From an uncultured Bacteroidota bacterium (GTDB lineage Bacteria > Bacteroidota > Bacteroidia > Bacteroidales > P3): a stretch of 64,000 nucleotides of DNA. The number at the start of each line of letters is the position of its first letter. The stretch's first letter is position 1. Location of the stretch: the NCBI GenBank assembly GCA_902800395.1, contig CADCEC010000003.1:62001-126000 (forward strand). Direction: 5' to 3'. The notes under the pieces were generated by a model. It was not told the origin of the DNA, searched no databases, and worked only from the letters and a program-made list of their open reading frames with translations. A program made the position numbers and the translations under genes. Of the stretch, positions 1-64,000 are shown piece by piece.

Positions 1-51
1 TGGCGCGACAGGAAGAAAACAAAAACAAATAAAATATTGTATCTATAATAT

Positions 52-657
52 ATGAGACGACTGATTTTCGCGACGAACAACAAGCATAAAGTCGAGGAGG
101 TTCGTGCCGCCCTGGGCGGTATGGTGGAGGTGATTACGCTGGCGGAAGCCGGACTCCACGGCGAGATTCCCGAGACTGCCGACACCCTCCAGGGCAACGC
201 CCTGCAAAAGGCTGAGTGGGTGATTGAACAGTTAAAAGTGAAAAGTGAAAAGTTAAGAGTGGATGGGGTGTTTGCAGACGATACGGGACTGGAGGTGGAG
301 GCTTTGGATGGCGCTCCGGGCGTCTATTCTGCGAGATATGCCGGTGAACATTGCTCTTTTGACGACAATATCGACAAATTGCTCGCCGCACTCGATGGCA
401 AGGAGAACCGCAAAGCCGACTTCCGCACGGTCATCTGCTTGATAGAGAACGGCGAAGTGAGGTATTTCGAGGGGCGTGTAGATGGGCAGATTCTGACGGA
501 GAGGCATACCAATGGCGAGGGTTTTGGTTACGACCCCGTCTTTATGCCGGACCGCTTTGCGGTGAGCTTTGCCGAGATGCCGCTGGAGGTCAAGAACTCC
601 ATCAGCCACCGCGGCCTCGCCGTAAAAAAACTCAAGGAGTACCTCTTCAACTATTAA
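52..657 (+). CDS. rdgB: RdgB/HAM1 non-canonical purine NTP pyrophosphatase
   Basis: House-cleaning enzyme that hydrolyses dITP, XTP and related non-canonical purine triphosphates to monophosphates in the cytoplasm. The protein (201 aa) begins with the family signature TNNKHK (residues 8-13), has FADDTGLEV and APGVYSARYAG in the middle, GFGYDPVF near residue 158 and the terminal SHRG motif near 183, so all family blocks are present. Between residues about 59 and 71 it carries EQLKVKSEKLRV, encoded by a low-complexity heptamer run (about 226-266) that also occurs between genes in this window; this looks like an in-frame insertion before the FADDTG block. The DUF151 gene follows after 26 bp and may be co-transcribed. 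Confidence 0.96.
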   Translation: MRRLIFATNNKHKVEEVRAALGGMVEVITLAEAGLHGEIPETADTLQGNALQKAEWVIEQLKVKSEKLRVDGVFADDTGLEVEALDGAPGVYSARYAGEHCSFDDNIDKLLAALDGKENRKADFRTVICLIENGEVRYFEGRVDGQILTERHTNGEGFGYDPVFMPDRFAVSFAEMPLEVKNSISHRGLAVKKLKEYLFNY

Positions 658-683
658 CTATTATCTATTAACTTTTAACTACC

Positions 684-1232
684 ATGAAGCGGGTTTTTCC
701 ATTGACAATACAGAGCGGCATGTCGCAGAGCGGCAGCTATATTCTGATGCTTTGCGAACCTGAGAGCGGCGTGCAGGTACCCATCTTCATCGGTGCCCAT
801 GAGGCCCAGGGCATCCTGCTGGCCAAAGAGGAGGTGAAGACGCGCCGTCCCATGACCCACGAGCTAATGATGAAGGTGATGGAGGAATACGGGCTGACGC
901 TGAAAGAGGTGAGCATCGACCGCGTCAGCGAGGGCATCTTTTATGCCACACTCCACATGACTGACGGCTTCAACAGCCGGACCTTCGACAGCCGTTCCTC
1001 CGACGCCATCACACTGGCGCTGCTCTCCGACTGTCCCATCATGATGGCAGAGAGCGTGATTGAGGAGACAGGAGTGCAATTGGAGGGAGTGGAAAGTGAA
1101 AAATTAAAAGTGAAAAGTGAAAACTCCATCGAGGAGTTGGAGGAGGAACTGAAGCGCTGCGAGGAGAGCGAGGAGTACGAGCGAGCAGCAGAGATACAGA
1201 AGAGAATAGAGCAGATAAAGGTTTTTCGCTAG
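684..1232 (+). CDS. DUF151/bifunctional nuclease-family protein with C-terminal UVR motif
   Basis: The N-terminal ~130 residues match the DUF151 (BFN) family: LPIFIG-like VPIFIGAHEAQ, ILLAKEEVKTRRPMTHEL, and SSDAITLAL. The C-terminal ~35 residues (IEELEEELKRCEESEEYERA, then AEIQKRIEQIK) form a UvrB/UvrC-type UVR helical hairpin, a pairing common in Bacteroidetes. DUF151 proteins have been described as nucleases in plants; the bacterial role is not firmly established. The linker between the two domains (about residues 135-149, nt 1088-1128) is VESEKLKVKSENS, encoded by the same heptamer repeats as the insertion in the upstream rdgB, suggesting that the linker was created or lengthened by the repeat. 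Confidence 0.9.
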   Translation: MKRVFPLTIQSGMSQSGSYILMLCEPESGVQVPIFIGAHEAQGILLAKEEVKTRRPMTHELMMKVMEEYGLTLKEVSIDRVSEGIFYATLHMTDGFNSRTFDSRSSDAITLALLSDCPIMMAESVIEETGVQLEGVESEKLKVKSENSIEELEEELKRCEESEEYERAAEIQKRIEQIKVFR

Positions 1233-1259
1233 ATTAAATTTAATTCAACGGTGCTCAAG

Positions 1260-1327
1260 GCCTGCAAAGCAGGCAGAAAGGTTAACGTTTAACGGTTAAA
1301 GTTTAAAGTTTAAAGTTTAAAGTTTAG
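1260..1327. repeat. Hairpin plus GTTTAAA heptamer array
   Basis: A short inverted repeat (GCCTGC, AAA, GCAGGC at 1260-1274) is followed by about six imperfect copies of GTTTAAA (1281-1327) that end a few bases before the purine phosphorylase start. The array belongs to the dispersed oligomer family of this window. The hairpin has no U-tract, so termination is uncertain. Confidence 0.7.
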
Positions 1328-1331
1328 GGGT

Positions 1332-2150
1332 ATGAAATACGATGAGACTGCAGATTATTTGAAGGATCGCATCTTGGCAGCAGGGAAAGCACTTCCGGAG
1401 ACGGTGATTGTACTGGGCAGCGGACTGGGTAAGTTGGCCGACAGCATCGAAAAGCCGCTGGTGATTCCCTACGGTGAGATACCGGGTTTCAAGGTCTCCA
1501 CGGCCGTGGGACACAAAGGCAACTTGATAGTGGGCACCCTCGGGGGGAAGAACGTCATGGCGATGCAGGGACGCTTCCACTACTATGAAGGGTATACCAT
1601 GGAGGAGGTGACGTTCCCGATAAGGGTGTTTGCGAAGATGGGGGTGAAGACACTACTGGTGAGCAACGCTGCGGGGGCGGTGAATCCCGACTTCCGTGTG
1701 GGCGACCTTATGGTCATCACCGACCATATCAACTTCATGCCCAACCCTTTGGTGGGTCCCAATAAAGAAGAATTCGGACCACGGTTTCCTGATATGACGG
1801 AACCCTACAGCTTGCGCCTGCGCGAGATAGCACAGCGCGAGGCCACGAAACTGGGCATCACGCTGAGAGAGGGTATCTATGTAGCCGGCACTGGCCCCAC
1901 CTACGAGACGAGAGCGGAATACCGGATGTACCGCATCATAGGTGGCGATGCCTGCGGAATGTCGACGGTGCCCGAGGTCATCGTGGCACGCCACTGCGGC
2001 ATAGAGGTGTTCGGCATGAGCGTAATTACGAACCAGTCGGCCGACCTCGGCAACGGGGTGGTGAACGACGGCGACGACGTGGTGCGTGCTGCCGACCAAG
2101 CCGCAGACCGCATGACCCTACTCTTCACAAAATTAATACTCAACTCCTAA
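1332..2150 (+). CDS. punA: Purine nucleoside phosphorylase (class I, trimeric type)
   Basis: Phosphorolysis of inosine and guanosine to the free base and ribose-1-phosphate (purine salvage, cytoplasm). The 272-aa length is usual. Visible motifs: phosphate-binding GSGLG (residues 28-32), a GHKGNL loop with the conserved His near 60, QGRFHYYEG near 80, VSNAAGAVN near 112, the purine-site segment GPTYETRAEY near 190 and ACGMSTVPEVI near 215, and the base-contacting TNQSADL near 236. ATG at 1332 directly follows the heptamer array; no Shine-Dalgarno is seen. The downstream gene is preceded by another repeat array rather than a clear terminator. Confidence 0.96.
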   Translation: MKYDETADYLKDRILAAGKALPETVIVLGSGLGKLADSIEKPLVIPYGEIPGFKVSTAVGHKGNLIVGTLGGKNVMAMQGRFHYYEGYTMEEVTFPIRVFAKMGVKTLLVSNAAGAVNPDFRVGDLMVITDHINFMPNPLVGPNKEEFGPRFPDMTEPYSLRLREIAQREATKLGITLREGIYVAGTGPTYETRAEYRMYRIIGGDACGMSTVPEVIVARHCGIEVFGMSVITNQSADLGNGVVNDGDDVVRAADQAADRMTLLFTKLILNS

Positions 2151-2236
2151 CTATTATCTATTATCTATTAACTATTATCTATTATCTGTTATCTATTATC
2201 TATTATCTATTATCTATTAACTATTATCTATCTATT
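2148..2236. repeat. CTATTATCTATTA decamer array
   Basis: About nine imperfect copies of TATTATCTAT-type units fill the whole interval between the purine phosphorylase and the transporter gene. Same general class as the other low-complexity arrays here, but with a different unit sequence. Confidence 0.85.
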
Positions 2237-2243
2237 ATCTCCC

Positions 2244-3128
2244 ATGCAACGCATCCGACCATACGTACTACCTATCGCCATTGTGCTGGGGTTATTACTA
2301 CACAAGTGGTGCGCGATGTTCTCGTTCCTCGTGCCGTTCATCATCTTCGCCATCCTGTTGTTGACCTTCACAGCAGTGGACCTGCGGAAACTGCGGCTGA
2401 CGATGCTGGACTTCTGGCTGATGCTATTCCAGGTGGTGGTGAGCACGGGGTGCTACGGACTGATTACACTCTTCGGTGGTAGTCATATCGTGGCCGAAGG
2501 AGTGCTGATAGGAGTGCTCTGTCCCGTAGCCTCATCGGTGGCGGTGGTGGCCTGCCTACTGGGTGCCAACCGCGAGACGGTGACGACCTACACCATTGTG
2601 GGCAATCTGATGGTGGCGGTGGTGGCACCGGTGGTTTTCAGTCTCATCGGCGACCACCCGGAACTAGACATTACCGACAGCATGATGCTGATGTTCACCA
2701 AGATTGGCTCCACGCTAGCGCTCCCCTTCTTCTTGGCGGCACTGATGCAGTTCATGCTGCCGAAAGCCAACGCCTTCCTGGCTCGCTACAATGGCTGGGG
2801 CTTCTACCTCTGGGCGCTGGCACTGCTGTTCACCCTCGGACAGACGATAGATTACATCTTCCTCAACGGCGAGGGTAACTGGGGCAGCATCGCCTGGCTG
2901 GGCGGCCTCTCGCTGCTGTTCTGCGTGGTGCAGTTCAGCACAGGCCGATGGTTGGGGAAACGCTATGGAGACATCATCGGGGGCGGACAGCTGCTGGGAC
3001 AGAAAAACTCCGCCATGGGCATCTGGATGGCCAACACCTTCCTCTCGCCCCTCTCCTCTGTCTTCCTGGCCTTCTACAGCATCTACCAGAACGTCTGGAA
3101 CGCATACCAGTTAAGAGTTAAAAGTTAA
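2244..3128 (+). CDS. Bile acid:sodium symporter (BASS/SBF) family transporter
   Basis: An integral inner-membrane protein of 294 aa with about nine hydrophobic segments. The C-terminal block GGGQLLGQKNSAMGIWMANT and FLSPLSSV, and the central CPVASSVAVVACLLGANRE, match the SBF/BASS fold, in which these discontinuous helices form the sodium and substrate sites. The substrate (organic anion, for example a bile acid or keto acid) cannot be read from sequence. The last six residues (QLRVKS) are encoded by the start of the AGTTAAGAGTTAAA repeat at 3111-3148, so the repeat supplies the stop codon and the C-terminus. Confidence 0.85.
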   Translation: MQRIRPYVLPIAIVLGLLLHKWCAMFSFLVPFIIFAILLLTFTAVDLRKLRLTMLDFWLMLFQVVVSTGCYGLITLFGGSHIVAEGVLIGVLCPVASSVAVVACLLGANRETVTTYTIVGNLMVAVVAPVVFSLIGDHPELDITDSMMLMFTKIGSTLALPFFLAALMQFMLPKANAFLARYNGWGFYLWALALLFTLGQTIDYIFLNGEGNWGSIAWLGGLSLLFCVVQFSTGRWLGKRYGDIIGGGQLLGQKNSAMGIWMANTFLSPLSSVFLAFYSIYQNVWNAYQLRVKS

Positions 3129-3148
3129 GAGTTAAAAGTTAAGAGTTA
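3111..3148. repeat. AGTTAAA/AGTTAAG heptamer array
   Basis: Five copies of AGTTAAR separate the BASS transporter from the HAD phosphatase. The array overlaps the 3' end of the transporter gene and ends at the ATG of the next gene. Confidence 0.85.
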
Positions 3149-3913
3149 ATGATTAAGGCTGCTTTTTTTGATATTGACGGGACCTTGTTGAGCTTCACCA
3201 CCCATCGCGTGTCGAAAGGCACGGTGCGGGCGTTCGAAAAACTGCATCAGGCAGGCGTACGGACCTTCCTCTCCACCGGTCGGCCCGAGGTACTCATCCC
3301 CCAGATGCCAGTGAGTTTCGAGGGTATGATTACTATGAATGGAGGTCTCGTTTTTACGTCCGATAAAGTATTGCTGAGCAATCCCGTCCCCGACGCTGAG
3401 CTGCAGCGGTGGCTCGACCTCGCCAAGGAGCGTCACCTCTGCACGATGATATTCACCCGCGACAATATGTTCCTCACCCAGCCCAACGAGATAGGCCTTA
3501 AGCTGCGCAACCAGCTGGAGTTCGAGATGCCGCCGGTGGTGGATATCGACCGCATGCGCACAGAGACTGCCTATCAGATTATCGCCATCATGCCCGGCGA
3601 GATGGACGCCGAGGTCGCCACCCTCCTGCCCCACTGCCGTCTGCCGCGCTGGCATCCTTACTTCACCGATATCGTGGCCCGCGACAACAGCAAGGCCCTC
3701 GGCATGGAGGCCATCTGCCACCATTTCGGCATCCGTCAGGAGGAGACCCTCGCTTTCGGCGACGGTGCCAACGATATCGAGATGCTCGAGTGGGCCGGTA
3801 TCGGCATCGCTATGGGAAATGCCGACGACAAGGTGAAAGCCCACGCCGACCGCGTGACGACGGATGTCGACGATGAAGGCATCGAAAACGCCATAAACCA
3901 ACTATTACAATGA
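3149..3913 (+). CDS. HAD-superfamily Cof-type phosphatase
   Basis: Cytoplasmic haloacid-dehalogenase-like hydrolase, subfamily IIB (Cof-type). Motif I is FFDIDGTLL with nucleophile and acid D8/D10, motif II is FLSTGRP near residue 41, and motif III/IV is FGDGANDIEMLEWAGIGIAM near residues 209-228, with a C2 cap domain between. 254 aa is normal length. Members dephosphorylate sugar phosphates, flavin or PLP precursors; substrate is not predictable. The last codons overlap the next gene (ATGA at 3910), so the two are translationally coupled. Confidence 0.92.
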   Translation: MIKAAFFDIDGTLLSFTTHRVSKGTVRAFEKLHQAGVRTFLSTGRPEVLIPQMPVSFEGMITMNGGLVFTSDKVLLSNPVPDAELQRWLDLAKERHLCTMIFTRDNMFLTQPNEIGLKLRNQLEFEMPPVVDIDRMRTETAYQIIAIMPGEMDAEVATLLPHCRLPRWHPYFTDIVARDNSKALGMEAICHHFGIRQEETLAFGDGANDIEMLEWAGIGIAMGNADDKVKAHADRVTTDVDDEGIENAINQLLQ

Positions 3914-4140
3914 CAAAGTCAATAATGTCCCAAAACCTCGAAGCGGAACTCGCAGAAACCCTCCGCCTGCTGGACAGCTATCAGGACCTCTCCGTCGACC
4001 AGGAGGACGACGACGCTTTCGTGGCCCGCGGAAACGGCTTCTGCGACCGCAAATACAGCGACGACTTCCTCCAGATGCGCATAGCACAACTCACCGCCCG
4101 CGCCGCAGAAATCAAGAAGAATTTGAAAATTGAAAATTAA
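3910..4140 (+). CDS. Small hypothetical acidic protein (76 aa)
   Basis: Overlaps the HAD gene by 4 bp (ATGA), which supports translation. An alternative ATG lies six codons in (MSQNLEAEL). The sequence is acidic and predicted helical at both ends (LEAELAETLRLLDSYQDL; LQMRIAQLTARAAEIKKN), with DQEDDDAFVARGNGFCDRKY between. I do not recognise a family. The C-terminus NLKIEN comes from a AATTGAAAATTG repeat at 4122-4140, so the stop codon is again repeat-derived. Confidence 0.7.
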   Translation: MTKSIMSQNLEAELAETLRLLDSYQDLSVDQEDDDAFVARGNGFCDRKYSDDFLQMRIAQLTARAAEIKKNLKIEN

Positions 4141-4158
4141 TAACGCGCCAGCTTATCT

Positions 4159-4212
4159 TTAAACGTTAAACTTTAAACGTTAAACTTTAAACTTTAAACT
4201 TTAAACGTTATA
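4159..4212. repeat. TTTAAACGTTAAAC array
   Basis: Seven imperfect TAAACTT/TAAACGT heptamers occupy the gap before cls. Same family as the 1281-1327 array but in opposite orientation. Confidence 0.8.
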
Positions 4213-4214
4213 AA

Positions 4215-5630
4215 ATGCTATATCGGCTTGTAGTTTTATTGCTCGTCATTGTCTCGGTCATCATCGTCATCTCCGAGAACCGGAAGCCCTACCTCTCCGT
4301 CTTCTGGATCATGTTCATCGTGCTAATTCCGGGTCTCGGCATCGCCTTCTATTACCTGCTGGGCAAGGACTACCGCGGTCGCCGCACCATCAAGACCGAC
4401 GAGCGTATGCACCTCGACATGCTGCGCAACCAGGCCGTCGGAGACGCCGTCCTCACCCGCCCCCACTCCGACAAATACCAGAAGCTGGCCGACATGATGC
4501 ACAAGGCCAACGACACCCCCCTCCTCGACGGCAACGAAGTGCGCATCTTCACCGATTTCACCCCCATGTTCGAGGCCATGCTCGACGATATCGCCTCCGC
4601 CAAGAGTTTCATCCACATTCAGTTCTATATCGTCGAGAACGACGAGGTGGGACAGCAGCTCAGCGACCTACTCATCCGCAAGGCCGCCGAGGGCGTCGAC
4701 GTACGCCTGATATACGACAGCTGCGCCAACCTCTTCGTCCACAGCGGCTACTACGACCGCATGCGAAAGAACGGCGTCAAGGTGAAGTCGTTCCAGAAAT
4801 TCCTTCCCGCCCTCTTCAACCGCGAGGTGAACTGCCGCACCCACCGCAAAATCGTCGTCATCGACGGCCAGACAGGCTACACCGGCGGCATGAATATCGC
4901 CCGCCGCTACCGCGACGGAATCAACCACGGCGCCTGGCGCGACACACAACTGCGCATCATCGGCCCCGCCGTCAGCCAGCTCGAGGTCTCCTTCCTCTCC
5001 GATTGGCGTTTCTGCACCAAAGAGCTCCTCGATGACCCCCGCTTCTTCCCCACTCAAACAATCACGCAATCAGGAAATAACGCAATCGTACAGATAGTCA
5101 CCTCCGGTCCCATGGACGAGTGGAACACCGTGATGCAAGGCATGGTTCAGGCGATGGCGCAAAGCCGCCACTACCTCTACCTCCAGACCCCCTACTTCAC
5201 GCCGCCGCATCCCGTGCTGCTAGCCATCCGCAACGCCGCCCTCGCCGGTGTCGACGTGAGGCTGATGGTTCCCGCCGCCTCTGACCGTGGCGCCATCACA
5301 CGCCTCGCCTCGCAGTCCTACTTCCGCGACCTGCTGCCCGCCGGCGTGAAGATATACCTCTACACCAACGGCTTCCTGCATGCTAAAACCATCGTCTGCG
5401 ACGACGACTTCACCACCATAGGCTCCACCAACCTTGACCCCCGCAGCCTGGAGCAGAACTTCGAGGTCAACGCCTTCATCTACGACAACGACACCGCCAT
5501 GCGTCAGCGCGACATCTTCATCGACGACCAGCAGCACTGCACGCTCGTCGACCCCGACCTCTGGCAGCAACGCCCCCGCCTGCAGAAGTTCCTCGAATCC
5601 TCCGCCCGCATCCTCACCCCGATATTATAA
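4215..5630 (+). CDS. cls: Cardiolipin synthase (PLD superfamily)
   Basis: Membrane phospholipase-D-type transferase that condenses phosphatidylglycerol into cardiolipin. The N-terminus has two membrane segments (MLYRLVVLLLVIVSVIIVIS and FWIMFIVLIPGLGIAFYYLL). Two HKD motifs are intact: HRKIVVIDGQTGYTGG near residue 210 and HAKTIVCDDDFTTIGSTN near 390. The length, 471 aa, is typical. Between the two catalytic halves, TQTITQSGNNAIVQ (nt about 5055-5095) is encoded by ACTCAAACAATCACGCAATC, one copy of the dispersed octamer element also found in the AlkD-like and NRPS genes. Confidence 0.94.
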   Translation: MLYRLVVLLLVIVSVIIVISENRKPYLSVFWIMFIVLIPGLGIAFYYLLGKDYRGRRTIKTDERMHLDMLRNQAVGDAVLTRPHSDKYQKLADMMHKANDTPLLDGNEVRIFTDFTPMFEAMLDDIASAKSFIHIQFYIVENDEVGQQLSDLLIRKAAEGVDVRLIYDSCANLFVHSGYYDRMRKNGVKVKSFQKFLPALFNREVNCRTHRKIVVIDGQTGYTGGMNIARRYRDGINHGAWRDTQLRIIGPAVSQLEVSFLSDWRFCTKELLDDPRFFPTQTITQSGNNAIVQIVTSGPMDEWNTVMQGMVQAMAQSRHYLYLQTPYFTPPHPVLLAIRNAALAGVDVRLMVPAASDRGAITRLASQSYFRDLLPAGVKIYLYTNGFLHAKTIVCDDDFTTIGSTNLDPRSLEQNFEVNAFIYDNDTAMRQRDIFIDDQQHCTLVDPDLWQQRPRLQKFLESSARILTPIL

Positions 5631-5652
5631 CCTTACCATTACCCTATGAAAG

Positions 5653-5688
5653 CCTAACCAACTCCTACCATGGTAGGAGTTGGTTAGG
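5653..5688. terminator. Perfect 36-bp palindrome between convergent genes
   Basis: The left arm CCTAACCAACTCCTACCA is followed immediately by its exact reverse complement, with no loop or mismatch. It lies between the 3' ends of cls and the barrel gene on the opposite strand, so a bidirectional terminator or transcript-end hairpin is likely, although there is no T-tract. Confidence 0.6.
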
Positions 5689-5715
5689 GGATGGATAGGT
5701 CTTTATACGGTGTTT

Positions 5716-6999
5716 TTATCTACCGCCAATGGACCAGATAAGGCCGAACTTCACAGGGTAGATATCTTGGAAATCAGACTTGAAGAGCTTCTGAGTGGAC
5801 ATCTGGACATAGAGGCCGAAGGAGCCATAGAAAAGCGACAGGCGGGCATCAAGGACAAAGGGGTTGATCTGCTTGCCGACCTCCTTGTCTTTAACAGTGA
5901 GTTCGATGTCCTTGGAATCGTATTTCTGTTCGAGGTATGACCAGACGTTAATGCCGGGGAGGGCAGTGAGGCGGATGCACAGGTCGTCATATTTCCAGGG
6001 TTCGAAGCTGAAAGTGATGGGGACGGTGATGGCGAGGGTGTTGAAGTACGAGTCCCAGTTGTTGGGATCGGGAGTGCCGGTGGTGATGGTGGCGCTGGTA
6101 GGATAGGTTGCAGAGGGAGTCTGGAAACCTGTGGGGGTGGCCACAACCTGATGTTCGCGGAAGTGGTAGGTGTTTCCCTCGATACCGAGGCCGGCATAGA
6201 GTCCGAAGTGGGGGGTGTTGACGAGGGGATAGTCAAGGGAGAAACCCACATTGAGGAAAGAATAGGTCACCTCAGCGTCACCGTCGATATTGCCGAAGGG
6301 TGTGTCACCCCAGTTGTTAAAGCCCCAAGACCAGTTGGCTTCGAAGTCGCGACTAGCCTTGTTCTTTACTCTTTTTAAATGAAAAGGCAAGGACGTTGCA
6401 CGGATAACCTCTTCCCCTATAACGAGTTTTCCGTTATCGAAAACGGTTAGCTGGGCGCTCCGGTCTACAGTGCTGTCCTTTGCAGGCTTGTGATCAACGG
6501 CGGGCACTTCGATGCAGGCATTGTCGACAACCTCGAAGTTATAGGCATTGACCGACAGCGGCAACTCGCTATGAATTCGTGAGTTGTCCTGAGCCTTAAG
6601 AATCACATAGCCCGCGTTGAGGGTGCCGGCGAGGGTCTCGTTGAACTCGACTTTCGCATTGTCTTCTGTAGTGATGACGAGCTGCTGGTCGCCGAAGTTG
6701 AAAGCGCCGCTGAAGAGGATGGAGGCACCGTCTTCTGCGGTGAAGCTGATGATACGATCGGCGGGATTAAGGCGGAGCACGGCGGAGGTGTTGCCTTCCA
6801 TGGACATGACGCCGTTGGAAATTTGGGCAACAGCCAGATTGTTGCTGACCTCGAGCTGGGTCTTGTCACCCGGATAGACTTTCAACGTCACATTGTCCTC
6901 GACGGAAATGGTGTGGACGCCCGTGACGGGTTGCACATGGATTTGCGCTGTGGCGGCGGAGCCAAACAATAAAGTGAAAAGCAAAAATCTTGTTTTCAT
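5716..6999 (-). CDS. Secreted GIN-like head plus outer-membrane beta-barrel protein
   Basis: Signal peptide MKTRFLLFTLLFGSAATAQ. Residues about 20-190 are beta-rich repeats with alternating polar residues (VTLKVYPGDKTQLEVSNNLA, FEVVDNACIEV), resembling the GIN/DUF2807 autotransporter-adhesin head. Residues about 230-427 look like an outer-membrane barrel (alternating aromatic strands such as NVGFSLDYPLV and FGLYAGLGIEG) and end in KFGLIWSIGGR. It lies immediately downstream of an anti-sigma gene on the same strand, so the ECF unit may control it. No specific function is assigned. Confidence 0.75.
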   Translation of the reverse strand: MKTRFLLFTLLFGSAATAQIHVQPVTGVHTISVEDNVTLKVYPGDKTQLEVSNNLAVAQISNGVMSMEGNTSAVLRLNPADRIISFTAEDGASILFSGAFNFGDQQLVITTEDNAKVEFNETLAGTLNAGYVILKAQDNSRIHSELPLSVNAYNFEVVDNACIEVPAVDHKPAKDSTVDRSAQLTVFDNGKLVIGEEVIRATSLPFHLKRVKNKASRDFEANWSWGFNNWGDTPFGNIDGDAEVTYSFLNVGFSLDYPLVNTPHFGLYAGLGIEGNTYHFREHQVVATPTGFQTPSATYPTSATITTGTPDPNNWDSYFNTLAITVPITFSFEPWKYDDLCIRLTALPGINVWSYLEQKYDSKDIELTVKDKEVGKQINPFVLDARLSLFYGSFGLYVQMSTQKLFKSDFQDIYPVKFGLIWSIGGR

Positions 7000-7022
7000 G
7001 ATATAAAGGATTTAAAGGTTAA

Positions 7023-7742
7023 TTATCGTGATGCTATCAGAACTGCCTTGCGAGGTGAGATATTGTGGCGGATAAATTTGGCCACAGGGGTGTCTTCGAC
7101 CCACTCGGAGGCAATGTCGCGGAGTCGCGGGCGGGAATCATCGTAGACGATAAGGGTGTTGGTGTAGACGGTGTCGGGAGCAGGAGTGTAGACGATGATG
7201 GAGGTGGAAGGGACAAACGAGGGAGTGGTGTCGACAGCGGGGATTGAATCGATAGCGGGGATAACAGGAATAGAATCGACCGAGGCAATAGAGGGGAGCG
7301 TGTCTTCGAGGAGGGCGGCGGGGCTAGTTGCTCTAGTCTCTCTAGATTCTCTAATTGCTCTAGGGGTTCTAGTTGCTCTAGAGTTTCTAGTTTCTTGAGG
7401 GGGCTGGGCCGCGGCTATCACCAGCGGCTCCTGGGGTTCAAGCTGTCCCATGGTGCCCATGCGGAGGGCGGGCACCATCAGTGCCAGCACCACGGCAGCG
7501 GCGGCGCTCCAGCGGAGGAGGGCCGGCCAGAGGGGCTCTGTGGACTGCTGTGGAACAGCAGCATACCGGACTGTCTCGTCGCGCTCCAGACGCGGGGCCT
7601 CGCTGTAGAGGGCCAGCTCCTCGGCGGCCTCTGGGTGGTCGGCGAGCCAGGCCTCCACGGTCTCGCGCTCGACAGCGGTGAGCTCGTCTTCGGCATAGCG
7701 CAGGAGCCACAGCTCGTAGTTATTGTTATCTATTGTTGTCAT
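7023..7742 (-). CDS. Anti-sigma-factor-like single-pass membrane protein
   Basis: Begins with an acidic helical domain (ELWLLRYAEDELTAVERETV, EAWLADHPEAAEELALY) typical of Bacteroidetes anti-sigma proteins without a zinc finger, followed by one membrane helix (LLRWSAAAAVVLALMVPALR near residue 80) and a periplasmic tail. Its start overlaps the end of the ECF sigma gene by 17 bp, the usual arrangement. The tail residues after the helix (QETRNSRATRTPRAIRESRE) are encoded by an imperfect CTAGTTGCTCTAG-type run (about 7326-7398), an in-frame low-complexity insertion. The barrel gene follows within 23 bp. Confidence 0.8.
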   Translation of the reverse strand: MTTIDNNNYELWLLRYAEDELTAVERETVEAWLADHPEAAEELALYSEAPRLERDETVRYAAVPQQSTEPLWPALLRWSAAAAVVLALMVPALRMGTMGQLEPQEPLVIAAAQPPQETRNSRATRTPRAIRESRETRATSPAALLEDTLPSIASVDSIPVIPAIDSIPAVDTTPSFVPSTSIIVYTPAPDTVYTNTLIVYDDSRPRLRDIASEWVEDTPVAKFIRHNISPRKAVLIASR

Positions 7743-8220
7743 ATCCCAATTGTTTCAATTGTTTTCTCATATTTACCCGGGCTCGGAAAAGGTAGACCTG
7801 CACCTGGGAGTCGCTGAGCGAGAGGGTCTCCCCTATCTCGGCGTAGCTGTAGCCCTCGACATCGCGCAGTTGCAGGATGGCGCGCTGCACCTCGGGCAGC
7901 GACTGGAGGCTGTGCTCGATGGCCTCACGGAGGTCGAAGCGTTCGTCGGGCTGCTGCACCTTCTCCGTCACCGTTTGTTCCGCATGCATCTGCACTACCT
8001 TGCTGTGGCGGAGGGCCATCATCAGACTGCGGTAGGCGGCACTGAGGAGGTAGCTCTTACCCTTGGCCTGCGGCACCTCGTCGCGGTGACTCCAGAGGGA
8101 GGCCAGTGCCTCCTGCACGGCATCCTCACAGTCGGGCCGACTCGGACAGCAGCGCATCGCGAAGCGCATCGCATCGTCGGCCCACAGGCGCACACCCTTG
8201 TTATATTCCTTGGCAGTCAA
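7726..8220 (-). CDS. ECF-type RNA polymerase sigma factor (sigma-70 family)
   Basis: 164 aa with region 2 (DAMRFAMRCCPSRPDCEDAV, QEALASLWSHRDEV) and region 4 (LQSLPEVQRAILQLRDVEGY, SYAEIGETLSLSDSQVQVYL) in order. Expected to redirect core polymerase to envelope-type promoters and to be held by the anti-sigma protein encoded just downstream (17-bp overlap). A second ECF unit starts divergently 181 bp away, and the shared intergenic region has inverted repeats that could bind a regulator. Confidence 0.9.
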   Translation of the reverse strand: MTAKEYNKGVRLWADDAMRFAMRCCPSRPDCEDAVQEALASLWSHRDEVPQAKGKSYLLSAAYRSLMMALRHSKVVQMHAEQTVTEKVQQPDERFDLREAIEHSLQSLPEVQRAILQLRDVEGYSYAEIGETLSLSDSQVQVYLFRARVNMRKQLKQLGYDNNR

Positions 8221-8263
8221 TCAGGCAGTCTTTTTAGTCCCTTTACACATAATAGTTGCGCAA

Positions 8264-8360
8264 AGGGGGTGAAATATTACACCCAAAACGAAAACTTTTC
8301 AAAAAAATTTCACCCCTCATGTAAGATTTGGCCCACCATTTGCGTCTTCTATTATAGAAG
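8264..8360. promoter_or_regulatory. Inverted repeats between divergent sigma genes
   Basis: GGGGTGAAAT (8266-8275) is repeated inverted as ATTTCACCCC (8307-8316), and a second perfect palindrome CTTCTATTATAGAAG lies at 8346-8360. Both sit in the 181-bp gap between two head-to-head ECF genes and are candidates for operators or a shared control region. No canonical TAnnTTTG box is evident on either strand here. Confidence 0.45.
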
Positions 8361-8401
8361 GCGTCTTCTGGAGCGACAGAAACGTCTTGCGGGAAAAACA
8401 G

Positions 8402-8899
8402 ATGGAGCAACATAGCAGACAGCGGTACGAGGACTACAAGTCCTTTATGCGGCGGCACCAGCAGGCGGTGTGGCGCGTCTGCTACGACTTTGCCCACGGC
8501 GACATCCCGCGTTGCGAGGACATGGTGCAGGAGGTGTGGATCATGCTCTGGCTCAAGTTCGACACCATGACCAGCCGCACGGAATGGCAGCAGCGCGTGT
8601 GGGTGCGGAGGGTGACACGCAGCGTCCTCGTCGACCTCTACCGCCGCGAGCATCCGCCCCTGGAGCCCATCACCGCCGAGATGGAAGAGACTGTCGCCGT
8701 CGAAACCAGCGATGTCGCCGAGCGCATCGACGACCTCTTCTCCGCCCTCACCCCCGACGAGCAACGCCTCATGCGTATGCGCCTCGACGGCTATTCTGCC
8801 GAGGAGATTGCCGCCGAGTTCGGCATCGCCACCAATGCCGTTTACCAACGCGTGAACCGAATCATGAACAAAATGAGAAAATATGGAGCAAGACTATAA
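8402..8899 (+). CDS. Second ECF-like RNA polymerase sigma factor
   Basis: 165 aa from ATG 8402; an in-frame TTG at 8387 would add five residues but ATG is preferred. Region 2 is QQAVWRVCYDFAHGDIPRCE with DMVQEVWIMLWLKF, and region 4 is LFSALTPDEQRLMRMRLDGY with SAEEIAAEFGIATNAVYQRV. It overlaps by 17 bp a small membrane protein gene (8883), exactly mirroring the divergent sigma/anti-sigma pair on the other strand. Confidence 0.88.
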   Translation: MEQHSRQRYEDYKSFMRRHQQAVWRVCYDFAHGDIPRCEDMVQEVWIMLWLKFDTMTSRTEWQQRVWVRRVTRSVLVDLYRREHPPLEPITAEMEETVAVETSDVAERIDDLFSALTPDEQRLMRMRLDGYSAEEIAAEFGIATNAVYQRVNRIMNKMRKYGARL

Positions 8900-9119
8900 A
8901 ACCGAGATGCGGGCGATGACCGAAGGCCTTGCCGAATGGTGCCACCGCCGTGAGCGCCGCCAGAGGGCCACGCGCACCCTTATCGGCGCCGCTGCTGTGG
9001 TTGCCGTCATAGCCATTGCCGCTATGCCCGACTCCGACGGCCATTACGTCAGCAATGTCAAGGCCCGCACCGCAACACTCCACACACTCGAACAGACAAC
9101 CCTCATTGCCAAACTATGA
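8883..9119 (+). CDS. Small membrane protein, probable anti-sigma partner
   Basis: 78 aa with an amphipathic N-terminus (MEQDYKTEMRAMTEGLAEWC), basic stretch (HRRERRQRATRT) and one membrane helix (LIGAAAVVAVIAIAAM). It overlaps the sigma gene by 17 bp and the following gene by 4 bp (ATGA), so all three are probably one operon. By position it may restrain the sigma factor; the sequence alone does not prove this. Confidence 0.7.
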   Translation: MEQDYKTEMRAMTEGLAEWCHRRERRQRATRTLIGAAAVVAVIAIAAMPDSDGHYVSNVKARTATLHTLEQTTLIAKL

Positions 9120-9754
9120 GACACCGCACGCTCATAATCATAATCTTGTCCCTGCTCCTCGTGGGCGGCGCGGCAGCGTGGAAATTCCTTCCGCACACGT
9201 TGAGCTACGACGAATGCAGCGACGTCTACCGCCACTTCGCCGACATGCGGCTCCCCGGCGTGCGCGTCACCTATATACAGGACAAGATAATCAACGACAC
9301 CCTCCGCCTCCCCGTCACCCTCCTCCAGGCCGAGACTGACGAGGGCTGGGCCGCCATCGACAGCCTCTTCGGCCTCACGGCAGACAGGAACATACTGCTG
9401 AACGACACCACCATCCCCGACGAGGTGAAACAGATGCTCCTCAACAACGCCCCAAGTTTCACGACACAGCGCTCCCACCGCGAAACGCCATACAAGAGTA
9501 TTGCGCCTGGTGATACCCGTCCCGACGACGTCTCAGTCTATATCTTCCCCGACTTGCGCTGTGTCACCATCTATGAAACAGGCATCAAAAAAGAATTGTC
9601 GCAGATAACCCTTCAGAACTATAAGGACCTCAGAGAGCGTAGTATGACCCGCGAGCTTGACGAGCAAAGCCGCCGCCAGCAGTGGGTCGCTGCCTGCGAC
9701 CTTACCGACTCCATCGATGCCGCCCGCAACAAGAAACAGGCTGATGCTAAATGA
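9116..9754 (+). CDS. Membrane-anchored periplasmic protein of unknown function
   Basis: Begins with an uncleaved-looking membrane segment (LIIIILSLLLVGGAAAW), then a soluble 190-residue domain with a DUF-like mix (GVRVTYIQDKIINDTLRLPV, DEGWAAIDSLFGLTADRN, DLRCVTIYETGIKKELSQI). The charged C-terminus is rich in R, Q and K. I recognise no family. Its 4-bp overlap with the small membrane protein places it third in the ECF operon, hinting at an envelope-sensing or effector role. Confidence 0.7.
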   Translation: MRHRTLIIIILSLLLVGGAAAWKFLPHTLSYDECSDVYRHFADMRLPGVRVTYIQDKIINDTLRLPVTLLQAETDEGWAAIDSLFGLTADRNILLNDTTIPDEVKQMLLNNAPSFTTQRSHRETPYKSIAPGDTRPDDVSVYIFPDLRCVTIYETGIKKELSQITLQNYKDLRERSMTRELDEQSRRQQWVAACDLTDSIDAARNKKQADAK

Positions 9755-9760
9755 CTTAAA

Positions 9761-9816
9761 AAAGTATACTTTCTTGGGCAAAAAAAGTATACTATCTTTA
9801 GTAAAGAAAGTATACT
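9761..9816. repeat. Three AAAGTATACT sites at exact 23-bp spacing
   Basis: Identical decamers AAAGTATACT start at 9761, 9784 and 9807. Each contains the palindrome AGTATACT, while the 13 bases between copies differ. The array ends 45 bp before the BspA-like gene start. Spacing of about two helical turns suggests protein binding on one DNA face. Confidence 0.7.
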
Positions 9817-9860
9817 AAGTTTTCAGAGATTGACATTAACCTTTAAAACAAGATAAAACA

Positions 9861-11630
9861 ATGACACACATCATCAACAAAATCTTCGCCGTCCTCGCCT
9901 TGGGCGCGGTGTCGCTGACGGCGGCAGCGCAACAGTCGTTCGGCGCCATGGGCTTCGTCTACGACGGCCTGTGCTACAACATCACCGGTGTGAATACCGT
10001 CGAGGTTATTTCGCGCCAGGAATTCGGCGACTGCGGCCAGTACCCCGTCACCGTGGTAATTCCCGCCACCGTGGAACACGAAGGGACGACCTATACGGTA
10101 ACACGCATCGGCGACAACGCTTTCAACGGCTGCAGCACCTCGAGTGTCACGCTGCCCTCCACCATCGAGGAGATTGGCCGCTACGCCTTCTCCACCCTCC
10201 GCATCAGCTCCATCGACCTCCCCGCCTCGCTGCGCAGCATCGGATTCTCCGCCTTCTTCGGCTGCAGCCGCCTCTCCGCGATGCACCTGCCGGCCTCCGT
10301 CAGCAGCATCGGCGCCGCCGCCTTCTCCAGCACAAGCATTCTGGAGTTCACCGTCGACAGCGCCAACAGCACCTTCTGTGTGGTCGATGGCTCCCTCTAC
10401 AATGCCGACACCACCGTCCTCATCGCCCTCCCGGCGGGCAACCCGTCTTCCTCGCTCACCCTGCCCTCATCACTGCGCCGCATCGAGGCTTGGGCCATCG
10501 GTAGCAACCCACAGACCATCGTGCTGCCGCAGGGCCTCCGCGAGATTGGCGAGGGCGCCCTGCCAATCTCCATCGACACCCTGCGCCTGCCGGCCTCCGT
10601 CTGCCGCATCGAGGGTAACCCCGTGGGCCAGAACCCTCCGGCCTCCCTCGTGGTGGTGGTTGACGAGGGCAACACCCACTACACCTTCGCCGACGGCCGC
10701 CTGACGAGCAGCGACGGCGACACCCTCCTGCTGGTCGTCGGCGCCAGCGGAGATTACCAAATCCCCGCAGGAGTCAAGGTGCTGGCCAACGAGCTCTTCT
10801 ACAACAACACCGCTCTCAGCTCCGTGACCCTTCCCGAAGGACTTACCGATATCGGCGAGGCCGCCTTCCTTTCCACCCGCTGCAGCGTCAACCTCCCCTC
10901 CACGCTCCGTCGCATCGGCCTCCAGGCCTTCATGATGAACTCCGGCATGCGCGAGGTGGTCATCCCTGCCGGTGTGCGCGTCCTCGAGCGGCAAGCCTTC
11001 AGCCAGAGCGGTGTCACCTCCGTCGTCCTGCCCGACTCGTTGCGGGTAGTAGGTCGCGAGGCATTCAATTTGTGCATGTCGCTCACCAGCCTGCAGCTGG
11101 GTTCCTGCCTCGAAGAGGTTCACCCCAAGGCGTTCTACACCACCAACCTCAACGCCCTGCCCCCGCTGCCGGCGTCGCTCCGCACCGTGGGTGAGAAAGC
11201 CTTCGACGGCATTCTGGGCGAGGCCGAATATGTGGAGTTCTTGGGTTCCCCCGACACCATCGGCGGCGCCGCCTTCAACATGAGCGAGGTGCGCTTCCGC
11301 GGAAGCCGGCCTCCCGTAATGATAAAGGATGCCTTCTGGCGCGCCACCACCGTGCATGTACCCTGCGGCTGCAGCGGCGCCTACAGCACCCAGCAGGCCT
11401 TGGCCGGCAAAACCATCGAGGAAGACTGCGACGGCATCGAGGACATAGAGTCTACGGATTATAGGCTATGGGTTATGGACGGCCGCGTCATCGTAGAAGG
11501 CGCCGACGGCGAGCCCATACGCATCTTCGACATCACCGGCCGCAGCGTCCGCAACGAGGCACTGCCCACGGGTGTCTATATGGTGAAGGTCGGTGACCGC
11601 CCGGCGCGAAAAATCGTAGTAATGAAGTAA
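9861..11630 (+). CDS. BspA-like leucine-rich-repeat surface protein with T9SS sorting domain
   Basis: 589 aa. Signal peptide about residues 1-24 (ending in TAAAQQ). From residue ~70 to ~500 there are about fifteen BspA-type repeats of the form L-P-s-l-r-x-I-G-x-x-A-F (for example VTLPSTIEEIGRYAF, IDLPASLRSIGFSAF, MHLPASVSSIGAAAF). The last ~35 residues (IRIFDITGRSV, LPTGVYMVKVGD, ARKIVVMK) match the type A C-terminal sorting signal of the type IX secretion system, so the protein is probably exported and surface-attached. BspA family members bind host or microbial surfaces. Flanked by spaced repeats on both sides (9761-9816 and 11652-11765). Confidence 0.93.
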   Translation: MTHIINKIFAVLALGAVSLTAAAQQSFGAMGFVYDGLCYNITGVNTVEVISRQEFGDCGQYPVTVVIPATVEHEGTTYTVTRIGDNAFNGCSTSSVTLPSTIEEIGRYAFSTLRISSIDLPASLRSIGFSAFFGCSRLSAMHLPASVSSIGAAAFSSTSILEFTVDSANSTFCVVDGSLYNADTTVLIALPAGNPSSSLTLPSSLRRIEAWAIGSNPQTIVLPQGLREIGEGALPISIDTLRLPASVCRIEGNPVGQNPPASLVVVVDEGNTHYTFADGRLTSSDGDTLLLVVGASGDYQIPAGVKVLANELFYNNTALSSVTLPEGLTDIGEAAFLSTRCSVNLPSTLRRIGLQAFMMNSGMREVVIPAGVRVLERQAFSQSGVTSVVLPDSLRVVGREAFNLCMSLTSLQLGSCLEEVHPKAFYTTNLNALPPLPASLRTVGEKAFDGILGEAEYVEFLGSPDTIGGAAFNMSEVRFRGSRPPVMIKDAFWRATTVHVPCGCSGAYSTQQALAGKTIEEDCDGIEDIESTDYRLWVMDGRVIVEGADGEPIRIFDITGRSVRNEALPTGVYMVKVGDRPARKIVVMK

Positions 11631-11651
11631 GCATTAGAAGGGCATGTGAAA

Positions 11652-11765
11652 CGATACGAGGTATCGACCACCATATGATACGAGGTATCGATTGGCATAC
11701 GATACGAGGTATCGACCACCATACGATACGAGGTATCGATTGGCATACGATACGAGGTGCCGTAC
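11652..11765. repeat. 24-bp tandem array with hairpin core, alternating A/B units
   Basis: Units start at 11652, 11676, 11700, 11724 and 11748. Each has the core CGATACGAGGTATCG (arms CGATAC and GTATCG, loop GAG) followed alternately by ACCACCATA or ATTGGCATA, giving a 48-bp higher-order repeat. The fifth copy is degenerate. It lies 21 bp after the BspA-like gene; possible roles include mRNA 3' structure or protein binding. No spacers of varied sequence exist, so it is not a CRISPR. Confidence 0.8.
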
Positions 11766-11850
11766 AATAAAAGAGACGAAGTGGCGTTAATAGAGGCAGT
11801 TACGACCCCCCAAAAAACCTCGCGATGGTATAAAGTAATCGCTTGAAATC

Positions 11851-12054
11851 ATGATACAATACACTGTTTCGCTCAACAACGGCATCGAGGCCTTCGGCGT
11901 CAACCAGAAGACCATCACGGCCAACGAGGAGGTGCAGACCGCCGACGAGCAGGCCCTGGCCCGCGAAATCGCCCACGAGAACCCCCTCATCACCGCATCG
12001 GGCAAGACCCACACCATCCGCCTGCTGAAACAATCGGACATCTTCGGACATTAA
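11851..12054 (+). CDS. Small conserved-looking hypothetical protein (67 aa)
   Basis: MIQYTVSLNNGIEAFGVNQK, then a helix (TADEQALAREIAHENP) and RLLKQSDIFGH at the end. Codon use resembles neighbouring real genes. I do not recognise the family. It stands alone between the 24-bp array and the 22-bp array. Confidence 0.6.
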   Translation: MIQYTVSLNNGIEAFGVNQKTITANEEVQTADEQALAREIAHENPLITASGKTHTIRLLKQSDIFGH

Positions 12055-12070
12055 GAATCCCATCGACAAC

Positions 12071-12147
12071 AATACCCATTACCGTCGGCAATAATACCCA
12101 TTACAGCGCGCAACAATACCCATTACAGCAAACAATAATACCCATTA
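12071..12147. repeat. Four AATACCCATTA sites at exact 22-bp spacing
   Basis: AATACCCATTA starts at 12071, 12093, 12115 and 12137. The preceding bases alternate CAAC and CAAT; the rest of each unit varies. It ends 18 bp before the thioredoxin-family gene, so it lies in that gene's promoter or leader region. Confidence 0.75.
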
Positions 12148-12164
12148 TCAAAAACACATCCAAT

Positions 12165-13394
12165 ATGCAACACCACATCATCAAATCCCTCGCCGTCCTC
12201 GCTCTGGGTGTACTGATGACGGCAAACGCCACTTATGCACAAAGCAGCGACGAGGCGAAGAACGTCCTCAGGCGCTCGAGAGAGAAATGCCATTCCATCA
12301 AGCAAGGACATTACGAGATGGTGCATTGGATGAAATACATGGATGACAAAGACACCTCCATGACCCGCTATACCTGCGACTTCAAGAAGGTCCCGGAAGA
12401 TACGGTGTATGGCAAGTTTTTCTCCATGTTAATAGAGTGGGATACAGACGGGTTCCAATATCAGCTCTACACGGGCAAGGAATTCGTTGGCTATGACGAC
12501 ACTGCAGGCTACATCATTCCGTCCGACCCCTGGGCGGAGGAAATTTATGCCAGACGAGGTAGTCCCTTATTCTACACCGTCTTGACAGACCAAATCACCT
12601 ATCTGCTCCCCGAGGAGGAGTACTGGGGCGACAGCATCCGGACTTTCTCCCTCTCGGAGACATCGCTGGACGGAAAGTCTTGCTACCTTGTCAACATGCG
12701 CTCAAAAAACATCCAGACAGACACCACCTTCAACATCTCCTGTATCCGCAGCGAAGACTTCATTTGGATAGATAAACAGGACTATCTGCCGATACAGTAC
12801 TCCAGCGTCTTCGACATCGTGCAAGGACAGGACACCATGTGCCAATATTCTCTGTCCAAACTGCTTGCTTTCGACACGGCACTCGACGAATCGCGACTGA
12901 CCCTGGAATCTATCCCCGAGCAAGTGAATCTGAGCAACTTTGAACCGTATGTTGAGCCCGAACCCCTCGCCGAAGGGACGATGGCACCTGATTGGTCGTT
13001 GCCCACGCTGACAGGCGACACAGTGCGCCTCGCCGACCTGCGGGGCAAAGTGGTGCTGCTCGATTTCTTCTACAAAGCGTGTGGTCCCTGCCGCGCCGCC
13101 ATGCCGTTCCTGCAGAGCATCCACGAGAAGTACAAAGACCGGGGGGTCATACTTCTCGGCATCGACCCCTACGATGACCCAGAGAAAGACGAGATGGCCG
13201 ACTTCCTCGCCAAGCGCAGTGTCACCTACACCGTCCTTTTCTCCGACCGCGAACTCTCCAGCACCTACCACATAGTCGGCTACCCGACGCTCTTCTTCAT
13301 CGACCGCGACGGCAAAATCGCCAAGGTGCAGAGCGGCTACCACCCGACGCTTGAAGCCGCCATCGAGGAACAACTACAGAAACTACTTGAATAA
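12165..13394 (+). CDS. TlpA/AhpC-TSA-like thioredoxin-fold protein, secreted
   Basis: 409 aa: signal peptide (cleavage near TYAQ, residue ~26), an N-terminal domain of about 230 residues of unknown type, then a TlpA-like domain from ~270 with PDWSLPTLTGDTVRLADLRG, active-site C306-G-P-C309 and cis-Pro segment VGYPTLFFIDRDG. It probably acts as a periplasmic thiol-disulfide oxidoreductase. A paralog with the same architecture is encoded at 23676-24914. Its first ~17 codons and upstream bases are nearly identical to those of the next gene. The 22-bp spaced array directly precedes it. Confidence 0.88.
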   Translation: MQHHIIKSLAVLALGVLMTANATYAQSSDEAKNVLRRSREKCHSIKQGHYEMVHWMKYMDDKDTSMTRYTCDFKKVPEDTVYGKFFSMLIEWDTDGFQYQLYTGKEFVGYDDTAGYIIPSDPWAEEIYARRGSPLFYTVLTDQITYLLPEEEYWGDSIRTFSLSETSLDGKSCYLVNMRSKNIQTDTTFNISCIRSEDFIWIDKQDYLPIQYSSVFDIVQGQDTMCQYSLSKLLAFDTALDESRLTLESIPEQVNLSNFEPYVEPEPLAEGTMAPDWSLPTLTGDTVRLADLRGKVVLLDFFYKACGPCRAAMPFLQSIHEKYKDRGVILLGIDPYDDPEKDEMADFLAKRSVTYTVLFSDRELSSTYHIVGYPTLFFIDRDGKIAKVQSGYHPTLEAAIEEQLQKLLE

Positions 13395-13412
13395 CATATT
13401 AACACATCCAAT

Positions 13413-13820
13413 ATGAAACACCACATCATCAAATCCCTCGCCGCCCTCGCCTTGGGTGTGCTGTTGCTGGCGGGCTGCGGGAAAGACAACAAGGACAATG
13501 GAACTATCATCGGCAAATGGGTCAACACGGTGCAGTCGTATGAAATCACCATTGCAGGGCAACAGAACATCCCGGAAGGATATATCTGCATGGAATTCAC
13601 AGACAGCAAAGTATTGGTATCTGACCAAAGAGCGAACTGCCTGCCAGAGTGGCATGGATACACCCTCTCAAAAGAATCCGGCATGCAACTGCTGGAAATC
13701 GAAGGCGGTTGCCACTCCGGAATCTTCGTTGTGGAAGAACTCACCAGCGACAAACTGGTGCTGGCACCCGAACACCACGAAATCGACATGGACTTTCGCT
13801 ACATCATGAAACGCAGCTAA
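13413..13820 (+). CDS. Small lipoprotein (lipocalin-like size)
   Basis: 135 aa with lipobox LLLAGC (Cys22) followed by GKDNKDN. The mature part (IIGKWVNTVQSYEITIAG, YICMEFTDSKVLVSD, LVLAPEHHEIDMDFRYIMKR) looks like an antiparallel-beta DUF-type lipoprotein domain that often begins with a GKW motif. Function unknown. The start region (AACACATCCAATATG plus about 50 further bases) is nearly identical to that of the preceding thioredoxin gene, indicating duplication of a signal-peptide cassette. Confidence 0.8.
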   Translation: MKHHIIKSLAALALGVLLLAGCGKDNKDNGTIIGKWVNTVQSYEITIAGQQNIPEGYICMEFTDSKVLVSDQRANCLPEWHGYTLSKESGMQLLEIEGGCHSGIFVVEELTSDKLVLAPEHHEIDMDFRYIMKRS

Positions 13821-13979
13821 ACATCGGCCTGGTCAGAATAAAGGAAAAGATTATTCACCCCAAATACGAAAAGAGTCCCATCCTCTCCACCGCCACGGCA
13901 AGCTTGTTTAATATTTCTCCTCCTACGAAAAAATACAATTTCACAAAATGTGTAACGCAAAATGTGAACAAAAAAAATT

Positions 13980-14555
13980 TTACATTAGGTGCTCAAGCAG
14001 TATCTTCACCCCGAGGCCTATCAGGACGAGGCCGGCGATGATGTTGGCGGTGCGCTCCGGGACGGGGATGTTGCGCTTGCCGAGGTAGACACCCAGCAGT
14101 GAGACCAATGTGGTGACGACGCCGATGGTGGTGACAATCCATAGGACGGTAGCCAGCGGATTGTCCAGCCCCAGGCCGATGCCGACGGCGAAAGCGTCAA
14201 TGCTGGTGGCGACGCCGAGGAGGAAGAAAGTGGAAAGTGGAGAGTGGAAAGGGGAAAGATGGGCTGACGCATCATCATCCTCTTTGCTCTTTGCTCCGTC
14301 CCAGATCATCTTTCCTCCGATGAAGGCAAGCAGGCCGAAGGCTATCCAGTGGTCGACGGCCTCGATGAACTCGCGGGCCACATCGCCGATGATGGCACCC
14401 GCCAGCGGGAAGGCTCCCTGACAAAGGCCGAAGATAAGAGCCATCAGCAGGCCGCGACGGTAGGTCATTTTCGTGCGGAAAGCCGTGGTAGTGCTCACCA
14501 CCAGGGAGTCGACACAGAGTGCCAGAGCCAATAACAACGCTTCCACAAAATTCAT
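13980..14555 (-). CDS. mntP: Manganese efflux pump MntP family
   Basis: 191 aa, six membrane segments. Both conserved repeats are present: ALALCVDSLVVSTTTAFRTK at the N-terminus and GVATSIDAFAVGIGLGL after the central loop, carrying the acidic residues of the metal path (CVDS and SIDA). MntP exports Mn(II). The cytoplasmic loop between helices 3 and 4 contains HLSPFHSPLSTFF, encoded by a CTTTCCACTCTCCAC run (about 14221-14264), another in-frame low-complexity insertion; the same HSPLSTF string recurs in the phosphopantetheinyl transferase. No yybP-ykoY riboswitch is recognised upstream. Confidence 0.93.
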   Translation of the reverse strand: MNFVEALLLALALCVDSLVVSTTTAFRTKMTYRRGLLMALIFGLCQGAFPLAGAIIGDVAREFIEAVDHWIAFGLLAFIGGKMIWDGAKSKEDDDASAHLSPFHSPLSTFFLLGVATSIDAFAVGIGLGLDNPLATVLWIVTTIGVVTTLVSLLGVYLGKRNIPVPERTANIIAGLVLIGLGVKILLEHLM

Positions 14556-14571
14556 AATACTTAATTTATAA

Positions 14572-14622
14572 TCAGGGGATAAATCCCCTGCCTGGAAACC
14601 TGCGCCCCTACGGGCAGTGGAA
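14572..14622. repeat. Hairpins upstream of mntP
   Basis: CAGGGGAT, AA, ATCCCCTG forms a perfect hairpin at about 14573-14590, followed by a GC-rich imperfect stem (GCGCCCCTACGGGC). It lies between mntP and the ATP-grasp-like gene, both on the minus strand, and may end the latter's transcript. Confidence 0.5.
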
Positions 14623-14624
14623 TT

Positions 14625-15515
14625 TTAATGCTTATTTTTTATTCTTTCATGTGCCACCATACCCATGGTGTGACGGAAATTGATTTCGGCGACGTGGACG
14701 CTGCCGTCGACGCAGACCATCAGGTCGACACCCAACGGCCCACGATAGCGAGGCCAGATGTTGGCCTCCAGCCACTCTTCAACCTGTGCCTTCGTCTGCT
14801 GAAGAGACGTTTCATGGAACGTCTCTACAATACGGGCGTCAGGCCACATTACATTCTCTTTGTACACGCCGCTGCCAGTCTTGAAGTAGGAGTAGCCTAT
14901 AAAATGAGGAGTGAGAGGGAGTGAAAGGGAGTGAGAGGGAGTGAAAGGACAATAGTATTCCAGCGCAAGGTCTGCTACCACATCGCGGCGGGGTTCTGCG
15001 ATGACACAACGCTGGGAAGCGACGGTCTTCAGCAGCCAGTCGCGGTCGATAGGCGTGAGTTGGCCGTGCACCCAGCGCAGTCCCCTACCCGCCCCCGACC
15101 AAGGGGCCTTGAGGACCCAGTGCTCGCGACTTTTTAATAATGATTCCATATTTTCAATGGAGCGCACCTCGTGGCAATCCTCCTGCAGGGGGAGCACCGT
15201 GGAGCGATGCTGGAGTTCACGGATGGTGTCTATCTCCTCGTCCAAGGGCAGCAGCGATTCGTCTATTCCTCTCTTCAGAAGCTCGTGCTTCACCACAGCA
15301 TCCCAACCCCAAGCAACGACTTCGTCTAATTGAGAATTGAAAATTGAAAATTGAGAATTATCATAGACGGAGCAGCAGACGGCATCGGGATAAAGCACAG
15401 ACATGATGTTCGCGTCGCGGCGGGCGAACTCCACAGCCGACCGCGGCGGGACATAATGAGCACGACCTTTGGCCAGGCAAAGGTCGTGCTCAGGGTTGAA
15501 AATGCACAGGCGCAT
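14625..15515 (-). CDS. ATP-grasp-like hypothetical protein
   Basis: 296 aa. N-terminal MRLCIFNPEHDLCLAKGR, a central WVLKAPWSGAGRGLRWV that resembles the ATP-grasp glycine-rich loop, and C-terminal GPLGVDLMVCVDG plus VAEINFRHTMGMV with the metal-binding E-x-N pattern. This suggests an ATP-dependent carboxylate-amine ligase-like protein of a Bacteroidetes family; substrate unknown. It carries two low-complexity insertions: DNSQFSIFNSQL (15326-15362) and CPFTPSHSLSLPLTP (14908-14951). The latter peptide recurs in the unrelated lipoprotein at 26114. Confidence 0.7.
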   Translation of the reverse strand: MRLCIFNPEHDLCLAKGRAHYVPPRSAVEFARRDANIMSVLYPDAVCCSVYDNSQFSIFNSQLDEVVAWGWDAVVKHELLKRGIDESLLPLDEEIDTIRELQHRSTVLPLQEDCHEVRSIENMESLLKSREHWVLKAPWSGAGRGLRWVHGQLTPIDRDWLLKTVASQRCVIAEPRRDVVADLALEYYCPFTPSHSLSLPLTPHFIGYSYFKTGSGVYKENVMWPDARIVETFHETSLQQTKAQVEEWLEANIWPRYRGPLGVDLMVCVDGSVHVAEINFRHTMGMVAHERIKNKH

Positions 15516-15553
15516 AATTATAGTGACTATAGTAACTATAGTGACTATAGCAA

Positions 15554-16474
15554 TTATTTGTTCACCTGGAATTTCTTGTTACCGGTCTTGAAGAAGTCGG
15601 CAATCTGGTTGGCAGCGGCGATACCGGCGTTGATGTTGGCCTCTTCGGTCTGGGCACCCATCTTCTTGGGGGTGGCGAAGTAGCGGCCTTCGAAAGCCTT
15701 GAAGTCGGCATCGGCATCGGGCATGATGTCGGTGATGTACTTCAGGTCGGTACGCTCGGCCATCAGCTTGAGCAGACCAGCCTCGTCGATGACTTCCTTA
15801 CGGGCGCTGTTCACGAGGATACCGCCCTTGTGCATCTTGCCAACGAGGTCGTAGTTGATGCTCAGCTTGGTCTCAGCGGTGGCGGGGATATGGAGGCTGA
15901 CGATGTCGCAGGTCTCGAAGAGAGCCTCCTGGCTGGGGACAGCCTTGGCGATGGCGCTGCTGTTGATCTGCTCGGCGCTCAGGAAAGCGTCGTAGGCATA
16001 GACATCCATACCGAAGCCCTTGGCGATGCGGGCCACGTTGCGTCCCACGTTACCGAAGGCGAGGATACCCAGCTTCTTGCCCATGAGCTCGGAGCCGCTC
16101 TTGCCGTTGTAGAAGTTACGGACGGCATAGACGAGCATACCCATGACGAGCTCGGCAACGGCGTTGCTGTTCTGACCGGGGGTGTTCATGGCGACGATGC
16201 CGCGGGCGCTGCAGGCCTCGAGGTCGAGGTTGTCGTAACCGGCACCGGCGCGCACGACGATCTTCAGGTTCTTGGCGTGGTCGATGACCTCTTTGGTCAC
16301 CTTGTCGCTGCGCACGATGAGGGCGTCAGCATCCTCGACGGCCTTGTAGAGGTCGTTCACGTCGGTATATTTCTCAAGGAGGGCAAACTGGTAGCCGTTC
16401 TCCTCGACGATTTTCTTGATACCGTCAACAGCCACTTTGGCAAACGGTTTCTCGGTAGCAACTAATACTTTCAT
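15554..16474 (-). CDS. serA: D-3-phosphoglycerate dehydrogenase (short Bacteroidetes type)
   Basis: First step of serine synthesis: 3-phosphoglycerate to 3-phosphohydroxypyruvate with NAD. ATG at 16474 (MKVLVATEKPFAK) gives 306 aa; an upstream ATG at 16570 would add 32 residues that look non-family. The NAD site is KKLGILAFGNVGRNVARIA, and the catalytic Arg is in LVNSARKEV. The usual catalytic His motif (TPHIGA-x-T) reads TPKKMGAQTEEAN, that is, Lys replaces His. No ACT domain. It follows serC on the same strand with about 100 bp between, forming a serC-serA unit. Confidence 0.9.
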   Translation of the reverse strand: MKVLVATEKPFAKVAVDGIKKIVEENGYQFALLEKYTDVNDLYKAVEDADALIVRSDKVTKEVIDHAKNLKIVVRAGAGYDNLDLEACSARGIVAMNTPGQNSNAVAELVMGMLVYAVRNFYNGKSGSELMGKKLGILAFGNVGRNVARIAKGFGMDVYAYDAFLSAEQINSSAIAKAVPSQEALFETCDIVSLHIPATAETKLSINYDLVGKMHKGGILVNSARKEVIDEAGLLKLMAERTDLKYITDIMPDADADFKAFEGRYFATPKKMGAQTEEANINAGIAAANQIADFFKTGNKKFQVNK

Positions 16475-16577
16475 TTTCGGATAAATCTTTATTTCATCAG
16501 AGAAGACGCAGGTAGGCTCCTTGCGAAGCTTCTTCTCGTAGCCGTGCCTGACGTCGTCTCGGATTTCCATTTCTTAA

Positions 16578-17693
16578 TTATTTGTTGGCTTTCTCGAAGT
16601 CCTGCATGCACTGGACGAGAGCCTCGACGGCCTCGATGGGGCAAGCATTGTAGAGGCTGGCGCGGAAGCCACCGACGCTGCGGTGACCCTTGATGCCGAC
16701 CATGCCGCGCTCCTTGGCGAAGGCCATGAAGGCATCCTGCAGGTTCTCGCGGCCCTCGGCCATCACCCAGCAGTGGTTCATGATGGAACGGTCTTCCTTC
16801 TCAGCAGTACCCTTGAACATGCTGTTACGGTCGATCTCTTCATAGAGCATGGCGCTCTTCTTGAGGTTGATCTTGTTCATGTTCTCAACACCGCCGATGG
16901 TGTTCTTAACCCACTTCAGGGTCTCGTGCATCACGAAGATGGCGCTCACCGGAGGAGTGTTGAACATGCTGATGTTCTTGGCCTCTTCGGCAGCGTGGGT
17001 GCGGAAGTCCACCATGGTGGGCAGGGGGTTCATGTACTGGCGGTCGGTGATCTTGCCGAGGATGTCTTTGCGGACGATGTAGAAGGTAACACCGGCAGGG
17101 CCGACGTTCTTCTGGGCGCCACCGTAGATGAGACCGTACTTCTTCACGTCGACGGGACGGCTCATGATGTCGGAGCTCATGTCGGCGACCAGCATCACGT
17201 TGTTGATCTCGTTGGCGGCGAAGTCCTTGCGGATCTCGGTACCGTAGATGGTGTTGTTGGTGGTGATGTGGAAGTAGTCGGCGTCGGCGGGGACGGTCCA
17301 ACCCTTCGGGATGTAGCTGTAGGTCTTGTCCTCGCTGCTGGCCACGATCACGGTCTCACCAAAGTTCTTAGCCTCTTTGGCAGCCTTCTTGGCCCACACG
17401 CCGGTCTGCAGGTAAGCAGCCTTCTTGTTCAGGAGGTTGGCGGGGACATCCATGAAGCCGGTGCTGGCACCACCACCAAGGAAGAGAATCTCGTACTCAG
17501 CGGGGATGTTCAGCAGGTCACGCCAGAGCTGGCGGGTTTCTTCCATGGTGCGCTCCCAACCGGGGGTACGGTGAGAGATCTCGAGCAGGCCAATACCAGT
17601 GTTGTCAAAGTCGCGGATGGCGGCGATGGTGGACTCGATGGCCTCTTTGGGCAGGACACAGGGACCTGCGTTGAAATTATAAGCGGTCTTCAT
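16578..17693 (-). CDS. serC: Phosphoserine aminotransferase
   Basis: PLP enzyme that converts phosphohydroxypyruvate and glutamate to phosphoserine. ATG at 17693 (MKTAYNFNAGPCVLPKEAIE) gives 371 aa and the family N-terminus; an extension to 17750 would add 19 unrelated residues. The PLP lysine is in YGGAQKNVGPAG, and GGGASTGFMDVP and SHRTPGWERTMEET are conserved phosphate and substrate segments. A well-spaced promoter lies at 17764-17794. Operon with serA. Confidence 0.95.
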   Translation of the reverse strand: MKTAYNFNAGPCVLPKEAIESTIAAIRDFDNTGIGLLEISHRTPGWERTMEETRQLWRDLLNIPAEYEILFLGGGASTGFMDVPANLLNKKAAYLQTGVWAKKAAKEAKNFGETVIVASSEDKTYSYIPKGWTVPADADYFHITTNNTIYGTEIRKDFAANEINNVMLVADMSSDIMSRPVDVKKYGLIYGGAQKNVGPAGVTFYIVRKDILGKITDRQYMNPLPTMVDFRTHAAEEAKNISMFNTPPVSAIFVMHETLKWVKNTIGGVENMNKINLKKSAMLYEEIDRNSMFKGTAEKEDRSIMNHCWVMAEGRENLQDAFMAFAKERGMVGIKGHRSVGGFRASLYNACPIEAVEALVQCMQDFEKANK

Positions 17694-17763
17694 TTGTTGT
17701 TTTTGTTTTAAATGGTTTATATTTAATGAATTACTTACTTTCTGCATCATTGAGACGCAACTA

Positions 17764-17794
17764 CAAAAATAGTAAATAAAATCATATTTACAAA
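17764..17794 (-). promoter_or_regulatory. Bacteroidetes-type promoter for serC
   Basis: On the minus strand TTTG (17794-17791) is followed after exactly 19 bp by TATTTTTG (17771-17764), matching TTTG-N19-TAnnTTTG. The predicted start of transcription is about 65 bp before the serC ATG. Confidence 0.75.
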
Positions 17795-17890
17795 AAATAT
17801 TACAAAATATTTATTTTTTTACACCAATAAAATAATATCAACCCGTCCGCGTTATTAGATATTATTATTAAACATTTAAACCCTAGAAAC

Positions 17891-18652
17891 ATGAGAAAAC
17901 ATATCGTAGCAGGCAACTGGAAAATGAACTGCACCTTCAACGAGGCTGACGACCTCATCAATGGTATCATGGAACAACTTGAGGACAAGGAACTTCCGCG
18001 CGATACGAAACTTATCGTCTGCCCCCCGTTCCCCTATCTGGAGATGACCACCGACTATGCCAACGACAGCTATTTCATGGTTGGCGCACAGAACGTCAGT
18101 GACCAGGAGAAGGGTGCCTACACCGGTGAGGTGAGTGCCGAAATGCTTGAAAGTATGGAGATTGACTACTGTATTGTAGGTCACTCGGAGCGTCGCGCCT
18201 ACTATGGCGAGACCGATAAGACCGTGGCCGCCAAGGTGGACCAGCTACTGAAGCACGGTCTGAAACCCATCGTCTGCGTCGGAGAGGTGCTCGAGGAGCG
18301 CGAAGCCGGCCGTCAGCTTGATGTGGTGAAACGCCAAGTTGAGGAAGGTCTCTTCCACCTCACCGCCGAGCAGATGAAAGAAGTGGTCATCGCCTACGAG
18401 CCCGTCTGGGCCATCGGCACTGGCAAGACCGCTACTCCCGAACAGGCGCAGGAAATCCACGCCCATATCCGCTCGCTGCTCACCGCCAAGTATGGCAAAG
18501 AGCTGGCCGACGAAATCAGCATCCTCTATGGCGGCAGCTGCAAGCCCAGCAACGCCAAGGAACTCTTCGCCTGCCCCGATATCGACGGCGGCCTCATCGG
18601 CGGCGCCTCGCTCAAGGCCGACGATTTCGTAGCCATCGCCACGGCTTTCTAA
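17891..18652 (+). CDS. tpiA: Triosephosphate isomerase
   Basis: Glycolytic interconversion of dihydroxyacetone phosphate and glyceraldehyde-3-phosphate. 253 aa with all catalytic residues: Lys in GNWKMN (residues 9-14), His in VGHSERR near 96, Glu in YEPVWAIGTG near 167, the loop-6 region just after, and the phosphate-binding ILYGGSCKPSN and GGLIGGASL. Divergent from serC. A long imperfect hairpin follows at 18666-18736. Confidence 0.98.
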   Translation: MRKHIVAGNWKMNCTFNEADDLINGIMEQLEDKELPRDTKLIVCPPFPYLEMTTDYANDSYFMVGAQNVSDQEKGAYTGEVSAEMLESMEIDYCIVGHSERRAYYGETDKTVAAKVDQLLKHGLKPIVCVGEVLEEREAGRQLDVVKRQVEEGLFHLTAEQMKEVVIAYEPVWAIGTGKTATPEQAQEIHAHIRSLLTAKYGKELADEISILYGGSCKPSNAKELFACPDIDGGLIGGASLKADDFVAIATAF

Positions 18653-18665
18653 ACAGCAGTCCTTC

Positions 18666-18736
18666 GTCGGCGAATTGAGCGGATTAAGCGAATTATTATG
18701 TGTCATCATTTCGCCTAATTCGTTAAATTCGCCGAC
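18666..18736. terminator. Long imperfect hairpin after tpiA
   Basis: GTCGGCGAATT (18666-18676) pairs with AATTCGCCGAC (18726-18736), and the inner parts (GCGGATTAAGCGAATTA and its near-complement) extend the stem to about 32 bp. Built from GCGAATTA-type units. The shorter related ATTCGCCGACAATAA also precedes the histidine kinase gene near 20025. Probable transcript 3' structure. Confidence 0.55.
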
Positions 18737-18757
18737 AATTAAACAGAATATAGCCGA

Positions 18758-20008
18758 TTGCAGTTCGAGCGGTTCATAGCAAAGCGGTTTATGCCGCGAA
18801 GTAAAGACGGCGGGGGCTTTTCGGGGCCCCTGTCGGTTATTGCTGTCGCCAGCATCGCCCTGGGTGTGGTGGTGATGGTGATGGCCGTCAGCATCCTCCG
18901 CGGCTTCCAGGGCGAGATTGCCGGCAAGGTGGTGGGCTTCGGCAGCCACCTGACGGTGAGCAACTACGCCATCAACCCCAGCTACCAGGAGAACCCCGTG
19001 ACGCTCGACAACGCGCTGGCCCACGACCTGCGCTCCCTCAAAGGGGTGAAGCACCTGCAGAGTTTCGCCACCAAGGGAGGCATGGTGAAGACCAAGGAGC
19101 AGATCTACGGTATCCTGCTGCGCGGACTCAGCGACGACTACGACACCTCGTTCTTCGCCGAATGCCTTGTGGAAGGGAAACTGCCGAGATTCTCGGAGTA
19201 TTCCGATAGCAGCAAACCCTCCAACGATGTGCTTATCTCCAGTACCATAGCCAACAAACTGAACCTGAATGTCGGCGACAAGCTACGCACCTATTTCTGG
19301 CAGGACCAAGACTACCGCTCGCGGGCCTTCGCCATCAGCGGCATTTACAACACCGACCTGCCGGAGGTGGATGAGCTCTATGTCATCGGCGACCTCCGTC
19401 AGGTGCAGAAACTCAACGACTGGAGCGCGGACGAGGTGGGGGGCTATGAACTATTGGTGGACAACTTCGACCAGCTGGAGGAGATGAGGACACAAGCGTT
19501 GAGCCTGCTGACCAACCACAACCGTTACGACCTCACCGTCCACACCATCAAGGAGGCCTACCCTGCCCTCTTCGCCTGGCTCGACCTGCTGAACAGCAAT
19601 ATTACATTGATACTCATCATCATGAGCATCGTCTGCGCCGTCGCCATCGTCTCCGCCCTGCTCATCATGATTTTCGAGAAAAGCCGCACCATCGGCGTGC
19701 TGAAAGCCCTGGGCGCCAGCAACGCCTCGGTGCGCCGCATCTTCATCCTCAAGGCCTCACGGCTGATACTGCAGGGCATCGCCATCGGCATCGCAGTGTC
19801 GGGTGCCCTGTGCTTCGTGCAAGCGAAATGGGAGGTGGTGAAACTCAACGCCGAGAGCTACCACATGAGTCATGTGCCGGTAGATACCGACCCGTGGATA
19901 TTCGTGATTATCAGTGTCTCGTCGGCAGCGGTATGCTTGCTGGCGCTCCTCCTGCCGGCAGCCTACATCAGCCGCATCAGCCCGGCGAAAACCATCAAAA
20001 CAGAATAA
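18758..20008 (+). CDS. LolC/LolE-like (FtsX/MacB fold) ABC transporter permease
   Basis: 416-aa inner-membrane permease of lipoprotein-releasing type. A TTG start is chosen because the family N-terminus (QFERFIAKRFMPRSKDGGGF) begins there and a stop codon lies six codons upstream without any ATG between. Four membrane segments: one after residue ~25 (LSVIAVASIALGVVVMVMAV), a large periplasmic domain of ~240 residues, then three C-terminal helices including ITLILIIMSIVCAVAIVSAL and the FtsX motif EKSRTIGVLKALGASNASVR. No ATPase subunit is adjacent. Confidence 0.9.
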   Translation: MQFERFIAKRFMPRSKDGGGFSGPLSVIAVASIALGVVVMVMAVSILRGFQGEIAGKVVGFGSHLTVSNYAINPSYQENPVTLDNALAHDLRSLKGVKHLQSFATKGGMVKTKEQIYGILLRGLSDDYDTSFFAECLVEGKLPRFSEYSDSSKPSNDVLISSTIANKLNLNVGDKLRTYFWQDQDYRSRAFAISGIYNTDLPEVDELYVIGDLRQVQKLNDWSADEVGGYELLVDNFDQLEEMRTQALSLLTNHNRYDLTVHTIKEAYPALFAWLDLLNSNITLILIIMSIVCAVAIVSALLIMIFEKSRTIGVLKALGASNASVRRIFILKASRLILQGIAIGIAVSGALCFVQAKWEVVKLNAESYHMSHVPVDTDPWIFVIISVSSAAVCLLALLLPAAYISRISPAKTIKTE

Positions 20009-20050
20009 TATCGCATAATTCGCACCATTCGCCGACAATAAGAAAGCCGT

Positions 20051-21538
20051 ATGAAACAGAAACTGAAACTCATACTGATGCTCCTCTCCATAGTGCTGGC
20101 ACTGTTCGCACTATGGCAGGTGGAAAATGTCGCACAGCAGGTGCGGCAGTCAGAAGAGTCGAAAATACGCCTCTGGGCCAACGCCATCGCCCAACGCAAC
20201 CGCATGACATCGGTGACCCACCAGTTCTTCGAGGAGGCCACCCTCGACGAGCAACGCAAAATCAGACTCTACGCCGACATCCTTCAGTCGTTCAACGACC
20301 CCGACCAGTCGGTAGACCTGCGCTTCAGCCTGGCCTATGTCAACTATATCGTCGACAGCGCCAAAACCCCCATCATCATCACAGGTGTTGATTCCATCAT
20401 CACCGTCCCCAACGAACTGGCAGGACAAAAGCTGGAGGGCAGGCTCCTGGAGGAATACACAAAGAATCCACCCATCCGGTATAGCATCTGGGGAATGCCC
20501 ATGACGCTGTATTACAAGGAGTCGCAATACTACACACAGCTGCATGAGATGCTGACCGGTTTCTCGCGCTCGTTCTTGGAGGAAATCACCAACAACTCCG
20601 TCATTGTACCCGTGGTCATCGTTGACAGCAGCCGCACTCAAATTATCGCCCATGGCAACATTGACCTCTCGGACATAGATACCCCTGAAGAACTGTCGGA
20701 ACGTCTGCAGTCGATGGAGAGCATGAACGACCCCATCGAAATCTCTCTGCCCGACAACAGTACAGCCTACGTCTACTATGAGAACTCACGACTACTCAAG
20801 GCCTTGCGCTGGGTACCGCTGTTCTATTTCTTCATCGCATTGGTGCTGGTGGTGGTGGCCTACTACCTCTTCCGCACCACACGCACCATGGAGCAGAACC
20901 GCATCTGGGTGGGCCTCGCCAAGGAGACGGCACACCAGCTGGGAACCCCCATCTCGTCGCTCACGGGATGGACGGAATATCTGAAAGGCAAGGAATTCAC
21001 CGAGCAATACGCCAGCGAGGTGGAAAAAGACCTGCACCGTCTGGATACCATCACACACCGCTTCTCGAAGATTGGTTCGGTACCCGAACTGCAGGAGGAG
21101 AACGTGCGCGACGCCGTGGAGAGTGCCATCAACTACCTCCAGAGCCGCGCACCGAAGAAGGTGAAATTCGTCCTCTCCTTCCCCGACGACGAAACCTTCA
21201 TCGCCCCGCTGAACTCCTACCTCTTCCAATGGGTGATAGAGAATTTATCAAAAAATGCGATAGATGCGATGGAGGGCTCGGGAACGATTACCATCGTGGC
21301 CTCGCAGGACTCACGCACCATCTACCTCGATGTCAGTGACACCGGCAAGGGCATGAGTAAGGCCGTGCAGCGCAAGATTTTCGACTCGGGCTTCACCACC
21401 AAGTCGCGCGGTTGGGGTCTCGGACTACCGTTGGCACGCCGCATCGTCAACCAGTACCACCGCGGACGCCTCTACCTGAAATATTCTGTCCCCGGCCAGG
21501 GAACCTGCTTCCGCATCGAGCTAAACAAGAAACGGTAA
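20051..21538 (+). CDS. Sensor histidine kinase with periplasmic domain
   Basis: 495 aa. N-terminal membrane helix (LILMLLSIVLALFALWQV), a periplasmic domain of ~220 residues, a second helix near 260-280 (FYFFIALVLVVVAYYLF), then the H-box ETAHQLGTPISSLTGW with phosphoacceptor H295, N-box ENLSKNAIDAMEG, G1 DTGKGM and G2 GWGLGLPLARRI. It is an NtrY-like or Bacteroidetes orphan kinase: no response regulator gene is adjacent. The gap to the LolC/E-like gene is 42 bp, so they may be co-transcribed. Confidence 0.92.
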   Translation: MKQKLKLILMLLSIVLALFALWQVENVAQQVRQSEESKIRLWANAIAQRNRMTSVTHQFFEEATLDEQRKIRLYADILQSFNDPDQSVDLRFSLAYVNYIVDSAKTPIIITGVDSIITVPNELAGQKLEGRLLEEYTKNPPIRYSIWGMPMTLYYKESQYYTQLHEMLTGFSRSFLEEITNNSVIVPVVIVDSSRTQIIAHGNIDLSDIDTPEELSERLQSMESMNDPIEISLPDNSTAYVYYENSRLLKALRWVPLFYFFIALVLVVVAYYLFRTTRTMEQNRIWVGLAKETAHQLGTPISSLTGWTEYLKGKEFTEQYASEVEKDLHRLDTITHRFSKIGSVPELQEENVRDAVESAINYLQSRAPKKVKFVLSFPDDETFIAPLNSYLFQWVIENLSKNAIDAMEGSGTITIVASQDSRTIYLDVSDTGKGMSKAVQRKIFDSGFTTKSRGWGLGLPLARRIVNQYHRGRLYLKYSVPGQGTCFRIELNKKR

Positions 21539-21574
21539 ACGATTGGTAAACCCTAACGACCTCTGTTTTACCTT

Positions 21575-21638
21575 TATTCTACCATTGTTCTACCATCAAA
21601 AATGGTTAAACAATGGTTAAACAATGGTTAAACAGCAG
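21575..21638. repeat. ATGGTTAAACA triplicate and inverted partner
   Basis: Three tandem ATGGTTAAACA units (about 21601-21635) are preceded by an inverted counterpart (CCATTGTTCTACCAT), allowing a stem around CAAAA. Lies after the histidine kinase stop and may be its transcript end. Confidence 0.55.
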
Positions 21639-21678
21639 TCGAAACGACTAAGGATGAGCCAATTGTAAGGACACTAAA

Positions 21679-21714
21679 AAAGGTGAAACCACTGCAATGC
21701 AGGATTTCACCTTT
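21679..21714 (-). terminator. Rho-independent terminator of ilvE
   Basis: AAAGGTGAAA (21679-21688) and TTTCACCTTT (21705-21714) form a 10-bp stem. On the minus strand the stem is followed by further T residues, ending the ilvE transcript; it may also act on the plus strand for the kinase gene. Confidence 0.75.
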
Positions 21715-21739
21715 CTTATTATAGACTAAAACTAATCTA

Positions 21740-22753
21740 TTAGTCCATGATGGTGTTCCAGTTGTGGACATCTTCGGCCTCGCCGAGCTGGATGGCACGG
21801 AGGGCGTTGTAGAGCTTGGTGCTGTAGGGACCAGGCTCCTTGCCGAAGACGTAGCTCTTGCCGGTCTCGGGGTCATCGAGGCGCTCGATGGGGCTGATGA
21901 CGGCGGCGGTACCGCAGGCACCGGCCTCCTGGAAGGTGCTGAGCTCTTCGACGTCGATGGGACGACGCTCGACTTTCATGCCCATATCCTCAGCAAGCTG
22001 CATGAGGCTCTTGTTGGTGATGGAAGGCAGGATGGAGGTGCTCTTCGGGGTGATGTAGGCACCGTCCTTGATACCGAAGAAGTTGGCAGCGCCGGCCTCG
22101 TCGACATACTTCTTCTCCTTGGCGTCGAGATAGAACTCGCAGGCGTACTGGCCACCGTGGCAGGCCTCAACGTGAGCTCTCAGGCTGGCAGCGTAGTTAC
22201 CGCCCACTTTGTAGATACCGGTGCCGAGGGGGGCGCTGCGGTCGTACTTGCGGGTGATGACGTAGGGATTGGCTTTGAAACCGCCTTTGAAGTAGGGTCC
22301 CACGGGGGTCACAAAAATGACGAACAGGTACTCGTCGGCGGGTTTCACACCCACGGTGATGCCGGTACCGATGAGCAGGGGACGCAGGTAGAGGCTGGCA
22401 CCGGTGCCATAGGGAGGAATGAAACGCTCGTTGAGCTTGATGACCTTCTTGCACATCTCGACGAACTTCTCGGTGGGCAGCTCGGGCATCATAATACCGC
22501 GGCAGGTGCTCTGCAGACGCTCGGCGTTGGCTTCGGGACGGAAGATGCGAATCTTGCCATCCTTGCAGCGGTAGGCTTTCAGACCCTCGAAAGCTTCCTG
22601 ACCGTAGTGAAGGCTGGAGGCTGCCATGTGAATTTCGATGTGCTCGGAGCTGGAGGTCTCGATTTCACCCCACTCGCCGTTGCGGAAGTAGCAACGCACA
22701 TTGTAGTCGGTTTTGACGTAACCGAAGGGAAGGTTTTGCCAATCTATATTCAT
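21740..22753 (-). CDS. ilvE: Branched-chain amino acid aminotransferase
   Basis: PLP fold-type IV enzyme for the last step of leucine, isoleucine and valine synthesis. 337 aa with SLHYGQEAFEGLKAYR near residue 50, RPEANAERLQ, the LYLRPLLIGTG block near 122, PLP Lys in GTGIYKVGGNYAAS near 183, and YVDEAGAANFFG and GACGTAAVISPI. A strong terminator lies downstream, and TATCTTTG at 22806-22799 (minus) is a candidate -7 element. Confidence 0.96.
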   Translation of the reverse strand: MNIDWQNLPFGYVKTDYNVRCYFRNGEWGEIETSSSEHIEIHMAASSLHYGQEAFEGLKAYRCKDGKIRIFRPEANAERLQSTCRGIMMPELPTEKFVEMCKKVIKLNERFIPPYGTGASLYLRPLLIGTGITVGVKPADEYLFVIFVTPVGPYFKGGFKANPYVITRKYDRSAPLGTGIYKVGGNYAASLRAHVEACHGGQYACEFYLDAKEKKYVDEAGAANFFGIKDGAYITPKSTSILPSITNKSLMQLAEDMGMKVERRPIDVEELSTFQEAGACGTAAVISPIERLDDPETGKSYVFGKEPGPYSTKLYNALRAIQLGEAEDVHNWNTIMD

Positions 22754-22968
22754 GGTATTCAGTTTTTTAGGTTAATTGTTTGATTAATTTCAATCCGACA
22801 AAGATAAGAATAAAAATTAAATAAATGAAAATTATTTTATTTAGAGGACAATAAAAGCGGAATTATTTTGTTGTTATAAGCAAAAACATCTAACACCCCC
22901 AGACGCTTATCGAGGAAAACATTACTTGCTGAATAACCTCATTTATTAACCTAAAAAAATAAACCGTT

Positions 22969-23640
22969 ATGAAAGTAATGTTTCGGGGCATCGCGATGCT
23001 TTGCGTTCTCCAATTGTCTTTCCTCGCCGGGACTGCCCACTCGCAAGAGCGGGACAGCGTGACGATGGGCAATCACAAGTTTCTCTATGGCATCCACCTG
23101 GGGTACACCGAGAACATGTTCGACTTCTATTCCACCAATGGCGGCCTTATTGCCAGTCAGGGCGGCAGGGCGCACACGGACGGCAGTCACTCCCACGCGG
23201 CAGGGTTCCGCCTCGCCGTGATTGGTGAAGCACGGCTGGGACGCTGTTTCAGTCTGCGGGTGATGCCGGGAATATCGTACTTCAGCGCCTGCACGTCAAG
23301 GTTGAAAAGCGTCCGCGCCGAGCTGCCCCTGGATGTCAAGTTCCACCCCGTCCGCATGGGCAAACTGGAACCGTACCTCGCCTCCGGACTCAGCTATGGT
23401 TATGATTTCGCCACTCTGCGTGACGACGCTACCACTATTATCAATCCGCTGAACGCCCACGACCTGCGCTACACGTGCGGCCTGGGAGTGGATTGGTACA
23501 CACGCCTTGTCAGGGTCGGCGTTGAGCTGAAGGCCGGCTTCGACCTCCTCCCGCCCAATACCGACGGTAGCGGTCTGAGCCGCCATGCCTATTTCCACGC
23601 CGGTCCGACCTTCAGCATCGGCATCAACATCGAAGCATAA
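22969..23640 (+). CDS. PorT-like outer-membrane beta-barrel protein
   Basis: 223 aa with a signal peptide ending near AHSQ (residue ~26). The rest alternates amphipathic strands (FLYGIHLGYTENMFDFY, AAGFRLAVIGEARLGRCFSL, VGVELKAGFDLLP) and ends in GPTFSIGINIEA with a terminal barrel strand. Size and strand pattern fit the PorT/OmpA-like 8-strand family. It is followed after 35 bp by the TlpA-like paralog, so they may form one unit. Confidence 0.75.
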   Translation: MKVMFRGIAMLCVLQLSFLAGTAHSQERDSVTMGNHKFLYGIHLGYTENMFDFYSTNGGLIASQGGRAHTDGSHSHAAGFRLAVIGEARLGRCFSLRVMPGISYFSACTSRLKSVRAELPLDVKFHPVRMGKLEPYLASGLSYGYDFATLRDDATTIINPLNAHDLRYTCGLGVDWYTRLVRVGVELKAGFDLLPPNTDGSGLSRHAYFHAGPTFSIGINIEA

Positions 23641-23675
23641 TTTATTGAAACATATTAAAATCAAGAAGAAAAAAC

Positions 23676-24914
23676 ATGATAAAAATCAATTTAAAACTCG
23701 TGTTGGCAGCCGTGGCGCTGCTGGCCGAAATGCTCCCCGTTGCGGAGTGCGAAGCACAAGAGTCGATAGAAACCGTCATCCGTAAATCGCGCGAGAAATG
23801 CCAGTCCATCCAGGGCGGACACTACGTGATGGAACGGAAAATGAAGCACATGGACGACAAGGACACCGACTACTATCGCAACACGTGCAGCTTCCGCAAG
23901 CTACCCGACGACACCATATTCGGGAAAGCCTTCTCAATGGTTAATGAGCCTCAGGGTCATCCGGAATGGAACGGCCATTTTCTATATACAGGAAATGAAT
24001 TGGTGTATCTTAACGACACAGCCACCATTCTCTCGTGTGCCCAATGGGCGGATGAAATAAAGAGCAGGCGACACAACTTTAAATTTTTCTCCCCGCTGAC
24101 TGCCCGAACCTATTTCATCCCTTCATTAGAGAAATGGATTGCCGACACTAGCGACGACTATCTCATTTCGCTTTCGGAAACCCATCTGAACGACAAGCCC
24201 TGCTATCTGGTCAACATCCTCGTGAAGCAAAGCGGTGAACCAGACCCCTATTTCGGCATTATCTGCCTCCGCTACGAAATCAATATTTGGATTGACAAGA
24301 GCAACTACCTGCCCATCCAGTTCTCGGAAGCTTTCGACAACATTGACGGGCCAGACACCGTATCTCAATACGAGGAACTCAAGCTGGTTTCTTTCGACCC
24401 GAAGGTTGACGAGTCGAAGCTGACCTTGAAGTCCATCCCCGACGAAATGGTGCAGAGGGACTATGTCCCACACAAAGCTCCCGAGCCGCTGTCCAAGGGG
24501 ACACCGACACCCGACTGGTCGCTGCCCACGCTGGCGGGAGACACCGTGCGCCTCACCGACCTCAAGGGCAAGGTGGTGCTGGTGGATTTTTTCTATAAAA
24601 GCTGCGCGCCCTGCTGCGCCGCTTTACCTATCTTGCAGAGCCTCCACGAGAAGTACAAAGACCGCGGCGTCGTGGTTGTTGGCATCGACCCGTACGACGA
24701 CCCCGTGAAAGATGAGATGGCCACATTCCTCTCCAAGCGCGGCATCACCTACACGGTGCTTTTCTCCGACCACAAACTGACCGAGACCTATCATGTTCAC
24801 GGTTTCCCGACCCTCTTTATCCTCGACCGCGACGGCAAGATTGTGGATATACACACAGGCTTCTCAAAAGAGATGGGAACCGAACTCGAGGAGCAGCTGC
24901 AGAAGATGCTCTGA
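23676..24914 (+). CDS. TlpA/AhpC-TSA-like thioredoxin-fold protein, secreted (paralog of 12165-13394)
   Basis: 412 aa with the same architecture as the earlier protein: signal peptide, ~240-residue N-terminal domain (both share KSREKC-x-SI-x-GHY, then MKHMDDKDT or MKYMDDKDT), and a C-terminal thioredoxin domain with PDWSLPTLAGDTVRLTDLKG and active site C310-A-P-C313, where the earlier copy has CGPC. Two further cysteines follow (CCAAL). GFPTLFILDRDG is the cis-Pro region. Likely periplasmic disulfide exchange; changed active-site dipeptide suggests a different redox potential. Confidence 0.87.
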   Translation: MIKINLKLVLAAVALLAEMLPVAECEAQESIETVIRKSREKCQSIQGGHYVMERKMKHMDDKDTDYYRNTCSFRKLPDDTIFGKAFSMVNEPQGHPEWNGHFLYTGNELVYLNDTATILSCAQWADEIKSRRHNFKFFSPLTARTYFIPSLEKWIADTSDDYLISLSETHLNDKPCYLVNILVKQSGEPDPYFGIICLRYEINIWIDKSNYLPIQFSEAFDNIDGPDTVSQYEELKLVSFDPKVDESKLTLKSIPDEMVQRDYVPHKAPEPLSKGTPTPDWSLPTLAGDTVRLTDLKGKVVLVDFFYKSCAPCCAALPILQSLHEKYKDRGVVVVGIDPYDDPVKDEMATFLSKRGITYTVLFSDHKLTETYHVHGFPTLFILDRDGKIVDIHTGFSKEMGTELEEQLQKML

Positions 24915-24934
24915 AGACAAAAATGAAAATATTT

Positions 24935-24965
24935 TTTGCCATGTCGGGAAAAAGTTGTATTTTTG
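24935..24965 (+). promoter_or_regulatory. Bacteroidetes-type promoter for the tRNA gene
   Basis: TTTG (24935-24938), 19 bp, TATTTTTG (24958-24965). The expected transcription start is only a few bases before the tRNA 5' end, as is common for tRNA genes. Confidence 0.8.
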
Positions 24966-24979
24966 CACCCGATTTGGCA

Positions 24980-25053
24980 GGCCTCTTAGCTCAGTTGGTT
25001 AGAGCAGCTGACTCATAATCAGCGGGTCCTTGGTTCGAACCCGAGAGGGGCCA
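24980..25053 (+). tRNA. tRNA with CAU anticodon (Met, or Ile2)
   Basis: Full cloverleaf of 74 nt: acceptor GGCCTCT pairs with AGGGGCC; D-arm GCTCAGTTGGTTAGAGC; anticodon stem GCTGA/TCAGC with loop CTCATAA, anticodon CAT; T-arm CTTGG-TTCGAAC-CCGAG. CCA is not encoded (A then CA). A first-base G pairing with C argues against the initiator tRNA. Sequence alone does not separate elongator Met from the lysidine-modified Ile tRNA. Confidence 0.93.
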
Positions 25054-25054
25054 C

Positions 25055-25093
25055 AGTAAAAAGTGGAAAGTGAAAAGTGGAAAGTGAAAAGTT
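25055..25093. repeat. AAGTGGAAAGTGAAA heptamer array
   Basis: Five imperfect copies of AGTGGAA/AGTGAAA fill the gap between the tRNA and ruvX. The same units occur in coding sequence in rdgB, ligA, dnaX and mntP. Confidence 0.8.
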
Positions 25094-25504
25094 ATGGGAC
25101 GAATAATGGCCATAGACTACGGAAAAGTGCGCACGGGGTTGGCGGTAACCGACCCCGTGCGCATTATTGCCTCCGCCCTCACCACGGTGGAGACCCCTAC
25201 CCTGCTCGCCTATATTAAAGATTATTGCGCGCGCGAGGAGGTGGACCTCTTTGTCGTAGGCGAGGCCAAGCACATGGACAATACCCCTTCCGAGTCGATG
25301 AAGCTCATCGAACCTTTCGTCCAGCAACTGAAAGAGGCTTTCCCCGACAAGGAGGTGGCCCGCATCGATGAGCGCTTCACCTCGAAGATGGCCTTCCAAA
25401 CCATGATAGACAGCGGCCTCAAGAAGAAACAACGCCAGAACAAAGGCATGATTGACCAGATTGCCGCCACCATTATGCTGCAAGATTACATGAAAACCAT
25501 ATAA
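25094..25504 (+). CDS. ruvX: RuvX/YqgF Holliday-junction resolvase-like nuclease
   Basis: 136 aa, RNase H-like fold. Acidic catalytic residues in MAIDYGKVRTGLAVTD (Asp8), FVVGEAK near 50, DERFTS near 97 and the C-terminal IDQIAATIMLQDY. Implicated in 16S rRNA 5' maturation and once proposed as an alternative Holliday-junction resolvase. Followed after 6 bp by def, so the two are probably co-transcribed. Confidence 0.93.
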   Translation: MGRIMAIDYGKVRTGLAVTDPVRIIASALTTVETPTLLAYIKDYCAREEVDLFVVGEAKHMDNTPSESMKLIEPFVQQLKEAFPDKEVARIDERFTSKMAFQTMIDSGLKKKQRQNKGMIDQIAATIMLQDYMKTI

Positions 25505-25510
25505 AGAATT

Positions 25511-26074
25511 ATGATACTTCCGATTATAGGATTTGGACATCCGACATTACGCAAAATAGCAAAACCTGTTCCGAAAGACTATCCCAATCTCAAGGAACTC
25601 ATCGACAATATGTTCGAGACCATGTACAACGCCGACGGCGTGGGTCTCGCCGCCCCGCAGGTGGACCTCTCGATTCGCCTCGTCACCATCGGTGTGCGCC
25701 CCTACGACGAGAAGACCGACACCTATGGTGAGCCCACCGACGTGCATGTGCTCATCAACCCTGAGATTCTTGAGTTCAAAGGCGAAAAGAAATACTTCAA
25801 CGAAGGCTGTCTCAGCGTGCCCGATATCCATGAGGATGTGCTGCGTCCCGACACCATCGTCCTCCACTGGTGGGACGAGAACTGGCAGGAGCATACCGAG
25901 GAAATCGACGGACTCTTCGCCCGAATCGCCCAGCATGAAATCGACCACCTCGACGGCAAGGTCTTCACCGACCGCCTCTCCCCGCTGCGCCGCACCATGC
26001 TCAAACGCCGCCTCAGCGACATCTCCGCCGGCCGCGTGCACACCCACTACAAGATGAAAGCCGTTAAGAGATAA
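25511..26074 (+). CDS. def: Peptide deformylase
   Basis: Removes the N-formyl group from nascent proteins. 187 aa with all three metal/active motifs: GVGLAAPQ near residue 44, EGCLS near 103 (Cys ligand) and QHEIDH near 145 (two His ligands and catalytic Glu). Normal length. Directly follows ruvX. Confidence 0.97.
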   Translation: MILPIIGFGHPTLRKIAKPVPKDYPNLKELIDNMFETMYNADGVGLAAPQVDLSIRLVTIGVRPYDEKTDTYGEPTDVHVLINPEILEFKGEKKYFNEGCLSVPDIHEDVLRPDTIVLHWWDENWQEHTEEIDGLFARIAQHEIDHLDGKVFTDRLSPLRRTMLKRRLSDISAGRVHTHYKMKAVKR

Positions 26075-26113
26075 GAGTTTATAGATAATAGATAATAGTT
26101 TAAAGTTATAATT

Positions 26114-26698
26114 ATGAAATACAAACACCATTGTCCTTTCACTCCATCTCACTCCATCTCACTCCATCTCACTCCTTATTTGCTTTTTTCCTTTTTCCTG
26201 TTGGCGGCCTGCTCCTCGAACAACACCGAAGCGCCCACGCCCCTCACGCAGGAGGCGTTGCTTGACTCCATCGACAGCATGGATCTCGCGCTGCGCGAAG
26301 ACCTGCAGTTCGACACCACTAAATCGAACAAGATGGTGGCCTGGTGCCTCGAATATGCCGAACGCTTCCCCGAGGACAGCATGGCGCCTGTCTACCTGCT
26401 GAAAACCGCCCAGATACAGATTAACGGCGGCGAGTTCGAACAGGGTCTCTCCGTCCTCGACAGCATCATCGAGCTCTATCCCGGCTTCGAGGATGTGGCC
26501 ATCTGCCTGTACCTCAAAGGCCAAGCCTACGAACAGAACCAGCAGTACGACAAAGCCCGCGAGGCCTATACGCTCTTCGTTACCAACTATCCCGACCACT
26601 ACCTGGCTCCCGACACCCGCAAGATGCTGCCGCTCGTGGGTCTCTCCCCCGAAGAGCAGCTTGAGAAGATTCTCGCTCAGAAGAAAAATAAACGCTAA
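26114..26698 (+). CDS. TPR-type outer-membrane lipoprotein
   Basis: 194 aa; lipobox FLLAAC with Cys33, then two or three tetratricopeptide-like helical pairs (MVAWCLEYAERFPEDSMAPV, YLKGQAYEQNQQYDKAREAY). It resembles YbgF/BamD-like tetratricopeptide lipoproteins of Bacteroidetes; role in envelope assembly is an inference. The signal peptide is unusual: residues 7-21 (CPFTPSHSISLHLTP) are encoded by TGTCCTTTCACTCC plus three ACTCCATCTC repeats (26132-26175), an insertion between the n-region and the hydrophobic core. The same peptide is in the ATP-grasp-like protein at 14625. Confidence 0.8.
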   Translation: MKYKHHCPFTPSHSISLHLTPYLLFSFFLLAACSSNNTEAPTPLTQEALLDSIDSMDLALREDLQFDTTKSNKMVAWCLEYAERFPEDSMAPVYLLKTAQIQINGGEFEQGLSVLDSIIELYPGFEDVAICLYLKGQAYEQNQQYDKAREAYTLFVTNYPDHYLAPDTRKMLPLVGLSPEEQLEKILAQKKNKR

Positions 26699-26706
26699 TC
26701 ACTGAG

Positions 26707-29370
26707 ATGAAAATTGACAGCTTCCGTATCCGGGCCAGTTATCCCAACTACTTCATGGTGAATCTCTACGCCCGAGAAGGACGCGAGATTTTCAATCACG
26801 ACAGCGAAGATCCTGAGAACCGGCTGGAGGGCAACAAGCCCGGCACCGTCATCTACCGTCTCGAGGGCGACAACACGCTTTATGAGTTCCCGCCCCGCTG
26901 GTACGATATGTACTGTCTGCTCAAACTCCGCGACAAGGAGCAGAAAGCCTTCCTCTCCTTGCTGCTCGATGAGCGCGACGGCAAACTCACCGACGAAGAC
27001 CGCCGTCGTTTGTCCGTTATCCGCGACGACTTTCACCACCAGTGTTGCGAATTTGTGGAAAAGAATCCCCTGTTCGAGTGCGACGAGCTCATCACAACCC
27101 TCACCGAGGAGACCGATTTCACCGACGAAGCCATCAGCTACAAAGGGCACATGCTCCTCGACCTGACAAAGAACTGCTACCCCGTTCCCGACTTCGTCAT
27201 CCTCACAGCCAAATCGTTCCAACATCCCGAGCACCTGAGCGAGATGCTCGACAAAGCCATCAACAATCTGGAAATCATGACAAACTGCCAGTTGGGCGAC
27301 GACCACAACCCTCTGGTGTTTGCCATCCGCTGCGCTATGCCGCAGTACATCCCCGGCCTCATGCCCACACTATTGAACATTGGCGTGACCCGGAAAGCTT
27401 ATGAGGCTTTCAAGGCCAGTTTCGAACCCTCTATGGCCAACCGCGTATACCTCAGCACACTCCATACCCTCTGTGAGATGCTCAGCCTCGACCACCGCGA
27501 GGAGCAATCCGACATTGAGCTTACGGTGTCCGCTCAACGCGGACGCATCAAAGACCTCGAGGCGAAAATCACCGCCACCCCCGACGGTATCCGCCTCATC
27601 ACCGACGCCCGCTACCAGGCCTACCAACTGACCCTCTTTGTCCGCAAATTCTACGAAGAGAATTCCGATCTCATCCTCACCTTTATGCAGGGAAAACAGG
27701 CTTTCCCGAGCCTCATCCTCCAACGCATGGTGTGGACCATCGGCAACAACGAGAGCTACCCCGGCGTGCTCTACAGCCGTCACTCCCGTACCGGAGAGGG
27801 CAAACAGATTGAGAGTTACCGCAATATTTTCGGCGAGGAAATCATGACGGGTGACGTTACCACCGAGGACCGCGCCTATATGGACCGCAACGAAATCCGC
27901 AATCAGTTTCCTGCCGTTTACCACTTCGACCCCTTGCTGAAGAAACTTGAGTCACGCTACAAGACCCCCGTTACCATCGAATTTGCCGTCGAAACGCGTC
28001 CCCACAAACTGAGTCTCTTCTCTGTCCTTCAGCTCAACGCCTCCGAGATGACTGGCCGCGCAGCCCTTATCTCTGCTATCGACATGCTTAACGATGGACT
28101 TGTGTCCGACGCCAACGTCATGGACCTCATCAAGCCCTATCACCTCCGACAAATCATTTCCGCCTCCATCGACGACCCATCCATTGCCCGTCTCCAGTTC
28201 TTCGGAAACGGACTCAGCGTGTTGCCCCGCACTGCCATCTCGGCACGACTCTGCTTCTCAGTAGCCAAAGCCAAGGAGCTGAAAAGCAAGGGTGAGAACG
28301 TTTGCCTCTGTCAGGAACATTTCGTCCCTCAGGACACCATCACCCTCAATGAGGTCGAAGCCATCCTCTCGATGATGCCCGCAGCCATCCATGTCGTCAC
28401 CGCTTGTCGCGGCTACGGCATCCCTGCCTTTATGAACCTCCATGCTTTCGGCATCCGCATCGAGGGCGACGCCATCGTCAACAGCGAAGGAATCGCCATC
28501 CACGAAGGCGAGATGATTACCGTTAGTTCCAAACGCAAAAGCCTTTACAAAGGCCAAGCTGCCTTCAAGCCCGCACGCTTTACCAAATACCTTGAGGGGG
28601 CCAAAGTGGACCTCGGAGACGATGAACGTCAATTCTTCGACCACATGAAAGAGGCCTACCAACAGTATCAAACCATCGTCACCTCACAAGAAGCAGCCTA
28701 TATCACCGACATTCACAAGCTGGCGCGCCTTATCCGCTGCAATCTCCAGAACAAACCCAAGATAGCCACCGAGATTGTCAACAATTGGTATGAGGGGCAC
28801 CCCGACGAATACGTCTCACAGGTGCTACTCTCCCGTATGGGCGACCACAACGACCAGAGTCGTCTGTTTAACATGCTGCAAACCAACAACAAAATCGACC
28901 TCTTCCAGAACGCCTACCAGCAGTGCCGTCAACGCAACATCTCCGGCCTCACCGCTGGCAGTTTCATGCTTGGCCGCTTTGTTGCCCAACCCCTCCCCCG
29001 CCACATGTGGGACTCCCTCTCCAATGCCGTCGTAGCCTTCCTGCTCAACGAATACGTCCTCTACGAAAAATATCTTCAGGTGCTGCAGGAAGTCGGCGAA
29101 ATCAAGCTCGCCCGCGCCCATTCGCGCATCGAAACCGAAGGCATCGACAACATGGTGGTTCGCAACTTCGACCTCACCAACTTCGCTCCCTTACTCTACT
29201 CCAATCACGACTGGAAACTCGTCGCCGAAGAGCTTGAGAAGATGGAACACCAGGACAACACGCATCTCCTCATCGAGATGCTCTCCCGTCCCGTGGAGGA
29301 AATCTTCGACCTCTCCACTCCCTGGAAGGCTCAAGTTATCAAAGACATTCTGAAACAAGCCGAAGGCTAA
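26707..29370 (+). CDS. Pyruvate-phosphate-dikinase-like protein lacking the PEP-binding barrel
   Basis: 887 aa. The middle shows PPDK/PEP-synthase features: IGNNESYPGVLYSRHSRTGE near residue 346 (compare GVAFTRNPSTGE), VYHFDPLLKKLESRY and VTIEFAVE near 415-430, and a swivelling phosphohistidine domain at ~500-640 where IHVVTACRGYGIP aligns with the catalytic SHAAVVARGMGKP; His562 falls exactly on the phosphorylated His. The C-terminal ~250 residues (QQCRQRNISGLTAGSFMLGR) are helical and bear no sign of the usual PEP/pyruvate TIM barrel. It may be a phosphotransfer protein with a different acceptor. The 3' end overlaps the convergent PagL-like gene by 4 bp. Confidence 0.7.
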   Translation: MKIDSFRIRASYPNYFMVNLYAREGREIFNHDSEDPENRLEGNKPGTVIYRLEGDNTLYEFPPRWYDMYCLLKLRDKEQKAFLSLLLDERDGKLTDEDRRRLSVIRDDFHHQCCEFVEKNPLFECDELITTLTEETDFTDEAISYKGHMLLDLTKNCYPVPDFVILTAKSFQHPEHLSEMLDKAINNLEIMTNCQLGDDHNPLVFAIRCAMPQYIPGLMPTLLNIGVTRKAYEAFKASFEPSMANRVYLSTLHTLCEMLSLDHREEQSDIELTVSAQRGRIKDLEAKITATPDGIRLITDARYQAYQLTLFVRKFYEENSDLILTFMQGKQAFPSLILQRMVWTIGNNESYPGVLYSRHSRTGEGKQIESYRNIFGEEIMTGDVTTEDRAYMDRNEIRNQFPAVYHFDPLLKKLESRYKTPVTIEFAVETRPHKLSLFSVLQLNASEMTGRAALISAIDMLNDGLVSDANVMDLIKPYHLRQIISASIDDPSIARLQFFGNGLSVLPRTAISARLCFSVAKAKELKSKGENVCLCQEHFVPQDTITLNEVEAILSMMPAAIHVVTACRGYGIPAFMNLHAFGIRIEGDAIVNSEGIAIHEGEMITVSSKRKSLYKGQAAFKPARFTKYLEGAKVDLGDDERQFFDHMKEAYQQYQTIVTSQEAAYITDIHKLARLIRCNLQNKPKIATEIVNNWYEGHPDEYVSQVLLSRMGDHNDQSRLFNMLQTNNKIDLFQNAYQQCRQRNISGLTAGSFMLGRFVAQPLPRHMWDSLSNAVVAFLLNEYVLYEKYLQVLQEVGEIKLARAHSRIETEGIDNMVVRNFDLTNFAPLLYSNHDWKLVAEELEKMEHQDNTHLLIEMLSRPVEEIFDLSTPWKAQVIKDILKQAEG

Positions 29371-30410
29371 AAGAACCGGCGTCCGTAGGTCCATTCGATG
29401 AACTCAATGCGGCCAGCATGGGCATTGAGGGCCACACCTAGGTAGTTGCGACCGAAGTTATAATAGGCACCCACACGCTCGTATATTGGGATGGTTACCT
29501 GGCAGGAGGCCGCTACCACCAAACCCATGCCCACCTTGAGGCTTATAGGTCCCCAAAAGAGCTCCACACAGCCCATGCCACTCAGATAAAGCGGCAGGCG
29601 GTATTCGCTTTCGTCGGACATGATAATCTCACGGTTAGAACCGTTATACCAGAGGTCGATGGCTCCACCGAAGGCAAAGACCGGATTCACATATCGCTGA
29701 TAATAGAGCGACACATCGTAACAGGGATAATACCCATCCATCGACGAATCCCTCGACATCACAGCACCTCCCGAAAGAGCAACACTCCATTCCCGTTCTC
29801 TCTCCAACTCATCATTTACATAACTCCCATCATTCCTATAACTCCCATTACTATTAAATTTCCACCCCAAATCCAACTGCAGATAGTTCAATCCGAGATT
29901 GGGGCGTCGGAGCATGCCGTTGCTGGTATGCAGCAACCGCAACGAGAGGGTCGCCGCATCACTCAGCCGGTATCCTATTCCCAAATCTATCAAGCAGTTC
30001 ACCACCGATCCAATGAAAATGTTGTTGGTATCACCCGTTACACCATGCGGCTTGGTGTAGAACGAGAAACCTACGCCCCAGTTCCACTCCCACCGGCCGC
30101 CAAAGGGATTAACGATGACCCCCTCGAGACCGAACCAATCGCCCGCCACTGCGTTGGGAATCCTTGTATACATAGCCTTCACGCCGAAGGAGGGATAGTT
30201 CCAGAAGCGCTGCCAGTAGCTGTTGCCTTCGGGCCGCCACAACACCGCAGCGTCCAACCCAAAAGTCGGCGAACTGTACTGCGAATACTTCATATTGTTC
30301 GGCATCATATAGCCGCCACTTAGCGACACATTCCAACTGCACGGCGTCTCTTGCGCCTGGCTGGCAACAGCAGCCAACAAAGCCAATGCTATGATTGCCC
30401 ACCGCTTCAT
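29367..30410 (-). CDS. PagL-like outer-membrane acyloxyacyl hydrolase family protein
   Basis: 347 aa; signal peptide ending in VASQAQ. Outer-membrane barrel with the PagL active-site pattern LRLLHTSNGMLRRPNLGLNY (His and Ser of H-x-S-N, then PNxGxN), followed by further strands to a C-terminal aromatic residue (YGRRFF). PagL removes the 3-O acyl chain of lipid A; Bacteroidetes homologs are annotated acyloxyacyl hydrolases. The protein is longer than Pseudomonas PagL (~170 aa), with a second barrel-like half after residue 215. Convergent with the PPDK-like gene. Confidence 0.75.
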   Translation of the reverse strand: MKRWAIIALALLAAVASQAQETPCSWNVSLSGGYMMPNNMKYSQYSSPTFGLDAAVLWRPEGNSYWQRFWNYPSFGVKAMYTRIPNAVAGDWFGLEGVIVNPFGGRWEWNWGVGFSFYTKPHGVTGDTNNIFIGSVVNCLIDLGIGYRLSDAATLSLRLLHTSNGMLRRPNLGLNYLQLDLGWKFNSNGSYRNDGSYVNDELEREREWSVALSGGAVMSRDSSMDGYYPCYDVSLYYQRYVNPVFAFGGAIDLWYNGSNREIIMSDESEYRLPLYLSGMGCVELFWGPISLKVGMGLVVAASCQVTIPIYERVGAYYNFGRNYLGVALNAHAGRIEFIEWTYGRRFF

Positions 30411-30420
30411 TCTTCAGCAA

Positions 30421-33224
<2,804 letters not shown>

Positions 33225-33259
33225 ACCAGTATTGTCTTATCTCCTGTCTCCTTATCTTC

Positions 33260-33850
33260 TTAATAGTCTATCATTGGGAACAACTTGCGGAGCTCCGCCA
33301 GCTGGGGATTCTTCTCCACCATCGCCTTATATTTGTCGTCGGGCGAGTAGGTTACCTCCTCCTTGCTGACAAAGAGCTGGTTCACCTTGCAGTCGAGCAT
33401 CTTCATGCCCGTCTTACCACGGAGGAACTCCATCACGTCAATCTTGTGCGGCTTGAAGTCCTCGTGGAAAGTCACCGACTGTGCGTCAATCTCGATAATG
33501 CCCGACTTCTCACTCAGATGCGGCGCTCCCTCGGCCAGCAGCTCCTGCAAGCCCAGCGTCTCTGCCGCCTCTTTCCAGTAAGCCGTCAGGTACTCTTCCG
33601 TCAGCGGCTTCACCTCCACCTCGATATGCTGCACCGGCGCCACTTTCGCTTGTGCCGCCTTGATGGATATACCCCCAAGTATCGGTGCCGGCCGCGACGT
33701 GCCCGTCGTAGGTCTGGACACAGGAGCCGGCACCTGTTTTTCCTCCCGTTGAGGCACAGAAGGCTCTGGCCGAACTGCGTCAGCCAACTTTCCACTTTCC
33801 ACTTTTCGTTTTTCACTGTTTTCCGTGCCTGCCTCGCGGCCTCTTGCAAT
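33260..33850 (-). CDS. dnaX: DnaX C-terminal portion, downstream of an in-frame TAG
   Basis: In the same frame as the dnaX N-terminal part, separated only by a TAG (33853-33851). If read through it adds about 196 residues: a repeat-encoded and Pro-rich linker (NSEKRKVESGKL, then APVSRPTTGTSRPAPILGG) and a conserved-looking C-terminal domain (LTEEYLTAYWKEAAETLGL ... KNPQLAELRKLF). A GTG at 33802 could restart translation (180 aa). The conserved tail suggests that it is still used. Linker codons at 33788-33818 come from the AGTGGAA heptamer repeat. Confidence 0.7.
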   Translation of the reverse strand: MARGREAGTENSEKRKVESGKLADAVRPEPSVPQREEKQVPAPVSRPTTGTSRPAPILGGISIKAAQAKVAPVQHIEVEVKPLTEEYLTAYWKEAAETLGLQELLAEGAPHLSEKSGIIEIDAQSVTFHEDFKPHKIDVMEFLRGKTGMKMLDCKVNQLFVSKEEVTYSPDDKYKAMVEKNPQLAELRKLFPMIDY

Positions 33851-34954
33851 CTATCCTTGCGGCATCCCCGCAGTGGCAAGCTTCATTAAACAAACCTCGA
33901 CGAACAAATTCTTGTTGTTCGCCTCGCGGAAGCGGTATTCGAAATCGGAAGCAGTATTAAGCCATCCCAGCAGCGACGGCAGACCACATTGCTGCGCCTG
34001 CTGGCCGTAGCGCTGACGCAGGGTGTCGCCGCCCTCTATCAGACTCAGCGTCTGTGGGTCGAGACTCACCATCAGGTTCCTCAGGTGCTCGCAGAGGCCC
34101 GTGAGGAAATGCTGACCTCCGAAACCCTTGCCTATCACCTCCTGGTAGAGCAGCAGAGCGCCACTCATATTGCCTCCGCGGAAGAAATCCACCAGTTTGA
34201 AGTAATAGTCCGAATCCAGCACGTTGAGGTTCTCCAACACCCCCTGATAGGTCAGGTTGCCCTGCGTGAAATTCACCAGCTGGTCGAAGATCGACAGCGC
34301 GTCGCGCAGACCGCCCTCGGCCTTGCGGGCGATGACTTCCAGCGCACCCTCCTCGTATTTCACCCCCTCGCTGTCGGCCACATACTTCAGGTGCTTCACG
34401 ATGTCACTGTTCTCGATGCGCTTGAAGTCGAACACCTGGCAGCGGCTCAGGATGGTGGGAATAATCTTGTGCTTCTCGGTGGTGGCGAGGATAAACTTGG
34501 CATAAGCCGGCGGTTCCTCCAGCGTCTTCAGGAAGGCGTTGAAGGCCGCGGCACTGAGCATGTGCACCTCGTCGATGATATAGACTTTATACTTGCCCGT
34601 CTGCGGCGGAATATATACCTGCTTCACCAGTTCGCGCATATTGTCCACCGAGTTGTTCGAGGCGGCGTCGAGCTCGAAGATGCTCATCGAGGCGCCCTCG
34701 TTGAACGAGCGGCAGTTCTCGCACTCGTTGCAGGCCTCGCCGTCGGCCGTGCGGTGCTCGCAGTTGATGGTCTTAGCCAGAATTCGGGCGCAGGTGGTCT
34801 TACCCACGCCGCGGGGGCCGCAGAAGAGGAACGCCTGGGGCAGCTGGCCCGTGGCGATGGCGTTCTTCAGCGTCCGTGTGATATGCTCTTGCCCCACCAC
34901 GCTGGCAAAGGTCGTGGGACGATATTTTCTTGCCGATACTACAAAATTATCCAT
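33851..34954 (-). CDS. dnaX: DNA polymerase III gamma/tau subunit, ATPase part
   Basis: Clamp-loader ATPase. 367 aa to the TAG at 33853-33851. Walker A FCGPRGVGKTT near residue 44, a zinc module with four Cys (NCEHRTADGEACNECENC), DEVHMLSAAAFNAFLKTLEE (Walker B and SRC context), ILSRCQVFDF (SRC/arginine finger) and the helical collar domain to GMPQG. The product ends exactly where the ATPase/collar ends, like the gamma form that E. coli makes by frameshifting. A -7-like TATCTTTG is at 34987-34980 (minus). Confidence 0.93.
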   Translation of the reverse strand: MDNFVVSARKYRPTTFASVVGQEHITRTLKNAIATGQLPQAFLFCGPRGVGKTTCARILAKTINCEHRTADGEACNECENCRSFNEGASMSIFELDAASNNSVDNMRELVKQVYIPPQTGKYKVYIIDEVHMLSAAAFNAFLKTLEEPPAYAKFILATTEKHKIIPTILSRCQVFDFKRIENSDIVKHLKYVADSEGVKYEEGALEVIARKAEGGLRDALSIFDQLVNFTQGNLTYQGVLENLNVLDSDYYFKLVDFFRGGNMSGALLLYQEVIGKGFGGQHFLTGLCEHLRNLMVSLDPQTLSLIEGGDTLRQRYGQQAQQCGLPSLLGWLNTASDFEYRFREANNKNLFVEVCLMKLATAGMPQG

Positions 34955-35014
34955 CTCAAAAAAACTACTTTTAAGAGTGCAAAGATACGAAATAATTCCG
35001 ACATGGAGACAAAA

Positions 35015-35046
35015 AAAAGAGACGCACCTCCCGATGCGTCTCTTTT
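35015..35046 (-). terminator. Rho-independent terminator of clpB
   Basis: AAAAGAGACGCA (35015-35026) and TGCGTCTCTTTT (35035-35046) form a 12-bp stem with an 8-nt loop. On the minus strand it is followed by four more T residues directly after the clpB stop. Confidence 0.88.
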
Positions 35047-35064
35047 CCCTTGTTTTTCGGAGTG

Positions 35065-37665
35065 TTACTGCTTCGTATTCGGATTATAGAACACGAACTG
35101 GCCGTCGATGACATCGATGATGATGGTCTCGTTGCTATGGATTTTACCCTCGAGCAGCTGACGGGACATCTCGTTGAGTATCTCGCGCTGGATGACACGC
35201 TTCACGGGACGGGCACCCATGGCAGGATCGTAGCCCACTTCGGCCAGACGGTTCACAGCCTCGTCGGTGGCGGAGATGGTAATCTCGTTCTGCTCGAGCA
35301 TCTTGGCCACGGAGCGCAGTTGGATGCGGACGATGTCGCGTATCTGACTCTGCGAGAGCGGCTGGAACATGATAATCTCGTCGATACGGTTCAGGAACTC
35401 GGGGCGTATGCGCTGCTTGAGCATCTCCATCACGGCATTCTTGGTCTCGTCGAGCTCGTACTGTGTAGGCATGTTGCTGCCCTCCAGTTTCTCACGGATG
35501 ATGTCCGAGCCCATGTTCGAGGTCATGATGATAATGGTGTTCTTGAAGTCACATGTACGGCCCTTGTTGTCGGTCAACCGACCATCCTCGAGCACCTGCA
35601 GCAGGATGTTGAACACATCGGGGTGAGCCTTCTCAATCTCGTCGAAAAGCACAATGCTGTAGGGTTTCCTCCGCACGGCCTCGGTGAGCTGACCGCTTTC
35701 GTCGTAACCGACGTACCCCGGAGGTGCACCGATGAGTCGAGAGACACTGTGGCGCTCCTGGTATTCACTCATATCGATACGCACCATCATGTTCTCGTCG
35801 TCGAAGAGCACCTCAGCGAGGGCCTTGGCCAGCTCGGTCTTGCCGACACCCGTGGTGCCGAGGAAGATGAAGCTGCCGATAGGGCGCTTGCCGTCGGAGA
35901 GGCCCGCACGGCTGCGGCGCACGGCGTTGGCGATGACGCTGATGGCCTCATCCTGTCCCACCACACGCTTGTGCAGCTCGTCCTCAAGGTGCAGCAGCCG
36001 CTCACGCTCGCTCTGCAGCATGCGCGTCACAGGGATGCCGGTCCACTTCGAGACAACCTCGGCGATCTGTTCGGAGTCGACCTCCTCATTGATCATGGCA
36101 TTGTCGGCCTGCATCTCCTTGAGGCGGGCCTTCAGGTCCTCGACCTTCTTCTCGGCCTCCTTGATACGGCCGTAGCGCAACTCTGCCACCTTGCCGTAGT
36201 CGCCGGCACGCTCGGCTTGCTCGGCTTCGAACTTGTAGCTTTCGATGTTCTTCACCTCGGCCTGTATTTCCTCGACGATGCTCTTCTCGTTCTGCCAGCG
36301 GGCCTTCATCTGGTCGCGCTGCTCGCGGAGGGAGCCGAGTTCCTTGTCTATCTGGGCGATTTTGTCTTGGTCGTTCTCGCGTTTGATGGCCTCGCGCTCA
36401 ATCTCTAGCTGACGGATACGGCGCTCGATTTCATCGAGTTCCTCTGGCACCGAGTCGATTTCGAGACGCAGCTTGGCGGCTGCCTCGTCGATAAGGTCGA
36501 TGGCCTTGTCGGGGAGGAAACGGTCGGAAATGTAACGGTGGCTCAACTCGGCAGCAGCGATGATGGCCTCGTCCTTGATTCTCACGCGGTGGTGTACCTC
36601 GTAGCGCTCCTTCAGGCCACGCAGGATGGAGATGGTGTCGGGTACGGAGGGCTCGTCGATAAGCACACTCTGGAAACGGCGCTCCAGGGCCTTGTCCTTC
36701 TCGAAATACTTCTGGTACTCAGCAAGGGTGGTGGCACCAATGGCTCTTAACTCACCTCTTGCCAGTGCCGGCTTGAGGATGTTGGCAGCGTCCATGGCGC
36801 CTTCTCCCCCACCCGCACCCACGAGGGTGTGAATCTCGTCGATGAAAAGGATTATCTCGCCATCGGCCTCGTTGATCTCGCGGATGACGCTCTTCAGTCG
36901 TTCCTCGAACTCGCCCTTGTACTTGGCACCGGCAATCAGGGCACCCATATCAAGCGAGTAGATGGTCTTCGACTTCAGGTTCTCGGCCACATCGCCGCTG
37001 ACGATACGCTGCGCCAGGCCTTCGGCGATGGCGGTCTTACCCACGCCGGGCTCACCGATAAGGATGGGGTTGTTCTTCGTGCGGCGCGAGAGGATCTGCA
37101 GCACACGACGAATCTCCTCGTCGCGTCCGATGACGGGGTCCAGCTTGCCGGCCTGCGCCAGCTGGTTGAGGTTCTTGGCGTACTTGTTCAGGGCGTTCAT
37201 CGTCTGCTCCTGGTTCTGGCTGGTCACCTTGGAGCCCTTGCGGAGGTCCTGGATGGCGGCGAGGAGTGCCTTCTCGCTGACACCGGCATCCTTCAGCAGT
37301 TGGCTCACACGGTCGCGGCCGCTGAGGATTCCCAGCAGCAGGTGCTCCACACTGACAAACTCATCGTTCATCTTAGTGGCGCGCTGCTGTGCGGCCACGA
37401 GGGCCTGGTTGGCGTCGCTAGAGAGATAGACTTGACCGCCGCTGACGTGCGGCATACTGTTAAGGATTTCATCCACCTGCTGCGTCAAGCGGGGGATGTT
37501 GACCTCCATCTTCTTGAGGAGGTAGGGCGTCACGTTCTCGTCTTCCGAGAGGAGCCCTTTCAGCAGGTGAGCCGTCTCGATGGCCGGATGCTGCCCTCCG
37601 AGAGCCACCTCCTGTGCCTTCTGCACGGCCTCCTGCGCTTTGATTGTGAACTTGTCTAAGGTCAT
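35065..37665 (-). CDS. clpB: ClpB/Hsp100 disaggregase
   Basis: ATP-driven protein disaggregase that works with DnaK. ATG at 37665 ([20 protein letters not shown]) gives 866 aa, the usual length; the extra 26 codons upstream are octamer repeat. N-domain ~1-150, first AAA+ with [15 protein letters not shown] near 200, middle coiled coil ~410-525 ([18 protein letters not shown]), second AAA+ with [18 protein letters not shown] near 605 and C-terminal D2 domain. A strong terminator follows. Confidence 0.97.
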
Positions 37666-37670
37666 AGTTA

Positions 37671-37763
37671 TTTGATTTTTGATTGTTTGATTGCTTGATT
37701 GTTTGAGTAATTGGATTGCGTAGCCACTCACGCATTCACACATTCACGCAATCAAGCAATCAA
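37671..37763. repeat. Bipartite octamer repeat upstream of clpB
   Basis: Read on the minus strand: GATTGCTTGATTGCGTGAAT-type units, then core GCGTGAGTGGCTACGCA, a short variable stretch, then ACTCAAACAATCAAGCAATC-type units. The same order of left arm, core and right arm is found inside the NRPS gene at 60251-60347. Confidence 0.8.
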
Positions 37764-37782
37764 CAACCATACCAAACAAAGA

Positions 37783-37803
37783 GGACTGCCAAATTGGCAG
37801 TCC
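37783..37803. terminator. Short perfect hairpin
   Basis: GGACTGCCAA, one A, TTGGCAGTCC: a 10-bp stem in the gap upstream of clpB. No T-tract, so function is uncertain; may end a plus-strand transcript or protect an RNA end. Confidence 0.4.
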
Positions 37804-37861
37804 CCATGTCAGTTCCATACTACTAGATTCTTTACCTAACAACAACCATGTCTTTTTTTTC

Positions 37862-37955
37862 AACGACAACACAGACAACGCAGACAACAATGCTTGCGCA
37901 AGCCCGCAAACCGTGTGTCGGTTTGCCTGTTGTCATGGTTGTTTCTGTTGTCGTT
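37862..37955. other. Nested inverted repeats, candidate branched RNA
   Basis: Outer stem AACGACAACA (37862-37871) with TGTTGTCGTT (37946-37955); middle stem GACAACA (37883-37889) with TGTTGTC (37928-37934); two inner hairpins, GCTTGCGCAAGC (37892-37903) and GCAAACC/GGTTTGC (37906-37926). The nesting predicts a multibranched fold of about 94 nt. Strand and role unknown. The rest of this 395-bp gap contains the repeat and hairpin above and the promoter below. Confidence 0.45.
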
Positions 37956-37999
37956 AATATCATAACCTTGTCTTTATATTAAGTAGTCATTAAACTTTT

Positions 38000-38031
38000 T
38001 TTGGTGGAATCGGAATTTATTCGTAATTTTG
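38000..38031 (+). promoter_or_regulatory. Bacteroidetes-type promoter for the DUF3791 module
   Basis: TTTG (38000-38003), 20 bp, TAATTTTG (38024-38031), about 30 bp before the ATG at 38061. Confidence 0.72.
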
Positions 38032-38060
38032 CAAATTGAAAATAGAATAGTAAAACGTCT

Positions 38061-38276
38061 ATGAGCAAGTACGAAATACCTTTCTTGACGGCTGCAGTGC
38101 AGGCTTTTGGACAGCGCTTTGCAATGACGCGACAAGCGGCGTTCAACTATTTGCATAGGCATAAAGGGTTGGCATTCCTTATTGAGTTCTACGATGTGGA
38201 ACATCTGCAGTCGATGGATGAAACCGTTGATGACCTGCTCATTATCTGCCAGAAAAACGGAGGAGCTCTTGCATGA
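38061..38276 (+). CDS. DUF3791-family small protein
   Basis: 71 aa: FAMTRQAAFNYLHRHKGLAF then LIEFYDVEHLQSMDETVDDL, the pattern of DUF3791 proteins, which in Bacteroidales sit next to DUF3990 genes as three-gene modules. Function is unproven, although a toxin-antitoxin-like role has a plausible basis because DUF3990 resembles ADP-ribosyltransferases. It overlaps (ATGA at 38273) a remnant of the DUF3990 gene. Promoter at 38000-38031. Confidence 0.78.
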   Translation: MSKYEIPFLTAAVQAFGQRFAMTRQAAFNYLHRHKGLAFLIEFYDVEHLQSMDETVDDLLIICQKNGGALA

Positions 38277-38314
38277 AACTGTATCACGGCACAAACGCAG
38301 ACTTTAAACATTGA
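38273..38314 (+). pseudogene. Remnant of a DUF3990 (ADP-ribosyltransferase-like) gene
   Basis: ATG at 38273 encodes MKLYHGTNADFKH then TGA. The start MKLYHGTN is the typical beginning of DUF3990 proteins, normally well over 100 aa. Only 13 codons remain before the next DUF3791-like gene, so nearly the entire gene has been deleted while both flanking partners persist. Confidence 0.65.
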
Positions 38315-38320
38315 AGCAGT

Positions 38321-38552
38321 ATGAGTCAGCCCACACATCACCAAATAGCCACATTCCTCACCGACCATGCGCTGAGTGAGTTGGTACGTTATGTGATGGA
38401 GGACACTGGCTGCAGCATCGAGCAGGCGATGGAGAAGGTTTACAACTCCCCCCCTGATGGAACTGTTGCAGGACGAGGAAGGCGAGTTGTACGTGCAAAG
38501 CCCCGCTTATCTGTATGAACTGATGAATAAAAAAATAAAAATATCAACTTAA
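38321..38552 (+). pseudogene. Second DUF3791-like gene, frameshifted in a C7 tract
   Basis: Frame from ATG 38321 (HHQIATFLTDHALSELVRYV, EDTGCSIEQAMEKVYNS) continues as PPDGTVAGRGRR to a stop at 38518. Removing one C from the run of seven at 38448-38454 restores PLMELLQDEEGELYVQSPAY and LYELMNKKIKIST, ending at TAA 38550-38552, which fits this family better. The break may be real decay, a phase-variable tract, or a sequencing error. Confidence 0.72.
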
Positions 38553-38663
38553 ACCCGATGCTTATGTAGCAGGCAAAATATTGTAAAGACATCATATTGA
38601 GCTGACGCTCTTTTTCTCACATAATAATTCTGGTAAGCTTTTAAACCTATCTGAAAATCAAAT

Positions 38664-38699
38664 GAATGCCTTGCGGTTCTTGTGAGGCGTTCTTTTTTT
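38664..38699 (+). terminator. Rho-independent terminator
   Basis: GAATGCCT (38664-38671) pairs with AGGCGTTC (38685-38692, one G-T pair) and is followed by TTTTTTT. It ends the DUF3791 module transcript. Confidence 0.75.
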
Positions 38700-38842
38700 G
38701 CTCTTTGATTTCAAGTTGCAAAATTAACGTTTCTTCCCGAACCGGCCAAATTTTATTGAAAAAAAGTTTTGAGGAACGACACACCACACGGTTCTATTGG
38801 CGTATTTAGCCGTTTCGGTGGACTTCCCTATTGAACAATAAA

Positions 38843-38887
38843 ACACCGCAGCACTATCGGTTTCAGTGTGATACGACGCTGCGGTGT
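38843..38887. other. Long-armed hairpin in the 38.55-38.93 kb gap
   Basis: ACACCGCAGC (38843-38852) and GCTGCGGTGT (38878-38887) form a 10-bp stem. It lies downstream of the NUMOD3-like gene on the minus strand and may terminate it; an origin-related structure next to the replication gene is also possible. Nothing else is seen in this gap. Confidence 0.45.
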
Positions 38888-38933
38888 GTGAAATATAGTC
38901 TTACAATCGATTTGCGGGTCTTTATGAGCGCAT

Positions 38934-39101
38934 CTATGGTAGAATAGATTGCCAATAGCGTTTCATACTCTCCGAGATACGTTTCTTCTGTAGGTCGGTT
39001 AAGTGGATTCCGTATCGTGGGTTTTTACTGCCTTGTTTGGCAAGGCTCATCTTGTATCTTGTTGCGGTGCTTAACGCACGTCGTACTCTTTTCTTTGCCA
39101 T
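38934..39101 (-). CDS. Small NUMOD3-like basic protein (55 aa)
   Basis: ATG at 39101 to TAG at 38936-38934. Sequence pattern MAKKRVRRAL, then SLAKQGSKNPRYGIHLTDLQ and KKRISESMKRYWQ. The segment KNPRYG-x-H-L-T-x-x-Q-K-K-x-I-S-E-S-M matches NUMOD3-type DNA-binding modules found with homing endonucleases and in phage proteins. It is divergent from the replication gene 58 bp away, suggesting joint control. Not previously flagged because of its size. Confidence 0.55.
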   Translation of the reverse strand: MAKKRVRRALSTATRYKMSLAKQGSKNPRYGIHLTDLQKKRISESMKRYWQSILP

Positions 39102-39159
39102 CTGACTTGTTTTCCTTAAGAACTACCCTTATAATTATTTTATAATAAATAGTTCAAAG

Positions 39160-40020
39160 ATGGAACATGGTTTTACAATTAATGTTGATAGGTTGGAACT
39201 CACCTATGAGAAAAATGAGCCATTGCAACAGAAGTTGTCGGACATCAAAGACGAGTTGAAAATTGACGCTCTGCGTCTGGTCCGAGAGAACAGCAGGTAC
39301 TACTCACACGAATTTCTTGTGTTGGGTTCCGACTATGAAGAAACGCAGGGTGTGGTAGAACGTCCGATGGGGCATTTACATTTTGGATGTCCGAACCCGA
39401 ATCGTCAGTTCATCTATTTCGTATTTGAGAATGCGTCTCTGTACAGCGAGTATCTGTTGGCTTCGCGTTTCTATATTGAGGATGCACTCGGATTAGAGTT
39501 TATGCGTGTCAGTAAACTTGATGTAGCGATAGACTTCAACTTCAACGTAGTAAACCGCTTCTATCGAGTGTTCAAGAATCCCGATTACGACCTCATCATA
39601 AACGGTGTAAAGGTGAAGGGCATTCAGTCCGTTGTATCCGATGTTCTGCATATTGCAGGGAACACCACAAGAAAACGACCCTTCGCGCGGCATACGCCCA
39701 TCATAAAAAGTGCTGATGGCAATATGCTGATGCGAGCCTATGACAAGGGTAGAGAGATAGACGAGGAAAGCCACAAGGACTACATTCGAGAGAGTGCGGG
39801 TTTCAAGAGAATATATCGTATCGAAGTGTCCCTTGGCTGTCATAAGGTTATTAAGAAGGTCTTGGACCGGTTGGGATTGACAGATGGTGACCTATACGTG
39901 CACTTACAGCACGAAAGAACTTTGATAGACCTCTTCCGCGTAGCACTCAATAGCCTTGTGAGAGTGTCGAGGAAACGCAGAAGTATGTCTATATTGGAGC
40001 CAATCCTCTCGGAGGAATAA
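39160..40020 (+). CDS. Replication-initiation-like protein (Rep_trans/RstA-like)
   Basis: 286 aa. Motifs in the order seen in rolling-circle/filamentous-phage initiators: MGHLHFG near 73, RVSKLDVAIDFNF near 113 (R-x-D-x-A-x-D type), MLMRAYDKGREI near 192 (Y-D-K-G) and KRIYRIEVSL near 217. Likely starts replication of an integrated element; the catalytic Tyr is probably within AYDKG (inference). Codon use is AT-richer than the core genes. No coat or secretion genes follow, so a mobilizable rather than phage element is favoured. Confidence 0.62.
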   Translation: MEHGFTINVDRLELTYEKNEPLQQKLSDIKDELKIDALRLVRENSRYYSHEFLVLGSDYEETQGVVERPMGHLHFGCPNPNRQFIYFVFENASLYSEYLLASRFYIEDALGLEFMRVSKLDVAIDFNFNVVNRFYRVFKNPDYDLIINGVKVKGIQSVVSDVLHIAGNTTRKRPFARHTPIIKSADGNMLMRAYDKGREIDEESHKDYIRESAGFKRIYRIEVSLGCHKVIKKVLDRLGLTDGDLYVHLQHERTLIDLFRVALNSLVRVSRKRRSMSILEPILSEE

Positions 40021-40032
40021 ACGTGCATTGGT

Positions 40033-40052
40033 GGGCTATCTGTTGATAGCCC
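40033..40052 (+). terminator. Hairpin after the Rep-like gene
   Basis: GGGCTATC, TGTT, GATAGCCC: 8-bp stem 12 bp after the Rep stop codon. No T-run follows. Confidence 0.5.
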
Positions 40053-40180
40053 AAGAATACATTTCCGGTTCGGAAATAGGGTATATCATATTGATGGGTC
40101 ATTAAGGCTCAAATCGTTGATTAATCAAGCGCAAGGATACGTGGAGGAGGGAGCATTTCCGCTGTGTTTTGAAAAATAAT

Positions 40181-40211
40181 TTTGTCAATTAAAAAAATGG
40201 TCGTAAATTTG
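40181..40211 (+). promoter_or_regulatory. Bacteroidetes-type promoter in the mobile element
   Basis: TTTG (40181-40184), 19 bp, TAAATTTG (40204-40211). It would transcribe toward the zinc-ribbon and lipoprotein genes, leaving a ~290-nt leader with a hairpin (GTAGAAAGCG with CGCTTTATTCTAC near 40242-40270). Apart from these signals the 40021-40501 gap shows no convincing gene. Confidence 0.72.
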
Positions 40212-40501
40212 CAACCGTATTCCGATAGAATAGGAATATCGTAGAAAGCGCATTTTCGCTTTATTCTACTGATGTGAACTTCGACAACTCACTACTGAAT
40301 GAAAGGATAAAGATGGAAATGAATGCTTCTGTTGGTTTGTATTCGGAACTTTCGATATACAACCTTGTGGAGCAATTCAGAGTACCTCTATTTTCATTCA
40401 CAGGGAGTCGAAGCCCTACATCAGTGATAGGGTTACAATGGGCGGCTCCACTTTCTTCGTTTAGCTTTTTTCTCCGAGCCGAGGACAAATAATAAAATGC
40501 T

Positions 40502-40756
40502 ATGTCGAAAGAACATAAAGACAAATGCGAAAGGTGCGGATGGGACTATCAAGAGAATGCCCAAATCTGCCCCAATTGTGATGTTCCTATCGTACTGATT
40601 GAAGGAACTTGTGTAAAGGATGGCAAGGTAGAGAAACTCGAATGTCGTCCTATGAAGTGGATGCAGTCTCAAAACGGTACTCTGCTCAAATGCGAAAACT
40701 GCGGCGGTACAGAGTTCAAGAATGTGTCCTTGTCTATTAGAAAGGAGGTGATGTAA
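40502..40756 (+). CDS. Zinc-ribbon protein
   Basis: 84 aa. Two CxxC pairs near the start (CERCGWDYQENAQICPNC) and a second ribbon-like pair near the end (CENCGGTEF), suggesting two zinc sites. Small zinc-ribbon proteins of this kind often bind nucleic acid or protein; no family is named. Its TAA overlaps the next ATG by one base. Confidence 0.7.
   Translation: MSKEHKDKCERCGWDYQENAQICPNCDVPIVLIEGTCVKDGKVEKLECRPMKWMQSQNGTLLKCENCGGTEFKNVSLSIRKEVM
40743..40750 (+). promoter_or_regulatory. Unusually strong Shine-Dalgarno
   Basis: AGGAGGTG five bases before the lipoprotein ATG at 40756, complementary to the 16S 3' end. Nearby genes and Bacteroidetes generally lack such sites, so this may mark foreign origin or be selected to rescue re-initiation across the overlapping stop/start. 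Confidence 0.65.
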
Positions 40757-41304
40757 TGAAAAGAATATTTTTTTTGTTCAGCGTTGCTCTCATTTCCTTC
40801 TTCGTCAGTTCTTGCGGTAGCCAACCCAATGAAAATCCTTCTACTAATACAAATACGCCGCAGAACATCAACGAACCCTCTACGACCGAAAGTGTTGTAA
40901 AGGAAGAACCAAAAGCCAATCCAATAGATAGGTTTGTCGGGAAATATAACATTGTAGGTGAAAATGAAATTTATGTAGAGGTTCTCTCCGATGGAAGAGT
41001 TTTGTGTTGCAGTTATAGACGGAGTGATGATAAGTCATTTATGGGGAATGTAAAAGTTGTTTCCGACAATGCGTTTGTGTTAAGTCCTTCCGAAGGCTCC
41101 TTATATTATTATGGCGGCACTCCTGAATATAGAATTATAGATGGCGTTGAAACAGAAGTTACAAGTCATAGTGAGGGAGGAGGAGCCATACCTGCACGTT
41201 ACCTCGTCTTTGACATTGGAGAGAAACGTATATATACGAAAGGATATAGTAAGTATATGAATAGGGATGTTTGTGGAACGGAATATATGAAAATAATACG
41301 CTAA
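40756..41304 (+). CDS. Mobile-element lipoprotein of unknown function
   Basis: 182 aa. Signal peptide ending in the lipobox FFVSSC (Cys about 21) followed by GSQPNENPS. The mature part begins with a Thr/Asn-rich linker and contains FVGKYNIVGENEIYVEVLSD, a strand-rich domain with a G-K-Y start, and ends in CGTEYMKIIR. Codon use is AT-rich. Overlaps the zinc-ribbon gene by one base. The function is not recognised. Confidence 0.68.
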   Translation: MKRIFFLFSVALISFFVSSCGSQPNENPSTNTNTPQNINEPSTTESVVKEEPKANPIDRFVGKYNIVGENEIYVEVLSDGRVLCCSYRRSDDKSFMGNVKVVSDNAFVLSPSEGSLYYYGGTPEYRIIDGVETEVTSHSEGGGAIPARYLVFDIGEKRIYTKGYSKYMNRDVCGTEYMKIIR

Positions 41305-41320
41305 CAATGATACAAATTAA

Positions 41321-41342
41321 GGGCGACCGCAGCAAGTCGCCC
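41321..41342. terminator. Bidirectional terminator between lipoprotein and integrase
   Basis: GGGCGAC (41321-41327) and GTCGCCC (41336-41342) with TTTT on the plus side. Serves both convergent genes. Confidence 0.75.
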
Positions 41343-41353
41343 TTTTCCATCGC

Positions 41354-42916
41354 TTAACAGCAGTTGTTTGGCATGAACTTGAGTAGTCTATAATCTCCTT
41401 CCTGTTCGTCTATACCATCGAAGACATACAGCCGTTCTTCCATTTCAGCCATCTTTTTCAATCGCTCGTTCTTGTGCGTCCACACATAGATACTGTACCC
41501 TACGTGGACTTCTTCTCCCAAGTTTGGTGGTACTGCTGCTGCGGTGGTTTGTTGTGTTAGTTCTCCTGTGGCGTATTCTTCAACGAAACGCAGCACCTTT
41601 TCGGGACTTTTCAGTTGCAACCGTGCAAATGCTGCCCTGTCTTTATTATTTAGTTTGCAGTAGTAGTCCACCATCTTTTCGTCTTTATGACCCGAATAGT
41701 TCATTATGCGCGTATCGTCCCACCCGCGAACTTTGAGTAACGAAATAAAAGTGCGTCGAGCGGTATGGGTCTTGATGCACTGCCACCGCTCCATTGTGAT
41801 TACCGTCGTTGTGGTGTCCGAGCCTCGTTGTTCCTGCCTTGTTACTTGTCCTTTAATCCCTGCCTCTTTTGCAATGCGTTGGATGTTGTTTCGTATTAGG
41901 TTATCAAGATTCTTCTTGATTGGAATTGTTCCGTTGTACTTGTTTATTAGAATCTGTCGAGCCAACTCAAAGACAAACTCAAACTCCACCTTCGTATCGG
42001 TTTTCTGCTGGACCACGCTAATGGTATCGAATCCCAACGAATTGTCGATATGCAAATCCAATTTGGAGAGGTCGCTGATACGTTGCCCCGTCAAGCAAAG
42101 CAACACAAACATATCGCGTATCTGTTCATCTTGCACGGTGGCGGGCTTGTAGTTGTACAATTGCCATATTTCCTCGTCGCGTAATGCTATTTCATTATTT
42201 CTCCTATCTACTTTGTCCTTTAGAGCCTTGAAACCGAAAGCATCCTCAACAGCAGTCATGGAAATGTGCTGTGGTGCTGCATAGGTTTTGAGGAGTGTTT
42301 TCAATTTGCTTACCTGCTTGTTGATAGTCCACACGGTGTTTTGTTTGCCGTGTTGGTTGATGTGCTCTGTTTGTAGCCAAGTGCGAAAATCCAATACAAA
42401 ATCGGGATTGAAAGTGCTGAAACTTGTAAGCGATATTTTACGAGCCTTCAAGAACTGCTCAAATAACTTCACACCGCCAAGGTGCTGCTGTTTGGTTGAG
42501 TCTTTGATGTTGATGTCGTTTAAAATGCCATTGCGGATTATGGCGGTCGGAGCAAGTACCGCAGCCTTTTTCGTTTTGGGAGAAATGAACTTCACCGCCA
42601 ATTCCCTTGCATTGACAATCTCCGAGGGATTCTCGTCTAAATGCTCCTTGAAATCTTCAAATTGTTTTCTCATTGTTTTTAACCTTTTTGTTAATAGTTT
42701 ATTATTCTGATTGTCACATTCAGAGAGAGCCGATGAAACGAGGGGCAGTTGTTTTTTCCGGTTCCAATGGTGGGGGTAGACCTTCACGCCGGTTGGGATT
42801 TTAATCTGCTTGCCGTCTATGTGGATGACCATATAGAGGTTGGTTGGTCTCTTGGTGTTTCTCTCCCGAAGATTGAAATGGGCGGTAATTTCCTTGACAA
42901 AAGTTTGTTTTTCCAT
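41354..42916 (-). CDS. Tyrosine recombinase (phage-integrase family)
   Basis: 520 aa. N-terminal arm-type region (TNLYMVIHIDGKQIKIPTGV, typical of Bacteroidetes SAM-like integrases), core-binding domain ~130-240 and catalytic domain ~250-440. Catalytic residues: Arg in LCLTGQRISDLSKL, H-x-x-R in IKTHTARRTFISLL, His in YSGHKDEKMVDYYCKL and the nucleophile Tyr in the same VDYYCKL block. The C-terminus (~440-520) is an extra extension of unknown role. Probably integrates the surrounding element; no att duplication was found by eye. Confidence 0.92.
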   Translation of the reverse strand: MEKQTFVKEITAHFNLRERNTKRPTNLYMVIHIDGKQIKIPTGVKVYPHHWNRKKQLPLVSSALSECDNQNNKLLTKRLKTMRKQFEDFKEHLDENPSEIVNARELAVKFISPKTKKAAVLAPTAIIRNGILNDINIKDSTKQQHLGGVKLFEQFLKARKISLTSFSTFNPDFVLDFRTWLQTEHINQHGKQNTVWTINKQVSKLKTLLKTYAAPQHISMTAVEDAFGFKALKDKVDRRNNEIALRDEEIWQLYNYKPATVQDEQIRDMFVLLCLTGQRISDLSKLDLHIDNSLGFDTISVVQQKTDTKVEFEFVFELARQILINKYNGTIPIKKNLDNLIRNNIQRIAKEAGIKGQVTRQEQRGSDTTTTVITMERWQCIKTHTARRTFISLLKVRGWDDTRIMNYSGHKDEKMVDYYCKLNNKDRAAFARLQLKSPEKVLRFVEEYATGELTQQTTAAAVPPNLGEEVHVGYSIYVWTHKNERLKKMAEMEERLYVFDGIDEQEGDYRLLKFMPNNCC

Positions 42917-43076
42917 CGTTGTTTCCGTTCTTATAATTGGTTCTTACTAACCGCCTCATTTTGAATTTTCAAGGTAAATATACTACATCTTTTCCAAAAC
43001 TAACCATTTGACCTGCAAAAAGTTTAAAAAATTCTCCAAATACCCCCTTAAATCTGGTAAATAAATGCTAACTAAT

Positions 43077-43607
43077 ATGAAAAAAGCACTATTGATTAGA
43101 GCAGTGATAACTCTTTTCTCTATCACTGTTAATGCTCAAAACAAGACAGCTTCCAATGGTTCAAACAAGACCACCTCTATAAACACCCAAAATAGGGTGT
43201 CTATGGATTCTCTAATCCGCGAGGTACAAGAGTTGAGAAAAGAATTGTATGAAGCAGACTCAATAAATAAGTTGATTTTGGATGGCATATATCGCAACAT
43301 TGACAAACCAAGGTTCAAGATGTACCAAACAGAGAACACTTATAATCTTCTCAAACTTGATACCAGAACTGGTGGCGTTTGGCAGGTGCAATACAGAATG
43401 AAGGAAGCCACTGCCCAAACAGTGGCTATTAATTACCTGTGGTCACCTGGCGTAATAGATGAAGAGGATGGATGGGATGGCAGATTTGAATTGTACCCCA
43501 CGAAAAACATGTACACATTTATCATGATTGATACGGGAACAGGTGATACATATCAGGTTCAATGGGGTACGGAATCCAACTACCGCTTCATTGAAAGGCT
43601 CTATTAA
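43077..43607 (+). CDS. Secreted protein of unknown function
   Basis: 176 aa from ATG 43077; a second ATG at 43065 adds four residues. Signal peptide AVITLFSITVNAQ. After it a Ser/Asn/Thr-rich stretch, a helix (SLIREVQELRKELYEADSIN) and two similar segments: FKMYQTENTYNLLKLDTRTG-GVWQVQY and FELYPTKNMYTFIMIDTGTG-DTYQVQWG, an internal duplication resembling the W/V-QVQ repeats of a YkuD-adjacent family. Followed two bases later by the next gene. Confidence 0.7.
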   Translation: MKKALLIRAVITLFSITVNAQNKTASNGSNKTTSINTQNRVSMDSLIREVQELRKELYEADSINKLILDGIYRNIDKPRFKMYQTENTYNLLKLDTRTGGVWQVQYRMKEATAQTVAINYLWSPGVIDEEDGWDGRFELYPTKNMYTFIMIDTGTGDTYQVQWGTESNYRFIERLY

Positions 43608-43608
43608 A

Positions 43609-44532
43609 ATGAAAGTCAATTACAGCATATACCCAATCCTCGAGTTCTTCGACAAGAATCGCCTACAGAAACTTAGCAGCAAGATAAATCTCCGAGGTGA
43701 AGACATTTCCATATGGAACACCGACCCTGACGCAGCACGGACGGCACAGTATTCCGTAAATGAAATGTATCAAGGCTATGTCGCCGACAGATGCGGACAG
43801 AACGTTTATATTCTGATGCCGAAATTCTTAGAAGCCATTATGAAGAGCGGCAATGCATTCAAGAATGTCGCGAGAGGTGCGCAGTTGGAAAAGTTGTTCG
43901 AGGACTGCTGCATTTTCGCTGAGGATATGGTATATGTATGCTACAGGCTAACCAAGGAGACATATTTCGGACACATGTTCAACACAGAGGAGCGTCCGAA
44001 CAACTACATGGTAGCCATCTACTATCAGGGCAAGGGGGACGACAAAAAGGAACGCCACGTTGTGTATCTCGGAACGCTTGTTTTCAGTAAAGAAGACGAC
44101 AAATCCTACCGTATTGAAATGTCATTGATGTCAACATGGATGGGAATCTACGCTGACAACTACAAAGACAACGAGCAATTAATAGACTCTTTGCTCGCAG
44201 TGTTGCTGTTCAAACACTATGCAAAGGTCGAACTTGACGTAATCCCTGGACGCGAGAAAAAAATGAGCACGGTAGCTAATGAAAAAGTCATAAACGAGAC
44301 TCCGAAAGGTGTGCATATCATGGATAGTAGTTGGTACACGACCATCTATCGCACCGAAGGCTACAATGTGAGAGGACACATAAGATACTATAAGGTATAT
44401 GATACCATTGCATATGTCCACCCACACAAACGAAAAGGATATGTCCGACGGGCTAAGATTCTCGACGACCCAACAGCCGAACCAGATACAGCAGAGCATG
44501 ACATGAAATTAAGTGCATTGGGAAATAGGTAA
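43609..44532 (+). CDS. Mobile-element hypothetical protein, tightly coupled to previous gene
   Basis: 307 aa. ATG two bases after the previous stop. N-terminal helical region (ILEFFDKNRLQKLSSKINLR), central mixed region and C-terminal block YNVRGHIRYYKVYDTIAYVH followed by PHKRKGYVRRAKIL; this VRGH-x-R ... kGYvR-rAk pattern occurs in proteins carried by Bacteroidetes and Lactococcus phages and islands, function unknown. Codon use is AT-rich. Candidate accessory or defence gene. Confidence 0.65.
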   Translation: MKVNYSIYPILEFFDKNRLQKLSSKINLRGEDISIWNTDPDAARTAQYSVNEMYQGYVADRCGQNVYILMPKFLEAIMKSGNAFKNVARGAQLEKLFEDCCIFAEDMVYVCYRLTKETYFGHMFNTEERPNNYMVAIYYQGKGDDKKERHVVYLGTLVFSKEDDKSYRIEMSLMSTWMGIYADNYKDNEQLIDSLLAVLLFKHYAKVELDVIPGREKKMSTVANEKVINETPKGVHIMDSSWYTTIYRTEGYNVRGHIRYYKVYDTIAYVHPHKRKGYVRRAKILDDPTAEPDTAEHDMKLSALGNR

Positions 44533-44698
44533 AAAAGGCTTGCAAAAATAGATGTCTCAACCGTCAGGAATAATTGGCAATCACTTTTTTGTCCTGCTGG
44601 CAATCACCTCAAAACTCCACATAAGGAGAACCCTACGGGAGCAAAAGGAATAGGCCTCACAATAATTTCCAATATCCTGCGTTATTAAAATATCTTTT

Positions 44699-45880
44699 GT
44701 GATTATGAGCGAGAAGAAGCAGGGATATTTGGATTTCGACGAGTATATCCGTCAGGGCGAACCTGGACAGAAAGAGAAAGCATCTATCTGGCAGGCTGCT
44801 ATTGGATTGCAGGCTGTCGATGGATTGACGACATCGGACTACCTGAAACAAACGGCGAGAAAGCATATTGAGGGGACGATAGACATTGACCAAGCCCGCA
44901 ATTTGATTCGGACCTATTACCAATCGAAGGTTCAACGGGAGCCTGACGATGACGATAAACAGGAGGCCGACAAGGTTTCGGCCAACATTACCAAAATATT
45001 GTCCTCAAAGACGTCAGACTTCAGTACAGGTGGATATATCGCTTTGCATCGTAGAATATTCGAGGGGGTAATGAAGCACGCTGGCGAATTGCGCAAACAT
45101 GATTTTACCAAAAAAGAATGGGTCCTCGAGGGTGACACTGTTCACTATCTTAATTGGGAGGATCTTCGCCGTGCTTTGGATTACGATATTGCCCAGGAAC
45201 GCGATTTTAGTTATAACGGTATTTCTCCCGATGAACTTATCGCACATATCTCTCGATTTGTATCTGGTTTATGGCAGATACATGCTTTCAATGAGGGTAA
45301 CACACGAACGACAGCGGTATTTTCAATTCTCTACCTGCGCGATATTGGATTTGAAGTGGATAATGAAATGTTTGCACGTCATTCATGGTATTTCCGCAAT
45401 GCGCTGGTTCGAGCCAATTACAAGAACGCCGTGAAAAGCATTGACTATTCGCCAATCTATCTGGAACGTTTCTTCCGTAACTTATTATTGGGTGAGAAAT
45501 GGGACCTCCGCAATCGCTATCTTCACATTCATCCCACAGACGAGTGGCGCATACAACCTAACCTTGACACCCGTACAAGTACCCGTACAAGTACCCGTAT
45601 AAGTACAACTGTAAATAAAATAAATCCAGATAGTAAGCTATACACTAATAATGAAAATATTATTGAACTTGTGCGGGTGATTGGGAACGGAGAGTTGAGC
45701 ATCAAACAAATGATGGAATTGAAAGGGCTAAAACATAGGCAAAATTTCTTGGATTATCATCTTGAGCCGTCATTGCGAGAACGCTATGTACGTATGAAAT
45801 ATCCCGACCGGCCCAATCATCCGCGGCAGCGGTATCTGCTGACGGCAAAGGGGTTGGCGCTGTTTCAAGAGGTACAATAG
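44699..45880 (+). CDS. Fic/DOC-family AMPylase-like protein
   Basis: 393 aa. Fic motif WQIHAFNEGNTRTTAVF (H-x-F-x-E-G-N-T-R-T) near residue 197 has the catalytic His and the anion-binding residues in the common variant form. An N-terminal helix region (ARKHIEGTIDIDQARNLIR) resembles the VbhA-type inhibitory helix and may be a fused antitoxin. After the Fic core, TRTSTRTSTRIST links to a C-terminal winged-helix-like domain (LKHRQNFLDYHLEPSLRERY). The linker is coded by three 12-bp repeats at 45569-45604. Fic proteins AMPylate host or partner proteins. Confidence 0.87.
   Translation: MIMSEKKQGYLDFDEYIRQGEPGQKEKASIWQAAIGLQAVDGLTTSDYLKQTARKHIEGTIDIDQARNLIRTYYQSKVQREPDDDDKQEADKVSANITKILSSKTSDFSTGGYIALHRRIFEGVMKHAGELRKHDFTKKEWVLEGDTVHYLNWEDLRRALDYDIAQERDFSYNGISPDELIAHISRFVSGLWQIHAFNEGNTRTTAVFSILYLRDIGFEVDNEMFARHSWYFRNALVRANYKNAVKSIDYSPIYLERFFRNLLLGEKWDLRNRYLHIHPTDEWRIQPNLDTRTSTRTSTRISTTVNKINPDSKLYTNNENIIELVRVIGNGELSIKQMMELKGLKHRQNFLDYHLEPSLRERYVRMKYPDRPNHPRQRYLLTAKGLALFQEVQ
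45569..45604. repeat. 12-bp tandem repeat in the Fic linker
   Basis: ACCCGTACAAGT at 45569, 45581 and 45593 (third copy ACCCGTATAAGT). Encodes TRTS repeated between the Fic core and the C-terminal domain; copy-number change would alter linker length in frame. Confidence 0.85.
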
Positions 45881-45933
45881 GTGTCGGCCGACAGCAACTG
45901 ATTCAGGACAGAGAACCCTCAACGAAGTATAAG

Positions 45934-45957
45934 CCCCTGCGGGAGGACCTGCAGGGG
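45934..45957 (+). terminator. Terminator of the Fic gene
   Basis: CCCCTGC (45934-45940) pairs with GCAGGGG (45951-45957), followed by TTTT. Confidence 0.72.
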
Positions 45958-46091
45958 TTTTACTTTTCTCTTGCTCCGGAGATGGGGGGTAAAGGGAGGG
46001 GTAAGAGAGGAGTAAGAGTTGAGTAAGAGTTATAGACAACAAGGTGGTGATTATCAGCCAAATGGAAAAGCAAGAAAAATGGGGTAAAAAA

Positions 46092-46124
46092 CGGTCCCCG
46101 ACACATTTTTTGCATCGGGGACCG
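46092..46124 (-). terminator. Terminator of the repeat-protein gene
   Basis: CGGTCCCCGA (46092-46101) and TCGGGGACCG (46115-46124): perfect 10-bp stem, downstream of the minus-strand gene at 46144. Confidence 0.72.
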
Positions 46125-46143
46125 AAAGGGATTGTAACTGTCT

Positions 46144-46638
46144 CTATTTGAAGAAGTCAAAGAAGAAATAGAGGGCGGCGTGGCGCTGGGGGACGCCGCG
46201 GGCGGTGCCGAGGGTGCGGTTGCTGCTGTCGCGGACGGTGCCGTCGCTCTCCACCTTGCCGAGGTAGGAGCCGTTACGGTTGCGGACGGTGCCGTCGCTC
46301 TCTATCCTGCCGATATAGGCATTATTGCGGTCGCGGACAGTGCCGTCGCTCTCTATCTTGCCGATGTAGGTGTTGCTGCAGTCGCGGATGTCGCCGTCGC
46401 TCTCGATGCAGCCTATCGTGGAGTTGCTGCTGTTGCGAACCGTCCCATCGCTCTCTATCGTCGCGATGGAGGCGTTGTTAGAATTGCGGATTGTCTGAGA
46501 ATGAAGAGTGGAGAATGAAGAATGAAGAATAAGAAATAGTAGGAGACAGGAGACAGGAGTTAAGGAGTTTAGCCAATAGCGCCGGCTGGCACATTTGTCT
46601 TTAACTTCTCTAACTTCTTTAAATTCTTTAACTTCCAT
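46144..46638 (-). CDS. Secreted IESDG-repeat protein with repeat-derived signal region
   Basis: 164 aa. From residue ~50 it has five to six 16-17-residue repeats of the form R-N/D-x-N-N-x-x-I-G-x-I-E-S-D-G-T-V, likely beta turns. Before it, the N-terminus is coded by low-complexity DNA twice: EVKEFKEVREVKD (46600-46640) and LHSSFSTLHS (46496-46540), the latter forming the end of the hydrophobic signal sequence (LLLFLILHSSFSTLHSQ). Predicted secreted; function unknown. It is on the same strand as 46646 and starts eight bases after that gene ends. Confidence 0.7.
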   Translation of the reverse strand: MEVKEFKEVREVKDKCASRRYWLNSLTPVSCLLLFLILHSSFSTLHSQTIRNSNNASIATIESDGTVRNSSNSTIGCIESDGDIRDCSNTYIGKIESDGTVRDRNNAYIGRIESDGTVRNRNGSYLGKVESDGTVRDSSNRTLGTARGVPQRHAALYFFFDFFK

Positions 46639-46645
46639 ATATTAA

Positions 46646-47539
46646 TTATTGTATCTTAAACAAATAGTCGAAGCTGTAGGTGCGGACGTAGAGGTAGCCG
46701 TCTTTGGGGACGACCTCGTTGACCATCTTCTTCATGGGGATTTTCTGGATGCGCTGGCCGCTGTATTTGTCGAGGATGAAGAGATTGTCGGGCTCGGAGG
46801 TGAAGCCGTAGCCGCAGATGATGGAGTTGTCCACGATGGCGAAGTGCGAGTTGCAGGTCATCGGCTGGGTGGTCCATACAATCTCCTGCTTCTCGAGGTC
46901 GAAAGCGGTGATGTAGCCCGTCTGGTAACCGGCGCCGTCGGAGTAGCCGTTGGTGCCGTGGGCGATGTAGAGGATGTTGCCCTCGATGATGAAATCGTCG
47001 AGACTCTGGGTGTTACCCATCAGCGTGGTCTTGGGGGAGAACTTCCAGTTCTCGAAGTCATAGGCGGCATAGAGGGTCTGCTGGGCCTCGTCGGTGATGA
47101 CCATCTTGAGGGTGTTGCCCCAGTTCTCGCCGTAGGTGGTGATGAGGTAGCCGCCGGTGCGGTAGCGGAAACGCGGGGCGAACTGTCCCATGGGGAGCTC
47201 GACGCGCTCCTCGCGGAGAGTGAGGCCGTTGTTCATCACCCACTCCTCGTCGTCGGTGATAGCGTTCTCCTTGCAGGAGAGCTTCTTGAGCTTCACCTGC
47301 TTACGCTTCTTGTCGAGTTTCAGCACATGACCCGTGAAGTCGGGAGCCGCCACGAGGGTGAACTGCAGGTTCTGCACGTTGTCGGGGTCGAAGGTGCCGA
47401 TGGCCGTGAGCTTATAGTCGGCCTTGAAGGCTTCGTTGCGCTGTGGATATTCCTTGCCCTTTTTCTGAGCACACAGCGTGGTGGGGAGGAGGAAGCATAA
47501 CGATGCCAGAATGAGAGTGCAAAAAATCTTTTTCATCAT
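46646..47539 (-). CDS. Secreted hypothetical protein
   Basis: 297 aa, signal peptide ending in TTLCAQ. Contains repeated blade-like segments (YLITTYGENWGNTLKMVITD, LYIAHGTNGYSDGAGYQTGY, ITAFDLEKQEIVWTTQPMTC, IICGYGFTSEPDNLFILDKY) that suggest a small beta-propeller or PQQ-like fold. Last residue block KDGYLYVRTYSFDYLFKIQ. Function unknown. Promoter at 47564-47594; the repeat protein follows after eight bases, so the two are one operon. Confidence 0.72.
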   Translation of the reverse strand: MMKKIFCTLILASLCFLLPTTLCAQKKGKEYPQRNEAFKADYKLTAIGTFDPDNVQNLQFTLVAAPDFTGHVLKLDKKRKQVKLKKLSCKENAITDDEEWVMNNGLTLREERVELPMGQFAPRFRYRTGGYLITTYGENWGNTLKMVITDEAQQTLYAAYDFENWKFSPKTTLMGNTQSLDDFIIEGNILYIAHGTNGYSDGAGYQTGYITAFDLEKQEIVWTTQPMTCNSHFAIVDNSIICGYGFTSEPDNLFILDKYSGQRIQKIPMKKMVNEVVPKDGYLYVRTYSFDYLFKIQ

Positions 47540-47563
47540 TGTTGATAACTATTTTTCGAGATG

Positions 47564-47594
47564 CAAAAGTACGAAAGATGTTTGATATGGCAAA
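47564..47594 (-). promoter_or_regulatory. Bacteroidetes-type promoter for 46646-47539
   Basis: Minus strand: TTTG (47594-47591), 19 bp, TACTTTTG (47571-47564), about 25 bp before the start codon. Confidence 0.78.
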
Positions 47595-47635
47595 AAAAAT
47601 CTGATTTTTCAACAGGTCAAAGTTAAGAACTTTAT

Positions 47636-47666
47636 TTTGCCGAACGGGGGAATGGATGTATCTTTG
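47636..47666 (+). promoter_or_regulatory. Bacteroidetes-type promoter for nrdD-nrdG
   Basis: TTTG (47636-47639), 19 bp, TATCTTTG (47659-47666). Predicts a leader of about 340 nt that contains the cobalamin riboswitch. Confidence 0.82.
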
Positions 47667-47704
47667 CAACGTGTAAAAGAGGCCGAAGAACGGCTTAAGT
47701 TCTT

Positions 47705-47896
47705 TGACATGAATTGTTTGTCATGGGTGCCCACCCTGAGAGGCGGGCACGAAGAGGGAATCGCGTGAGAATCGCGAGCTGTCGCGCAACTGTGTTCTGT
47801 GAACACGGTGTCGGCATAGCCGACAACTGTCACAAAGACGGTGTCGGCTTGGCCGACAACTGTTCACAAATAAAGCCAGACACCTGCCATGATAAA
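47705..47896 (+). ncRNA. Cobalamin (B12) riboswitch
   Basis: The conserved core is plain: GGTGCCCACC near 47727, GGGAATCGCGTGAGAATCGC (47757-47776), GAGCTGTCGCGCAACTGT (47776-47793) and AAGCCAGACACCTGCC at the 3' side (47873-47888). It lies between a strong promoter and nrdD, so binding of a cobalamin should shut off anaerobic ribonucleotide reductase. Between core and the 3' box is a variable arm holding two nearly identical 26-nt hairpins (47805-47830 and 47838-47863; two bases differ), an apparent internal duplication. Confidence 0.88.
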
Positions 47897-48010
47897 CCTC
47901 GAACCACGCCGCTTTCGCGTCAAAAGCCGGCCGAGACTTCTCAAACAGGCAGTCCGCTTCCGTGCGCGAAACATATTATTATAATAAGAGAAAAAAAGAC
48001 CAACATAACA

Positions 48011-50107
48011 ATGGAGACCAACAGCTTCAACATCACCAAACGCGACGGGACGCAGGAACGCTTCTCGCTCGACAAGATAATGAATGCCATCATCAAGGCA
48101 TTCAACTCGCAGAAAGAGCCCATCGACCTGGGCAAACTCTCGAAAATCCTCTCCCTGATTGACATCCACGACGGCATCACCGTCGAAGAGATTCAGAACC
48201 AGGTGGAAGTGGCGCTGATGAAGGAAGGCTACTACAATGTGGCCAAGAGTTTTATCCTCTACCGTCAGCAGCACACCGAGGACCGCGAGACGATGGAGAA
48301 GCTGCGCTTCCTGGGCGACTATGTGGAGGCCGCCAACGCCGCCACGGGTTCCAAGTTCGACGCCAACGCCAATGTGGAGCACAAGAACATCGCCACCCTC
48401 ATCGGCGAGCTGCCGAAGAGCGGATTCATCCGCCTGAACCGTCGCCTGCTGACCGACCGCATCAAACAGATGTACGGCAAAGAGATGAGCGACCGCTACA
48501 TCGACCTTCTGACGCACCACTTCATCTACAAGAACGACGAGACGTCGCTGGCCAACTACTGCGCCTCCATCACGATGTACCCGTGGCTGCTGGGTGGCAC
48601 CACGAGCATCGGTGGCAACTCGACGGCTCCCACCAACCTCAAGAGCTACTGCGGCGGCTTCATCAACATGGTCTTTATGGTCTCCTCCATGCTGAGCGGC
48701 GCCTGCGCCACGCCCGAGTTCCTCATGTACCTCAACTACTTCATCCAGAAGGACTACGGCAAGGACTACTGGAAGGAACCCAACAAGGTGGTCGACCTCT
48801 CGCTGCGTCAGAAGACCATGGACAAGATTATCACCGACTGCTTTGAGCAGATTGTCTACTCGCTCAACCAGCCCACAGGTGCCCGCAACTACCAGGCTGT
48901 GTTCTGGAACATTGCCTACTACGACAAGCCCTACTTCGAGAGCCTCTTCGGCGAGTTCCGATTCCCCGACGGCAGCGAGCCCGACTGGGACGGCCTCTGC
49001 TGGCTGCAGAAACGCTTCATGAAATGGTTCAACCAGGAGCGTACCAAGGCCGTGCTGACCTTCCCCGTGGAGACGATGGCACTGCTGTATGACAAGGACG
49101 GCAAGTTCGTCGACCAGGATATGGCCAACTTCACCGCCGAGATGTACTCCGAAGGTCACTCCTTCTTCACCTATATCTCTGACAATGCAGACTCTCTGAG
49201 TTCCTGCTGCCGTCTGCGCAACGAGATTACCGACAACGGCTTCAGTTACACGCTGGGTGCCGGCGGCGTAAGCACAGGCTCCAAGTCGGTGCTCACCATC
49301 AACCTCAACCGCTGCATCCAGTATGCCGTCAACAACGGCAAGGACTACAAGGAGTTCCTCACAGACATCATCGACCTCTGCCACAAGGTGCAGCTGGCTT
49401 ACAACGAGAACCTCAAGGAGCTTCAGAGCCACGGCATGCTGCCGCTCTTCGACGCCGGCTATATCGACATCGCGCGCCAGTACCTCACCATCGGTGTCAA
49501 CGGCCTGGTGGAGGCTGCCGAGTTCATGGGCATCGCCATCAAGGACAGCCCCGAATACCGCGAATTCGTGCAGACTGTCCTCGGCCTCGTGGAGAAGAAG
49601 AACAAGGAATACCGCACCAAGGAGGTGATGTTCAACTGCGAGATGATTCCCGCTGAGAACGTGGGCGTGAAACACGCCAAATGGGACCGCGAGGACGGCT
49701 ACTTCGTGCCGCGCGACTGCTACAACTCGTACTTCTATATCGTCGAAGACCAGTCGCTCACGGTGCTCGACAAGTTCCGCCTGCACGGCAAGCACTATAT
49801 CGAACACCTCACCGGCGGCTCGGCGCTGCACATGAACCTCGAGGAGCACCTCACCCAGCAGCAGTACCTGCAGCTGCTCGAGGTAGCCGCCAAGGAAGGC
49901 TGCAACTACTTCACTTTCAATATTCCCAATACCATCTGCAACGACTGCGGCCACATCGACAAGCGCTACCTCAAGGAGTGCCCGAAGTGCCACTCGAAGA
50001 ATGTCGACTACATGACCCGCATCATCGGCTACCTCAAGCGCGTGAGCAACTTCAGTCAGCCGCGCCAGCAGGAAGCCGCCCGCAGATACTACGCTACCAT
50101 GAACTAA
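48011..50107 (+). CDS. nrdD: Anaerobic ribonucleoside-triphosphate reductase
   Basis: Oxygen-independent, glycyl-radical reduction of NTPs to dNTPs. ATG 48011 gives 698 aa; the frame stays open upstream through the riboswitch but that is not coding. N-terminal ATP-cone (ITKRDGTQERFSLDKIMNAI), the reductase barrel, a C-terminal zinc site with two Cys pairs (CNDCGHIDKRYLKECPKC), and the radical Gly673 in RIIGYLKRVSNFS, where RVCGYL is more usual. nrdG follows after 3 bp. Control by the B12 riboswitch implies a cobalamin-dependent class II enzyme elsewhere in the genome. Confidence 0.96.
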   Translation: METNSFNITKRDGTQERFSLDKIMNAIIKAFNSQKEPIDLGKLSKILSLIDIHDGITVEEIQNQVEVALMKEGYYNVAKSFILYRQQHTEDRETMEKLRFLGDYVEAANAATGSKFDANANVEHKNIATLIGELPKSGFIRLNRRLLTDRIKQMYGKEMSDRYIDLLTHHFIYKNDETSLANYCASITMYPWLLGGTTSIGGNSTAPTNLKSYCGGFINMVFMVSSMLSGACATPEFLMYLNYFIQKDYGKDYWKEPNKVVDLSLRQKTMDKIITDCFEQIVYSLNQPTGARNYQAVFWNIAYYDKPYFESLFGEFRFPDGSEPDWDGLCWLQKRFMKWFNQERTKAVLTFPVETMALLYDKDGKFVDQDMANFTAEMYSEGHSFFTYISDNADSLSSCCRLRNEITDNGFSYTLGAGGVSTGSKSVLTINLNRCIQYAVNNGKDYKEFLTDIIDLCHKVQLAYNENLKELQSHGMLPLFDAGYIDIARQYLTIGVNGLVEAAEFMGIAIKDSPEYREFVQTVLGLVEKKNKEYRTKEVMFNCEMIPAENVGVKHAKWDREDGYFVPRDCYNSYFYIVEDQSLTVLDKFRLHGKHYIEHLTGGSALHMNLEEHLTQQQYLQLLEVAAKEGCNYFTFNIPNTICNDCGHIDKRYLKECPKCHSKNVDYMTRIIGYLKRVSNFSQPRQQEAARRYYATMN

Positions 50108-50110
50108 ACA

Positions 50111-50608
50111 ATGCTCAAATATACTAACACAGATATTGTCTTTCAAGAGATTCCCGACGAGGTAACGCTGGCCGTCAATCTCTCAGGGTGTCCCTGCCAC
50201 TGCCCCGGGTGCCATTCAAAATACCTCTGGGGCAACGAGGGTGAGCCGCTGACCGACGAAGCCCTCGACCACCTGCTGGCATCACAGCCTTCGGGGGTGA
50301 GTTGCGTGGCTCTCATGGGAGGTGACGCAGAACCCGCGGAGGTCGACGGCATCGCCGCACGCCTCAAAGAGCGTCATCCGAAACTCAAAACTGCTTGGTA
50401 CAGCGGCCGTTCGATACTCGCCAAGGAGGTGAATCTCGACCATCTGGATTATGTGAAGTTGGGACCTTATCTCTCGCACCTGGGTCCGCTGAAGTCACCC
50501 AAGACCAACCAGCGCCTCTATCTGGTGCAGCATCGCCGCGATACCGAACCCGGTAATGCCAACACCCTGCACGACCTCACGCCGCACTTCTGGAAGAAAA
50601 AGAATTGA
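50111..50608 (+). CDS. nrdG: Anaerobic ribonucleotide reductase activating protein
   Basis: Radical-SAM activase that installs the glycyl radical on NrdD. 165 aa with C27-x3-C31-x2-C34 (GCPCHCPGC) for the 4Fe-4S cluster, then VALMGGDAEP and KTAWYSGRS. Starts three bases after the nrdD stop codon, so co-translated. Confidence 0.94.
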   Translation: MLKYTNTDIVFQEIPDEVTLAVNLSGCPCHCPGCHSKYLWGNEGEPLTDEALDHLLASQPSGVSCVALMGGDAEPAEVDGIAARLKERHPKLKTAWYSGRSILAKEVNLDHLDYVKLGPYLSHLGPLKSPKTNQRLYLVQHRRDTEPGNANTLHDLTPHFWKKKN

Positions 50609-50611
50609 CTG

Positions 50612-51157
50612 CTACTCAGGACGATACTCCGAGAAGGTGTGGTCTTCGTAGAAGAAGAGAATCTTTACTAACCTGCGCTTGTCAGTTGAGATAGGCGCAG
50701 GTTCTTTCTTCTCTTGTTCTTTCTCCTGCTCGCGCTCCGCGCTCACGAAATCTTGTAAATCTTGTAGATTTTCCGCTTTGCGGTTTTCCTCGCGTTCCTC
50801 TTCCATCGGTTCTGGAATGGGATCTGGTTCGGGAATAGAATTAGCGATGGGAGCAGGAGAGGGGGTATCCTCAGGAATGGAAAAGAGCGTAGGCTCGGAC
50901 GAGAATCCCTGATTCCTAATTCCTGATTCCTCATTCCTCATTCCTAATTGCCCATACATCTGACCTTTACCCAAAAGCAACCAGTTGGCATCTATCTCGG
51001 GATAGCGGCGGATGACTTTGTTGACAAACTCCAAACTCGGATTGTTCCGGCCACTCAAAATATGTGACATTCCGGAGGGCTGAATTCCGATTTCCTCTGC
51101 AAACTGTTTTGCAGTGATATTTTTCGCCTGCAAAATGAGATTTATCCTGTTTATCAT
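50612..51157 (-). CDS. XRE-family transcriptional regulator
   Basis: 181 aa. N-terminal helix-turn-helix: INLILQAKNITAKQFAEEIG, IQPSGMSHILSGRNNPSLEF, then FVNKVIRRYPEIDANWLLLG, a phage-repressor-like HTH plus dimer helix. Rest is Pro/Glu-rich and low complexity; MRNEESGIRNQG (50905-50950) is encoded by GATTCCTGATTCCTCATTCC-type repeats. The last 25 residues (DKRRLVKILFFYEDHTFSEY) may be an effector domain. Six TTACA-N2-TGTAA palindromes lie in its upstream gap, so it may bind them. Confidence 0.85.
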   Translation of the reverse strand: MINRINLILQAKNITAKQFAEEIGIQPSGMSHILSGRNNPSLEFVNKVIRRYPEIDANWLLLGKGQMYGQLGMRNEESGIRNQGFSSEPTLFSIPEDTPSPAPIANSIPEPDPIPEPMEEEREENRKAENLQDLQDFVSAEREQEKEQEKKEPAPISTDKRRLVKILFFYEDHTFSEYRPE

Positions 51158-51161
51158 TTTC

Positions 51162-51556
51162 TTACAGATGTAACATCATTATTTTCGATTTACAAATGTA
51201 CTAACATTTTTTGGTACCGCCAAATAAATTTTACATTGTTACATATGTAATATATTTATATTACTAAATAATCAATTTAAATAAATTTTATATATATTTA
51301 TATTTTAGTTTTTTATATATGAAAATTATTATTATTTAAACATATGCTTAACTTGCCAATAAATTCTATTTTTTACTTTAACTTTAATTATTTAAAATAT
51401 TGATTATTAAATGATTTAATTTTATTAAGTGATATTTGTTAATACATTTAACAAAAAATACAATTATATATGGATTACATTTGTAAAATTACATAATTCT
51501 GCTGTGATTTACATTTGTAAATGGTTTGGAGTGGTGCCTGTTTGTTACAAATGTGA
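51162..51556. promoter_or_regulatory. Six TTACA-N2-TGTAA palindromes, candidate operators
   Basis: TTACAGATGTAA (51162-51173), TTACAAATGTAC (51190-51201), TTACATATGTAA (51239-51250), TTACATTTGTAA (51475-51486 and 51509-51520) and TTACAAATGTGA (51545-51556). Four are exact TTACA-N2-TGTAA, two have one mismatch. Three sit near the XRE gene start and three about 250-300 bp farther away, a pattern suitable for autoregulation and looping. The surrounding 530-bp gap is extremely AT-rich and otherwise shows no gene. Confidence 0.65.
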
Positions 51557-51620
51557 ATTACAAAAAATCGCTTCTAAGCGCCTATCGCCCCCTCCGACTA
51601 CCTGGCGCTCTAGAATACAA

Positions 51621-51646
51621 AAAAAATCGCTCAGCGGCGATTTTTT
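51621..51646 (-). terminator. Terminator after EFR1 ferredoxin
   Basis: AAAAAATCGC (51621-51630), loop TCAGCG, GCGATTTTTT (51637-51646): 10-bp stem with T-tract in both directions. Confidence 0.78.
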
Positions 51647-51689
51647 AACTCTTAACTATTATCTATTAACTTTTAACTAAACACCTCCC

Positions 51690-52469
51690 CTACCCTTCGT
51701 GTCCGAAATAATATTGTCCGCGGCGGCGGGTAATCTTCCCATAGTTGATGGCATGTTTGGGGCAGTGGTGGTAACAAGCCAGACAGCAGGTGCAGCTGCC
51801 GTCGTGATGCCAAATGGGGAGGCCATCGGTCAACGTGACGTCGCCCGTGGGACACACCTCCTCGCACTTCCCGCAATGGATGCAGACCTCGCTGTCGACG
51901 GAGAACTTCTTGTCCGTCACCATCTTACCATTGAAATAGCTGCCCACCACATGGCTCATCACCCACGGGGCGGGTCCTTTCCGGATATGAGTCTCCCCCT
52001 CTTTCCTGTTGACAATCAGCTCTGTGAACTCCTTCAACTGCTCTTGGGCACGGGCAATCTTCCGCTGCTCCTTCTCGGGGGTATCGGTATACATATACGG
52101 CAGACAGACATAGCTTTCGGGCATCACCAGCGAGAAGAGGCTGGTAGCCACAGGCAAGCCAGCCTTCAGCAAGTCGCTGTTGAGGATATCCATCGTCACC
52201 CCGATGCTGTCGCCACAGGTGGTGAGGGCATAGCAGAAGTGACCCTCCGCATGGTCTATGTGCATCTTCTTGATGAAGTTACGCACGATGCGTGGCGGCT
52301 GCCAGCCGTGGGTGGGGAAGACGAAGCCGATGCGCTCGCCCTCTGCCAAAGTATACTCACACCTCCCTTGCTGTTCTTCGGGGATGAATAACATCTGTTC
52401 GCCTGTCGCTTGAGCCAACGTCTCCGCTGCCCAGCGCGTATTGCCTGTTCCTGAAAAATAGAATATCAT
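51690..52469 (-). CDS. EFR1-family ferredoxin (flavodoxin plus 2x[4Fe-4S])
   Basis: 259 aa. N-terminal flavodoxin-like FSGTGNTRWAAETLA (FMN phosphate loop) and C-terminal two-cluster ferredoxin: CIHCGKCEEVCP and CTCCLACYHHCP. EFR1 proteins are predicted electron-transfer proteins; partners unknown. Starts 2 bp downstream of the AlkD-like gene end on the same strand, indicating an operon. Confidence 0.92.
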   Translation of the reverse strand: MIFYFSGTGNTRWAAETLAQATGEQMLFIPEEQQGRCEYTLAEGERIGFVFPTHGWQPPRIVRNFIKKMHIDHAEGHFCYALTTCGDSIGVTMDILNSDLLKAGLPVATSLFSLVMPESYVCLPYMYTDTPEKEQRKIARAQEQLKEFTELIVNRKEGETHIRKGPAPWVMSHVVGSYFNGKMVTDKKFSVDSEVCIHCGKCEEVCPTGDVTLTDGLPIWHHDGSCTCCLACYHHCPKHAINYGKITRRRGQYYFGHEG

Positions 52470-52471
52470 AA

Positions 52472-53152
52472 TTATCTGAGTTTTCTTAGGATTGTCTTGT
52501 GGTCGTCGCTGACGCGGAAACTCTCGAGGGCCTTCTGGATACTCTTACTCCTCACCCATCCCTCCAGGGCGTCGAGCATAGGGAGCGTAGCGTCCCACTG
52601 CTTGGCGAGGGCGGTGGCGAAGTACCACGCCTGCATCATCTTGATGTAATACTCCTCACGTTCGATGGCGGCGACCCACCGCAGGTGCTCCGGCCGGAAG
52701 TCGTCGTCGAGGTAGTGACGCATCAGCATCCCGATACCGAAGCGGACGGTATACTCGTGCTCCGCGGCCATCCATTGCCTGATTTTCGGAAGGAATTCTT
52801 CCTTATGGCGAGTGAAGGCGCGGGGTGCCAGTGAGTCGCAGACGGCCCAGTTGTCGATGTAGGGGAGGAATCGTTCCGTTTCGTCCACGAGAATCGCGTA
52901 TTTCTTTTCCTCGCACAACAGGTAAGCGTGTAGCATATTCTCCTCGTGATATCGGTGAGGCAACTCGCCGAGAATGTCTGATTGCTTGATTGCCTGATTG
53001 TTTGAGTTTTTATAGAGTTCTTTGGCAAGGGCGCGGAGCTGTGGGGAACGCACACCGATGAAGTGGTCGGGAGGCACCGTGGGGATGAGCTTCGCCGAGA
53101 AGGCGGCGTATTTCTCATCGCGCAACGAGAAGAGTTTTTCCTGTATCGTCAT
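52472..53152 (-). CDS. AlkD-like DNA alkylation repair protein
   Basis: 226 aa, HEAT-repeat-like glycosylase of the AlkD/AlkC superfamily: FIGVRSPQLRALAKELYK, ENMLHAYLLCEEKKY, YIDNWAVCDSLAPRAF (Trp/Asp region of the active face), RFGIGMLMRHYLDDDF and SIQKALESFRVSDDHK. It would excise alkylated bases. The segment YKNSNNQAIKQSDI is an in-frame insertion encoded by ACTCAAACAATCAGGCAATC (52975-53013), an octamer element also in cls and the NRPS. Overlaps the next gene upstream by 4 bp. Confidence 0.85.
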   Translation of the reverse strand: MTIQEKLFSLRDEKYAAFSAKLIPTVPPDHFIGVRSPQLRALAKELYKNSNNQAIKQSDILGELPHRYHEENMLHAYLLCEEKKYAILVDETERFLPYIDNWAVCDSLAPRAFTRHKEEFLPKIRQWMAAEHEYTVRFGIGMLMRHYLDDDFRPEHLRWVAAIEREEYYIKMMQAWYFATALAKQWDATLPMLDALEGWVRSKSIQKALESFRVSDDHKTILRKLR

Positions 53153-53637
53153 AGCAGTTTTAGGATTTTTCCGCGGGTGTGTTTTACGCCGGCACCAAGT
53201 TCAGAGGGCTCCATCAGCAGGAGGCATTGTTTCAGTTCGGCACAGAGTTCGGGGTAGTGGCGGCATTGCTGGTAGGCCAGCTTCATGCAGAGGGCTTTAA
53301 CGCCGTAGGGCTCGTCGGCGAGCATCATGTGCTCGAGGCAGAAGTCCAGCAGGTCGGTACGGATGTCGTCCCTCCCCCACTCCAACCGTTCAAGCAGTAC
53401 CATGGAGAGACGCCGCAACGGCACCTCGGATGTGGTAATGGCCAGCTGCACCAGTTTCGCGCGATACATATTTATATATATGTTGTCCTCCTTGGGCAAA
53501 TGAGTGAGCGCCCATGCGGCATTGGAAGCCTCTTTACCCTCTCCCGAGAGCATGGTACGGAACAACCGCTCGCGCACTTCGGCTTCGTTGTGTGCGCTCT
53601 TAGCCAGTGCTTTAATATCGTCGATATGCATCACCAT
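53149..53637 (-). CDS. HEAT-like hypothetical protein in the AlkD operon
   Basis: Start uncertain: ATGs at 53655, 53637 and 53631; the -7 element (TATCTTTG at 53651-53644) overlaps the longest form, so a start at 53637 or 53631 is preferred. ~162 aa, all helical (IKALAKSAHNEAEVRERLFR, AWALTHLPKEDNIYINMYRA, VPLRRLSMVLLERLEWGRDD), resembling the Bacteroidetes HEAT-repeat DUF next to AlkD. Its 3' end overlaps the AlkD-like start by 4 bp, so one operon. Confidence 0.7.
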   Translation of the reverse strand: MVMHIDDIKALAKSAHNEAEVRERLFRTMLSGEGKEASNAAWALTHLPKEDNIYINMYRAKLVQLAITTSEVPLRRLSMVLLERLEWGRDDIRTDLLDFCLEHMMLADEPYGVKALCMKLAYQQCRHYPELCAELKQCLLLMEPSELGAGVKHTRGKILKLL

Positions 53638-53643
53638 CGTACT

Positions 53644-53714
53644 GCAAAGATACACTTTTTTTCCTATTCTTTAAACATTAAACTTTAAACATTAAACTTT
53701 ATTTTGTATCTTTG
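53644..53714. promoter_or_regulatory. Divergent -7 elements in a symmetric intergenic region
   Basis: TATCTTTG at 53651-53644 (minus) and at 53707-53714 (plus). Between them are TTAAACATTAAACTT repeats (53672-53700) that provide TTTA at the -33 position for the plus gene. A repeat array thus overlaps a promoter region. Confidence 0.6.
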
Positions 53715-53741
53715 CAGTCGGAAATCTAAAACTCTTACGAT

Positions 53742-54143
53742 ATGAAAAACGCACAGATTATCGATGGTTGCCGCATTGCGTCGGACCGTATCGCCACCCT
53801 CGGCGAGAACGAGATATTTGTTTTCGGCAGCAATATCCAGGGCTCCCACGGCGGTGGTGCCGCCTGGTTTGCCTACAAGAACCTCGGAGCTGAATGGGGT
53901 GTCGGCGAAGGACTTACGGGTCGCTGCTATGCTTTGCCCACCATGGAGGGCGAAGCCTCGATGAAGGCCGCCGTCGACCATTTCATCGCCTGTGCCAAGG
54001 AGCACCCCGAGCTGACCTTCCTCGTCACCGCCGTGGGTTGCGGCATCGCGGGCTATACGCCTCAGGAGGTGGCCCCTCTCTTCAAGGAAGCCCTCTTGTT
54101 GGAAAATGTCTACCTGCCGCAGGTGTTTATCGACATCCTTTAA
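53742..54143 (+). CDS. A1S_2505-like (phage non-structural type) protein
   Basis: 133 aa. NEIFVFGSNIQGSHGGGAAW near residue 23 is the hallmark of A1S_2505-family proteins (related to the macro-domain fold and common in phage), followed by GLTGRCYALPTMEG and FLVTAVGCGIAGYTPQEVAP. Such proteins bind nucleotides or ADP-ribose-like ligands; exact role unknown. Promoter -7 at 53707. Confidence 0.82.
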   Translation: MKNAQIIDGCRIASDRIATLGENEIFVFGSNIQGSHGGGAAWFAYKNLGAEWGVGEGLTGRCYALPTMEGEASMKAAVDHFIACAKEHPELTFLVTAVGCGIAGYTPQEVAPLFKEALLLENVYLPQVFIDIL

Positions 54144-54175
54144 TTGCAGCATTTACTCGTCCTTGTAGTCGGCGA

Positions 54176-54733
54176 TTACTCACCACAGACGGTATAGACA
54201 TAGGAACGGTCGGGGGAGTGGAAAGTGGAAAGCGGGGAGTGGATAGTGGAAAGTTGTGATATGTCGTGCAGGCCTGTGCCGGTGAGTTTCAGGAGGGCTT
54301 CCTTTTGTGTCCAGAGCGCGGTGAAGGCGATGGTGGGGGAGTCGGAGGCAAGGATGGAGGCAACTTCTTCTTCGTTGAAACAGTAGCGGCAGAGCTCCAT
54401 GTCGAGCTCGTCGGGGACGGTCTCAATATCGCAGCCGACGGGATGGTCGGCAACGACACACATCGCCGCACGGGAGCAATGGCTGAGATTGAAATGAATC
54501 TCAGGGTGCTCTTTGAGATAGGGTTTCCCGTTGGGGCCAAAGGCGAATTCGGGGACTTCCTTCAAGCCATATTCTTCGCGGAGCGCCTGCTGGAGCAGGA
54601 GGAAGACCGCGAGGGAGAGGCGCTGGTCGAGCTCGCGCCGGTAACGCAGCGCATAGGCGGCACGCTGGGGGCTCACCTGCCGCAGAGCCTCAGAGATGTC
54701 GAGTTTGTCGATATGGTCGTTGAGGTAAATCAC
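54176..54733 (-). CDS. Sfp-type 4'-phosphopantetheinyl transferase
   Basis: Transfers the phosphopantetheine arm from CoA to carrier-protein serines. 185 aa with FGPNGKPYL and NLSHC near residue 82, GCDIETV near 100 (Mg-binding Asp and Glu) and FTALWTQKEALLKLTG near 138. The last part contains LSTIHSPLSTFHSP (54216-54258), a heptamer-repeat insertion that resembles one in MntP. It is divergent to the SpoIIE-STAS genes and the NRPS, so it is the probable activator of both NRPS carrier domains. Confidence 0.9.
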   Translation of the reverse strand: MIYLNDHIDKLDISEALRQVSPQRAAYALRYRRELDQRLSLAVFLLLQQALREEYGLKEVPEFAFGPNGKPYLKEHPEIHFNLSHCSRAAMCVVADHPVGCDIETVPDELDMELCRYCFNEEEVASILASDSPTIAFTALWTQKEALLKLTGTGLHDISQLSTIHSPLSTFHSPDRSYVYTVCGE

Positions 54734-54798
54734 GGGTGCAAAAATACGAAATAAAGTTTATAGTTTAAAGGTTAAAGGTTAAAGAATATTTTTTTCAT

Positions 54799-54829
54799 TT
54801 TGTCATGTGAGGAAAATATCGTAATTTTG
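54799..54829 (+). promoter_or_regulatory. Bacteroidetes-type promoter for SpoIIE-STAS-NRPS
   Basis: TTTG (54799-54802), 19 bp, TAATTTTG (54822-54829), nine bases before the ATG at 54838. No terminator is seen between here and the NRPS, so a single transcript may cover all three genes. Confidence 0.82.
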
Positions 54830-54837
54830 CAGTCGCT

Positions 54838-56877
54838 ATGAAAATGAAAAAACTATCAATAGTAAGTGTGGTTTTTCTCGTCGTTGCGTTGGCGATACAG
54901 TTTGCCGTATCATATAACCGTGAGAGGACAAACTTGGAGAATGATATCGAGAGAAGGATGGAACTGGCGGAGAAGGATTTTGTGTTTGAAGTGTATGACA
55001 TGTATGACGCAACAGATGAAATCACCTATTTCTTCCCCGAGTTGTGTGACAACACCGAGGAGTTGTACTCGATGCTGAAGACGGTGTTGGGGCGCTTCCA
55101 GAACCTCTACGGCTGCTATGTGGCTTTCGTGCCCGACTCGTTGCACGGGAGAGAGCGTCGGTTTTCGCCTTTTGCATCCAGAGCTGAGGGGGATTCCATT
55201 TCCGCATTCGATGCCAGTATGGATGTGAATTATCCGGAGCGTGACTGGTACAAGGGTGCGATGCAGAGCGACGAGAAGGGCTATTGGAGCCTGCCGTATC
55301 ATGACGGTATTCATAACGACCTTGTTTTCTCCCACTCGCGGAAGGTGTACGACAAGAAGGGCAGGATGGTGGGTGTGGCGGGAGCCGACTACACGCTCTC
55401 CTGGACGAAGCATAAGTTGGAGGACATCAAGCCTTACGGCGATGCCGTCTGCCAGCTGTACAGCACCAATGGCACGCTTATTGTCGAGAGCGGAGAGGGA
55501 GATATGGACGGCATGATTGTGATGGAGAAGACCCTTTCGCCCCTCAATATGCGACTGGTGATAGGGGTGCCAAACAACCACGTGTGGAAATCGGTACGTG
55601 GCATCTCGCTGCTGACGCTGGCTGTGCTGCTGACGGGAATCATCGCAGCAGGATGGCTGATTAGAAGAATCCAACGCGACCATGAGGCATACGCCCGCAC
55701 GGAAACTGCCAAGAAGCTGATGGAGAAAGAGCTGCAGATTGCCAGCAATATCCAGAGAGGAATACTCCGAGCTCCGGCCCCGGACGGGGCCGGAGCCGGA
55801 GCCGAGGTGCAGGCGACGCTGGTGCCGATGCGCGAAGTGGGTGGCGACCTCTATGACTATTATCGCAAGGGAGACGATTTCTTTTTCATCATTGGCGATG
55901 TGAGCGGCAAAGGCATTCCCGCTGCCCTCTTTATGAGTGCCACTGTCAACCTCTTCCGCTCGGCGGTGAAACGTCTGCAATCGCCCAAAGCCATCATGGA
56001 GGAAATCAACGGAGTGTTGAGCGAACACAATCCAAGCCTGACATTCGTCACCGCCATCATCGGCCGGCTGCATGTGCCCACAGGAGAGCTGACGTATTGC
56101 AACGCGGGACACCTGCCGCCGATAAAGGTTAATGGTGAAAGGTGTGAGGAGGTCGAGTTGATACCGAATATTCCGTTGGGGTATGAAGGAAAGTTCCAGT
56201 TTGTGGAGCAAGGCACCCTGCTCGGGAAAGAGGACACGCTGGTGCTTTATACCGACGGCATCACCGAGGCACGCAACAAGAATCACGAGATGATGGGAAT
56301 GGCGAGGTGGAAAGAGATGGTTATGGAAGGCTCAGGGGTTCAAGAGTTCAAGAGTTCAAGAGTTCAAGGTGAGGAGATGGTGGAGAGGCTGATGGAGGGG
56401 GTGAAGGCCTTCATCGGGAAGGCTGAACAGAGCGACGACATCACGCTGATGACCATCAGCAAGAGAAGCGATATGCAGCCCTATGTCCTGCATGTGGAAA
56501 ACAAGATGAGCCAGTGGCCGGTGCTACGCAAGGCCCTACACGACTATGGCATGTGTGGGGGAATGGAGGACAGGACGCTCAAAAAGATGATCCTCGCCCT
56601 TGAGGAGGCTGTGGTAAACATTGTCAACTACTCGGAAGCAAAATTCATTGGAATGACTATTTCCTGCGGGGACACCCAGCGACTCAGCATCACCCTCCGT
56701 GACGACGGCATTGCCTTTGACCCCACAGCGCAAGCGGAGGTGGATACCGCTGCGGTCATAGACCAAAGGCAGATTGGAGGATTGGGGATCGCCCTGCTAC
56801 GCCAGATAGCCGACGAGGTGCACTACCGCCGCACCGACGACGGACAAAACGAATTATCAATCATAAAAAACATATAA
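54838..56877 (+). CDS. Membrane SpoIIE-type PP2C phosphatase with C-terminal anti-sigma-kinase-like domain
   Basis: 679 aa. N-terminal membrane segment (IVSVVFLVVALAIQFAV), a Cache-like sensor region (~40-255), second membrane segment (LLTLAVLLTGIIAAGWLI), PP2C SpoIIE domain (~295-545: ELQIASNIQRGIL, MREVGGDLYDYYRK, IGDVSGKGIPAALFM, LYTDGITEARN) and a C-terminal HATPase/RsbW-like part (KMILALEEAVVNIVNYSEA, RDDGIAFDPT). SpoIIE usually dephosphorylates a STAS antagonist, and one is encoded next. VQEFKSSRVQGE (56333-56369) is a repeat-encoded insertion. Partner-switch control of an unknown sigma factor or of the NRPS is an inference. Confidence 0.87.
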   Translation: MKMKKLSIVSVVFLVVALAIQFAVSYNRERTNLENDIERRMELAEKDFVFEVYDMYDATDEITYFFPELCDNTEELYSMLKTVLGRFQNLYGCYVAFVPDSLHGRERRFSPFASRAEGDSISAFDASMDVNYPERDWYKGAMQSDEKGYWSLPYHDGIHNDLVFSHSRKVYDKKGRMVGVAGADYTLSWTKHKLEDIKPYGDAVCQLYSTNGTLIVESGEGDMDGMIVMEKTLSPLNMRLVIGVPNNHVWKSVRGISLLTLAVLLTGIIAAGWLIRRIQRDHEAYARTETAKKLMEKELQIASNIQRGILRAPAPDGAGAGAEVQATLVPMREVGGDLYDYYRKGDDFFFIIGDVSGKGIPAALFMSATVNLFRSAVKRLQSPKAIMEEINGVLSEHNPSLTFVTAIIGRLHVPTGELTYCNAGHLPPIKVNGERCEEVELIPNIPLGYEGKFQFVEQGTLLGKEDTLVLYTDGITEARNKNHEMMGMARWKEMVMEGSGVQEFKSSRVQGEEMVERLMEGVKAFIGKAEQSDDITLMTISKRSDMQPYVLHVENKMSQWPVLRKALHDYGMCGGMEDRTLKKMILALEEAVVNIVNYSEAKFIGMTISCGDTQRLSITLRDDGIAFDPTAQAEVDTAAVIDQRQIGGLGIALLRQIADEVHYRRTDDGQNELSIIKNI

Positions 56878-56879
56878 TT

Positions 56880-57185
56880 ATGCAACTCAACATTCAACCT
56901 GAAGGACAAGAAACCATCGTGAAAATCATCGGTGAACTGGATACCATAGCCACCACCGAACAAGCAGACGAATTGCAGAAAGTTGTCGATATGGCCGACA
57001 AAGCACTTACCGTCGACTGCAGTCAGCTCGAATACGTCTCTTCTGCCGGTTTGCGTTTCTTTATGCGCCTCAAACGCGAAACCGAAGCCAAAGGCGGAAG
57101 CGTCCGAATCACCCACCTCAACGAAGACGTGGCCGACATCTTCCGCATGAGCGGTTTCGAAAACATTTTTCAAATTGAGAATTGA
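56880..57185 (+). CDS. STAS-domain anti-sigma factor antagonist
   Basis: 101 aa. ALTVDCSQLEYVSSAGLRFF contains the phosphoacceptor Ser55 (S-S-A-G-L), with VKIIGELDTIATTEQADELQ and VRITHLNEDVADIFRMSGFE. Starts two bases after the phosphatase stop codon. Likely substrate of that phosphatase; completes a partner-switching unit. The C-terminus FQIEN comes from a repeat (57170-57202). Confidence 0.92.
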   Translation: MQLNIQPEGQETIVKIIGELDTIATTEQADELQKVVDMADKALTVDCSQLEYVSSAGLRFFMRLKRETEAKGGSVRITHLNEDVADIFRMSGFENIFQIEN

Positions 57186-57248
57186 CAATTGAGAATTGAC
57201 AATTAATGAAACGCCTATCCCTTTTAGTTTTTACTTTTTAGTTTTTAC
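57176..57248. repeat. AATTGAGAATTGACA and TTTTTAG repeats before the NRPS
   Basis: Four units of AATTGA-type spacing (57173-57205) and TTTTTAGTTTTTA repeats (57219-57248) fill the space between the STAS and NRPS genes. No terminator is recognised. Confidence 0.7.
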
Positions 57249-57253
57249 CTTAC

Positions 57254-60200
57254 ATGAAACAGACAGCGCCCCTTGCAAAATCGCAATTAGGTGTTTATGC
57301 CGAATGCGTGCAACATGAAAACGAGGTTTTCTATAACCTTCCTTTCCTTTATGTCTTTGACGGCAGCATTGATGCCGACCGTTTGTGTCGCGCCATCGAG
57401 GCGACGGTACAGGCCCATCCCACTTTTTTCACTCGCATTGAGCTGAGTGACGAGGGCGAGCCCATCCAGACTATCGACATGGATGAGGTTTCAAGTTTCA
57501 AGCTTCAGGTTTCAAGTTTTACAGACCTTGAGGCTGAGAAGCGAAAGTTCATCGAGCCTTTCAAATTTTATGGCGGCAGGCTGTTTCATACCAAAGTGAT
57601 GCGTGACGCTGAGCATGTCTATTGGCTCTTCGACATGCATCATATCATCAGCGACGGAGGCTCATACCATGTTATCATTTGCGACGTGGAGACGGCCTAC
57701 AACGGTGGCACGCTGGCTCCCGAGGAGATGTCGATGCAGGAATTCGCCCTTGCTGAAGCCGAGATGCGCAAAACGCCCGCTTTCGAGGAAGGCAAACAGT
57801 GGTATGCCCAAAACTTCGACTGCGGCGACACCTTCACCCAGCTCCTCCCCGACCTTGAAATATCCGAGCACTCGGACGCTTATATGTTCCGCACACTCGG
57901 CATCGACATGGCACGGGTGGATGCTTTCTGCAAGACCAACGGCATCAAAAAAAGCACACTCTTCACGTCGGCCTATTCCTTCCTGCTGGCCAAGTACAAC
58001 AACGAGCAGGAATCGCTGTTCACCACGGTGTTCAACGGTCGCACCAATCCGAAGTTCCAACATTCCGTTGGCATGACGGTGCAGACGCTGCCCGTTTACG
58101 CCAAGTTCACCGACGACACTACGGTGCTCGACTTCCTGAAAGCCGATGAGGAACAGATGATCGGCTGCCGCAAGCACGACATCTATGCCTATACAGACAT
58201 CATGAGCGACCTTAACCTGCAAAGCAACTCCATATTTGCATGGCAAGGGCTCTTGTTTGACTATACCGAGCTGATGGGCAAACCCATGAAGGCCATACAG
58301 CTCCGCAAGCATAACGAGGATGTGCCATTCTATCTGATGGCCTACTATATTGGCAAACAATATGAAATCAAGGCCGAATACAGCTCCAACCTCTACTCCG
58401 AGACGCTGATTGCCCAATTCATGGAGAGTTACGAGGCTGTTCTGGAGGGCTTGCTGAGTCAAACCTTGCTGCGCGACATCGACATCTGTACCGAGAGCCA
58501 GCGTGCCTTGTTGGATAGTTTCAACCAGACCGATACAGAGTTGGACGAGAGTGCGACGATCGTCTCCAAATTCCGCGAGCAGGTGGCGAAAACGCCCGAC
58601 AATATCGCGGTGGTATTTAAGGAAAAACGCTTCACCTACAAAGAATTGGACGAGCTTTCCGACCGCATCGCCGCCTATATCCACGGAAAGGGCCTTCACG
58701 AAGAGGATGTGGTCTCCGTGTTGATTCCGCGTAGCGAGTGGATGGCGATTGTCTCCCTGGGCGTGCTGAAGGCCGGTTGCGCCTACCAGCCCCTCGACCC
58801 GAGCTATCCTTCGGAGCGTCTCAACTTCATGATGCAAGATGCCAACGTGAAGTTGCTCATCGCCGATGAATCGCTGCGCGACATCGTGAACGAATACCAA
58901 GGCGACGTACTGTTGACGAGGGAAATTGAAAATTTAAAATTGAAAATTGAGAATTTGCCTGAAGGGCCAAAGTCCGAGTCGCTGTTCATCATGCTCTACA
59001 CCTCCGGTACCACGGGGACGCCCAAAGGCTGCCAGATCGTACATCGTAACCTCGTCTCATTCTGCGAGTGGTACCGGCGCAGGTTCAACCTGACGCCCGA
59101 CTGCAAAGTCTCGGCCTACGCAAGTTACGGATTCGATGCCAGTATGATGGAGACGTATCCATGTCTCACCACTGGTGCCACGCTTTATATTATCCCGGAG
59201 GAGATGCGCCTGGACATGATAGCGCTGAACGAATATTTTGAGCAGGAGCAGATCACTCACGGATTCATGACCACGCAGGTGGCCTATCAGTTCGCCACTT
59301 CCATTGAGAACCATTGCCTGCGCTACCTGATGACCGGTGGCGAGAAGTTGGCTCCGCTGACTCCGCCCACGAACTACACGTTGGTGAACCTCTATGGTCC
59401 GACCGAAAGCACCGTCTGCATCACCTCCTTCGACGTGACAAAGCCCATGAAGGATATCCCAATTGGCGCTGCGTTGGACAACGTGAAACTTTATATCGTC
59501 GACAAGGCGGGTCACCGTCTGCCTGTGGGTGTGGCGGGTGAGTTGTGGGTCGCTGGACCGCAGGTGACCCGCGGCTACCTCAACCGTCCCGAGAAAATGG
59601 CCGAGGTTTATATCGACAATCCCTTCGATTCCAGCGAGAAATACGCCCACATCTACCGCACTGGCGACATCGTGCGCTACCTCCCCGACGGCAACATCCA
59701 GTTTGTGGGACGCAAGGATGGACAGGTGAAGATCCGTGGTTTCCGCATCGAGCTGAAAGAGGTGGAAGGTGTCATCCTTCAGTTCCCTGGCATCAAAGAT
59801 GCAACGGTGCAAGCCTTCGACGAAGAGGGCGGTGGTAAGTTCATCGCAGCCTATATCGTGGCTGATGAGCAAATTGACATCGAAGCTCTGAACAGCTTCA
59901 TCTTGGACGAGAAACCGCCTTACATGGTGCCTGCCGTGACGATGCAAATTGAGCGCATCCCGCTCAACCAGAACCAGAAGGTGAACAAGAAAGCCCTTCC
60001 GAAGCCCGAAAAGAAAGCGGCCGAGGCCGTGGTGGAGAGCAATGTGCCGATGAATGTGCTGGAGCAGGAAATCCACGGCATCATCGCCAAGATCATCAAC
60101 ACCGAAGACTTTGGCGTGACCACCGTGTTGGGTTATGTCGGCCTGACCTCCATCATGGCCATCAAGTTGGCTATCCAGATCAACAAACGTTTCGGTGTTA

Positions 60201-63200
60201 CCCTCGACTCGAAATCCCTCGCCAAGACGGGTACTTTGCAGACCATCGAGAATGAATGCTTGAATGTGTTAATGCGTGATTGCGTGAGTGCTACGCAGGT
60301 AGACCGCGACTCAAACAATCAAACAATCAAACAATCAAGCAATCAAATTCCGCTGTCATACGCGCAGATGGGTGTTTATGTGGAGTGCATGAAGCAGCCC
60401 GAAGCCACCGTGTATAATATTCCGATGAAAGTCCGTTTCCCCAAAGATGTGGATACGACTCTGCTTACCCAGGCATTGGAGACCCTCGTCAAGGCGCATC
60501 CTCAATTGCAGGCGCATTTTGGAAGTTCGGGTTCGGACATTATTCAAATTATTGATTTCGAGCAACCCATCGAAATTCCACATATCCAGCATAGTGAGGC
60601 CGAGATGGACCAATACAAGCGGGAATTCGTCAAGCCGTTCAATCTGAGGCAGGGTCCGCTCTATCGCATGGAGATTGTCACTACCGAGCAATGGGTCTAT
60701 CTGATGATTGACTTCCACCACCTCGTGATGGATGGCGGCTCTCTGGACCTGTTGCTGACACAACTTTTCGAACTGCTCAACGGTCATGAGATTGAACCGG
60801 AATCCTTCACCTACGCCGATTTCGTGGCAGCCGAGAAAGCTGACGAAAACAGCGCAGAACACACTGCCGCCAAGGACTTCTTCCAAGAACGTCTCGGCAA
60901 GGTGGAGGGCGTGACCGAGGTTCCGTCGGATTTGACCAACCCCAAAGAGCAAGGTGTCATCGAGACTTCGACGAGTCCGTTGGATCTCGAAGCCATAAAG
61001 GAGTTCTGTCGTCAGCACAACATCACGCCGGCGCATCTCACCCTCGCGGCCACCTTCTACGCCCTTTCGCGTTTCACCAACAACGAGCAATTGTGCATCA
61101 CCACCATCAGCAACGGTCGTTCCGACCTGCGCATCAGTAATACGACCGGCATGTTCGTCAACACGTTGGCATTGAGTGCCACCATCGGCGAACAGACGGT
61201 GAGGGAGTTCCTTGACGAAACCAGCAAGCAATTCGACGAGACGCTGCGGCACGAGAAATATCCTTTCGCGCAAATCGCTGCTGACTACGACCTTTCCGCT
61301 GAAATCATGTTTGCCTACCAGATGGGCGTTCTCAACGAGCACAAGTTCGGCGGCCAGACGATTGCCATTGAGAATATGGAGTCTGACGTGCCGAAGTTCC
61401 GCATTGCTTTCTATATCCAGGAGGAGAAGGGTGTGCCGAGTGTGTGCATCGAATACGACAATGGCCGTTACAGTCACGACCTGATGCAGACCCTGGCAAA
61501 GTCGATTTGCAACGCTGCGAAGGCATTCATCCGTCAGTCGGAGATGAAGTTGCAGCAAGTGTCGCTCTTGGATGCCGAACAGACCGAAATCCTCGACAGT
61601 TTCAATCAGACCGAGGTGCCCTACGACGACACCCAGACCATCGTTTCGCTGTTCCGTAAGCAAGTGGAACTGACGCCCGACAATATGGCGGCGGTCTATC
61701 ATGACAAGCACTATACGTACAAGGAAGTGGATGCTATTTCGGAGCGTATCGCCAGTTACCTGGTGAAACAGGGTCTCGGCAACGAGGATGTGGTCTCGGT
61801 GCTTATCCCGCGCTGCGAGTGGATGGTCATTGCCTCGTTGGGCGTGCTGAAAGCCGGTTGCGCCTATCAGCCCCTCGACCCGAGTTATCCAGCCGATCGT
61901 CTGAACTTCATGATGCAGGATGCCAATGCCAAACTGCTCATCGCCGATGAAGCCCTGCGTCCCATCGTCGACGAATACCACGGCCCCGTCCTCCTCACCA
62001 AAGACATCCCCCAACTCCCAATTACTAATTCCTCATTCCCAATTCCTAATTCCTCATTCCTAATTCCTAATTCTCCAACTCCTTCATCCCTCTTCATCAT
62101 GCTCTACACCTCCGGTTCGACGGGTACGCCCAAGGGCTGCCAGTTGGAACACGGCAACCTGGTGGCATTCTGCCATTGGTATCAGAGACATTACGGCCTG
62201 ACTTCCAACGACAAGGTGGCCGCCTACGCCAGCTACGGTTTCGATGCCTGCATGATGGACATGTATCCCGCACTCACCTGCGGTGCCTGCGTCCACATCA
62301 TTGGCGAAGATATCCGTTTGAATCTGCCCGACTTGAACGACTACTTCAACCGGGAGGGCATTACCCATTCGTTCATCACCACGCAGGTGGGCTACCAGTT
62401 CGCGACCAACGTCGAGAACCATTCGCTGCGCTGCTTCGCTGTGGGTGGTGAGAAGCTCTCGGCGCTCAACCCGCCGACCAACTATAAGATGTACAACGGT
62501 TACGGTCCGACGGAATGCACCATCTTCACCACCAATTACTGGGTGAAGGATTACGAACTGGACATCCCCATCGGCAAGCCGTTAGACAACTTGAAACTCT
62601 ATATCGTTGACAAGCAATTCAACAGACTTCCTATTGGGGCTATGGGCGAGTTGTGGGTCACCGGACCGCAAGTGAGCCGAGGCTACCTGAACCGCCCCGA
62701 AAAGACCGCCGAGACCTACATCCAAAATCCGTTCAGCGACGACCCGAAGCACTCTCGTGTGTATCGCACCGGCGACATCGTGCGTTATCTGCCCGATGGC
62801 AATTTCCAGTTTGTCGGCCGTAAGGACGGTCAGGTGAAGATTCGTGGCTTCCGCATCGAGTTGAAGGAAGTGGAAGCTGTGATTCGCCAGTTCCCGGGCA
62901 TCAAGGATGCCACCGTGCAAGCCTTTGAGTATGAGAACGGCGGCAAGTACATCGCCGCCTACATCGTCAGCGATGAAAAAGTGGATATCAAGGAACTCAA
63001 CGCCTTCATCGGTCAGCAGAAACCTCCGTACATGATTCCGGCGGCCACGATACAGATTGACGCCATCCCGTTGAACCAGAACCAGAAGGTAAACCGCAAG
63101 GCGCTGCCCGCACCTGTCATCCAGGCCGCCGACCACGAATATGTGGAGCCCGTTACCGAGGTAGAGAAACTCTTCTGCAAGATTTACAGCGACATTCTGT

Positions 63201-64000
63201 CGATGGACAAGATTGGCGCCACCGACAACTTCTTTGAGTTGGGTGGCACATCGCTGATGGTGACGCGTTTCATCATCGAGGCCGACAAGGCTGGTCATCA
63301 TATCGCTTACGGTGATGTATTCGCCAACCCCACGCCGCGCCTGTTGTCCAATTTCATCAGTGGAGGTGACGTCGACGAGGATGTCGAGGCCCGTGATTAC
63401 AACTACGGCGCCATCAACAGTATTCTCGAAGGCAACACGCTCGACGCTTTCCGAAATGGCGACAGACAGCCCATCGGCAACGTGTTGCTGACGGGTGCTA
63501 CCGGTTTCTTGGGTATCCATATCCTGAAGGAGTTGATAGAACGCGACGACGTGCCAGTCATCTACTGTCTGGTCCGTGCCGAAAATCAGGAAAAGGCCGA
63601 ACGACGCCTGAAAGGCATGCTCTTCTATTATTTCAGCAAGAACTACAAGGAGCTGTTCGGTACCCGCCTCTTCGTCATCAACGGCGACGTCACCACCGAC
63701 TTCACTCAAACAATCCTGCAATCAAGCAATCAAGCAATCAACACCCTCTTCAACTGTGCCGCCGTCGTCAAGCACTTCTCCAAAGGCACTGAGATTGAAG
63801 ATGTCAACGTCAAGGGCGCTGCACACTGTGTCCAGTTCTGCCTCCTCACGGGTGCCCGTCTCATCCATGTCTCTACCTACAGCACCGGCGGCCTATCCGT
63901 CAACGGGATGCCACCAGAGGACACGGTCTACACTGAACAGAAACTCTATTTCGGCCAGCACCTCGGCAACCAATATGTCCACTCTAAGTTTATGTCCGAA
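57254..64000 (+). CDS. Nonribosomal peptide synthetase C-A-T-C-A-T-reductase (3' end outside window)
   Basis: Open from ATG 57254 to the window edge: 2249 codons, no stop. Domain order: C1 (~1-430; HHIISDG 129-135), A1 (~450-940; YTSGTTGTPKG near 581), T1 (Ser966 in LGYVGLTSIMAI), C2 (~1010-1430; HHLVMDG 1155-1161), A2 (~1450-1960; YTSGSTGTPKG near 1617), T2 (Ser2000 in LGGTSLMV), then reductase R (GATGFLG near 2081; Y2241-x3-K2245). Releases a dipeptide as aldehyde or alcohol. An initial C domain suggests an acylated start. Five low-complexity in-frame insertions lie between or within domains. PPTase, SpoIIE and STAS genes adjoin. Confidence 0.92.
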   Translation, partial: MKQTAPLAKSQLGVYAECVQHENEVFYNLPFLYVFDGSIDADRLCRAIEATVQAHPTFFTRIELSDEGEPIQTIDMDEVSSFKLQVSSFTDLEAEKRKFIEPFKFYGGRLFHTKVMRDAEHVYWLFDMHHIISDGGSYHVIICDVETAYNGGTLAPEEMSMQEFALAEAEMRKTPAFEEGKQWYAQNFDCGDTFTQLLPDLEISEHSDAYMFRTLGIDMARVDAFCKTNGIKKSTLFTSAYSFLLAKYNNEQESLFTTVFNGRTNPKFQHSVGMTVQTLPVYAKFTDDTTVLDFLKADEEQMIGCRKHDIYAYTDIMSDLNLQSNSIFAWQGLLFDYTELMGKPMKAIQLRKHNEDVPFYLMAYYIGKQYEIKAEYSSNLYSETLIAQFMESYEAVLEGLLSQTLLRDIDICTESQRALLDSFNQTDTELDESATIVSKFREQVAKTPDNIAVVFKEKRFTYKELDELSDRIAAYIHGKGLHEEDVVSVLIPRSEWMAIVSLGVLKAGCAYQPLDPSYPSERLNFMMQDANVKLLIADESLRDIVNEYQGDVLLTREIENLKLKIENLPEGPKSESLFIMLYTSGTTGTPKGCQIVHRNLVSFCEWYRRRFNLTPDCKVSAYASYGFDASMMETYPCLTTGATLYIIPEEMRLDMIALNEYFEQEQITHGFMTTQVAYQFATSIENHCLRYLMTGGEKLAPLTPPTNYTLVNLYGPTESTVCITSFDVTKPMKDIPIGAALDNVKLYIVDKAGHRLPVGVAGELWVAGPQVTRGYLNRPEKMAEVYIDNPFDSSEKYAHIYRTGDIVRYLPDGNIQFVGRKDGQVKIRGFRIELKEVEGVILQFPGIKDATVQAFDEEGGGKFIAAYIVADEQIDIEALNSFILDEKPPYMVPAVTMQIERIPLNQNQKVNKKALPKPEKKAAEAVVESNVPMNVLEQEIHGIIAKIINTEDFGVTTVLGYVGLTSIMAIKLAIQINKRFGVTLDSKSLAKTGTLQTIENECLNVLMRDCVSATQVDRDSNNQTIKQSSNQIPLSYAQMGVYVECMKQPEATVYNIPMKVRFPKDVDTTLLTQALETLVKAHPQLQAHFGSSGSDIIQIIDFEQPIEIPHIQHSEAEMDQYKREFVKPFNLRQGPLYRMEIVTTEQWVYLMIDFHHLVMDGGSLDLLLTQLFELLNGHEIEPESFTYADFVAAEKADENSAEHTAAKDFFQERLGKVEGVTEVPSDLTNPKEQGVIETSTSPLDLEAIKEFCRQHNITPAHLTLAATFYALSRFTNNEQLCITTISNGRSDLRISNTTGMFVNTLALSATIGEQTVREFLDETSKQFDETLRHEKYPFAQIAADYDLSAEIMFAYQMGVLNEHKFGGQTIAIENMESDVPKFRIAFYIQEEKGVPSVCIEYDNGRYSHDLMQTLAKSICNAAKAFIRQSEMKLQQVSLLDAEQTEILDSFNQTEVPYDDTQTIVSLFRKQVELTPDNMAAVYHDKHYTYKEVDAISERIASYLVKQGLGNEDVVSVLIPRCEWMVIASLGVLKAGCAYQPLDPSYPADRLNFMMQDANAKLLIADEALRPIVDEYHGPVLLTKDIPQLPITNSSFPIPNSSFLIPNSPTPSSLFIMLYTSGSTGTPKGCQLEHGNLVAFCHWYQRHYGLTSNDKVAAYASYGFDACMMDMYPALTCGACVHIIGEDIRLNLPDLNDYFNREGITHSFITTQVGYQFATNVENHSLRCFAVGGEKLSALNPPTNYKMYNGYGPTECTIFTTNYWVKDYELDIPIGKPLDNLKLYIVDKQFNRLPIGAMGELWVTGPQVSRGYLNRPEKTAETYIQNPFSDDPKHSRVYRTGDIVRYLPDGNFQFVGRKDGQVKIRGFRIELKEVEAVIRQFPGIKDATVQAFEYENGGKYIAAYIVSDEKVDIKELNAFIGQQKPPYMIPAATIQIDAIPLNQNQKVNRKALPAPVIQAADHEYVEPVTEVEKLFCKIYSDILSMDKIGATDNFFELGGTSLMVTRFIIEADKAGHHIAYGDVFANPTPRLLSNFISGGDVDEDVEARDYNYGAINSILEGNTLDAFRNGDRQPIGNVLLTGATGFLGIHILKELIERDDVPVIYCLVRAENQEKAERRLKGMLFYYFSKNYKELFGTRLFVINGDVTTDFTQTILQSSNQAINTLFNCAAVVKHFSKGTEIEDVNVKGAAHCVQFCLLTGARLIHVSTYSTGGLSVNGMPPEDTVYTEQKLYFGQHLGNQYVHSKFMSE
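60251..60347 (+). repeat. Bipartite octamer repeat inside the NRPS (T1-C2 linker)
   Basis: GAATGCTTGAATGTGTTAAT-type units, core GCGTGAGTGCTACGCA, then ACTCAAACAATCAAACAATC-type units; the same arrangement as 37671-37763 upstream of clpB. In frame it encodes ECLNVLMRDCVSATQ then DSNNQTIKQSSNQ, within the T1-C2 linker. Confidence 0.8.

Follow-up and report, generated by a model that had tools for sequence, protein, structure and literature searches.

The genome of a member of an uncultured rumen Bacteroidales group is scattered with short tandem arrays, typically ~20 to 40 bases long and built from 7- or 8-base units. Comparison between species revealed that many of these patches are insertions, with different repeat families occupying the same tolerant places in different species, and that absence or replacement of an entire array is commoner than a change in unit number. 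We favor, at a probability of roughly 0.4, a model in which a lineage-specific process inserts short mosaic patches, perhaps via template switching among existing arrays, and selection keeps the harmless ones. The mechanism of insertion is what we infer.

We analyzed a 64,000-nucleotide stretch of DNA (the window) together with larger parts of the same genome (G000). Each of the 21 intervals that a sequence-only reading of the window had listed was overlapped by a Tandem Repeats Finder array (21/21); the units in cls and the AlkD-like gene, listed with the other short tandem units, are degenerate 8-mers. A home-made detector found 42 arrays of period 5-40 in the window compared to 0 in each of five shuffles, and 165 arrays in a further 400 kb of G000 compared to 2 in one shuffle; the shuffles for these counts and for length classes were first-order Markov samples. 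The proposal that dispersed repeats lie between genes and inside coding sequence was thus borne out, far above shuffle expectation. The dominant periods were 7, 14, 21 and 8. In 864 kb of G000, in-frame 7- or 8-mer arrays occurred in 81 of 741 called genes (about 11 percent), all in-gene counts being estimates because genes were called with a home-made hexamer caller. Of 82 in-gene arrays, 62 were of the 7- or 8-nt type (48 + 14), 19 had a period divisible by three (not 21) and one was of another kind. Arrays of like kind are present in many MAGs of the genus that were assembled separately, which makes an assembly artefact unlikely.

The arrays had been described as always in frame. Twenty of the 21 intervals fall within an open frame, and the frame of the nonribosomal peptide synthetase (NRPS) translates without a stop and extends past the window edge. 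The exception is the interval assigned to dnaX (33787-33818), which is not within the 367-aa DnaX ATPase frame (33851-34954, minus strand) that carries the clamp-loader domains (Pfam). This AGTGGAA array (33786-33818 in our feature set, minus strand) is directly downstream, just past the stop of the ATPase frame, at the start of a frame without a Pfam match. The array assigned to a lipoprotein is inside the longest frame (26114-26698), yet ahead of the caller-chosen start at 26180. Two of the earlier gene names, "ATP-grasp-like" (14625-15515) and "anti-sigma" (7023-7742), are unsupported, as neither frame has a Pfam match.

Net length changed by a multiple of three at all 22 in-gene sites compared to 11 of 25 other sites (p = 1.4e-5). 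The in-gene share was 77/101 for AGTGGAA-like arrays and 36/46 for 8-mer arrays, compared to 2/78 for the TTAA family, which carries stop codons on both strands. TTAA and AGATAAT arrays are mainly intergenic, often right after a stop codon or just ahead of a start. Since the families that bear stop codons sit between genes, the in-frame pattern reflects survivorship, at least in part.

The idea that arrays add or replace loops in conserved enzymes holds for many of the sequences. In RdgB (Ham1/ITPase), an in-frame AGTGAAA-type array (226-266, plus strand) occupies the helix-strand loop before FADDTG, and an AlphaFold model places the insert between helix and strand. Among the window's protein and the best 80 of 480 relatives found, this loop is exactly 7 residues long in 63 of 81 sequences and has at least four extra residues of unrelated sequence in 15 of 81, which requires at least 12 changes on a weakly supported tree. 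Downstream of rdgB, a TTAACTA/TTATCTA array (649-683, plus strand) fills the gap to DUF151 as far as the start codon; the two matches are 3-12 bp apart in many relatives, and different repeat families occupy the gap in others.

We compared 13 aligned sites with other genomes of the genus. The expectation that inserts would be absent from orthologs was partly upheld, as relatives are often empty or hold another repeat family at the same loop. Not every insert is private, since the repeat families of cls, ligA and AlkD recur in G036, and those of cls and ligA in G002 also. The cls array (in-frame degenerate 8-mers of the TCAARCAA type, 5055-5095, plus strand) is replaced by non-repeat sequence in G004. 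The ligA array (in-frame AGTGGAA, 30636-30674, minus strand) marks the HhH/BRCT domain junction, and the AlkD-like protein carries an in-frame 8-mer array (52975-53013, minus strand). Between the BFN (DUF151) domain and the UVR motif, an in-frame AGTGAAA array (1082-1128, plus strand) corresponds to GGTGAAA units in G036 and AGTGGAG units in G002. An in-frame AGTGGAA array in mntP (14221-14264, minus strand) corresponds to AATTGAA units in G004 and to no evident array in G036 or G023. An in-frame AATTGAA array (15326-15362, minus strand) corresponds to GTGAAAG in G036 and AGAGTGG in G004.

Other arrays are missing outright. An in-frame 10/20-mer array, GGAGTGAAAG (14908-14951, minus strand), is missing from G036 (net +39 bp), G004 and G023, and an in-frame 10-mer array, TCACTCCATC (26132-26175, plus strand), within the signal-peptide-like N terminus of a TPR protein, is missing from G036 and G002. 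The lipoprotein signal of this TPR protein was judged by eye. In a gap, the 9-mer array TATAGTGAC (15519-15550; net +35 bp) is missing from G036, where identity in the flanks is 85 and 99 percent. This site, 15519, also has what may be a 6-bp direct repeat.

Counting both directions over nine relative pairs, whole-array absence or replacement was scored 19 times and unit-multiple change twice. Between G000 and G036 the scores were 54 and 8, each case being scored twice, so about 27 and 4; in most of the "absent" cases flank identity was under 80 percent and the alignment unsure. Where flanks were at least 95 percent identical, length was kept in 10 of 10 G000/G036 scores (each array scored twice) and relatives kept array length in 4 of 5. 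Where an insert is missing, the flanks of the nearest relative usually differ by 10-20 percent, and close pairs of relatives have few exact empty sites.

Ordinary replication slippage, in which local seeds expand, decay by point mutation and are sorted by compartment through selection, is unlikely but keeps appreciable weight. In most genomes rich in 5-11 nt repeats, heptanucleotides are the most frequent of them, according to a report citing Mrazek 2007 (PMC4679880), and periods here likewise fall at 5-11 with heptamers commonest. At the listed places elsewhere in the phylum, the same motif mostly forms pure arrays such as (TTAATGG)n, and a few unit-multiple length changes do occur. Units are also slightly more alike within than between arrays: all eight variable positions lean this way, as local expansion would give, and the likeness is significant at three (TTAA position 7, AGTGGAA position 5 and 8-mer position 5), with p of 0.05-0.14 at the other five. 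This within-array similarity is weak, however, and slippage predicts units unrelated between loci, while those of G000 are shared genome-wide. Among 196 arrays in 864 kb, the probability that two in-gene heptamer arrays share a unit was 0.190, compared to 0.0011 for random heptamers; for other heptamer arrays it was 0.045 compared to 0.0022. Unit variation is confined to fixed positions, in arrays that were preselected by likeness to the consensus.

Length also argues against slippage, which should give a smooth fall-off and whole-unit changes. Instead, there is a peak near 34 bp, shared by 7- and 8-mer families, and whole-array turnover predominates. In each of the five scored families, one of them 8-mer, the most populated class is 33-35 bp (23/101, 21/78, 15/51, 10/46 and 9/33), and among non-coding segments this class holds 21/76 TTAA, 13/43 AGATAAT and 6/17 AATTGAR. 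Heptamer arrays also peak at 29-34 bp in G036, G002, G061, G110 and 80 loci, with a second peak at 23-24 bp in G061 and tails of 60 bp and more in 19/186 arrays of the 80 loci. This second peak and these tails count against patch insertion, as do the 24 non-coding AGTGGAA-like segments, which have no 34-bp peak, and the AGTGGAA-like segments of only 12-14 bp (21/101), which are near the shuffle's 12. With their shared vocabulary, length near 34 bp, fixed variable positions and whole-array turnover, the arrays look unlike plain microsatellites. Several tests argue, short of proof, that they did not grow from a single local unit.

The vocabulary differs between species. G000 uses mostly AAAGTGG, G036 uses AAAGTTT, AAAGGTT and AAAGGTG, and G061 uses AAAATTG and AAAAACT; at orthologous loops, the repeat family differs by species. 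We propose that a mutational process acting genome-wide in the genus would insert patches, typically of ~34 bp and less often of ~20 bp, each built from 3-5 units that are 7 or 8, sometimes 9 or 10, bases long and belong to a small, species-specific vocabulary. Insertion would be blind to coding. As all three frames of a 7- or 8-mer array are read, families bearing stops would persist between genes, and stop-free families would persist in genes where the net length is divisible by three and the insert falls in a loop, linker or terminus. In the weakest step of this model, a polymerase engaged in repair or replication restart would synthesize the patches, changing template with each unit and drawing on the arrays already scattered through the genome. 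Under such switching, arrays would share a dialect, mix their unit order, stay limited in length and lack a fixed target. It does not predict the preferred end phases of TTAA arrays.

If this process is a standing one, it has left its trace in roughly 1 in 9 called genes of the sampled genome (81/741). Loop length in housekeeping enzymes would then change in steps of roughly 8-14 residues, many species would offer natural replicates, and both protein loop gain and site tolerance would become directly measurable. As slippage does not readily produce a preferred length and mosaic units, its standing as the default explanation for bacterial heptamer repeats would come into question.

We considered whether the arrays are REP- or MITE-like mobile elements, non-autonomous and only ~20-50 bp long, with a repetitive interior and a trans-acting enzyme, a reading we regard as unlikely. 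TTAA elements have defined ends, TAACGK(TTAAHGK)nTTAAAGA, with preferred start and end phases (p = 9e-9 and 1e-12), a preference that other families show less strongly or not at all. Some of the arrays in G061 are literal copies (at least 28 bp shared in 0.40 compared to 0.14), and shared cores adjoin some arrays in G000 and G036. Thus, part of the dispersal is element copying. In G000, however, literal copying did not exceed the unit-shuffle null, as the order of variants was no more shared than expected among 204 arrays (LCS 21.5 compared to 21.2). No consistent target-site duplication or terminal inverted repeat was seen by eye, the flanks being too diverged for exact junctions. Arrays in G000 showed neither a replication-strand bias relative to GC skew (79/150) nor a coding-strand bias (39:41).

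To look for an enzyme, we used 28 of 99 genomes, chosen by us among those at least 90 percent complete: 14 rich in one heptamer pattern (30 or more matches) and 14 poor (none). This pattern measures one vocabulary only, and "poor" G028 has 14 matches to the backward pattern, which is useless as a control because the vocabulary is nearly the same read backwards. Y1, the transposase family tested, was found in 12/14 rich and 10/14 poor genomes and was absent from array-rich G117. Reverse transcriptase was likewise rejected as a cause (RVT_1 in 5/14 rich and 7/14 poor genomes, p = 0.70); RVT_1 was not found in array-rich G061, G103, G117 and G002, and the search of G000 yielded one RVT_1 protein, whose best score was as a retron-type enzyme. 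Ku was absent from 28/28 genomes and Y-family polymerase present in 28/28; the DinB-like subtype, sorted by eye from E-values, occurred in 4/14 rich and 9/14 poor genomes (p = 0.13, possibly clade-confounded). In a search for a hidden long donor array, no array reached the last base at any of the 20 ends read, which belong to 10 of the 21 contigs; four ends had an array within 150 bp, one of them at 22 bp. That no donor, intermediate or enzyme for patch insertion was seen counts against our model.

A further reading seems improbable. Here, a dedicated lineage-specific polymerase, RNA-templated or switching among arrays, would continually add loops and linkers by writing DNA of set length (~20 or 34 nt) at breaks, from a species repeat alphabet with wobble positions. 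Retention for function, with arrays serving as three-frame stops, unstructured leaders or protein-binding sites between genes and in-gene copies as by-catch, is still harder to credit. The location of TTAA and AGATAAT arrays near stops and starts fits it, as does the translational role that MacGregor proposed for TAACTGA arrays upstream of start codons (PMC4679880). However, the same gap is empty or holds unrelated families in relatives, most AGTGGAA-type and 8-mer segments are intragenic, and matches to one heptamer pattern range from 0 to 341 across genomes of one genus. Least likely is a telomerase-like polymerase that copies a short wobble-bearing RNA repeatedly and whose product is joined into breaks. 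Limited repeat addition on a template would account for the unit length of 7-10, the 3-5 repeats, the fixed positions of variation, the preferred phases of array ends and the species dialects, and bacterial DRT10 makes tandem-repeat DNA on an RNA template with a 9-nt period in one system (PMC12632851), but RVT_1 (a general, not DRT10-specific, model) does not track abundance, the G000 protein is retron-type, many families would demand many templates, and Ku is absent.

Cyanobacterial short tandemly repeated repetitive sequences have a heptamer bias, occur in intergenic and coding DNA and are attributed to slippage. Long simple sequence repeats with 5-11 nt units resemble our arrays in heptamer bias and in intergenic and coding occurrence; they are attributed to slippage, while the arrays here look not amplified from one local unit and favor a particular length. 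The closest precedents are the TAACTGA heptamers and Rickettsia palindromic elements. The sequence-only reading knew no standard name for such a system, yet dispersed 7-mer direct repeats, some inside ORFs, have been described from Beggiatoaceae, Cyanobacteria and five Bacteroidetes (PMC4679880), and selfish DNA that inserts in frame has precedent as well (PMC10969869). A literature search for heptamers in rumen Bacteroidales returned nothing relevant, with subscription journals mostly outside its reach.

In the main genome, TAACTGA repeats come in sets of 2-6 copies, mostly immediately ahead of starts or spanning stops, with some in ORFs at protein ends, and have stop codons in all frames in one orientation (PMC4679880). 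Our TTAA and AGATAAT families likewise are 7-mer direct repeats by start and stop codons. In contrast to the single conserved TAACTGA unit, for which related heptamers are rare, there are many families here, TAACTGA is not among the leading units, units are degenerate, array length is preferred, and ~11 percent of called genes, including housekeeping enzymes, are affected. Rickettsia palindromic elements (PMC10969869) also insert in frame into unrelated ordinary proteins at tolerated sites, but they are ~150 bp, palindromic by name and each carry a conserved-peptide ORF, whereas our arrays are tandem and mostly 20-45 bp. Borg tandem repeats share genome specificity, genic and intergenic location, preserved frame and the gain of repeat stretches by proteins; their in-gene unit lengths are all divisible by three, their repeats are near-perfect and their sequences virtually all unique, and unit number varies in populations (PMC9879509), whereas units here are mostly 7 or 8 nt (including 62 of the 82 in-gene arrays), degenerate and common across the genome. 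DRT10 also makes bacterial DNA of short tandem units, but its product (PMC12632851) is free cDNA that is RT-dependent and acts in phage defence.

Further arrays lie elsewhere in the window. An intergenic TTAACGK/TTAAAGT array (1277-1326, plus strand) follows a GC-rich hairpin-like core that recurs near L123:16532. A compound element (4120-4210, minus strand), consisting of an AATTGAA-like array, the core AACGCGCCAGCTTATC and a TTAAMGK array, recurs, inverted, at a different locus in the closest relative (L015/L085). Intergenic AGATAAT/AGTTAAT arrays lie at 2151-2231 (minus strand), an AGTTAAG/AGTTAAA array (3109-3149, plus strand) supplies the C-terminal codons and stop of the upstream gene, and a 34-bp TTAA-family element (53669-53701, minus strand) separates divergent genes. 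Of the intergenic 8-mer arrays at 37671-37763, the first (37678-37706) is identical in G036, as are the 7-mer and 9-mer arrays (46496-46640, minus strand) in the N-terminal part of a beta-flower protein. Further in-frame arrays are a 9/18-mer array in a protein without a Pfam match (7324-7402, minus strand), an AGGAATT/AGGAATG array in an HTH protein (50904-50950, minus strand), an AGTGGAA-type array close to the C-terminal end of a phosphopantetheinyl transferase (54213-54258, minus strand) and the 8-mer array TTCAAGAG in a SpoIIE domain (56333-56369, plus strand). The NRPS carries in-frame arrays of GTTTCAA (57487-57519), AATTGAA (58920-58956) and AATTCCT (62013-62076) and 8-mer arrays at 60251-60347, ahead of a condensation domain, and at 63705-63742, all on the plus strand.

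A repeat search recovered every array listed in the sequence-only reading and found 42 in the window, far above chance (none in 5 shuffles). The source genome, G000, comprises 2.4 Mb in 21 contigs; its nearest named relatives, which include Candidatus Colimorpha, are MAGs of uncultured Bacteroidales, most of them from rumen or gut. An 864-kb sample contained 196 heptamer-type arrays: 88 within called genes, 70 between genes and 38 across a gene end. In-frame 7- or 8-mer arrays occurred in 81 of 741 called genes. As genes were called with a home-made hexamer caller, in-gene counts are estimates.

Sequence comparisons indicate that the arrays are, at least in large part, insertions. Among 81 RdgB sequences (the window's and the best 80 of 480 relatives found), the loop from helix to FADDTG strand had exactly 7 residues in 63 and was longer by at least 4, with unrelated sequences, in 15. 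A quickly built tree, in which few branches had good support, required at least 12 loop changes. In an AlphaFold model of the window RdgB (mean pLDDT 83), the insert follows helix 46-63 and precedes strand 72-82. The spacing between the rdgB and DUF151 matches was 3-12 bp in many relatives; in others it was larger and occupied by repeat families that differed. A single loop of one gene likewise varied between the window and syntenic relatives: it carries AATTGAA units in the window, GTGAAAG in the closest relative species (G036) and AGAGTGG in G004, and in G023 it is non-repeat sequence. The expectation that the inserts would be absent elsewhere failed for cls, ligA and AlkD, where G036 has the same repeat family as the window. 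In addition, several arrays were identical in the two species where the stretches around them were nearly so. Both results count against the inserts being private. At window 25059, 37678 and 45569-46640, some stretches were 95-100 percent identical to G036:C24, while neighbours were ~80-90 percent identical; this unevenness suggests recent recombination between the two species.

The 864-kb sample contained 319 arrays with periods of 6-24; 47 had a counterpart in G036, and at these sites we compared array lengths between the two species. The net difference was a multiple of three at all 22 in-gene sites, compared to 11 of 25 others (p = 1.4e-5), and at 13 of 13 compared to 9 of 23 when equal-length sites were removed (p = 2.5e-4). 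A single length difference is shared by an in-gene site (L117:19243) and a site from the other group (L117:19165).

Array location differed between families, and it is this contrast that is informative, since a called gene is in part stop-free by definition. The TTAA family, which carries TAA on both strands, had 2 of 78 segments in genes, while AGTGGAA-like units, whose pure form lacks stops on both strands, had 77 of 101. The 8-mer TCAARCAA, with one stop-free strand, was in genes in 36 of 46 cases, and all eight listed in-gene full arrays had the permitted orientation. Arrays preferred neither the GC-skew strand nor the coding strand.

Several features make the arrays look unlike ordinary slippage repeats. 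Heptamer units were shared between arrays across the 864 kb of the genome, and unit vocabulary varied by species. Five families, one of them the 8-mer, preferred a length of ~34 bp. This preference held in non-coding segments of three of the five; non-coding AGTGGAA-like segments (n = 24) lacked the peak. Two families had a second peak at 18-20 bp. In four other genomes and 80 loci, heptamer array lengths peaked at 29-34 bp and tailed off towards long arrays, and those of G061, another genome of the genus, had an additional peak at 23-24 bp. Units varied mainly at fixed positions: in AG[A/T]TAAT, position 3 was A (0.56) or T (0.44), and of the remaining six positions five reached at least 0.94, as counted on arrays preselected by likeness to consensus. 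Units were only slightly more alike within than between arrays; each of the 8 tested positions leaned this way, 3 of them significantly, with p 0.05-0.14 at the other 5. TTAA elements had preferred ends (TAACGK...TTAAAGA), which were weaker or lacking in other families.

The shared dialect, mixed unit order and limited length suggest that arrays would arise by synthesis that switches among arrays already existing. Some of the array material does stem from element copying: some G061 arrays are literal copies, and shared cores lie beside arrays in G000 and G036. RNA-templated synthesis would fit as well, and bacterial DRT10 shows that repeats can be made in this way (PMC12632851), but a reverse transcriptase survey of these genomes speaks against it. 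Turnover is a further point of contrast with slippage repeats: between relatives, whole-array absence or replacement was commoner than change in unit number (many G000/G036 cases have flanks below 80 percent identity, where alignment is unsure), and array length was kept, with one exception, where flanks were at least 95 percent identical.

In G000 (window 1216-1281; L123:16488-16553; L117:13565 and 18009; L114:7277) and G036 (L174 and L205), heptamer arrays enclose dispersed GC-rich intergenic cores such as GTTTGCTCC...GCAGGCCGTGACCAGAGGTCAGGCAGAA. Arrays from more than one family are followed by a GGCTGACGCA-like motif, at window 14259-14275 and at several other array flanks of G000 and G061; counted as GCTGACGCA, it was seen 7 times in G000 flanks, compared to 0.6 expected. 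G061 carries near-identical dispersed copies of ATTAACGAATTAACACATTAACGAATTAACGAATT (L158:19084 and 19904, L160:7093, L152:4761).

A degenerate AT-rich heptamer pattern matched in 75 of 99 genus genomes, G000 counted (range 0-341). Elsewhere in the phylum, the TTAA pattern occurred in 12 of 295 genomes, with at most 23 matches compared to 137 in G000; in the places listed, these were mostly pure arrays. The 8-mer pattern had no match in 294 further genomes from the order (3 of the same family, none of the genus); related 8-mers do occur within the genus. Among the literature matches listed, which cover journals incompletely, none describes such an array pattern in Bacteroidales. The nearest published cases are TAACTGA heptamers (PMC4679880), Borg tandem repeats (PMC9879509) and Rickettsia palindromic elements (PMC10969869).

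Arrays of period 11 or 22 (window 21569-21634; L001, L012, L022, L037, L059 and further rdgB loci) seem to be of a different nature and may be regulator-binding iterons. They are almost only intergenic (1 of 105 inside a gene), some form inverted pairs, and their sequences vary by species. A cobalamin riboswitch (Rfam RF00174) at window 47707-47905 contains a 33-bp tandem duplication (47805-47870). DinB-like Y-family polymerases were present in 9 of 14 array-poor and 4 of 14 array-rich genus genomes (p = 0.13), a difference that may reflect clade alone. A large retron-type reverse transcriptase frame (G000:C1:142710-143267, locus L191) adjoins a protein that we take to be WYL-like.
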